From Lacunisphaera sp. (GTDB taxonomy: Bacteria; Verrucomicrobiota; Verrucomicrobiia; Opitutales; Opitutaceae), in NCBI GenBank assembly GCA_029945855.1, contig JAQSDJ010000111.1, positions 1 through 35,271 on the forward strand: 35,271 bases of DNA, written 5' to 3'. Position numbers and translations under genes: made by a program. The notes below the pieces were generated by a model. It did not search any database and was not told where the DNA came from. It saw nothing but the letters and a program-made list of their open reading frames with translations. Shown here in pieces: positions 1 through 35,271 of this stretch (position 1 is the first letter of the stretch; each line of letters opens with the position of its first letter).

Positions 1-5
1 CCCTT

Positions 6-31
6 GGTGTCAGACCGTGTTTGACGACACC
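6..31. repeat. Short hairpin at window edge
   Basis: A six-base inverted repeat, GGTGTC at 6-11 and GACACC at 26-31, encloses a 14-base loop. It lies in an AT-richer stretch than the rest of the window. It could be a mobile-element end, a REP-type palindrome or a terminator; the sequence alone does not decide. Confidence 0.3.
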
Positions 32-52
32 TCTTAACTTAACTAAGTATTA

Positions 53-199
53 CTAAGCCGGCCTCATGCAGTTGGCCGGATATCCCGCACTCATCAGGGG
101 CGGATTGAATGGTCTTTTGGTGGGCCAGCCCGCTCGCGGGCGCTCTTCAGAGCGCGAGCAAGCTCGCTGGCCCACGCCAACTGCATGAGTCCGGCTAAG
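53..199. repeat. Nested inverted repeat (REP/MITE-like) overlapping the regulator's 3' end
   Basis: The outer arms at 53-76 and 176-199 pair at 22 of 24 positions. An inner pair, 120-146 and 149-175, matches at 22 of 27 positions. The two right arms are contiguous (149-199), while the left arms are separated by 43 unpaired bases (77-119). The outer right arm contains the TAG stop of the response regulator at 195-197, read on the minus strand. The structure could terminate transcription of the kinase/regulator operon, but there is no T-tract. A REP-type or miniature mobile element is an equally good reading. Confidence 0.6.
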
Positions 200-854
200 G
201 CCGCGTGGACAATTTCGCGACCGCCTCCATGCGGGACCGGACATGGAGTTTTTCGTAGATGCGCCGGATGTAACAGGAAACCGTGTTGTTCGTGATGCCC
301 AGCAGGTCCGCGATTTCCTTGTAGATCCGGCCCTGGGCGAGCAGGTGCAGGACCTGGTTTTCCCGCTCGGAGAGCAGGTCGATTTCCGGGGCCTGATGGC
401 GGTTCGGTTGGAAGGACACTACGACCTTGCGGGCCACGCTGCTGGTCATCGGCGATCCACCGGCGATCACGTCGCGCAGCGCCACCACCAGGTCCGCCGC
501 GGCGGAACGCTTGAGGAGGTAGCCGATGGCGCCGGCCGACAGGGCTTCGAAAATGCTTTCGGGGTCGTCGTAGACAGTCAGCATCACGAAATGCGTGCGG
601 GGCAAGCGAGGCTTCAGCAGACGCACACACTCGATCCCGCTCGCGCCCGGCAGGTCGATATCCATCAGCACTATATCCGGCCGGGCTTCGACGAGAATCC
701 GCTGGGCGGCTTCGGCATCCGCACAAATGTGCCCGCAGACAAAACCCGCTTTCCGGAGCAAATCCGCGATCAGGTTGCGGGTCTTGGCATCATCGTCCAC
801 GAGGGCGACGGTTGCCGCGGTCGTCAGGGCATCGGGTTTCTCGGGTTTTGTCAT
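195..854 (-). CDS. Response regulator, NarL/FixJ (LuxR-HTH) family
   Basis: This 219-residue protein has a receiver domain at about residues 15-130 and a LuxR-type helix-turn-helix at about 159-216. The receiver has the acidic pocket (VDDD, residues 19-22), the phospho-accepting Asp65 in VLMDIDLPG, a conserved Thr (MLT, 91-93) and a Lys (LLK, 113-115). The output domain begins with the classic LSERE motif and continues with IADLLGITNNTVSCYIRRIYEKL. Its start lies 18 bases after the stop of the histidine kinase, so the two are almost certainly cotranscribed. Phosphorylation by that kinase and activation of the divergent glycan cluster are inferred from position. The stop codon lies inside a large inverted repeat. 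Confidence 0.95.
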   Translation of the reverse strand: MTKPEKPDALTTAATVALVDDDAKTRNLIADLLRKAGFVCGHICADAEAAQRILVEARPDIVLMDIDLPGASGIECVRLLKPRLPRTHFVMLTVYDDPESIFEALSAGAIGYLLKRSAAADLVVALRDVIAGGSPMTSSVARKVVVSFQPNRHQAPEIDLLSERENQVLHLLAQGRIYKEIADLLGITNNTVSCYIRRIYEKLHVRSRMEAVAKLSTRP

Positions 855-872
855 GGCCTGCGCGCTAGGCAG

Positions 873-3800
873 TCAGGCCCTCCGCCGCAAAGCAACGCGG
901 AAGATGACAGCGGTGCCGCCCTCCGCGCGATTGGCCCACGTCAGGGTGCCGCCGAGTTTCGTGATCCGCTGGCGCATGCTCTCCAGCCCAATCCCCCCGG
1001 GCCCTTCCGGTTTGGGCTCGGTGGTTCGCGCGGGAATACCGCGGCCGTTGTCCTCCAGCCGGAAGACGAAGCCGTCGGATTCGCACTGGACGGAAAACCT
1101 CACTTCGGTGGCTGCGGCATGCTTGGCGACGTTGTGCAGCGCTTCGCGCATGACGAGATACAGGTCGTGGCGGTATTCCGCCGTGACCTCCAGCCGCTCG
1201 AGATCGAACGGCACGTTGATGTGGCACTGCAAGCCGACGCGCCGGGTGAATTCCTGCACGACGCCACTGAGGTAGGAGACCAGGCTCTCGAGCGAATCGT
1301 GGCGGGGGTTGACCGCCCAGACGATTTCATCGATGGCCGTCGTCATCTCCGTCACCGTTTCCTCGATTTCCCGCAGCCTGACCGTGGTCTCCCTTTCCCC
1401 GGTTTCCACGGCCTGGGCGGAATGGGACAAAATGGACAACTGGGTCAGCCCGGAGCCGATTTCGTCGTGAATATCATGCGCGATCCGGGTGCGATCGCGT
1501 TCGATGGCCTGCATCTGTTCGATGCGGGCAATCTGGCGGCGATACCGCAAATGCGTGGCCCAATACACGGCGCCCGCGACCAGCCCGAGCGTCAGGGCGA
1601 CGGCCAGAGCCGCAAACCAGTTCGTTTCCCAGAAATGGGGTTTCACGTTCAGCTGCAGCGCCGCCTCCGGCCCGCCGGTGCCCTCGGCGGACAAGCTCTG
1701 CACGCGGAAAACGTAGCGCCCGGGCCGCAGGTAACTGAGGTAGGCGGTCCGCCGCGTCTCGGCCTGATTCCAGTTTTCATCGGCCCCCTGCACGATATAG
1801 CGGAAGAGGACCCGATGGGGGGCAGTCAGATTGAGGCCCGTATAATCGATTTCCAGGCGACGCGATCCGGGCTCCACTTCCAGGGAAAGGTTTTTCGCCA
1901 GCCCCGTCGCCTCCACCTTGATGCCGTCAATCCGGATGGTCTCGATCAGGACGGGGGGCAGGGGAGCGGTGGGCGGTGAAATCCGGGGATCGATCCGGGC
2001 CAGCCCCCGGTCCGTGGCAAACCAAAGCAGGCCATCCGGGGTGCGGCCGGCCCCGGCCTGCGAGCCGCCGGACAGGCCGCGCGTGATCAGACCCTCGCTC
2101 TCATCGTACACCTGGGCGGAAACCCGCGCGATGCCCCCGGCCGCATGACGCTCGAGTTCCGCCCGGCCGACGCGGGCGATGCCGCCGTTGGTGCCGAGCC
2201 ATAACGCCCCCGATTCATCCTTGATGATCTGCGCGACCTTGTTGCCGGGAATTCCGCAAGTGGCGTCAATCTGACTGAATCGTCCTTCCCGGTAAGTCAC
2301 GAGCCCGCGGTCGTCGGTCCCGATGCGGAGGGTGTCATCCGGCTCGATTTGCAGCGACCAGATATAATTGCTCGGCAGCCCCTCGGTCTGGCGGAGCACC
2401 TGCAAGACGCCATCCCGATAACGCCCCAGCCCGTTGCCCACCGAGGCGATCCAGACGGTGCCATCCGCCGCCTCGGCAAAACCGCTGATCTTGGTCAATT
2501 GCCCGTTCACCGGCTGCAGGAAGGTGAGGCGATCCGAGGCGATGCGGCCCACGCCGAGCAGCCCGCCGATCCACAAATCTCCGTTCCGCGACTGGAAGAC
2601 CGCGGTGAGCGGTCCCACCGCTTGATCGGTGAACTTGGGCCGGAATCGATCTTCCTCGAATACTCCGAAATCCCCGTTGGTGAGTCCGGCCCAGATTCGG
2701 CCCGCGGAATCCTCCAGCATCGTTTTCACCGTGAGATTGGTCAGGCCGGCCGCCCGGTCCAGATGCGTCCAGGTCCCGTTGCGCAGCCGGTAGACTCCGG
2801 CGCCTTCGGTCCCTGCCCATACGCTGCCATCCCGGGCGGCGATCACGGTCTGCACGGACCAGTTGCCCCACCCGCCGGGAGGGCCCACCATTTCGATCGA
2901 ACTGGGCCGCAACCGGCACAAGCCCTTGTCGCCGGCGCCGACCCACAGGTTGCCTTCGCGATCCTCGACGAGTGCGGTGACATAATCGGCCGGCAACCCG
3001 TGCGCCGCGTCCAGTTGCTGCACGGCGCCTGATGGCGTCAGGAATTGCAGGCCTTCGTCGTAGGTGCTGACCGCCAGGCGTCCATCGGCCAGTTCCATCC
3101 AGGTGTTCGTCCAGGTCCGCTGGCGCACCTGCGTGGCCACGGACTCGCCGGTCCACCGCCCATCCGCCCAGCGCCGGACTTGCGTGTGATCCGCCACCCA
3201 GACCCCGCCCTGCCGGGCCCGAAAGACCTGGGCCGGACCCTCCCAGCGCATCGGCATGGCCAGGTTCGTATTCCCGCTGGGGCGAACCTGGGGAAAGGGC
3301 GCGCCACTGGCGTAAGGTATCACAAGGTTTTTCGGCAGGTCGCGCGTGCCGGCGGCCGCGGAATCCAACGGGAAAACCCCTTCGTCGCCCGACAGCCACA
3401 TCTGGCCGGAGTTACCCGAAGCGATGTCACTGACCCTTTGCCCGCCCACTTCCTTGAGGATGGATCCGGGCTGCAATCCGCTGACGGGCAGCAGCCAGCT
3501 CAGCCGGTTGCGCGCCCAGACCGTGCCGTCGGCGGTCTCGCCAAACTGGTCAATGGGCGAACCCAGCCATTCCGGGCCGAGCAGAAGCTTTTGAAAACGT
3601 CCGTCGCGCCACACGGTGATTTCACCGGTATCATGGCCGAGCCACATGTTCCCGCCGCGATCCTCATACAGGGCGTTCACCAGATTGTTGGCCAGTCCCG
3701 GGGTGTTGGAGACGTCGTGGCTCCGGAAGCGAACGCCGTCGAAGCGCGCTACCCCGTTGAAAGTGGCGATCCACATGAACCCTTGCATGTCCTGCCACAG

Positions 3801-4016
3801 GTGGCGCACGCGGTCCGCCGGCAGGCCGTCCTTCGTGCTCCACGAGGTGACCGTATAGGTGCGATTTGCCTCAATGCCGGCGGGTTCCACCCGTGGCGTG
3901 CCTGCTGCGCCGCACAAGCCGGCGGCGAGTCCCAGAAGCAGGCCCATCCCGCTTCGCGCGGCGTGGAGTGGCCCGGACGACGGCAGACTCTGGGGCACGA
4001 GAGAAGGAAGCCGCAT
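873..4016 (-). CDS. Beta-propeller sensor histidine kinase (Reg_prop, Y_Y_Y, HisKA_3, HATPase_c)
   Basis: The protein is about 1047 residues from the ATG at 4016. ATGs at 4022 and 4103 are in frame, but the hydrophobic signal segment (GMGLLLGLAAGLCGAAG) follows the inner starts more naturally. The sensor contains roughly 13-14 Reg_prop repeats of the form D-x-x-G-x-[LVM]-W-x-[GA]-T, for example EGNLWVGAGDKGL and SGALWLGTNGGIARV. That is enough for two seven-bladed propellers. A Y_Y_Y domain follows (RRLEIDYTGLNL to LRPGRYVFRVQS), then one membrane segment at about residues 800-821. The kinase core has phospho-acceptor His850 in DIHDEIGSGL, an N-box (REALHNVAKHA) and G-boxes (EDNGRGI, GGIGLESM). 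Bacteroidetes glycan sensors often fuse this sensor to an AraC regulator; here the regulator is a separate NarL-type gene just downstream. Its position, divergent from the glycosidases, suggests it senses their substrate. Confidence 0.95.
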   Translation of the reverse strand: MRLPSLVPQSLPSSGPLHAARSGMGLLLGLAAGLCGAAGTPRVEPAGIEANRTYTVTSWSTKDGLPADRVRHLWQDMQGFMWIATFNGVARFDGVRFRSHDVSNTPGLANNLVNALYEDRGGNMWLGHDTGEITVWRDGRFQKLLLGPEWLGSPIDQFGETADGTVWARNRLSWLLPVSGLQPGSILKEVGGQRVSDIASGNSGQMWLSGDEGVFPLDSAAAGTRDLPKNLVIPYASGAPFPQVRPSGNTNLAMPMRWEGPAQVFRARQGGVWVADHTQVRRWADGRWTGESVATQVRQRTWTNTWMELADGRLAVSTYDEGLQFLTPSGAVQQLDAAHGLPADYVTALVEDREGNLWVGAGDKGLCRLRPSSIEMVGPPGGWGNWSVQTVIAARDGSVWAGTEGAGVYRLRNGTWTHLDRAAGLTNLTVKTMLEDSAGRIWAGLTNGDFGVFEEDRFRPKFTDQAVGPLTAVFQSRNGDLWIGGLLGVGRIASDRLTFLQPVNGQLTKISGFAEAADGTVWIASVGNGLGRYRDGVLQVLRQTEGLPSNYIWSLQIEPDDTLRIGTDDRGLVTYREGRFSQIDATCGIPGNKVAQIIKDESGALWLGTNGGIARVGRAELERHAAGGIARVSAQVYDESEGLITRGLSGGSQAGAGRTPDGLLWFATDRGLARIDPRISPPTAPLPPVLIETIRIDGIKVEATGLAKNLSLEVEPGSRRLEIDYTGLNLTAPHRVLFRYIVQGADENWNQAETRRTAYLSYLRPGRYVFRVQSLSAEGTGGPEAALQLNVKPHFWETNWFAALAVALTLGLVAGAVYWATHLRYRRQIARIEQMQAIERDRTRIAHDIHDEIGSGLTQLSILSHSAQAVETGERETTVRLREIEETVTEMTTAIDEIVWAVNPRHDSLESLVSYLSGVVQEFTRRVGLQCHINVPFDLERLEVTAEYRHDLYLVMREALHNVAKHAAATEVRFSVQCESDGFVFRLEDNGRGIPARTTEPKPEGPGGIGLESMRQRITKLGGTLTWANRAEGGTAVIFRVALRRRA

Positions 4017-4308
4017 ACCCATGGTTGAGTAACGCGTAAACCAGATCGCCAAGTCAAGCGCACGCCGGCCATCGCCCACCATCGAGGGCCCGATCATTGC
4101 CACCTATACTGGGGGCATACACGGGCAGGAGTTCTGTGCTAAACTCCCCCCCCGCGCGCAGGTCATGCCCGATCGAATAAACCCATGACAGTGAATACCC
4201 CGCATCCCCCAACCCCCACCGGACGGTTGCTCCGCCCAGCCGGCGCGCAACATCGTCTCCCGCTTTGCCGTGCCCGTCCCTCGGCTAACCGGGGAGAAAA
4301 TATCTAGC
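4017..4308. promoter_or_regulatory. Divergent intergenic region between kinase and glycan cluster
   Basis: About 290 bases separate the kinase start from the GH31 start, so promoters for both directions should lie here. A run of eight C (4146-4153) and several AT-rich hexamers occur (TATACT near 4105, TAAACT near 4140). I cannot pair them convincingly into -35/-10 boxes. A purine-rich GGGGAG at 4291-4296 lies 12 bases before the GH31 ATG and may serve as its ribosome binding site. I saw no convincing operator palindrome. Confidence 0.4.
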
Positions 4309-5892
4309 ATGAAGTTCAAATCCCTCTTCACCTGCGGCATTTTCCTGGCCGCGACCGCAGCCCTGGCGCAGAATTCCGTCCAATCGGAACTGAGGCTCAA
4401 ACTCCTGCCGAATGAAGTCTGGTGGGGGGGGGCGACGGTGCTGGGGAATAAGATGCCCTTCGGAACCGCACCCCTGGCGGTCAATCTCGACGGCGACCAC
4501 TTAGGCAACCAAGCGGCCCCCCTGCTGCTTTCCTCCCAAGGTCGCTACATTTGGGCCGAAAAGGCTTTCGCCTTTTCCGTCGAGGGCGAGGGCTTGAAGG
4601 TCGCCTCCCCGGGCAATGTGCTCCGCTACGGCCAGGCGGGCCAGACCCTGCGCAGCGCCTACACCTTCGCCTCGGCCCACTTTTTCCCCACCGACGGAAA
4701 ACTGCCGGATCTTTCGCTCGTCTCGGCGCCGCAATATAACACGTGGATTGAGCTGATGTATGATCAGAACCAGCGGGACATCCTCAAATATGCCCACGCA
4801 ATCGTGGACAACGGGCTCCCCGCTGGCGTGCTCATGATCGACGACAACTGGCAGGAGAACTATGGCAAGTGGACCTTCCATCCCGGCCGCTTCCCGGACC
4901 CCAAGGCCATGATGAAGGAACTCCACGCGCTAGGCTTCAAAGTCATGCTGTGGGTCTGCCCGTTCATCAGCGCCGATTCCGACGTCTATCGGGCCTTGGC
5001 CAGGCAGAATGCGCTGCTGATGCAAGAGCCCCAGGACCCCGCCATGATCACCTGGTGGAATGGCAAGAGTGCGCTGCTCGATCTGACGAATCCCGTTGCC
5101 CGCACTTGGTTTACCGGAGAGCTCAGCCGCCTCCAGGCGGAGTATGGGGTCGATGGATTCAAGCTCGATGCCGGTGACCCCGAATTCTACAACCCGGCGC
5201 TCCTCGCCCATCAGCAGTTGGACGCCAACGAACACACCCGGCTGTTCGCCGAAATCGGCCTGGCGTTCCCGCTCAACGAGTATCGCGCCAGCTGGAAGAT
5301 CGCGGGCCGGCCCCTCGTGCAACGCCTCCGGGACAAGTCGCACGACTGGGCGGATCTCCATCGCTTGATTCCCGACATGGTGGCCGCCGGGCTGCTCGGC
5401 TATACCTTTGTGTGCCCCGACATGATCGGCGGCGGGGAATTCCGGTCCTTTCTCCATGCCGCGACCATTGACCAGGATCTGATCGTGCGCTCCGCCCAAG
5501 TCCACGCGCTGGCCCCGATGATGCAGTTCTCTGTCGCGCCTTGGCGGGTGCTTGATGCCACGCGTCTGGCGGCCATCAAGCAGGCCGTCGCCTTGCGGCA
5601 ACGTTTCGTGCCGCGGATTCTTGAACTCGTCAAAGCCAGCGCCGCTACGGGCGAGCCGATCCTGCGCCCGATGGCCTACGTCTTCCCGCAGGGCGGCTAC
5701 GAACAGGTGAAAGACCAGTTTATGATGGGCGATAATCTGCTCGTCGCCCCGATGCTCGAAAAGGGAACGGCGCGCACCGTCCTGATTCCCGCCGGCCAAT
5801 GGAAAGCCGACGATGGCAAGATTCTCAACGGTCCACAGAAACTGACCATCGAAGTGCCGCTGGCGCGCCTGCCCTACTTCGAACGGCAATAA
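4309..5892 (+). CDS. Exported glycoside hydrolase family 31, alpha-galactosidase/MYORG-like
   Basis: The protein is 527 residues from the ATG at 4309, chosen because it opens directly into a signal peptide (MKFKSLFTCGIFLAATAALA, then QNS). An upstream ATG at 4270 would put 13 residues before it. The TIM barrel is recognisable from YNTWIELMYDQNQ and MIDDNWQENYGKW. Asp287 in DGFKLDAGD is the expected GH31 nucleophile, and Asp371 in CPDMIGGGE is the expected acid/base. At about 530 residues it is short for GH31 and resembles the compact MYORG-like branch, in which alpha-galactosidase activity is known; alpha-glucosidase or alpha-xylosidase remain possible. It is the first gene of the divergent cluster. 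A run of nine G (4434-4442) near the 5' end is prone to slippage. Confidence 0.87.
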   Translation: MKFKSLFTCGIFLAATAALAQNSVQSELRLKLLPNEVWWGGATVLGNKMPFGTAPLAVNLDGDHLGNQAAPLLLSSQGRYIWAEKAFAFSVEGEGLKVASPGNVLRYGQAGQTLRSAYTFASAHFFPTDGKLPDLSLVSAPQYNTWIELMYDQNQRDILKYAHAIVDNGLPAGVLMIDDNWQENYGKWTFHPGRFPDPKAMMKELHALGFKVMLWVCPFISADSDVYRALARQNALLMQEPQDPAMITWWNGKSALLDLTNPVARTWFTGELSRLQAEYGVDGFKLDAGDPEFYNPALLAHQQLDANEHTRLFAEIGLAFPLNEYRASWKIAGRPLVQRLRDKSHDWADLHRLIPDMVAAGLLGYTFVCPDMIGGGEFRSFLHAATIDQDLIVRSAQVHALAPMMQFSVAPWRVLDATRLAAIKQAVALRQRFVPRILELVKASAATGEPILRPMAYVFPQGGYEQVKDQFMMGDNLLVAPMLEKGTARTVLIPAGQWKADDGKILNGPQKLTIEVPLARLPYFERQ

Positions 5893-6035
5893 CGCCGAAC
5901 GTGCATCCGAAATGCGTGCCCCCAACAGCCTCCCAACTGCCGGACTTGACCGGTCAGCCTCCCGGATGGTCCCGGCGGGGTTTCCTTCCTCCCAACCAAG
6001 CCCGGCGCCAGCGATTGTTTAGTCCACCCTCCGTC

Positions 6036-8246
6036 ATGCCGACCCCACCACTGCTCCCCATGCTACCCCGCATCCTCCTCCTGCTTTCCCTGCCCCTCCT
6101 GGGCTCCGCCGCCACCCGCGTCGAGCTGGCCTGCGATCGCAGCATCCCCGCCATCGCCTTTTCCGCCAGCGAAATTGAACGGGCGGCGGCGCTGGCGCCT
6201 GACGGTGCGCCGCTCCTGGTTTCTCTCGAAATCGATCCCGCCGGCGGCGGCGACCCCCAGGCCTATCGCATCGAACGCACCGGGGCCGACCGCGTGCGGG
6301 TGGTGGGGCAGGGGGCCCCGGGCGCCATGTACGGCGGACTCGATGTGGCCGAGGCCCTGCGCATCGGCACCACGGCCAGCCTCAAGGCCGGCCCGCGCGC
6401 TCCGCACGTGGCCCAGCGCGGCATCAAGTTCAACATTCCCCTCGATCTCCGCACGCCCAGCTACACCGACTGCTCCGACGCCGCGCAGGCCAACATCCCC
6501 GAGATGTGGGACCGCGAGTTCTGGCGGTCCTACCTCGATGACCTCGCCCGGCACCGCTACAACGTTGTCTCGATTTGGTCGCTCCACCCGTTCCCGTCAC
6601 TGGTCAAGGTGCCCGAGTTTCCCGAGGTGGCGCTCGCCGATGTCTGGCGCACGCGCCTCAAGCTGGAGGACAATTTCTCCTTCGCGGGCACCGACATGGT
6701 GCGCCCCGCCATGCTCGCCGACCACGAGGTCGTGAAGCGCATCAGCATCGACGAGAAAATCGAGTTCTGGCGCTGGGTGATGCAATACGCACAGGAGCGG
6801 GGCATCGCCTTTTACGTATTCACGTGGAACACCTTCACTTTTGGCGCCGAGGGCAAGCATGGCATCACCAGCGACCTCGAAAACCCGATCACCAAGGCAT
6901 ACTTCCGCGCCAGCGTGCGTGAGATGATCAATACTTATCCCCTGCTCGCCGGCTTCGGCATCACCGCGGGCGAGGGTATGCCTCATAAAATGGACTCCAA
7001 GGTGAAGGAGAAGTGGCTCTGGGATACGTACGGCGAGGGGGTCCGGGACGCGCTGAAGACCAACCCGCAGCGGGTCGTGCGTATGATCCACCGGTTCCAT
7101 TGGACGGCCCAGAGCGAGATCATCGATGCGTGGAAGGACTATCCCGGCTTTCCCGCCACCTTCGACTTCAGCTTCAAGTATTCGGTGGCCCACATGTATT
7201 CGATCACCAACCCGCCGTTCATCAAGCCGCTGCTGGATGGCATCGCGCCCGGCCTGCGCACCTGGCTGACCGTGCGTAATGATGACATCTACACCTTCCG
7301 GTGGGGTAATCCCGATTACGCCCGCGATTACGTGGTCAACATGCCCGCCGCGGACAAGTGCGCCGGGTTCTACATGGGACCCGACGGGTACGTCTGGGGT
7401 CGGTCCTTCTTGGAACGGCAGCCGCCCGCCGCCGGACCCCGCCCGCTCGTGATCGAAAAGCAGTGGTACAGCTTCATGCTCTGGGGCCGCCTCGCCTACG
7501 AGCCCACGCTGAGCAACGCCCATTTCGAACGCGTCCTCGCGGCGCGCTTTCCCGGCGTGCCGGCGCCGACCCTCTTCGCGGCCTCCAACGCGGCCTCCGA
7601 GGTCATCCCCACCATCACCAGCTTCTTCTGGGGTGACATCGACCTGAAGTGGTTTCCCGAAGCCTGCCTGAGCAGCCCGCGCAGCAAAGGTTTCTACACG
7701 GTAAAGCATTTCGTGGAGGGGGGCACGATGCCCGGTTCCGGCAATATCGACATTCGCGAGTGGTGTCTGAGCCTGCTGGGCAAAAAGCCCATGCCGGGCA
7801 CGACCCCGCTACAAATCGCGGATCGCCTCCGCGGGCAGGCCCTCGAGGCGGAGCGCCTGATCGCCGAACTCCGCCCGTTCGCCGCCCGCTCCGAGGAACT
7901 CGCCGCCACCCTCGATGACTTCACGTGCTTCGCCCTCCTCGGGCATTACTATGCCGAGAAAATCCGCGGGGCTTGCGCCCTCGCGCTCTATGACTCCACG
8001 TCGGATCCTGCTGAACAGGCCGCCGCCTTGCGGCACCTCGGGTCGGCCCTTGGGTACTGGCAGCGTTACGCCGCGGTGCGCGATGCCCGCTACGGGCCCG
8101 CGCTGTATAATCGTGTCGGTCACGTGGACATTACGGCGCTCACCGGTAAAGTCGCCGCCGACCTCGACCTGGTCCGCGGGTGGAAACCCGGCAGCGTGAA
8201 GTATGACGGTTCCCGCCCTGGCACTGAAAAAGGCTTCCAGCACTGA
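6036..8246 (+). CDS. Exported GH67-like (alpha-glucuronidase-type) protein, paralogue A
   Basis: The protein is 736 residues from the ATG at 6036; an ATG at 6060 is also possible. Both lead into a signal peptide rich in Leu and Pro ending near GSAA. The reading frame stays open upstream to 5799, but that part overlaps GH31 and looks non-coding. A short N-terminal alpha/beta domain ends in GAMYGGLDVAEAL. It is followed by RGIKFNIPLD and a TIM-barrel-like core with HRYNVVSIW, FTWNTF, GFGITAGEGM (Glu313, candidate catalytic residue) and RNDD (Asp416 and Asp417). The C-terminal part is helical with YYAEKIRGACALALY. The plan resembles GH67, but I see no close GH67 signature, so the substrate is unknown. 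Homologues are at 11792, 18579, 20988 and 30480. Confidence 0.7.
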   Translation: MPTPPLLPMLPRILLLLSLPLLGSAATRVELACDRSIPAIAFSASEIERAAALAPDGAPLLVSLEIDPAGGGDPQAYRIERTGADRVRVVGQGAPGAMYGGLDVAEALRIGTTASLKAGPRAPHVAQRGIKFNIPLDLRTPSYTDCSDAAQANIPEMWDREFWRSYLDDLARHRYNVVSIWSLHPFPSLVKVPEFPEVALADVWRTRLKLEDNFSFAGTDMVRPAMLADHEVVKRISIDEKIEFWRWVMQYAQERGIAFYVFTWNTFTFGAEGKHGITSDLENPITKAYFRASVREMINTYPLLAGFGITAGEGMPHKMDSKVKEKWLWDTYGEGVRDALKTNPQRVVRMIHRFHWTAQSEIIDAWKDYPGFPATFDFSFKYSVAHMYSITNPPFIKPLLDGIAPGLRTWLTVRNDDIYTFRWGNPDYARDYVVNMPAADKCAGFYMGPDGYVWGRSFLERQPPAAGPRPLVIEKQWYSFMLWGRLAYEPTLSNAHFERVLAARFPGVPAPTLFAASNAASEVIPTITSFFWGDIDLKWFPEACLSSPRSKGFYTVKHFVEGGTMPGSGNIDIREWCLSLLGKKPMPGTTPLQIADRLRGQALEAERLIAELRPFAARSEELAATLDDFTCFALLGHYYAEKIRGACALALYDSTSDPAEQAAALRHLGSALGYWQRYAAVRDARYGPALYNRVGHVDITALTGKVAADLDLVRGWKPGSVKYDGSRPGTEKGFQH

Positions 8247-8323
8247 GCGGCGCGTCCCGGGCCCGCTGGTCCTGCCCCAGTCAAATTTCCTGAGAAAACC
8301 GTTTCCCTCAAACTTACATTTCT

Positions 8324-9973
8324 ATGATCTGGTCACAGAATTACGCCCCGATCGCGGACAGCATCAGCCTTTCGGCCCTCGTGGCCGCCATTCCCGTCGT
8401 CACGGTGCTGGCTTTGCTGGCATTCTGGCATGTGCGCGCCCACCTCGCGGCCCTGGTCGGTCTGCTGCTGGCGGCCGCCATTGCCGTGGGTGTTTACGGC
8501 ATGCCCGCCCCGATGGCCGCCGCCGCCGCCGGGTACGGTGCGGCGTTCGGCCTGTTCCCCATCGGCTGGATCGTACTCAACGCCCTTTTCATCTACGGCG
8601 TCTCGGTCGAAACCGGGGGCTTCAAGGATTTGCAGAATCGCATGGCGGGCATCTCCGCGGACCGCCGGATTCAGGCCTTGATGATCGCCTTCGCGTTCGG
8701 TGCGTTCATCGAGGGCTTTGCCGGTTTTGGCGCGCCGGTGGCAATCACCGGTGCGCTGATGATCGGGCTGGGCTTCCGGCCGCTCGACGCCGCCGTGCTG
8801 GCGCTGATCGGCAATACCGCCCCGGTGGCCTTCGGCTCCGTCGGCGTCCCGATCGTCATGTTGGCCAAGGTGACGGGGATCGACGAATTGACCTTGAGCG
8901 CCATGGTGGGCCGGCAGCTGGCGCCGTTTGCCTTCCTCGTGCCCTTCTGGCTGGTCGCCGCCCAAGCCGGCTTCAAGGGCATGCGCGGCGTGTGGCCCGC
9001 CTGCTTCGTGTCGGGCGCGGCCTTCGCCGTGGCCCAGTTTTTCGTCAGCAACTACCACGGCCCGCAACTGGTCGGTGCCGCCGGCGGCCTGAGTGCCATG
9101 GGCGCCCTGCTGATCCTGACCCGGTTTTGGCAGCCCAAGGAGATGCAAACCAACCCCGGCCACGTCGAGCTTTCCACGGCCGCCCGCGCCGCGAACACCA
9201 CCGCCAGCACCAATGTGCGGGCGTGGCTGCCCTGGATCCTGCTGACCGTGCTCGTGGCGGGCTCGACGATCCTCCCGCTCAAGAATGCGCTCAACGCCAC
9301 CTTTGCGCCCAAGTTCGCCGTGCCGGGGCTGCATCTGGCGCTGCAAAAGATGCCGCCGGTCGTGACCAAGGCCACGCCTGAAGCCGCGGAGTTCACGTTC
9401 AACCTGCTCTCCGCGACCGGTTCCGCGCTGCTGGTCGCCGGCGTGCTCGCCGGCTTGCTGCTCGGGCTCAAACCGGGCCAGCTCCTCGCCCTCTATTGGC
9501 GGATTGTCAAACGGGTCCGCATCTCCCTCCTGACCATCGCCCTGATGCTCGCGCTGGGCTTCACCACGCGCTACAGCGGCACGGACACCACGATGGGGCT
9601 GGCTTTTGCCAGCACCGGGTTCCTGTTCCCCTTCTTCTCGCCCCTGCTCGGCTGGCTGGGCGTCGCCCTGACGGGCAGCGACGCGTCGTCCAATGTCCTC
9701 TTCGGCAATCTGCAGACGGTCACCGCCCGGCAAATCGGCGTCTCGCCCGTGCTGACGGCCGCCGCCAACAGCGCCGGCGGCGTCATGGGCAAGATGATCG
9801 ATGCCCAGAGCATCGTCGTGGCCAGCGTGGCCACCGGTGGCAAACCCGACAGCCCGGATGTCGGCACCATCCTGCGCGCCGTCTTCTGGCATAGCGTCGC
9901 TCTCGCCACGCTCATGGGCATTTATGTCATGCTGCAGGCTTACGTGCTCCAGTGGATGATCGTCGTGCCCTGA
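8324..9973 (+). CDS. lctP: L-lactate/glycolate permease, LctP family
   Basis: This 549-residue, strongly hydrophobic protein has about 12-14 predicted membrane segments. Family hallmarks include GFAGFGAPVAITGALMIGLGF in the middle and GSDASSNVLFGNLQ followed by NSAGGVMGKMI near the C-terminus. LctP permeases import lactate, and related members carry glycolate, by proton symport. It is the only obvious transporter in the window. Placed directly before hyi and a tartronate-semialdehyde reductase-like gene, it may bring in a short hydroxy or keto acid connected with glycan breakdown. The specific substrate cannot be read from sequence. The gap after paralogue A is 77 bases. Confidence 0.92.
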   Translation: MIWSQNYAPIADSISLSALVAAIPVVTVLALLAFWHVRAHLAALVGLLLAAAIAVGVYGMPAPMAAAAAGYGAAFGLFPIGWIVLNALFIYGVSVETGGFKDLQNRMAGISADRRIQALMIAFAFGAFIEGFAGFGAPVAITGALMIGLGFRPLDAAVLALIGNTAPVAFGSVGVPIVMLAKVTGIDELTLSAMVGRQLAPFAFLVPFWLVAAQAGFKGMRGVWPACFVSGAAFAVAQFFVSNYHGPQLVGAAGGLSAMGALLILTRFWQPKEMQTNPGHVELSTAARAANTTASTNVRAWLPWILLTVLVAGSTILPLKNALNATFAPKFAVPGLHLALQKMPPVVTKATPEAAEFTFNLLSATGSALLVAGVLAGLLLGLKPGQLLALYWRIVKRVRISLLTIALMLALGFTTRYSGTDTTMGLAFASTGFLFPFFSPLLGWLGVALTGSDASSNVLFGNLQTVTARQIGVSPVLTAAANSAGGVMGKMIDAQSIVVASVATGGKPDSPDVGTILRAVFWHSVALATLMGIYVMLQAYVLQWMIVVP

Positions 9974-10031
9974 CCACTATCGATCCGGGCCCGCTGCCGA
10001 CCTCCCCCGCACTCACCGTATTTCTCTTCTT

Positions 10032-10817
10032 ATGCCAACATTCGCCGCCAACCTCACCATGCTCTTCACCGAGGTGCCATTCCTGCAGCGCTTTGCCCTC
10101 GCGCGCCAGGCCGGCTTCGCGTTCGTGGAATATCTTTTCCCCTACGCGCATCCGGCAGACGAGATCAAGAGCCAGCTGCAAGCCCACGGCCTCACGCAGG
10201 TGCTGTTCAATCTGCCCGCGGGCGACTGGGCCGGCGGAGACCGCGGCATCGGTGCCTCGCCGGGTCGGGAAGAGGAATTTCGCGCCGGCGTGGCCAAGGC
10301 CATCGCCTACGCCCGCCCGCTGGGGGTGCCGCGTTTGAACTGCCTCGCCGGCAAACGCGTCGCGGGTCGCACCGACCTGGAGCACCGCGCGGTGCTCGTG
10401 GCCAACGCCCGGTATGCCGCCACGGCGTTGGCCGAGCATGGGCTCGAACTGCTGCTCGAGCCGATCAACCATTTCGACATTCCCGGATTCTATCTCAACC
10501 GCACGGACGAGGCCGCGCGGCTGCTGGATGAGATCGCCTGCCCGAATGTGCGCATCCAATACGATCTCTATCATGCCCAACGCGAGGAGGGTGAACTGAT
10601 CGCCACCTTGCGCCGGCACCTTCCCCACATCGGCCACATCCAGATCGCCGACAATCCCGGCCGGCATCAGCCGGGCACCGGCGAAATCAATTTCCCGTTT
10701 GTTTTCCGGCAGCTCGATGAGATGGGCTACCCGGGATACGTCGGGCTGGAATACGCGCCCACACCCAATACGGCCGGCGGGCTCGGCTGGCTGCGCGACT
10801 ACGGATTCAAGGCCTAG
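10032..10817 (+). CDS. hyi: Hydroxypyruvate isomerase family protein
   Basis: The protein has 261 residues, the usual length for Hyi, and belongs to the xylose-isomerase-like TIM-barrel superfamily. It begins MPTFAANLTMLFTEVPFL as Hyi proteins do. Candidate metal and catalytic residues are Glu143 in LLLEPINHFDIPG, the Asp in IQYDLYHAQ, the His and Asp in GHIQIADNPGRHQPGTGEI, and Glu240 in GYVGLEYAP. Hyi interconverts hydroxypyruvate and tartronate semialdehyde in the cytoplasm, and the next gene encodes the enzyme family that reduces tartronate semialdehyde to glycerate. There is no glyoxylate carboligase gene nearby, so the usual glyoxylate context is missing. Members of this fold also act as sugar or keto-acid isomerases, so another substrate is possible. 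Confidence 0.88.
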   Translation: MPTFAANLTMLFTEVPFLQRFALARQAGFAFVEYLFPYAHPADEIKSQLQAHGLTQVLFNLPAGDWAGGDRGIGASPGREEEFRAGVAKAIAYARPLGVPRLNCLAGKRVAGRTDLEHRAVLVANARYAATALAEHGLELLLEPINHFDIPGFYLNRTDEAARLLDEIACPNVRIQYDLYHAQREEGELIATLRRHLPHIGHIQIADNPGRHQPGTGEINFPFVFRQLDEMGYPGYVGLEYAPTPNTAGGLGWLRDYGFKA

Positions 10818-10868
10818 CGGCGGGCCGGCGGCTGCATGCGGGCAAACCATTTAACCACCAAAATACAA

Positions 10869-11765
10869 ATGAAAATCGGATTCATCGGACTCGGAATCAT
10901 GGGCAAGCCCATGAGCAAAAACCTGCTCAAGGCCGGGCACACGGTCGTCGTCTGCGACGTCAACCGCGGCGCAGTCGAGGAAGTCGTGGCCGCCGGCGCG
11001 CAGTCGGTCGCGACGCCGCGCGACATCGCGGCGCAAGTTGAGCTCGTCATCACCATGCTGCCCAACTCCCCGGAGGTGAGGCAGGTGGTGCTGGGCGCCA
11101 ATGGCATTTGGGAGGGAGCCCAGGCGGGCTTGATCGTTGCCGACATGAGTTCGATCGCGCCGCTGGCGAGCCGCGAGGTCGCGGCCAAGCTGGCGGAGAA
11201 GGGGGTCGAGATGCTCGATGCTCCCGTCAGTGGCGGGCAGCCCAAGGCGATCGACGGCACGCTCTCGGTCATGGTGGGGGGAAAACAGGCAGTGTTCGAC
11301 CGGTGCCTGCCGGTGTTCAAGGCGATGGCGGCGTCGGTGGTGCGCGTGGGCGACATCGGCGCGGGCAACGTGGCCAAGCTAGCCAACCAGGTAGTCGTCG
11401 CCCTCAACATCGCCGCCGTCTCCGAGGCACTGGTTTTGGCGGCGAAGGCCGGCGTGGAGCCGGAACTGGTGTTTCAGGCCATCCGCGGCGGACTCGCCGG
11501 CAGCACCGTCATGGAGGCCAAGGCGCCGCTCATGCTTGACCGCAAGTTCAATCCCGGTTTCCGCATCAACCTGCACATCAAGGACCTCACCAACGCGCTG
11601 GAGACCGGGCATCAGTTTGGCGCGCCGCTGCCGCTGACCGCCGCGGTGATGGAAATCATGCAGGCCTTGAAAATCGACGACATGGGGGACTGCGATCACG
11701 GCGCGCTCGTCCGCTACTTTGAGAAACAGGCGAAGATCGAACTGCAGCGCGCCCCGGCGCGATAA
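10869..11765 (+). CDS. garR: 2-hydroxy-3-oxopropionate (tartronate semialdehyde) reductase, GarR/GlxR type
   Basis: The protein has 298 residues from the ATG at 10869. A start at 10836 would add 11 residues before the Rossmann motif and is less likely. It is a beta-hydroxyacid dehydrogenase: the NAD(P)-binding GLGIMGKPM at residues 7-15, the substrate-binding DAPVSGGQ, and the catalytic Lys170 in GNVAKLANQ are all present. GarR reduces tartronate semialdehyde to D-glycerate in glyoxylate, glucarate and galactarate pathways. With hyi 51 bases upstream it can form a two-step route from hydroxypyruvate to glycerate. The link to uronate or aldarate breakdown would suit the glucuronidase-like genes around it, but this is inference; relatives act on other beta-hydroxyacids. 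Confidence 0.88.
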   Translation: MKIGFIGLGIMGKPMSKNLLKAGHTVVVCDVNRGAVEEVVAAGAQSVATPRDIAAQVELVITMLPNSPEVRQVVLGANGIWEGAQAGLIVADMSSIAPLASREVAAKLAEKGVEMLDAPVSGGQPKAIDGTLSVMVGGKQAVFDRCLPVFKAMAASVVRVGDIGAGNVAKLANQVVVALNIAAVSEALVLAAKAGVEPELVFQAIRGGLAGSTVMEAKAPLMLDRKFNPGFRINLHIKDLTNALETGHQFGAPLPLTAAVMEIMQALKIDDMGDCDHGALVRYFEKQAKIELQRAPAR

Positions 11766-11791
11766 CCGCCGCATTCAGTTTCCTTCCCATC

Positions 11792-13924
11792 ATGAAATCT
11801 CGCCGCCGCCTCGCGCTCGCGCTCCTTCTTTCCGTCGCCCTCACTTCGGCCATCGCCACCCCGGTCGACTACGGCCTCGCGAAGCTGGGTGCCGCCACGG
11901 GGGTTGCGATCAAGCAGCTGCCCGTTCGCGTCGTCAGCAACGATCCCGGCCTGGGCCCGGACGGTTTCACGCTCGCCTGCGTCGGCGACCAGTGGCTCGT
12001 GACCGGCGGCAATGAGCGCGGGGCCATGTACGGGCTGCTCGACCTGGCCGAACAGGTCCGGCAGGGCACCGCCCTGGCCCGAATCGAGCCCAAGACGGAG
12101 CGGGCCCGCTTTGAGTTCCGGACCATCAAGTTCAACCTGCCGTTCGCGGCCTACCGCACCAGTCCGACGATCGAGCAGCACCAGGACACCTGCCGCGATA
12201 TCAAGTATTGGGAGGCGTTCCTCGACATGATGGCGTCGAACCGCTTCAACACCCTCACGCTCTGGAGCAACCATCCGTTCCACTATTTCGTGGTGCCGAA
12301 ATCCTTCCCGGAAGCGCAAAATTTCAGTGACGCTGAGATGGCGGAATGGCGCAAACTGTGGACGCAGTTGTTCGCTCTGGCCAAGGAGCGCGGGATCGAG
12401 ACCTATTTGGTCAACTGGAACACGTTCGTATCGCCGGAATTTTCCCGGGCGCACAATCTCGGGGATTACAACATCACCGGGGCGCATATCGGCGTGGGGA
12501 CGCGAGAGAAGATCGTCGTGGACTACACCCGCGAGTGCGTCCAGCAGACGATCGACGAGTATCCGGACCTGACCGGCTTCGGCATCACCCTGGGCGAGCG
12601 CATGGGCGACCAGACCCCGGCGGAGCGCCGGCAATTCCTCGACGATACCTTTTTTGCCGGCATCGCAGCGGCCAAACGCCCGGTAAAGTTCATCTACCGC
12701 GCGCCGCTCTCGGCGAACACGGGCTCGGGGGGCTCGACCAGCGAGGAGAACGACCGCCTCACCCGCGCCCAGATCGAAGGATTGCGGAACAATCCGAACA
12801 TCATTCTGCCCGTCTACACCGAGTTCAAATACAACTGGTCGCACGGGCACTCGACGCCCAACCTCTTCATCGTCCACGGCGGCAAGCTCTCGGATGCCTA
12901 CTGGAACCCGGCGCCGACGAGTCACCGCGTCGTCTGGACGGTGCGCAACGAGGACTTCTTCGTGCTGCGCTGGGGGGCCCCGGACTTCATCCGCGAGTTC
13001 ATCGCCAACAACGGCGCCCCGCATGTCGGCGGCGTGCTGGTGGGGTCCGAATGCTATATCCCGGCGAAGGACTACATCACCAACACCGGCCGCCACAAGA
13101 CGTGGACCTGGGCGTTCGAGCGGCAATGGCTCTGGTATGCCCTTTGGGGTCGTCTGCTGCACAATCCCGCCACGCCGGACCAGACCTTCGAGCGCCTGCT
13201 GGGCGCGCGCTTCGGCCCCGAGCACGGGCCGGACCTGCTCAAGGCGTGGACCCTGGCGAGCCGGGCGCAGTTGCGCTTCGCCGCGTTCCATCGGGGCACG
13301 TGGGACGGTTCGCTCTACACCGAGGGCTTCACGGGCTGGCTGGACAATTCCCACGATTCCTCGTTTCAGTTTTTCAACATCGAGAACATCATCACCCATC
13401 CGGTGCTCGACACGAAATACGTCAACATCGCCGACTTCGTGAAGGCCGGCGGACAGATCCCGGCCGACAAGGTATCTCCGCTCCAGCTCGCCGCAGAGTT
13501 GGAGCGGGACATGACCGAGGCGCGGCGCCTCGCTGCGGCCGTGCGGGAGCGCGGCAACGTGTCCGCTCCCCTCGCCGGGGAAATGGCCGACATCGATGCC
13601 TGGACCGCCCACGGCCTCTATTTCGCCGCGAAGCTGCGCGGCGGTGTCGCGCTCGCCACCTATCGCCAGAACGGGGACAAGTCCGAGCAAGCCGCCGCGG
13701 TGGCGCACCTGGAGCGGGCGCTCGAGCACTGGCGCGACCTCACCGTGGCTGGCACCAAGTACAATGTGCCGCGCATGCCGCACAACCCGAACGAGCTGTT
13801 CTCCTGGGCGCGGTTTATTCCCAGCGTCGAACGCGATATCGCCATCGCGCGCGGCACGGCCACGGTCGACACGCCCCCGCGGTCGATGCGCGTCGCGGAA
13901 CCGATCAAGCCTGCGACCCCCTGA
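11792..13924 (+). CDS. Exported GH67-like (alpha-glucuronidase-type) protein, paralogue B
   Basis: The protein has 710 residues with a signal peptide (RRRLALALLLSVALTSAIA). Its N-terminal alpha/beta domain is the shortest of the five and ends in GAMYGLLDLAEQV. The core carries FRTIKFNLPF, NRFNTLTLWSNHPF, VNWNTFVSPEF and GFGITLGERM with Glu269. It has RNED at 385-388, where A, C and E have RNDD. The helical C-terminus contains YFAAKLRGGVALATY. B is the most divergent member: it lacks the long SIDEKIEFW segment of A and D. Conservation of the candidate Glu suggests it is active. It lies 26 bases after the garR-like gene and 30 bases before GH2, in what looks like one operon. Confidence 0.7.
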   Translation: MKSRRRLALALLLSVALTSAIATPVDYGLAKLGAATGVAIKQLPVRVVSNDPGLGPDGFTLACVGDQWLVTGGNERGAMYGLLDLAEQVRQGTALARIEPKTERARFEFRTIKFNLPFAAYRTSPTIEQHQDTCRDIKYWEAFLDMMASNRFNTLTLWSNHPFHYFVVPKSFPEAQNFSDAEMAEWRKLWTQLFALAKERGIETYLVNWNTFVSPEFSRAHNLGDYNITGAHIGVGTREKIVVDYTRECVQQTIDEYPDLTGFGITLGERMGDQTPAERRQFLDDTFFAGIAAAKRPVKFIYRAPLSANTGSGGSTSEENDRLTRAQIEGLRNNPNIILPVYTEFKYNWSHGHSTPNLFIVHGGKLSDAYWNPAPTSHRVVWTVRNEDFFVLRWGAPDFIREFIANNGAPHVGGVLVGSECYIPAKDYITNTGRHKTWTWAFERQWLWYALWGRLLHNPATPDQTFERLLGARFGPEHGPDLLKAWTLASRAQLRFAAFHRGTWDGSLYTEGFTGWLDNSHDSSFQFFNIENIITHPVLDTKYVNIADFVKAGGQIPADKVSPLQLAAELERDMTEARRLAAAVRERGNVSAPLAGEMADIDAWTAHGLYFAAKLRGGVALATYRQNGDKSEQAAAVAHLERALEHWRDLTVAGTKYNVPRMPHNPNELFSWARFIPSVERDIAIARGTATVDTPPRSMRVAEPIKPATP

Positions 13925-13954
13925 GCCGCAACCCCCCGAACCATGGGACCGGCA

Positions 13955-16534
13955 ATGAACACGCGACGGAAGCTGATACTGGGCCTGTTCGCCGCCGGCC
14001 TGGGGCTGCTGCCTTCGCTCCACGCCGCGTTTGAACGGATCCCGCTGCACACGGGCTGGCAACTGCGTCAGCTCGAACCGCGCGACACCCTCGCCGCTGA
14101 GGATCTGGCGGCCGGGGTCCACCCCGAGGCGCTGGCCGTGCGCCGGATGCCCGCCATGGTCCACGATATTCTTCTCGATCACCGGCGCATCGAGACCCCG
14201 TGGCAGGCCGGCGGCGCCGAGGCCTGCCGCTGGGTGTCGGACACGGACTGGCTCTACTCGGTGGAGTTTCCCTGCGCGGAGCCCGACGCGATCGCCTTCC
14301 TGCATTTCCGCGGCCTCGACACGCTCGTCGATGTCTATCTCAACGGTACGCGCATTGCCTCCGCGGCTTCCTCGCTGGTGCCATTGCGTGTGGAGGTCAC
14401 CGGCCAGCTTCGCCCCCGCAATACCCTCGCCCTTCATTTCCATTCCATTTTTGCCCGCCACGACGGCGCCAAGCCCGAGCCGCATAGGACTTTCCGCGGC
14501 CAGCCGGTCCGGCGCTCCGGTTCAAACTACGGCACCTATCTCGGACCCCGGCCCTACTTCTCCCGCGGCGGCGTCTTCGACACGATCGAACTCGAACTCA
14601 CCCGGGGGACCGAGTTTCGCGAAGTGCTGGCCGTGGCCACTCTCGACGACGCCCTGGCCCACGGCCGGGTGTCGATCGATGCCACCGGCATCTCCGCCGC
14701 CCCCGGCACCCGGGTGGCGGCCCGCCTGTTCGACCCGGAGGGTGCCGTGGTGGCCGAAACCCAGGGTGCTCCCTTCACCGCTCCCGGCGCCTTCACCTCC
14801 CGCCTGACCCTCGAGGTGCCGCGGCCGAAGCTCTGGTGGCCGCGGGGCTATGGCGCCCAGCCCCTCTACCGCGTGGAAGTCACCCTGCGGGATGCCGCGG
14901 GCGCCTGGCAGGTTGAACGCCGCACGCTCGGCTTCCGCCGCATCACGATGCCGCGCCCCCTGCACTTTGTCGTCAACGGCCACCCCGTGCACCTGCGCGG
15001 CGGCAACTGGGTGACGCCTGACTGGCAAACTTCCGTGTGGAATCCCGAACGCGTGGCCGAACTCTTCCGCCTCGCCGCGCTCGGGAATTACAACGCGTTC
15101 CGCGTCTGGGGTGTGGTCGAGGCGCCGCCCGACGATTTCTACGAACGGGCCGATGCGGCGGGCATTTTGCTCTGGCAGGATTTCACCATGCTGCCTCTCG
15201 GGGACACCGTCGACGCGATCGCGCGCAGTTCCGCCGAGGCCGAGCCGATGCTGAAGCGCCTCAAACACCACCCGGCGATCTTCGCCTGGTGCGGGATCAA
15301 CGAAGCGGCCATGTGGCATCACGAGGAGTACAACAACACCCTGACGGATCGTGGCCCGTGGCCCGGTTTGCCGGCGGCCGAAGCGGTGGGTGCGCTCTGC
15401 CGCCAGCTCGATCCCGAGCGCTACTATCAGCCCAGCGCTCCCTACGGGGGGCAGGACCCCAACGACCCGCGCGAGGGCACGACCAACGGCTATACCAGCA
15501 TGTGGTACGTGCCCGGCTACGACTTTCTTAACTTTGCCTCCGAGGATACCCGCATCGCGGCCCCCACGCTGCCCAGCCTGAAAAAGTTCTTCGCCCCCGA
15601 GGATCTCTGGCCGGCCGGCTACTCCGCCGTCTTTTCCTCCAACCGCAAGTATCCTTACCCCGACACCTGGCTCAAGTACACGACTGGCTCCAGCTGGCGA
15701 AAGACCGGGCCGATTGAACAGTTCTACGACGCCACCGACGCCGCCTCCCTCGTCCATCAGCTCGGCATGGCGGAGTCGCTTTATTACCAGGACACCGTCG
15801 AGCGGCAGCGGCGGGGCCGGCCGGCCGATGACCGCGACGGCCAGCGTCGCAATGGCGGTTATCTGGTATGGAAATTCAACGAGTCCTGGCCGCAGATCTA
15901 CTCCGCCAAGGTCGATTATTTCCTCGAGCCCTTCCACGCCTACTACGCCCTGCGCCACGCCTACGCGCCCGTGCTGCTGTCGTTCGAGGTCGGCACCTAC
16001 ATCTGGCTCTGGGCCGTCAACGATTCCCCCGCTCCGGTCCAGGGTGAGGTTACGATCACGCTCTTCCATCTCGATCAAAACAAGGTGCGCCGCACGGTGA
16101 AGCGCCCGGTCACGGTCGCGCCCGGAACCTCCGTGGTCGTCGCCCGGCTCGACGAGGTCGGCATCGGTCCCGTTCGCCGCGAGCACGTGCTCGCGGCTCA
16201 ATTCATCGCCGCCACCGGCGAATTGGTGGCCGACGCGCACACGCTCCTCGACATCGAGCGTCGCGTGACCTTTCCCGACGCCCGCCTCGACGTGCGGGTG
16301 CAGGCCGACGGCTCCATCGCGCTGACGACCGACCGCTTCGCCCGCACTGTCTGCCTGACCGGTGAGGCCGCGGGCGAGGAGCTGGGCTGGCTTTTCGAGG
16401 ACAACTACTTCGACCTGGTGCCCGGCGAGACCAAGATCGTGCGCGTCCTCGGTCGCCATGCCAGCGGCCGCATCACGGCCCGCCCGTGGCATTCCCCCCA
16501 TGCCACCACCATTGATTGGGCGAGGGCGCGGTGA
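13955..16534 (+). CDS. Exported glycoside hydrolase family 2, beta-mannosidase-like
   Basis: The protein has 859 residues from the ATG at 13955, which gives a clean signal peptide (MNTRRKLILGLFAAGLGLLPSLHA). The ATG at 13943 adds four residues. An N-terminal sugar-binding domain (W-V-S-D-T-D-W-L-Y-S-V-E-F) and immunoglobulin-like domains precede a TIM barrel with LRGGNWVTPDW and AFRVWGVVEAP. Glu450 in AWCGINEAAM is the expected acid/base. Glu530 in FASEDTRIAAPTLPSL fits the nucleophile position, which in beta-mannosidases usually reads SEYG or SEFG. The later WKFNESWPQIYSAKVDYF is typical of beta-mannosidase and exo-glucosaminidase branches rather than LacZ. The exact sugar is uncertain. It lies 20 bases before GH36. 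Confidence 0.85.
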   Translation: MNTRRKLILGLFAAGLGLLPSLHAAFERIPLHTGWQLRQLEPRDTLAAEDLAAGVHPEALAVRRMPAMVHDILLDHRRIETPWQAGGAEACRWVSDTDWLYSVEFPCAEPDAIAFLHFRGLDTLVDVYLNGTRIASAASSLVPLRVEVTGQLRPRNTLALHFHSIFARHDGAKPEPHRTFRGQPVRRSGSNYGTYLGPRPYFSRGGVFDTIELELTRGTEFREVLAVATLDDALAHGRVSIDATGISAAPGTRVAARLFDPEGAVVAETQGAPFTAPGAFTSRLTLEVPRPKLWWPRGYGAQPLYRVEVTLRDAAGAWQVERRTLGFRRITMPRPLHFVVNGHPVHLRGGNWVTPDWQTSVWNPERVAELFRLAALGNYNAFRVWGVVEAPPDDFYERADAAGILLWQDFTMLPLGDTVDAIARSSAEAEPMLKRLKHHPAIFAWCGINEAAMWHHEEYNNTLTDRGPWPGLPAAEAVGALCRQLDPERYYQPSAPYGGQDPNDPREGTTNGYTSMWYVPGYDFLNFASEDTRIAAPTLPSLKKFFAPEDLWPAGYSAVFSSNRKYPYPDTWLKYTTGSSWRKTGPIEQFYDATDAASLVHQLGMAESLYYQDTVERQRRGRPADDRDGQRRNGGYLVWKFNESWPQIYSAKVDYFLEPFHAYYALRHAYAPVLLSFEVGTYIWLWAVNDSPAPVQGEVTITLFHLDQNKVRRTVKRPVTVAPGTSVVVARLDEVGIGPVRREHVLAAQFIAATGELVADAHTLLDIERRVTFPDARLDVRVQADGSIALTTDRFARTVCLTGEAAGEELGWLFEDNYFDLVPGETKIVRVLGRHASGRITARPWHSPHATTIDWARAR

Positions 16535-16554
16535 GCACAAAACGAATCATCCCC

Positions 16555-18396
16555 ATGAAAACAATCCGTTTAGTTCCGCTCCTACTGGCCAGTGCGTTGG
16601 CGGCAGCTGCAGCGTCGCAGGAGTGGCCGGGGATTACCGTGGAGGTTAAGGCCGACCCCGCTGTCGAGGTTTCGCAAAACCTGACGCCCACCCCGGATGG
16701 CTTCCATCATCTTGATATCAAGCTCTCGAATACGGGCACGCAACCCGTGGTTCTGGGAAGTATCGAGATCCGCATCCCGATTCAGGAACCGATCACGAGC
16801 GACATGGAGATCGCTTATGGGAGCAGTTGCATGGGGCAACGGCCAGTGCTTATCCATAAGGCGGGTGAATCGCAGAAAGGGAGCGAGAGCCTGATGTATG
16901 CCATGTTGCAGAAAGGGGGCGCGTCCCATCTTTTTGCGGGCGCGCTCAGCTGGCGAATCTTCCTGCCGGCCATCCGGCTGGAAAAGAACGCGTTTGTGAT
17001 TCGCTCGACGGGGGAGGGCAAGCTGCTCAGGCCCGGCGAGACCATCCCGTATGAACGGATCGTGCTGGGCCGGTCTGCCGATTGGCCGGCTTTGCTGGAC
17101 GCCTATGGCACCGCGATCGCCAAGGAGAATGGCATCAAGCGCGTGAAGGACGTCGATTTCAAGGGGTGGGCCACCTGGGACTACTACGCCTACAAGTTTT
17201 CGGCCGATGATATTTTTGGCAATATGGAGCAGATCAAGAAAGCCGGCTCGGCCGCCGATCTCATCCAGATTGACGCGGGCTGGTATGCGATGCGCGGCGA
17301 CTACACCGCGGATCGCCCGGATCTGGCCGGCGGCATGAAGGCTGTCATCAAGCGGATCAAGGACGCCGGGATGATGACGGGGCTTTGGCTCGATGGCTTC
17401 CGGGCCAATACGGACTCGGAGGTCTTCAAGAAACACCCGGAGTATTTCCTGCACGATCAGGATGGAAAAATGATTGTGCAGGTCAGGCGGCCGGAGGGCG
17501 TGGACCGGGACCGCGTCTATTTCGATTACTCTCACCCCGGGGCCCGCGCCCACATCGCCGCAGGCATCCGCCATCTCCGGGAGAACTATGGCATTCCCTA
17601 CTTCAAGATTGATTTCCTGCGCTTCGGTTTGAATCAGGATATCTTGCAGGCCAATCCCTCGGTCAAAGGCATCAAGGCCCATGATCCGACCATCACGGAT
17701 GTGGAGCGGATGCGCCTGGGCTTGCAGGTGATGCGCGAGGCGGTGGGGCCGGACAATTATCTGTTGGGCTGCTCGGCGGTGTTCGGACCAGCCATCGGCT
17801 TCGTCGACGGCATGCGCACGGGCGGCGACGTCAGCCCGCGCTATGAGGCCTTCCCCGAGCGCGTCCTCGCCAATGCCGGCAACTACTATCTCCACGGCAA
17901 AGTCTTCAATGTGGATGCCGATTACCTCGTGTTTCGCGAGGCCGCGGACGAGGACGAGAAGGTCTCGGCCGAGAAAGTCAAGCGCGGCGGGAGCCTGGCG
18001 CTGAACGAGGCCCGGATGTGGGCGGACTTCAACAAGCTGTTTGGCAACTGCCGCCTCAGCAGTGACAACCTGCTGACGCTGCGGCCGGAACGCCAGGCGC
18101 TCGTGGCCGAAGTCTTCGGGTATCCGGCGATGGACGAGACCATCCCGCTCGATTACTGGCAGCATGGAAAAAACAAAGGCGACGGCTACGAGCTGCTGCT
18201 TGCGCGCCACGGCCAGAAAATCTTTTTGGGGATCTTCAACTGGAGCGATGCCGCGAAGGACTACCAGCTGCCTGCTTTCGGCGGCGTGCATACCCTGCAA
18301 GGACGCCACTCCAAGATAGTGGGATATGCCGGCGGGCTTTCGTTTGCTGAGTTGCGCCGGGTGATGAATTCGCCCCCGACCCAATCCACGCCATGA
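16555..18396 (+). CDS. Exported glycoside hydrolase family 36-like alpha-galactosidase
   Basis: The protein has 613 residues from the ATG at 16555, which begins a signal peptide (KTIRLVPLLLASALAAAAAS). The ATG at 16516 lies inside the GH2 gene and is rejected. An N-terminal beta-rich region of about 190 residues precedes a TIM barrel with GWATWDYYAYKFS, IQIDAGWYAMRGDY and GLWLDGFRANTDS. Asp353 in YFKIDFLRFG is the expected nucleophile and Asp425 in MRTGGDVSPRY the expected acid/base of clan GH-D. Those enzymes remove alpha-galactose, or alpha-N-acetylgalactosamine in some branches, from glycan ends. With the GH31 gene it suggests alpha-galactosyl groups in the target. A 182-base gap with a palindromic repeat follows. 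Confidence 0.85.
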   Translation: MKTIRLVPLLLASALAAAAASQEWPGITVEVKADPAVEVSQNLTPTPDGFHHLDIKLSNTGTQPVVLGSIEIRIPIQEPITSDMEIAYGSSCMGQRPVLIHKAGESQKGSESLMYAMLQKGGASHLFAGALSWRIFLPAIRLEKNAFVIRSTGEGKLLRPGETIPYERIVLGRSADWPALLDAYGTAIAKENGIKRVKDVDFKGWATWDYYAYKFSADDIFGNMEQIKKAGSAADLIQIDAGWYAMRGDYTADRPDLAGGMKAVIKRIKDAGMMTGLWLDGFRANTDSEVFKKHPEYFLHDQDGKMIVQVRRPEGVDRDRVYFDYSHPGARAHIAAGIRHLRENYGIPYFKIDFLRFGLNQDILQANPSVKGIKAHDPTITDVERMRLGLQVMREAVGPDNYLLGCSAVFGPAIGFVDGMRTGGDVSPRYEAFPERVLANAGNYYLHGKVFNVDADYLVFREAADEDEKVSAEKVKRGGSLALNEARMWADFNKLFGNCRLSSDNLLTLRPERQALVAEVFGYPAMDETIPLDYWQHGKNKGDGYELLLARHGQKIFLGIFNWSDAAKDYQLPAFGGVHTLQGRHSKIVGYAGGLSFAELRRVMNSPPTQSTP

Positions 18397-18497
18397 CCTT
18401 CCGCCATGGAAATCCCACCAGCCACCCGTTACTTCCGGCCTTATCCAACAACACAACCTCCCGTCTGTTTAAGCCGCACTGTCACCGAAACCGCCAT

Positions 18498-18545
18498 GTA
18501 GGTCGGGGTTTATCCCCGACATCTCGGGCGTAAAGCCCGACCTAC
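18498..18545. repeat. REP-like palindromic element, copy 1
   Basis: The ends GTAGGTCGGG (18498-18507) and CCCGACCTAC (18536-18545) are inverted repeats. Each half also folds alone: GTCGGGG/CCCCGAC around TTTAT, and TCGGGC/GCCCGA around GTAAA. Both halves recur in opposite orientation at 20886-20942, so it is a true dispersed repeat. It lies in the 182-base gap between GH36 and paralogue C. Confidence 0.75.
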
Positions 18546-18578
18546 CGCAACGGCTGAGAAAATTCCATACGAAAAAAT

Positions 18579-20801
18579 ATGAAGACCATTGCCTCAACAT
18601 TACTGTCCGTTATCGCGTTCATATTCGCGGCGGGAGTTCTCCGCGCGGACTCGTTGTCTGCGGCGCCGCGGGCCGCTGTGGTCATCTACCATGACGACAC
18701 GGAACCCGCCATTGCCTTCGCCGCCCGGGAGCTGGCGGAAACCCTCCGTTCGGCCGGTCACAATCCGACCACACTAAAGTCGCTCGCGCAAATGCCGGCG
18801 GTGCCGGAGCCGTGCTATGTCGTGCTGGCCAAGAAAACATCAGCGCCCGTCCTGCAACTGTTGCTTAAACGCGGCGGCCAGGCCACCGGCGAGCTGGGCG
18901 AGGAGGCCTATGCCCTTCGGCGAACCGCTGACGGTGGCAGCAAGGGTTACTGGGCCATCGGCGGCGACCGCGTCGGCGCGATGTACGGCGGAATCCATAT
19001 CGGGGAGCTGGCCTCGGCCGGCTCGCTCGACGATGTGGCCAACAGCGACCATGCCCCCTATATCGCCAAGCGCGGCATGAAATTCAACATCCCGCTGGAT
19101 AAGCGGCAGCCCAGTTTTGATGACAACGGCACCTCGGCCCGCGAAAACTCCAAGCACGTCTGGGATCTGGATTTCTGGAAGGAGTATATCGATACCATCG
19201 CCAAGCAGCGCTACAACGTGCTCAGCCTGTGGAACCGGCATCCGTTCCCCACCTTGGTCAAGGTGCCTGGTTTCGAAGACGTGGCGCTGGACGACGTCTA
19301 CGACAAGGACGGTAAGCTCATCAAAAAAATGCCTCATGCCGAAAAGATCGTGTTCTGGCAGACGGTCATGGACTACGCCGAGTCACGGGGCATCGAGGTT
19401 TGGTGGTATGTCTGGAACATCCACGTCTATGGCAGCGAAGGCACCAAGTATGGCCTGACCGACAGCCCCGGCAACACGATCACCAAGGAATACATCCGCA
19501 AATCAGTCACCCAGCTTTTTCTCACCTATCCGAAGCTGACGGGCCTGGGCATGTGCCCGGGCGAGAACTTTGCCGATAAAAACAAAGACCATGACTTCAA
19601 GGAGCAGTGGTGCTGGGATGTTTACGGACAGGGCATCCTCGACTACAAGAAGCTGAATCCGGACCGGAAGATCGAGTTCGTGCACCGCTATTGGCTGACG
19701 GATTTCAAGCACATCGGCCATCGTTTCGACCAGCTCCCCGACGGCTATGATTTGGAATACAAATACTCCAAGGCCCGTCTCTACTCGGCGCCGAATCCTC
19801 CCTTTGCGAAAAAGGACGTGCTGGATGTGACTCCCGCCAGCATGAAGACTTGGTGGAACCTCCGGAATGACGACATTTTCCTCGTGCGCTGGGGCGACCC
19901 CGAATACGTCAAGCAGGCCATCCTGAATTTCCCCGGCAAAGGCCGGACCGCGGGCTACGTCTGGGGATCGGACCGGTTTTGCTGGGGCCGGGAAAGCGCC
20001 AGCAAGAATCCCACCTCGCCCCGGCAGCTGGAAAACGAGAAGCACTGGTATTCCTTCCTGCTGTGGGGCCGCCTGGGCTACGATCCGGACTACTCTCCGG
20101 AACTCCTGAAAGGACTCATCAAGGATCGATTCCAACTCCCGAAAGGCGACGACCTGTATCACTCCTGGCAGACGGCCTCCCAGATCATCCCGCTGGTGAA
20201 CCGGGCGCGCTATGTGCCGTGGGATTTCATGTGGTGGGTCGAGGGCTGCAAGGGCAACCTGCTCGACAAGAGCATCCAGGGTTTCCATACCGTCGATATT
20301 TTCCTGGACCCGCGCTGGGGCGGCATGGAGGGCTCGGGGATCATCGGCATTCCTGATTTTGTTTTCAAAAACAAGACGGACGGAACCACGCCGCTGCAGG
20401 TGGCCACCCAACTGGATGAACTGGCCCAACAAGCCCTGGCGGGCGTCGCGGGCATCGCCGACGGCGGCAAGATCGAACTGCGGGAGACCCTGGGTGACAT
20501 CCGGGTGCAGGCCCGGCTCGGGCAATATTATGCGGCCAAGATCCGTGGGGCGGTCGCGGTGGGTCTTTACCGCAAGACCGGCGTGAAACAGCAGCAGGCG
20601 GACGCGGTCGCGCACCTGAAGAACGCCCTGGCGGCCTGGCGCCTTTATGCCCAGGAATTGGACGCCAGCTACACCAACAAGCTGTTTATTTCCGGGCAGA
20701 AAGTGTTCGACTGGTTTGATGAAACCGGGCCGCAGCTGGATATAACCATCGCGGAAAAAGCTGTGCCGGGCGAATCGCCGGCAACTGCAAAGACGAAGTA
20801 A
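18579..20801 (+). CDS. Exported GH67-like (alpha-glucuronidase-type) protein, paralogue C
   Basis: The protein has 740 residues with a signal peptide (MKTIASTLLSVIAFIFAAGVLRA). The N-terminal domain of about 120 residues (EPAIAFAARELAETLRSAGH) ends in GAMYGGIHIGELA. The core has RGMKFNIPLDKRQPSF, QRYNVLSLWNRHPFPTLVKV, YVWNIHVYGSEG and GLGMCPGENFAD with Glu329. It then has LEYKYSKARLYS and RNDD at 429-432. The C-terminus has YYAAKIRGAVAVGLY. The GMCPGEN version of the Glu motif differs from the G-[IV]-T-x-G-E of the other four, suggesting a different specificity. The gene is bracketed by two oppositely oriented REP-like elements and stands 182 and 186 bases from its neighbours, so it may have its own promoter or have moved as a unit. 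Confidence 0.7.
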   Translation: MKTIASTLLSVIAFIFAAGVLRADSLSAAPRAAVVIYHDDTEPAIAFAARELAETLRSAGHNPTTLKSLAQMPAVPEPCYVVLAKKTSAPVLQLLLKRGGQATGELGEEAYALRRTADGGSKGYWAIGGDRVGAMYGGIHIGELASAGSLDDVANSDHAPYIAKRGMKFNIPLDKRQPSFDDNGTSARENSKHVWDLDFWKEYIDTIAKQRYNVLSLWNRHPFPTLVKVPGFEDVALDDVYDKDGKLIKKMPHAEKIVFWQTVMDYAESRGIEVWWYVWNIHVYGSEGTKYGLTDSPGNTITKEYIRKSVTQLFLTYPKLTGLGMCPGENFADKNKDHDFKEQWCWDVYGQGILDYKKLNPDRKIEFVHRYWLTDFKHIGHRFDQLPDGYDLEYKYSKARLYSAPNPPFAKKDVLDVTPASMKTWWNLRNDDIFLVRWGDPEYVKQAILNFPGKGRTAGYVWGSDRFCWGRESASKNPTSPRQLENEKHWYSFLLWGRLGYDPDYSPELLKGLIKDRFQLPKGDDLYHSWQTASQIIPLVNRARYVPWDFMWWVEGCKGNLLDKSIQGFHTVDIFLDPRWGGMEGSGIIGIPDFVFKNKTDGTTPLQVATQLDELAQQALAGVAGIADGGKIELRETLGDIRVQARLGQYYAAKIRGAVAVGLYRKTGVKQQQADAVAHLKNALAAWRLYAQELDASYTNKLFISGQKVFDWFDETGPQLDITIAEKAVPGESPATAKTK

Positions 20802-20885
20802 TCCATGAAAGTCTGCGCTCGGCCCATGGCATCTCCAAATTCCCGAAGCTCACGGAATCCAGTGATGTTGTCGGCCATCTTTGTC

Positions 20886-20942
20886 GGTCGGGCTTTACGC
20901 CCGGCATGCTGGGCAACCCGTCGGGGATAAACCCCGACCTAC
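20886..20942. repeat. REP-like palindromic element, copy 2 (inverted relative to copy 1)
   Basis: Positions 20920-20942 are the exact reverse complement of the 23 bases at 18498-18520. Positions 20886-20903 are the exact reverse complement of 18525-18542. The spacer between the halves is 16 bases here and 4 in copy 1. The rest of the gap between paralogues C and D (20802-20987) shows no gene that I can recognise. Confidence 0.75.
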
Positions 20943-20987
20943 AGTCAGATCGCGTCACTCTATTATGCGAAACTCAGTAAGCCACTC

Positions 20988-23198
20988 ATGAATAACGCAC
21001 CCTTCACCCGCATCGCCATGACCGCCGGGATGCTCTTCGCGCTGCTCGGTTTCCCCGCCCTTTTGGTGGCGGAGACCGTCGGACTGTATTTTGATCCGGC
21101 CACGCCGCAGATCGCCTTTGCCGCCGGCGACATCAAGGCCGCCCTGGAAAAGCGCCAGCACACGGTGCAGACCCACAGCCTCGCCACGCTGGCCCAGGCT
21201 GGTGCCGGCAAGAAGATCGTTCTCACGGTTGCCGCGGACAAAACGGTCGCCTCGTTGCTGTCCGCCCAAGGCGGCAAACCCGCCGCCGGTTTGGGCGAAC
21301 AGGCCTACGCCCTCCGTACCACCACCAAGCCCGACTTGAGTTACTGGGTGCTGGGCGGTGATGCCGTTGGTGCGATGTATGGGGCCTTACAGGTCGCCGA
21401 GAACATCAAATTCAACGGTTTCACCGGCGACCATAACAACGAGGAGGCGCCGGCCATTCTGAAGCGCGGCATCAAACTCAACCTGCCGTTTGATCTGAAG
21501 AGCGGCACCTACGAGTCATTAAATAAGGTGGGGGATTCGACCCGAAACTCCATCGCCCAGGTGTGGGACCTGGACTTCTGGAAGGCGTGGTTCGATGAAA
21601 TGGCGCGAAACCGCTACAACGTGGTATCCCTGTGGAGCAACCATCCGTTCACCTCCATGATCAAGCTGGCGGATTACCCCGACGTCGCCATCCAGAATGT
21701 GACCGGGTATGACGGCTACTCCAAGACCATGTCGATCGACGAGAAGATCGAGTTCTGGCGCCAGGTCATGGCGTGCGCCCATGCGCGCGGTTTTGAGTTC
21801 TATATCATCAACTGGAATATCTTCACCGATGGCGCCACCGGCAAGTATGGGATCACCGATGAGCGGGACAAGGCGGCGACCAGCCAGGCCACGATTGACT
21901 ACATGCGCAAATGCATGACCACCCTGCTGGAAACCTACCCGGATCTCGATGGGTTTGGCGTCACCCAGGGCGAGCATATGTCCAAGAACACGGCCGATGA
22001 TTCAAGTTTTCTGGCCAAAACCTACGGATTGGGGATGGCCGAGTATGCCCAGCGACATCCCGAACGGAAACTGAGGTTCATCCATCGCTGGCACATGGCG
22101 GACTTCTCGGAGATGAAGAAGAATTTCGCCGAGCTCATGCAGCAGCCCAACGTCTCGTTCGACATGTCCTACAAGTACAGCAAGGCGCACATGTATGCGA
22201 CGGCGGCACCCGGCTGGATGACGGACCGGGAGATCAAGGCGATCAAAGAAAATGGCCTGAAGTCCTGGCAGACCGTGCGCAACGACAGCTATTATTTCCA
22301 CCAGTGGGGCGATCCGGATTTTGCGCGCGCCTACCTCGCGGGATTCCCGGGGCAAGGCGACTGGTTCCGAGGGTTCCTGATGGGGGCGGACGGATTTGCT
22401 CCGACCCGGACGTTCTTCAGCAAAAACAGCGTCTCGCAGGGGATGCTCGAGGTTCAGCGGCGCTGGTATATGTTCATGCTGTGGGGGCGCCTCGCCTACA
22501 ATCCGGCCACCCCGGATGCCGTGTTCAAGAACACGATGGCCCTGAAGTTTCCGGGGGTCTCCACCGAGCGACTCTTCGAAGCCTGGAGCAAGGCTTCACG
22601 CGGCCTGCCGAAGGCCACCGAACTCATTCATGGAACCATGAAACTCGACTGGCAATGGTGGCCCGAGGCCTGTCAGTCGCACAAGGGATTCATCACCGCG
22701 GAACAGTTTGCGGAAGCGGTCCCTGGCGCCGGCTCGACCCTGTGCAGCATCGCTCAATCGGCGGCGAAAAACTGCGGCAATGGGAAGAGCTCCTTTCAGC
22801 TGGCCGATGAGATCGAGGCGGACGCCCGGTCGGCGCTTGCCCTCATCAACAGCACCAGCACGACGCCCAACACCGAGCTCGGCGTGTCGGCTGATAGCCT
22901 CAGGACCATGTCTTACCTCACAATATACTACGCCTACAAGATCCGTGGGGCGACCCACCTGAAGGCCGGCGAAAAGGAGCTGGCTCGGGACGCTCTGGGC
23001 CAAGCTTACTGCTGGTGGATGAAATACTCCACCCTGATGGGTGCCATGTACACGGGAATGAAGATGCAGCGCGGCACGGATATCCCCGACTGGCACGTTC
23101 ATGATCAATCCGTGCTGAAGGAATATACCGATCTCGGCGGGGTCGGGATCCCTGCTGGGGAGGAGACCACGGCCGGCCAAATCAGATTACTACCATGA
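20988..23198 (+). CDS. Exported GH67-like (alpha-glucuronidase-type) protein, paralogue D
   Basis: The protein has 736 residues with a signal peptide (TAGMLFALLGFPALLVA). Its N-terminal domain (FDPATPQIAFAAGDIKAAL to GAMYGALQVAEN) is nearly the same as that of paralogue E at both protein and DNA level, while the remainder is much more divergent. The core has RGIKLNLPFDL, NRYNVVSLWSNHPF, INWNIFTDGATGKYGIT, GFGVTQGEHM with Glu329, MSYKYSKAHMYA and RNDS at 431-434. The second Asp of RNDD is thus replaced by Ser. The C-terminus has YYAYKIRGATHL. Its stop codon overlaps the start of the DUF362 gene in an ATGA, suggesting translational coupling. Confidence 0.72.
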   Translation: MNNAPFTRIAMTAGMLFALLGFPALLVAETVGLYFDPATPQIAFAAGDIKAALEKRQHTVQTHSLATLAQAGAGKKIVLTVAADKTVASLLSAQGGKPAAGLGEQAYALRTTTKPDLSYWVLGGDAVGAMYGALQVAENIKFNGFTGDHNNEEAPAILKRGIKLNLPFDLKSGTYESLNKVGDSTRNSIAQVWDLDFWKAWFDEMARNRYNVVSLWSNHPFTSMIKLADYPDVAIQNVTGYDGYSKTMSIDEKIEFWRQVMACAHARGFEFYIINWNIFTDGATGKYGITDERDKAATSQATIDYMRKCMTTLLETYPDLDGFGVTQGEHMSKNTADDSSFLAKTYGLGMAEYAQRHPERKLRFIHRWHMADFSEMKKNFAELMQQPNVSFDMSYKYSKAHMYATAAPGWMTDREIKAIKENGLKSWQTVRNDSYYFHQWGDPDFARAYLAGFPGQGDWFRGFLMGADGFAPTRTFFSKNSVSQGMLEVQRRWYMFMLWGRLAYNPATPDAVFKNTMALKFPGVSTERLFEAWSKASRGLPKATELIHGTMKLDWQWWPEACQSHKGFITAEQFAEAVPGAGSTLCSIAQSAAKNCGNGKSSFQLADEIEADARSALALINSTSTTPNTELGVSADSLRTMSYLTIYYAYKIRGATHLKAGEKELARDALGQAYCWWMKYSTLMGAMYTGMKMQRGTDIPDWHVHDQSVLKEYTDLGGVGIPAGEETTAGQIRLLP

Positions 23199-24598
23199 GA
23201 ATCCCCACATTCTTCCGTCGTGGACTGGCGACCTGTTTCGCCGTCGGTGCTTGTGTCGTGGCGGTGGCCCAGCGGCCCGCCGAGAAGCCGGGGCAGAAGC
23301 CCTTCCCCGAACGTGAGCAGGTTTTTGTTTCGATTGAGGGCTCCAATAAACCCATGGGCGAGGGATTCGGCCTCTTCCCTGGACGCGTTGTCTGGGTGCA
23401 GAATTTTAATGCCACCAAGTGGGATGGCAAAACGGGTAAGTGGTGGGACGAGCCCAATATCGATCAGCCGACGGTCGAAGCGATGCTTTCCCAGACCATG
23501 CATACTCTCACGGGGGCAAAGGATGATGCCGAAGCGTGGGACAAGCTTTTCCGGGACTTTAACAAGACTCACGGTCGCGGCGATCGTGGATACCGCCCGG
23601 GTGAGAAGATCACCATCAAGGTGAATATGAATCCCGATGAGAAGGACGGCGAGTGGACCAATGCCGGCTTCCCGAGTCCGCACACATCCTATGCCCTGAT
23701 GAAACAGCTCATTGAAAAGGCGGGTGTCCCCGGCGCCTGCATCACGATCACCGACCCATCCCGGCCGATCAAGGATATGCTGTTGTATAAGATTCGCGGG
23801 GACCAGCGCTCCGACTTCCAAAAGATCGTGATGGCGGACCGGTTCGGCGGCGAGGGGGCGCGGATCAAGGCTGAGCCGGATTTGCGTATTCCGGTGCACT
23901 TTGAGATCCCCCACACCGATGGAACCATTGAGAAGACCCAGCTGTTCCTGCCCAAGGTCTATACGGAGGCTGACTACCTGATCGACTACTGCGTCGTGCG
24001 TCCGCACCGCGTTTTCGGGCTGACGATCTCTTTTAAGAATCATTTCGGCGCGGTCTATAACGCGCAGAAGCAGCGGTTCACCCCTGACATCCTCCATGCC
24101 TTTGCCATCTGGGATTATGCCACGCCATACACGCACGGGCACTACAACGGCCTCGTTCCGCTCCTGGGGCACAAGCACGTGGGCGGCAAGACCCTGTTTT
24201 ATTTCGCGGAAGGATTATACACGTCGCCCAATCAAAGCACGGCCACCACCGTGGTGCGTTGGAAAACCTATGGGGATCGCTGGTTCTCGAGCATGTTGGC
24301 CTCGCAGGATCCGGTCGCGCTCGACTCGGTGGGCCTTGATCTCGTGACGACCGAGCCCAATTTGACGATGCAGCCGGATGGCAGGCCGAACCCCAGTTTT
24401 AACGGGAATATCGACGGTTACCTTCATGAGGCCGCGCTCGCGGGCAACCCTCCGTCCGGGGCGGTGTATGATCCGGAAATGGATGGAAGCCCGCTCCAGA
24501 GTCTCGGCATTCATGAGCACTGGAATAACGCCACGGACAAACAATATTCCCGCAACCTGGGGAAGGGTACGGGTATCGAATTAATCCAGGTGAAATGA
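23195..24598 (+). CDS. Exported DUF362 domain protein
   Basis: The protein has 467 residues with a probable signal peptide (FFRRGLATCFAVGACVVAVAQ). The DUF362 signature includes ITIKVNMNPDEKDG, FPSPHTSYALMKQLIEKAG, a central region where FKNHFGAVYN follows VRPHRVFGLTIS, and the DPVALDSVGLDLV motif with Asp372. DUF362 proteins have no settled biochemical role. Some are fused to ferredoxin domains, but no Cys cluster is seen here. The start codon overlaps the stop of paralogue D (ATGA at 23195-23198), so the two proteins are probably made in fixed proportion and may work on the same substrate. The 131 bases after it hold no recognised feature. Confidence 0.82.
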   Translation: MRIPTFFRRGLATCFAVGACVVAVAQRPAEKPGQKPFPEREQVFVSIEGSNKPMGEGFGLFPGRVVWVQNFNATKWDGKTGKWWDEPNIDQPTVEAMLSQTMHTLTGAKDDAEAWDKLFRDFNKTHGRGDRGYRPGEKITIKVNMNPDEKDGEWTNAGFPSPHTSYALMKQLIEKAGVPGACITITDPSRPIKDMLLYKIRGDQRSDFQKIVMADRFGGEGARIKAEPDLRIPVHFEIPHTDGTIEKTQLFLPKVYTEADYLIDYCVVRPHRVFGLTISFKNHFGAVYNAQKQRFTPDILHAFAIWDYATPYTHGHYNGLVPLLGHKHVGGKTLFYFAEGLYTSPNQSTATTVVRWKTYGDRWFSSMLASQDPVALDSVGLDLVTTEPNLTMQPDGRPNPSFNGNIDGYLHEAALAGNPPSGAVYDPEMDGSPLQSLGIHEHWNNATDKQYSRNLGKGTGIELIQVK

Positions 24599-24729
24599 AG
24601 CCCCCCGCCAGATGTTCTCGAAGCCATGGGTTCCACGGTACCCCCCGGGGGAGTCCGACATACTTCGATGATCCGTCCTGAATCCAGTTTCCCAACCACC
24701 AACCAACAGCCGCAACAGCCGCACAAACC

Positions 24730-26460
24730 ATGAAGCCGAAGTGCATTCTATTGTCACTCGGCCTTCTCCTGGCCGCCACCCAGGCCCAGGCTGGCCCGCT
24801 CCCCGCCAGCAGCGGCACCACCGTCCCCGATGGTCGGGGCACGGTCGCTTCCCCCAAGACGGCAGGCGCCGGGCCGATCGCCCAGCCTTGGCGAACGACC
24901 GATGACATCATCCCCGGGTGGGACTGGTCGCTGCCCCCGGACGTCCGCGCCTCGCCGCGGGGTTGGCTGGCCTATGGAAGCGACGAGGATCTCACCACGC
25001 CGTTCCCACCCGGCAACCGGGTGATCGCCCTGCATCTGCGCTGGCGTGACCTCGAACCGCGCGACGGGGAATTCGACTTCACGGCGGCGCGCGCCCGCAT
25101 CGCGCGGATCGCCGCCGCCGGCCTCGGCGTCAATCTGACCATTTTGGGCGCGGTGTGGCGGTTCGACAAAACGGACCGGCAGGGCAACGTCACCGCACCC
25201 TCGAACGGCAGCGATCCCCGGGAATCCGCGCCCCGTTGGCTCGCTGACCTCGGCGTGCCGCTCATTCAGGAAAAGGCCATCACCAACAACGTCTCGCCCT
25301 TCCAGATCACCAATTGCGACATCTTCCATCCCCTTTACCACGAGCGCTACCTGCGTTTCATCCGCGCCCTCGGCCAGTCGGGCCTTCCCGCGCTCGCGGC
25401 CGTCAAGGTCGCCTACCTCTGCGACAAGTCGGCCACCAACGGCGAAGAGGGGTGGACCGCGGCCGACCAGCCGACCAGCGGCGAGGGCTGGCAGCGGTAC
25501 CGCGAGCGCCTCGCGGCCTGGGCCGAGGCGTTCGGTGCCAAAAGCCACGTCCTGATGACTGTCTCCAGCAAGCCGCAATATCTCGAGGAGTGCTACCTCC
25601 TCGGGATTGGCCAGCGCAATGGCTTCGTCGAGATGTACCTGGGGCATGTGGACAACGCCGCGATGGGCCAATCGGTCGATGCGGAAGGGTATCTGCTGAC
25701 GGATGAAAACTGTCCGCCCCTGGCGCGAGGTTATGCGTGGGGCGACGAGAACGAGGAATATTCCCGGGGCTGGACCGCCCGCTTCGGCCCCTACGAGACC
25801 TTCGGCCACCGCTATCGGGAATCCATGTTGCGCGCCCTGCAGATGCGCCGGAACTACCTGCGCACCGACCGCTCCGATCTCGATCCCGCGCTGTTGCATT
25901 ACGTCTGCCTCGAGCTCGGACGCACCGTGGAGGACACCCCGGATGCCTGGTGCTACCTGCGCGAAACGCCCACCCACGAACACCCGCAAGGGGTGCGCAA
26001 TTTTGAGCGCTGGCTGCAGCAACGCGACCGCGACGGCGCACGCACCGTGGCCGTCGATCGGTATGACATCGAAAAGCAGAATTCGCATTCGCACGACTTC
26101 ACGGCCCGCCGGACGGATGTCGCCCGCGGCCAGACCAAGATCGGTTTTGCCCTCGATGATCGCTTTCTGCCCGGCGGGCCGCATCGCGTAGCCTTCAAAG
26201 TCACCTACCGTGATGAAGGCGACGCCGTCTGGCGGCTCGTTTACGATGCCGCCCGGCCGGATTCGCCTCCCGCCCGGGTGCGGTGCACCGGCACCGGCGA
26301 GATCCGCACCGCCACGTTCTTCCGAGACGATGTCCGTTTTGGGGCCACCGGCCTTGATTTCGACTTCGCCATCGAATCCGAACGCGGTGATGCCGTGATC
26401 AAGTTTGTCCGCGTCGTCCGCCTGCAACACGCGGGCGGGGGAGGGGACCGTCCGCAATGA
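24730..26460 (+). CDS. Exported TIM-barrel hydrolase-like protein
   Basis: The protein has 576 residues with a signal peptide (KCILLSLGLLLAATQAQA). The segment ALHLRWRDLEPRDGEFDF resembles the first barrel strands of GH42/GH5-like enzymes (W-x-x-L-E-P-x-x-G-x-[FY]-x-[FW]). Glu residues in TNGEEGW and WGDENEEYSRGW are possible catalytic residues, but I cannot assign them. A beta-rich C-terminal region (GQTKIGFALDDRFLPGGPHRVAFKVTY) resembles a carbohydrate-binding or accessory domain. The first 40 residues closely match those of the DUF4832 protein at 32725, and both genes lie downstream of a GH67-like paralogue (D and E). No family can be named with confidence. Galactosidase-like activity is one possibility. 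Confidence 0.6.
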   Translation: MKPKCILLSLGLLLAATQAQAGPLPASSGTTVPDGRGTVASPKTAGAGPIAQPWRTTDDIIPGWDWSLPPDVRASPRGWLAYGSDEDLTTPFPPGNRVIALHLRWRDLEPRDGEFDFTAARARIARIAAAGLGVNLTILGAVWRFDKTDRQGNVTAPSNGSDPRESAPRWLADLGVPLIQEKAITNNVSPFQITNCDIFHPLYHERYLRFIRALGQSGLPALAAVKVAYLCDKSATNGEEGWTAADQPTSGEGWQRYRERLAAWAEAFGAKSHVLMTVSSKPQYLEECYLLGIGQRNGFVEMYLGHVDNAAMGQSVDAEGYLLTDENCPPLARGYAWGDENEEYSRGWTARFGPYETFGHRYRESMLRALQMRRNYLRTDRSDLDPALLHYVCLELGRTVEDTPDAWCYLRETPTHEHPQGVRNFERWLQQRDRDGARTVAVDRYDIEKQNSHSHDFTARRTDVARGQTKIGFALDDRFLPGGPHRVAFKVTYRDEGDAVWRLVYDAARPDSPPARVRCTGTGEIRTATFFRDDVRFGATGLDFDFAIESERGDAVIKFVRVVRLQHAGGGGDRPQ

Positions 26461-26631
26461 ACTCCGTCGCCAGCCGCCCGCATGCCGTCCTGCCGCCCAA
26501 TCTCCCGCCCCCGCGGGCCGGCAACGCCAGGCCGCGAGCGCCGGCCTTCGCCATGGCGCCTTCGGCTGAAAGCCTTCCGCCCCTGAGATCGTCCCACCAT
26601 CACCGATTCTGCTTTGAAAATCATTGATGCC
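26461..26631. other. Intergenic gap before sulfatase
   Basis: The gap of 171 bases is GC-rich with no open frame that I recognise. An in-frame TTG at 26614 would extend the sulfatase by six residues, but the ATG at 26632 gives the better signal peptide. Confidence 0.4.
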
Positions 26632-28197
26632 ATGAAGCGATGGCTCCTGAACCTCACGCTGCTGACCGCGGGCTGCGGCGGCACCTACGCCGCGGGCACC
26701 GCGCGCCCGAACATCCTCTTTGCGATCGCCGACGACTGGGGCCTGCACGCGGGCGTCTACGGCACGCGCTGGGTGAAAACGCCCGCCTTCGACCGCATCG
26801 CCCGTGAAGGCTTGCTCTTCCAGAACGCCTACACGCCGATGGCGAAATGCGCGCCCTCGCGGGCGATCGTGCTCACCGGACGCCATCTCTGGCAAAACGA
26901 GGAAGCCGGCAACCACCTGGCCTATTTTCCCCAGAAATTCAAAAGCTGGCCGGAAGTGCTGATGGAGAAAGGCTGGCACATGGGCATGACCGGCAAAGGG
27001 TGGGGCCCGGGTATTGCCAACGACGCTTCCGGGAAACCGCGGCTCATCACGGGCAAATCATTCAATCAACGCAAGACCGCGACGCCCGCCCAGGCGATGA
27101 GCAACACGGACTACGCCGGGAACTTCCAGGACTTCCTCGACGCCGCGCCGAAGGATGCCCCCTGGTGCTTCTGGTACGGCGCCCACGAGCCGCACCGCGA
27201 ATACGAATACCAGGTGGGGGTGAACAAGGGCGGCAAGCAGCTCGCGGACATCGACCGCGTGCCGGCGTATTGGCCCGATAATGCGACTGTGCGCCATGAC
27301 ATGCTCGATTACGCCTTCGAGGTCGAATATGCGGACCGCCACCTCGGCCGCATGATGGCCGAGTTGGAGCGACGCGGCCTGCTCGAGAACACGATCATCA
27401 TCGTGACCAGTGACCACGGGATGCCTTTCCCGCGCGTGAAGGGTTACGCCTACCATGACTCCAACCACGTCCCGCTCGCCATCCGCTGGCCGCGCGGCAT
27501 GAAAGCCCCTGGTCGCGCCATCGAGGACTTTGTGGATTTCACGGATATCGCCCCCACGATTCTGGACTACGCCGGCATTGCCGCGAAGGACAGCGGCATG
27601 ATGCCCCACACCGGGAAAAGCTGGCGGCCAATTATCGATAGCACGAAGGGTGGCCGCGTCTTGCCCGAGCGAGACCACGTGCTCATCGGCAAGGAACGCA
27701 ATGACGTCGGTCGTCCGCACAACTGGGGTTATCCCATTCGCGGCATCGTCACGGCGGACCATGTCTATCTCCACAACTACGAGCCAACCCGCTGGCCGGC
27801 CGGGAATCCAGAAACCGGCTATCTCGACACCGATGGCAGCCCCACCAAGTCGCTCATCCTCGATCTCGGCCGCGCCAACCGGGCCGATCGCTACTGGCAG
27901 CTCAACTTCGGGATGCGCCCCGCCGACGAACTGTATGATCTTCGCACCGACCGCGACTGCGTGCGCAACCTCGCCCCCGACTCGGCGCACGCCAAGTCGA
28001 TGGCGGCCCTGCGTCAACGCATGGAGACGATGCTCAGGGCCCAGGGGGACCCGCGCATGGAGGGGTGCGGTGAAATCTTCGACCGGTATAAGCCCACCAA
28101 GGGCGATGGTCTCTTCGAACAGGTCATGCGGGGGGAAAAGGTCGAAACCGGCTGGGTCAACCCGACCGATTTCGAGCCGCAGCCGATCAAGCCGTGA
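26632..28197 (+). CDS. Exported S1-family sulfatase (formylglycine type)
   Basis: The protein has 521 residues. It starts with a hydrophobic export signal ([15 protein letters not shown]); Cys15 after TAG could make it a lipoprotein, though the lipobox is weak. [13 protein letters not shown] gives the metal ligands Asp34 and Asp35. Cys73 in [13 protein letters not shown] is the C-x-P-S-R residue that is converted to formylglycine. [15 protein letters not shown] supplies the second metal-binding Asp-His pair. Such enzymes remove sulfate esters from carbohydrates outside the cytoplasm, so the glycan attacked is probably sulfated. Cys-type activation needs a maturation enzyme, which is not in this window. 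The linkage attacked cannot be told from sequence. Confidence 0.93.
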
Positions 28198-28228
28198 AAA
28201 CCTTGCCCGCCTTTTGCCCCCTGATTGC

Positions 28229-28381
28229 ATGCAGCTGCCGAGGACAGCCAATGAACCCACGGCGCCAATCACGGCCGCTTTCCCTGGCCGGATCATCTGG
28301 CGACACAATGGCAAGGTGGATGGCGCCGAGCTTCGCGCCAAGGTCCTCGAAATCATGGGGCGGTATTATGTGCCGAAGTGA
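28229..28381 (+). pseudogene. Redoxin/TlpA-like C-terminal fragment
   Basis: A 50-codon open frame starts at the ATG at 28229 and ends 3 bases before the DUF1080 gene. Its second half (PGRIIWRHNGKVDGAELR, then KVLEIMGRYYVPK) resembles the final strand and helix of redoxin-domain proteins, where a GRIVWRHxG strand is followed by an ELR helix. The thioredoxin core and CxxC motif are absent. I read it as the remnant of a deleted gene, or possibly a small expressed peptide. The match is by eye and short. Confidence 0.4.
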
Positions 28382-28384
28382 ACG

Positions 28385-29194
28385 ATGAACATGAACCAGA
28401 CATTGCTCGCCCTGGGACTGCTGGGCGCCATGGCCCGCGTGGGGCTTGCGGCAGAGAGCGGCTGGGTTTCCCTCTTTAACGGGAAGGATCTTGCCGGCTG
28501 GACCGTCCGCTGCCCGCCGGAGGCCCAGGGCAAGATCTTCTGGCGGGCGGACGCCGGCACGATCCTGTGCGATTCGCTCGGCCGCCCGGACCACCCCTAT
28601 GTCTGGCTCGTCAGCGACCAGGAATATGGCGATTTTGAGCTCCGGCTGCAGTTCCAGGCTTACGCCGATTCGCCCGGCAACAGCGGGATACAGTTCCGCA
28701 GCCGTTTCGATGCGGCCGACCAGGGGGGCTGGATGAACGGGCCGCAGGTGGACATTCATCCGCCGGCGAAGCAACAGTGGCGCACCGGGCTGATTTACGA
28801 CGAGACGCGCGGTGAGCAGCGCTGGGTCTGCCCCAGCCTGCCGGACTGGAAAATTGGCGCGGAATTTGGGCGGGTCGGCCGGGTGTTCAAGTATGCCGGC
28901 GACGGTGACGGCTGGAACGACCTGACGATCATCGCCCGGGGAACGCACGTCAAAACCGTCGTCAACGGCGTGGTCTGTGCGGAGTGGGACGGCACGGGCG
29001 TTTTGGACAATGCGGCACACCGCGCCAGGAACGTGGGACGCACCGGTCATTTTGCATTGCAGCTGCACGCGAAGGATCAGTTGCGCATCCGGTTCAAGGA
29101 TGTTTTTGTACGGGAACTGGACGCCGCGAGTACCCCGGAGTCCCGGCCTTCCGCCCCGCGTTCTCGACCGCCACCAAGTTCGGTCAACAAGTGA
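28385..29194 (+). CDS. Exported DUF1080 (3-keto-disaccharide hydrolase fold) protein
   Basis: The protein has 269 residues with a signal peptide (NQTLLALGLLGAMARVGLAA); a second ATG at 28391 is possible. The family opening motif SLFNGKDLAGWTV is at 29-41 and the NSGIQFRSR motif starts at residue 99. QVDIHPP and HFALQLHAKDQLRIRFKDVFV follow, as usual in this jelly-roll, LamG-like domain. DUF1080 proteins are widespread in Verrucomicrobiota and Planctomycetota, and some hydrolyse 3-keto-glycosides. Next to a Tat-exported oxidoreductase, a role in cleaving oxidised sugar intermediates is plausible, but a purely carbohydrate-binding role is not excluded. Confidence 0.85.
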   Translation: MNMNQTLLALGLLGAMARVGLAAESGWVSLFNGKDLAGWTVRCPPEAQGKIFWRADAGTILCDSLGRPDHPYVWLVSDQEYGDFELRLQFQAYADSPGNSGIQFRSRFDAADQGGWMNGPQVDIHPPAKQQWRTGLIYDETRGEQRWVCPSLPDWKIGAEFGRVGRVFKYAGDGDGWNDLTIIARGTHVKTVVNGVVCAEWDGTGVLDNAAHRARNVGRTGHFALQLHAKDQLRIRFKDVFVRELDAASTPESRPSAPRSRPPPSSVNK

Positions 29195-29229
29195 ATCAAA
29201 TTTCCAACCAGCCAACCCAGAAGACCACC

Positions 29230-30321
29230 ATGAAAACATCAGAGAACACTGCCACCAAGACCTTGAGTCGCCGGGAATTCCTCGGCACCACGCTGGCCGC
29301 CACCATGGCGCTGGCTGCCAGTTCCGCCGCCCCGACCCGTGCGCAGGAATCGGCGGGCGCGGCGGCCGCCCCGACGGGTGGCCGGCGCCCCTTGCCCTTC
29401 AATCCGCGCACCGCCGCCGCCATGCCCATGCGCAATCTCGGCCGGACCGGTTTCCGCGTGGGCATCTTCAGCCTCGGCTGCCAGGCCGCCATCGAGATCA
29501 AGGGGAATGAGAAGTTATCGGTCGAAATCATGAACCGGGCGCTGGATCTGGGGGTGAATTATTTCGACACCAGCAATGTCTACGGCGGCGGTGTGAGCGA
29601 GGAGCACGTCGGCCTGGTGGTGCGCGACCGGCGGAGTGAAGTGTTTATCGCCTCGAAAACCGGGAAGCGCGACTACGACGGCGCCATGGCGCACCTGGAC
29701 ACCAGCTTCAAGCGGATGCACACCGACCATCTTGATCTCTGGCAGATTCACAACCTGCAGAAGATGGCGGATGTGGACCGGTTGCTGGCGCCCGACGGGG
29801 CGTTGAAGGCCTTTCAGAAGGCCAAGTCCGAGGGGCTGGTCAGTTTCATCGGCGTGACCGGTCATTTCGAGCCGAAGGTGCTGCGCGAGATGATCCAGCG
29901 CGCCGAGCTGGACTGCATCCTGATGGCCGTGAACGCGGCGGACCGGCATTACCTCAGTTTCATCGAGCACCTGCTGCCGACCGCCTTGGAGAAGCAAATG
30001 GGCATCATCGGCATGAAAGTCGCCACCCGCGGGCGCATGCTGTCCACCTGGAAGCCGGATCCGCTGGAGCAGCAGCCGGAGCGCATGCGCACGGCCAAGC
30101 CGGGCACGATCACCATGGCCGAGTCGCTCGCCTACAATTTCACCCTGCCGCTCAGCACCAACATCGTGGGGGTGGACAACATCGCGCAGCTGGAGGAAGA
30201 CGTGAAATGCGCGGCGAACTTTGTCCCGCTGAGCGTGGAGCAGATGCTGGCCTTGGAGGAACGCACCCTGCCCATCGTCCGCCAGGGACTCTATTTCCGG
30301 CGCTGGGATCTGGGCGCCTAA
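29230..30321 (+). CDS. Tat-exported aldo/keto reductase
   Basis: The protein has 363 residues from the ATG at 29230. The upstream open frame from 28984 overlaps DUF1080 and is rejected. A twin-arginine signal (SRREFLG, Arg14 and Arg15) with a hydrophobic stretch and an APTRAQ end indicates folded export, which suits an enzyme carrying NADP. The aldo/keto reductase tetrad is complete: Asp113 and Tyr118 in YFDTSNVYGGG, Lys143 in IASKTGK and His174 in WQIHNLQ. Such enzymes reduce aldehydes or ketones of sugars. A periplasmic place beside DUF1080 suggests work on keto-sugar intermediates, which is inference. It lies 35 bases after DUF1080. Confidence 0.9.
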   Translation: MKTSENTATKTLSRREFLGTTLAATMALAASSAAPTRAQESAGAAAAPTGGRRPLPFNPRTAAAMPMRNLGRTGFRVGIFSLGCQAAIEIKGNEKLSVEIMNRALDLGVNYFDTSNVYGGGVSEEHVGLVVRDRRSEVFIASKTGKRDYDGAMAHLDTSFKRMHTDHLDLWQIHNLQKMADVDRLLAPDGALKAFQKAKSEGLVSFIGVTGHFEPKVLREMIQRAELDCILMAVNAADRHYLSFIEHLLPTALEKQMGIIGMKVATRGRMLSTWKPDPLEQQPERMRTAKPGTITMAESLAYNFTLPLSTNIVGVDNIAQLEEDVKCAANFVPLSVEQMLALEERTLPIVRQGLYFRRWDLGA

Positions 30322-30342
30322 GCCCGGGAACAGTCAAAGGAT

Positions 30343-30362
30343 CCCCGGGGCGAGCGCCGGGG
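30343..30362. terminator. Possible hairpin after the aldo/keto reductase gene
   Basis: CCCCGG at 30343-30348 can pair with CCGGGG at 30357-30362 around an eight-base loop. There is no T-tract, so it is at best a weak or factor-dependent stop. The rest of the 158-base gap to paralogue E shows nothing further. Confidence 0.2.
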
Positions 30363-30479
30363 CATTTGCACCAAGCCATGCCAGCCAACCTCATGGCCGC
30401 CATGGGTAGTGGACTGCAAAGGCAGCGCACCGCTGAAAGCCCCTTCAAAAAACGTCCCTCAAAAATTCACCCCCCATCT

Positions 30480-32699
30480 ATGAAAACCATGTGCTTAAGC
30501 CGCTGCGCCACGACCGGCTGGATGCTCTCCGCGCTCCTTGGTTTTTTCACCCCTTCATCGGCGGAGACCATCCGGCTGTACTTTGATCCGGCCACCCCGC
30601 AGATCGCCTTTGCCGTCGGCGACATCAAGGCCGCCTTGGAAAAGCGCCAGCACACGGTCCAGACCCACGACCTTACCACCCTGGCCCAAGCCGGTGCCGG
30701 CAAGAAGGTGGTCCTCGCGCTCGCCACCGACAATACCGTCGCGTCGTTGCTTGCAGCCCAAGGCGGCAAACCCGCTGCCGGCTTGGGCGAACAGGCCTAC
30801 GCCCTCCGCACCACGACCGTACCGGACTTGAGTCACTGGGTGCTGGGGGGGGACGCGAATGGCGCGATGTATGGCGGATTGCAATTGGCGGAGAACATTC
30901 AGTTCCACGACATCGGCCGCGCCTACGATGAAGAGGATGCACCTTTTCTTAAAAACCGGGGCATCAAATTCAACCTTCCTTTGGACAAGGACTCGCCGAC
31001 CTATTATTATGGCTTCAAGGGCACGGCCAACAAGCTAGCCGTCAAGGATGTCTGGGACCTCGGTTTCTGGCAGACCTGGTTCGACGAGATGGCCCGGCAT
31101 CGCTACAACGTGTTGTCGCTTTGGTCGCCGCACCCATTCACTTCGATGGTCAACATGGAGGCCGAGTATCCCGGCATTGCGATCCAAGGGGTGACCGGTT
31201 TCGATGCGGCGGGCCGGAGCGTCAAAGTGAACGATTTGTCGATCGACGAGAAAATCGCCTATTGGCGCGCCGTGATGAAGTATGGCCGCGAGCGGGGCTT
31301 CGACATCACTATCTGCAATTGGAACGTTTTCCTCTCCACCGCCGAGGGGAAGCACGGCCTCACTCACGCCACCGACAACGAAAAAACCAGGGAATATCTC
31401 CGGAAATCCGTGATCAAACTCTTCGAGACTTACCCTGAGCTGAAGGGTTTTGGCATCACGGTGGGAGAGCGAATGGGAACACTCGACCAGAACCAAAGGG
31501 AAGAATGGGCGTGGGATGCTTTCGGCCAGGGCGTGATGCAGTACGCGCAAGAGAATCCCCACCGCGACATCGTCTTCATCCATCGCCAGCACGATGGGAA
31601 CATCGACCATATCCTGAAGCACTTCGCGCAGCTCAACGAGCTGCCCAACGTGCGGATGGATCTCTCCTGCAAATATTCCGAGGCCCACGCCCATTCCACG
31701 GTCACCCCGTCGCGCTGGCACCGGACGGGGATGGAACAGGGGCTGGCCAAACACGGCATCATGTCGTGGCTGACCGTGCGGAACGACGACTTCTATTTTC
31801 TTCACTGGGCGGAGCCGCAGTTTGTGCGCGACTACATCAGCGGCTTTCCGCCGGTCGACAAGTATGTGACCGGCTTCTACATCGGAGCGGATGGCTGGGT
31901 GTTCGCCAAGGAGTTCACCAGCAAGAATACCTACTATAAGGAGCGGGATGCGCTGAGCATCCAGCGCACCTGGTATATGCAAAAGCTGTGGGGGCGGATT
32001 TCATACAACCCCAAGATCTCCGATGACTTTTTCAGGCAACACCTCGCGGCCAGGTTTCCCGAGGTGGCGACCGACCAGCTCTTTGAGGCTTGGAGCAGCG
32101 CTTCCGGCGCCATCCGGCGCGCCAACGAACAAGTCACCGGCAAGTGGCAGTTCGACGCGGACTTTTGGCCCGAGATGTGGACCGGCGACATGTGGCAGGG
32201 CAGGGAAGGCCGCCACTTCTCCATGGATGACACCAAGGAAGCGACCCCGTTTGCGGGTTCCAAACTCGCCTCTCTGCGGGAAACCGCGGAGGGAAAAGCC
32301 GGCGAAAAGGTTCCCGCCTGGGAAAATATCGAGACGATCGAGATGCTATCGACCAAGGCCCTGGCGATCCTCGCAACCTTGCAGCCCGGGGAGAATGTCG
32401 AGTTGCAACTCACCCTGAAGGATCTGACGGCCCAGGCCCATCTGGGACAATATAACGCCGGGAAGTTTCGGGCCGTCATCTACGATCTGCAGGGAGAAAA
32501 GGAAAAGGCGACGCAGGCGATGGGCCAAGCGTATGTAGCTTGGCGCCGATACACCGACCTCATGGATACGCTCTATATCGGCGCGAAGATGCAGCGGAGC
32601 CGTGACTTCACCGACTGGCACGCTTACGATAAAAATGTTCTGCAGGACTACCTCGACCTCGGCGGGCTCGCCGAGCCCGCCTGGCGCCAAAACCCATAA
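30480..32699 (+). CDS. Exported GH67-like (alpha-glucuronidase-type) protein, paralogue E
   Basis: The protein has 739 residues from the ATG at 30480, with a signal peptide ending near FFTPSSA. The frame is open upstream to 30207, but that part overlaps the aldo/keto reductase gene. Residues about 27-110 nearly match paralogue D, with no gaps over roughly 240 bases (30561-30808 against 21069-21310). The core has RGIKFNLPLDKDSP, HRYNVLSLWSPHPFTSM, CNWNVFLSTAEGKHGLT, GFGITVGERM with Glu330, CKYSEAHAHST and RNDD at 434-437. The C-terminal motif reads YNAGKFRAVIY, so the RG of the others is RA. A run of eight G lies at 30845-30852. The DUF4832 gene begins 25 bases after the stop. Confidence 0.72.
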   Translation: MKTMCLSRCATTGWMLSALLGFFTPSSAETIRLYFDPATPQIAFAVGDIKAALEKRQHTVQTHDLTTLAQAGAGKKVVLALATDNTVASLLAAQGGKPAAGLGEQAYALRTTTVPDLSHWVLGGDANGAMYGGLQLAENIQFHDIGRAYDEEDAPFLKNRGIKFNLPLDKDSPTYYYGFKGTANKLAVKDVWDLGFWQTWFDEMARHRYNVLSLWSPHPFTSMVNMEAEYPGIAIQGVTGFDAAGRSVKVNDLSIDEKIAYWRAVMKYGRERGFDITICNWNVFLSTAEGKHGLTHATDNEKTREYLRKSVIKLFETYPELKGFGITVGERMGTLDQNQREEWAWDAFGQGVMQYAQENPHRDIVFIHRQHDGNIDHILKHFAQLNELPNVRMDLSCKYSEAHAHSTVTPSRWHRTGMEQGLAKHGIMSWLTVRNDDFYFLHWAEPQFVRDYISGFPPVDKYVTGFYIGADGWVFAKEFTSKNTYYKERDALSIQRTWYMQKLWGRISYNPKISDDFFRQHLAARFPEVATDQLFEAWSSASGAIRRANEQVTGKWQFDADFWPEMWTGDMWQGREGRHFSMDDTKEATPFAGSKLASLRETAEGKAGEKVPAWENIETIEMLSTKALAILATLQPGENVELQLTLKDLTAQAHLGQYNAGKFRAVIYDLQGEKEKATQAMGQAYVAWRRYTDLMDTLYIGAKMQRSRDFTDWHAYDKNVLQDYLDLGGLAEPAWRQNP

Positions 32700-32724
32700 C
32701 CATGAACCAACCGCAGGACAAACC

Positions 32725-34752
32725 ATGAAGCAGAGGTGCATTATATTCTACCTGGGCGTTCTCTTGGCTGCCGCCCGGGCCCAAGAGGGTCCGCCCCCGG
32801 CCATCAATGGCACCGCCGTCCGCGATGGCTGGGTCACGGTCGCGCCGGCCGAGTTCCAGGATGCGATCAACAATCCCCTCAAAGGCTTTCGCAACTACAA
32901 GGAGAACGGCTACGGGCTCCTGGAGCGCATCTACATCAAGTGGAGCGACGTCGAAGTCGGCGCGGACGATATCGTGGAGCGCATTATCGTCCACACCAAC
33001 CAGATCACCCAGATCAATGGCAAGCGCTTCGAGGACCTGAACGTCAAGATCGTGCCCCGGGTATTTCTCGACTGGAATGGAACCGCGGGCCGGCAGCACT
33101 GGCCGGCCGACCTGCACACCTTCGACTACGACAGCCCGGAATTCCAGCAGCGGCTGCGGCGCCTGGTGGCGAAGCTGGGCGAGGCGTGGGACAACGACCC
33201 GCGCATCTTTGCCGTGCAGATGGGCCTCATCGGCTACTGGGGTGAGCATCACAGTCCGGCGCCCACGGCGGCGCAGCGGCGCCTGCTGACGGAGGCTTTC
33301 CAGCAGGCTTTTAAAAACAAGCCCGTGCTGGTCCGCCACACCGACCCGGAGTTCATGCAGGCTGGCTTCGGCATCTACTACGACACCTTTGCCCACATCA
33401 GCCGCGAACCGCCCGGCGGGGCCCAGAGCCAGTTCCCCTGGCAGGCCACGCACGTGTATCCCGAAATCTGGAAGCGGGCTCCGATCGAGGGTGAGGTGGA
33501 ATACAACTGGCAGAAATCACGCGCGAGCACCTCGAAGCCGTTGGAAACCTACGGCTACACGCCCGACGAGACGATGAAATCGCCCGCTTACCGGCGCTAC
33601 ATGATCGACAAGATCCGCCGTTACCAGACGAGCTACCTCGGCTGGATCAGCAGCTATAATCACACCGACCGCGAGGTGCTGGCGGGCGCGGCCGAGCTGC
33701 AAAAAGCCTTCGGCTACCGCTTCGTGCTTGATTCGGCCAGCTACCCGCTCGCCGTCCAGCCGGGCAGGGGGATGACGGTGAAGCTTACCGTGCGAAACAC
33801 CGGCAGCGCGCCATTCTATCTCGATTGGCCGGTGGCCGTCGCGTTGCTCGATCCGGCGACGAAAAAGCCTGTTTGGTCGGCCCCGCTGGCGGGCGTGGAC
33901 ATCCGCAAATGGCTGCCCGGCCAGGATTGGGACAGCGCGGCCTTCGCCTATCGCCGCCCCGCCGTGGCGTATAAGGATGAAGGTCTGGCCACGCTGCCGG
34001 CCGACCTCAAGCCGGGGCCATACATCGTCGCTCTCGCCCTCCTCGACCGGCAGGGCGGGATGATGCCCAGCGCCCGCTTTGCGATCGAAAACTACTTCCG
34101 CGGCGGCTGGCATCCGCTGGGCTTCATCGGCGTCGGCGCGGCGCCGCAGGAGGTGGCTTTGAAAAATGTGAAGTTCGACAGCCCCGCCTTCGACGACAGC
34201 ATGCACTACAAGGTCCCGCCAAAACTCCTGGCGGTGAAGACGCCGCCCCAGCCTCAAATGAAAGCCGTGACGCCATGGACTCCTGATCCGAAGGTCGAGC
34301 TGATCAATCCCTGGCGCTACTGGACGCTCGAGGGGGCGCCCGAGGGCACCGAGAAAGAGATTCATACCGACAGCGCCTTGGCCGGCTCCGCCGGGCAGCG
34401 CGTCATCCGCGTCACCGGTGACTTCGGCCGGGGATCCAGCCTCCGCTATTCTCTGGGCAAGGGCATCAAACTCGACCCCGGCCGCTACCGCGTTGCTTTC
34501 CGCGTCCGCGGCACGCCTGGTCTATCGGTCGGTTTTGAGCTGGCCGACTCGGCCGATTTTACGTCGGCCGACGGCCCGCGCATCGTCGCGAAGAGGGAAT
34601 CGATCCCCCTGAGTGATCAATGGCAGGAGCGCAGCCTTGAGTTCGAGATCACCACCCCGTTCAAGGACCAAACCTTCCTGCGCTTCCGGCTGCCCCGCGA
34701 CGTCAAAGGCACCTTCGACCTCACCGATGCCCGGCTGAAGGTGGCGCAGTAA
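32725..34752 (+). CDS. Exported DUF4832 domain protein, putative glycoside hydrolase
   Basis: The protein has 675 residues from the ATG at 32725, which leads into a signal peptide (RCIIFYLGVLLAAARAQ). The N-terminal barrel region (NPLKGFRNYKENGYGLLERIYIKW) is of the DUF4874 kind, with IGYWGEHHSPAPT placing Glu174 where barrel hydrolases carry the acid/base. A DUF4832 domain follows (GYRFVLDSASYPLAVQPG, then LTVRNTGSAPFYLDWPVAVAL). A beta-rich domain of about 150 residues at the C-terminus is probably carbohydrate-binding. The leader and first 40 residues resemble the protein at 24730. Substrate and activity are unknown. Confidence 0.75.
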   Translation: MKQRCIIFYLGVLLAAARAQEGPPPAINGTAVRDGWVTVAPAEFQDAINNPLKGFRNYKENGYGLLERIYIKWSDVEVGADDIVERIIVHTNQITQINGKRFEDLNVKIVPRVFLDWNGTAGRQHWPADLHTFDYDSPEFQQRLRRLVAKLGEAWDNDPRIFAVQMGLIGYWGEHHSPAPTAAQRRLLTEAFQQAFKNKPVLVRHTDPEFMQAGFGIYYDTFAHISREPPGGAQSQFPWQATHVYPEIWKRAPIEGEVEYNWQKSRASTSKPLETYGYTPDETMKSPAYRRYMIDKIRRYQTSYLGWISSYNHTDREVLAGAAELQKAFGYRFVLDSASYPLAVQPGRGMTVKLTVRNTGSAPFYLDWPVAVALLDPATKKPVWSAPLAGVDIRKWLPGQDWDSAAFAYRRPAVAYKDEGLATLPADLKPGPYIVALALLDRQGGMMPSARFAIENYFRGGWHPLGFIGVGAAPQEVALKNVKFDSPAFDDSMHYKVPPKLLAVKTPPQPQMKAVTPWTPDPKVELINPWRYWTLEGAPEGTEKEIHTDSALAGSAGQRVIRVTGDFGRGSSLRYSLGKGIKLDPGRYRVAFRVRGTPGLSVGFELADSADFTSADGPRIVAKRESIPLSDQWQERSLEFEITTPFKDQTFLRFRLPRDVKGTFDLTDARLKVAQ

Positions 34753-34772
34753 CTGCCCGTGAGACACGTGAA

Positions 34773-35046
34773 ATGAAACACCCGCTTCCGTTTTGGCTCG
34801 TTGGCCGGCCGGCTCGGATGCTGGCCGCGCTGGCCATCATCACTGTGACAGCCGCCCGCGGAGCCGGTCCCGCCGCCATTCCTGCAGAGGCCGGGACACC
34901 CAAGCCGGCCTACGCCGGCTAGTCCAGCTGCCGCGAATGCCACGAGCGTTTCTATGGCCTCTGGTCGACCTCCCACCACGGACTCGCCATGCAGCCGTTC
35001 ACGGCTGAATTGGCCCGCACCAAGCTGGCCCCTCAGCCCGAGCCGC
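34773..35046 (+). pseudogene. Cytochrome c-like gene, interrupted by a stop and truncated
   Basis: An ATG at 34773 opens 49 codons with a signal-like segment (MLAALAIITVTAARG) ending in PAYAG. A TAG follows at 34920-34922. The same frame continues with SSCRECHERFYGLW and HHGLAMQPFTAELAR, the start of a multihaem cytochrome c/TPR-type protein with haem motif CRECH at 34929-34943. In relatives YxGS leads directly into the CxxCH motif, so the TAG falls inside conserved sequence and looks like a nonsense mutation. Similarity fades near 35046, where transposase-like sequence begins. A sequencing error at the TAG cannot be excluded, but the truncation supports decay. Confidence 0.7.
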
Positions 35047-35130
35047 TGCGTCATTATAGGGGACTTCCGTATCGACCACAATACGCTGCGGCCGCACAGT
35101 CGGCTCGGTTACCGCAGTCCTGTGAATTGA
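35041..35130 (+). mobile_element. IS3-family transposase C-terminal remnant
   Basis: In the frame ending with TGA at 35128-35130 the codons read DHNTLRPHSRLGYRSPVN, preceded by IIGDFRI. This is the typical C-terminal end of IS3-type OrfB integrases (D-[WF]-R-x-[DE]-[YH]-N-x-x-R-P-H-S-x-L-G-x-x-[ST]-P). Only the last 25-30 codons are present, so it is a dead fragment. It directly abuts the truncated cytochrome gene. Confidence 0.75.
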
Positions 35131-35174
35131 GCAGCCCAACTTACTACTGTCCTGACTCCGGTCGGGAAGCGCCA

Positions 35175-35271
35175 ACCACAACCCTGCTAGCCGTATGCGT
35201 CCGGCGGGCGACCACCTACCTCCGCGATGTGCTCACGCGTTTGCCGACGATGACCAACCAGGACGACCTCC
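35175..35271 (+). mobile_element. IS66-family transposase C-terminal remnant (runs off window)
   Basis: From about 35184 the frame reads LLAVCVRRATTYLRDVLTRL and then PTMTNQDDL to the window end. YLRDVLTRLP is the hallmark of the C-terminal end of IS66 TnpC transposases, which normally follows a CxxxGxxPxxYL stretch. Here the Cys-Arg-Arg part is kept in altered form. The upstream 35131-35170 shows nothing recognisable. It may continue beyond the window. Confidence 0.65.

Follow-up and report, generated by a model that had tools for sequence, protein, structure and literature searches.

The five paralogues A to E of the window (the whole 35,271-nucleotide stretch of Lacunisphaera sp. DNA analysed here) have GH138, the rhamnogalacturonan-II (RG-II) alpha-galacturonidase family, and not GH67 as their closest characterised relative. 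On our best reading of the alignments and models, the clade to which they belong is a variant of GH138 whose active site is altered, and forms its sister group. It seems reasonably probable that A-E are exported exo-acting glycoside hydrolases in which another carboxylate replaces the GH138 residue E361 and which act on different end sugars of one glycan. This explanation is built on homology, the predicted fold of A and B, the absence of E361, the conservation of other residues and the old divergence of the five.

All five open reading frames were found within 27 kb on the plus strand (Table 1), as proposed by an earlier reading of the sequence alone, and they can be aligned over their full length, where 76 columns have the same residue in 5/5. 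Identity to A was 30% for B, 39% for C and 36% for both D and E. Pairwise identities were observed to range from 25 to 49%, where D and E form the closest pair (92-row alignment). The shared GAMYG motif was recovered in all five (residues 96-100 of A), and the signal peptides described in that reading agree with a hydrophobic N-terminal segment in 5/5, which is weakest in E (best 12-residue hydropathy 1.46); export was judged by this N-terminal hydropathy. In the Pfam scan of A-E no family was found above its cut-off and there is no Pfam model for the clade.

Table 1. Features of the window and active-site codons of paralogue A.
Feature	Position	Strand	Remarks
Response-regulator-like protein	195-854	-	by eye
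Two-component sensor with regulator propeller	873-4103	-	possible controller of the locus
GH31	4270-5892	+	nearest solved structures are GH31 alpha-galactosidases (8j50, E 2e-180); upstream of A
Paralogue A	6036-8246	+	736 aa; GH138-related clade, A/D/D type
A, E313 codon	6972-6974	+	directly follows barrel strand 4; aligned to GH138 E294
A, A385 codon	7188-7190	+	just after strand 6; GH138 E361 nucleophile position, here Ala
A, R414-N415-D416-D417 codons	7275-7286	+	end of strand 7; D416 is the proposed replacement carboxylate
LctP, L-lactate/glycolate permease family	8324-9973	+	only match found in own genome
Hydroxypyruvate/2-oxo-tetronate isomerase family (Hyi)	10032-10817	+	over TIGR03234 and NF043033 cut-offs
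2-hydroxy-3-oxopropionate (tartronate semialdehyde) reductase (GlxR)	10836-11765	+	
Paralogue B	11792-13924	+	710 aa; most divergent; S/E/E type: S350, E387 in R385-N-E-D
GH2, beta-mannosidase-like	13943-16534	+	5n6u, E 4e-51
GH36-like	16516-18396	+	nearest solved are alpha-galactosidases (1zy9, E 4e-25); Melibiase 53 bits vs 27; start 16639 in our gene caller
Paralogue C	18579-20801	+	740 aa
Paralogue D	20988-23198	+	736 aa; RNDS replaces RNDD
DUF362 protein	23195-24598	+	
Protein with GH42-like similarity below threshold only	24730-26460	+	no PDB sequence match
Sulfatase	26614-28197	+	nearest solved S1_8A (9bb9, E 1.5e-33); CAPSR stretch
3-keto-disaccharide hydrolase domain protein	28385-29194	+	PF06439
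Aldo/keto reductase	29227-30321	+	start set at MKTSEN Met; twin-arginine-like SRREFLG (by eye)
Paralogue E	30480-32699	+	739 aa; closest to D among A-E
DUF4832 protein	32602-34752	+	start 32725 in our gene caller

The relationship to GH138, for which BT0997, BPa0997 (PDB 6hze, 6hzf and 6hzg) and NCBIfam NF049878 served as references, was found with sequence and with structure. All five match NF049878 (alpha-D-galacturonidase) with E-values of 8e-20 to 2e-26 and 70-92 bits, the best stretch falling for the most part into the model's first half. The equivalog cut-off of 1300 bits is missed by 5/5, but this strict cut-off weighs little because seven same-family GH138 genes, which have the GES motif, fall short of it as well (998-1057 bits). 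A profile of A-E searched against PDB sequences had GH138 BPa0997 as its best match (E 8e-43, positions 17-699 of 743); three BPa0997 sequences were matched and the sole other match up to E 0.1 was a hexosaminidase (0.0057). A 69-row profile gave E 2.8e-48 for GH138 and E 0.0027 for GH67, and hhalign of the clade family with GH138 gave a probability of 100 (E 3.4e-39, 594 columns). AlphaFold models were obtained for A (pLDDT 93.1, pTM 0.92) and B (pLDDT 88.9, pTM 0.90). In Foldseek, ranks 1-5 were all GH138 for A (E 8.8e-33) and for B (E 9.8e-29), followed in each case by GH67 (9.8e-15 and 4.7e-13 respectively). With VIA-align, the A model gave Z scores of 29.8, 29.1 and 28.4 for three GH138 entries while the best non-GH138 entry had 20.0.

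The sequence-only reading had likened the five to GH67, whose signatures it did not find evident. Both points hold: the plan of an alpha/beta N-terminal domain, a TIM barrel and a helical C-terminal domain is present in the predicted structures of A and B, where GH67 is second to GH138, and the Pfam GH67 domain was above its gathering score in 0/5. The barrel and helical domain are thus predicted for A and B, for which structure prediction and structural search were run, and are expected for C, D and E by homology alone. GH67N was observed in 3/5 at E 0.03-0.11, with 13-15 bits against a cut-off of 24.3. None of the Pfam domains of GH20, GH84 and GH115 passed its cut-off in A-E, and GH20b was seen for B at E 0.065 only. 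GH67 was rejected as the nearest parent, as its Foldseek E-value for A is 18 orders of magnitude weaker than that of GH138.

Residues of GH138 were mapped onto A with a HMMER alignment and two MAFFT alignments, in which E294 corresponds to E313, R332 to R353 and E361 to A385. We take E294 to be the acid/base and E361 the nucleophile of GH138, and R332 and R521 are presumably its GalA-specificity arginines; these roles reportedly come from the key GH138 paper, that of Labourel in 2019. The position of E361 was fixed by the PDB name 'E361S' and by the Ser/Glu difference between that chain and 6hzf. The barrel strands of the A model comprise residues 127-133, 177-182, 258-263, 304-310, 349-353, 376-381, 409-415 and 442-448, so that R353 is predicted to end strand 5 and D450 to follow strand 8.

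Conservation was counted among 172 candidates (at least 560 aa and at least 50 bits), which were reduced to 153 at 95% identity: 139 clade members and 14 outgroup sequences. The outgroup holds the seven same-family GH138 (L097-L103), three of the L104-L106 type, L112 and one each from L058, L065 and L077. The window's own copies (L083-L089) and shorter pieces, among them the two GH138 pieces of its own genome, were left out of the 172. The contig scan used the patterns GAMYG and R[GT][IM]K[FL]N and those columns are therefore biased, while columns 313-542 were not used.

Column 313 was found to be E in 137 and D in two of the 139 members; all of A-E have E, and one of the two members with Asp is the L080 relative of D. 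Both R353 and K381 were observed in 139/139. At position 385, which is that of E361, the clade has A (113), S (24) or G (2) and never Glu (0/139), whereas Glu is present in 14/14 of the outgroup, seven of which are GH138. Position 414 is R in 138 members (one gap), positions 416 and 450 are each D in 114 and E in 24 (one gap), and positions 536 and 542 are D and E respectively, each in 137 (two gaps). The residues at 385/416/450 combine as A/D/D in 112, S/E/E in 24, G/D/D in two and A with gaps in one. As for R521, the GNRQ stretch of GH138 is missing in the clade and D536...E542 are found there instead. Since E361 is missing throughout the clade, GH138 activity cannot simply be transferred. 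The earlier proposal of an undescribed glycosidase family therefore does not stand with respect to fold and homology, where the GH138 parent is clear, but it does stand functionally. All five come close to matching one characterised CAZy family, GH138, though its nucleophile is absent. The clade is characterised nowhere in the titles and abstract openings of the papers listed in literature searches on GH138 and on Verrucomicrobiota/Opitutaceae glycosidases.

In the tree, the clade was found to be monophyletic with support of 1.0 (139 members against 14 outgroup sequences), and the 24 members with S385/E416/E450, which include B, form their own clade, also with support of 1.0. Both the loss of E361 and the change between D and E amount to about one evolutionary event each and not to 139; the column counts therefore measure conservation and not repetition. 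The nearest tree neighbours of the five are all in other genomes: L002 for both A and B, L092 (a same-family genome) for C, L080 for D and L059 for E. The L002 genes are 82% identical to A and 78% identical to B, with a sulfatase between them. D, E and the copies of L080 and L059 make up a clade of four with support of 1.0; for C, the support for joining this group is only 0.056. Given these neighbours, A-E are old subfamilies brought together in one locus, and recent tandem duplication was rejected. The G+C content is 59-60% over C, D and E (18001-24000 and 30001-33000) compared with 63-67% in the other 3-kb segments (65-67% around A and B), which fits and hints at a separate arrival of C-E but proves nothing.

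Five copies in one locus had been called unusual, and this was upheld within our sample. Among 115 non-duplicate loci, excluding the window, 101 have one copy and 14 have two (at least 350 bits) and none has more. From 252 same-family genomes, the 21 scored in full were picked for their many candidates and had at most two copies on any contig; the highest genome totals among them were six in G004 (four contigs) and five in both G129 (four contigs) and G006 (three contigs). Clusters of greater size may have escaped notice, since the sampled loci extend over about 22 kb at most and the drafts are fragmented. A scan of one-genome-per-species contigs yielded 290 stretches encoding relatives. By record title, the best 80 of these belong to Verrucomicrobiota, Planctomycetota, Acidobacteriota, Lentisphaerota, Sumerlaeota, Hydrogenedentota, Armatimonadota and Bacteroidota. 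Genes in the sampled loci were called with our own codon-usage script.

Several other GH138-like sequences were observed in these searches. Two partial reading frames at contig edges of the own genome match NF049878, L171 at 2-1354 (C186) and L172 at 8041-9414 (C279). They cover model positions 82-448 and 449-875 with 580 and 458 bits, and the first has the GES motif; both probably derive from a single GH138-like gene that the assembly has split. At L058 14464-17271, L065 12165-14924, L067 4681-6873 and L077 12266-14923, weakly similar proteins (93-106 bits) of 731-936 aa adjoin a clade member or are one gene away from it. Those of L058, L065 and L077 keep Glu at the E361 position, and that of L067 shares the KYWAEH motif with L065, to whose outgroup row it is 95.3% identical, and was dropped from the alignment. 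They are possible partner enzymes. In addition, L104, L105 and L106 represent another type, a further unassigned branch of GH138-like proteins (737-888 aa), which carry PGES and KHNDET motifs and score 183-208 bits with NF049878. A Dyadobacter locus (L079 3-14330) encodes SusD, three GHL6-type proteins (one of them Pfam-scanned), LctP, an isomerase-fold protein, a 2-hydroxyacid dehydrogenase and one clade member.

The interleaving of A-E with GH31, GH2, GH36-like and sulfatase genes was confirmed by Pfam matches above cut-off. By their nearest solved relatives, these neighbours suggest a galactose-containing, possibly sulfated glycan as the target, and the hint from the locus is of an alpha-galactose-bearing heteropolysaccharide and not of RG-II. 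The CAPSR stretch fits what we take to be the sulfatase motif. The sulfatase alone says little, since it is one of 25 sulfatase matches in the genome. Sulfatases make up 41 of 415 genes within two of a clade gene compared with 19 of 422 genes four or more away, and a sulfatase lies within three genes of a clade gene in 28/115 loci; the link to the clade is moderate, and these counts take related loci and sulfatase arrays at face value. The neighbourhood is not conserved, which counts against our explanation: among the genes called in the 115 other loci, neither the GH2 nor the GH36-like gene of the window had a homologue. With five old subfamilies present, a specialised set for different linkages of one glycan, as had been proposed, is plausible.

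In the explanation that we prefer, the GH138 fold would be kept up to about its residue 715, together with the acid/base Glu (E313 of A) and one substrate Arg (R353 of A). With the strand-6 nucleophile E361 gone, a different carboxylate would act as nucleophile or base. The best candidate, which probably replaces E361, is D/E416 of the R-N-[DE]-D stretch that ends strand 7; D/E450, which follows strand 8, is close by. Residue 416 is preferred over 417 because the latter is Ser in four of 138 members, including D (and E in one). What speaks against a clean relocation is that the alignment of strand 7 with GH138 is uncertain: GH138 has a conserved LEP Glu near this place, which HMMER puts opposite D417 and hhalign opposite Y419, so that the strand-7 acid may be ancestral. 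A-E would each take a different terminal sugar off a single complex polysaccharide that contains galactose and is possibly sulfated, working together with the GH31 alpha-galactosidase, the GH2, the GH36-like enzyme and the sulfatase. Hydrolysis, the substitute for E361, a retaining or inverting mechanism, exo action and the substrate of A-E are all points that we infer. A wider proposal, towards which we lean less readily, is that A-E represent a separate widespread glycoside hydrolase family within the GH138 superfamily, with the second carboxylate on strand 7 (or 8) and not on strand 6, active sites of two or more kinds (A/D/D and S/E/E) and, in this one locus, five sub-specificities.

An acid/base that is kept and a nucleophile that is missing imply another carboxylate, inversion or a dead enzyme. 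Inversion is possible but rather doubtful, and it overlaps with our explanation as a sub-case: the same clade would work in the manner of GH67, whose mechanism is inverting, with E313 as the acid and a strand-7 acid activating water. The loss of a dedicated nucleophile fits such a switch, as do the place of GH67 as next in Foldseek for A and B and the weak GH67N and 69-row profile similarities, but the GH67 Pfam domain is below threshold in all five. A loss of catalysis, leaving pseudoenzymes or sugar-binding proteins, would agree with the missing carboxylate at the nucleophile position in 139/139. We regard it as very improbable, since E313, R353, K381, R414, the acids at 416 and 450, D536 and E542 are kept in 137-139 of 139, gaps aside, which argues against a dead site, and a dead site would not explain conserved residues that span relatives from several phyla. 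It is unlikely that A-E are divergent GH138 alpha-galacturonidases of the same substrate class, retaining, with a nucleophile supplied from a neighbouring position. The homology and fold are clear and the acid/base and R332 are kept, and an excerpt of one study has BT0997 cleaving alpha-1,2-GalA (PMC7939467). However, E361 is absent throughout and R521 is replaced, A-E score 70-92 bits with NF049878 where the seven same-family GH138 genes reach 998-1057, and the own genome has separate GH138-like pieces, the first with the GES motif.

LctP, Hyi and GlxR form a block between A and B (8324-11765) and look like a separate hydroxy-acid module. Were they instead a clue to the substrate, the enzymes would act on a glycosylated acid and set free a small hydroxy acid such as glycerate, lactate or glycolate. 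Apart from the position of the block, this would be in line with the Dyadobacter locus, where the dehydrogenase, isomerase-fold and LctP genes are two to four genes from the clade copy, with L010, where Hyi-GlxR is two to three genes from a clade gene, and with L020, where LctP is two genes away. However, LctP is not enriched near clade genes (1/415 within two genes compared with 1/422 four or more away) and the block also occurs without them: in G004 (L166), LctP, Hyi and GlxR follow one another in the same order, and the 19.9 kb read there contains no clade gene. The window is the one case in the 252 same-family genomes of LctP on a contig with a listed clade gene, where at most four candidates were scored per genome and the counts are lower bounds; in G245 LctP lies 42 kb from a 113-bit GH138-like match. 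The block was therefore demoted as a substrate clue, and the release of a hydroxy acid is given little credence.

The distinction between the clade and GH138 matters because similarity-based annotation would presumably call clade genes GH138 and would thereby read the use of RG-II pectin into genomes. An excerpt of an Opitutaceae genome note puts GH138 under type I rhamnogalacturonan (PMC12613999), for a gene that may or may not belong to the clade. If the missing nucleophile is real, transfer of GH138 function is unsafe and the clade would be a clean case in which to test how glycosidases make up for a lost catalytic residue.

Among known systems, GH20, GH84 and GH115 likewise have an N-terminal domain and a barrel, but they are lower in the structure lists and share 7-14% identity with the A and B models. 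The GH67 alpha-glucuronidases (1mqq and 1gqi) have the same domain order and TIM barrel as these models, share 11-13% identity with them and are the second family in Foldseek. GH138 shares 16-20% identity in the structural alignments. We take it to have a four-domain plan with a C-terminal domain after about residue 716. Residues 23-714 of 6hze_B align with residues 27-718 of A, leaving 18 residues of A, and by this alignment the last GH138 domain appears to be without a counterpart in A. The aligned range of 6hzf_A runs to 890 with 634 residues aligned, and 6hzg, a shorter chain, has a like fold with Z 29.8 over 625 residues and an rmsd of 3.3. GH138 has 893 residues and A-E (710-740) are about 150-180 residues shorter. 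The N-terminal alpha/beta domain, the barrel, the helical domain and the equivalents of E294 and R332 are shared between GH138 and the clade, whereas the E361 nucleophile and R521 belong to GH138 and the extra R-N-[DE]-D and strand-8 acid belong to the clade.
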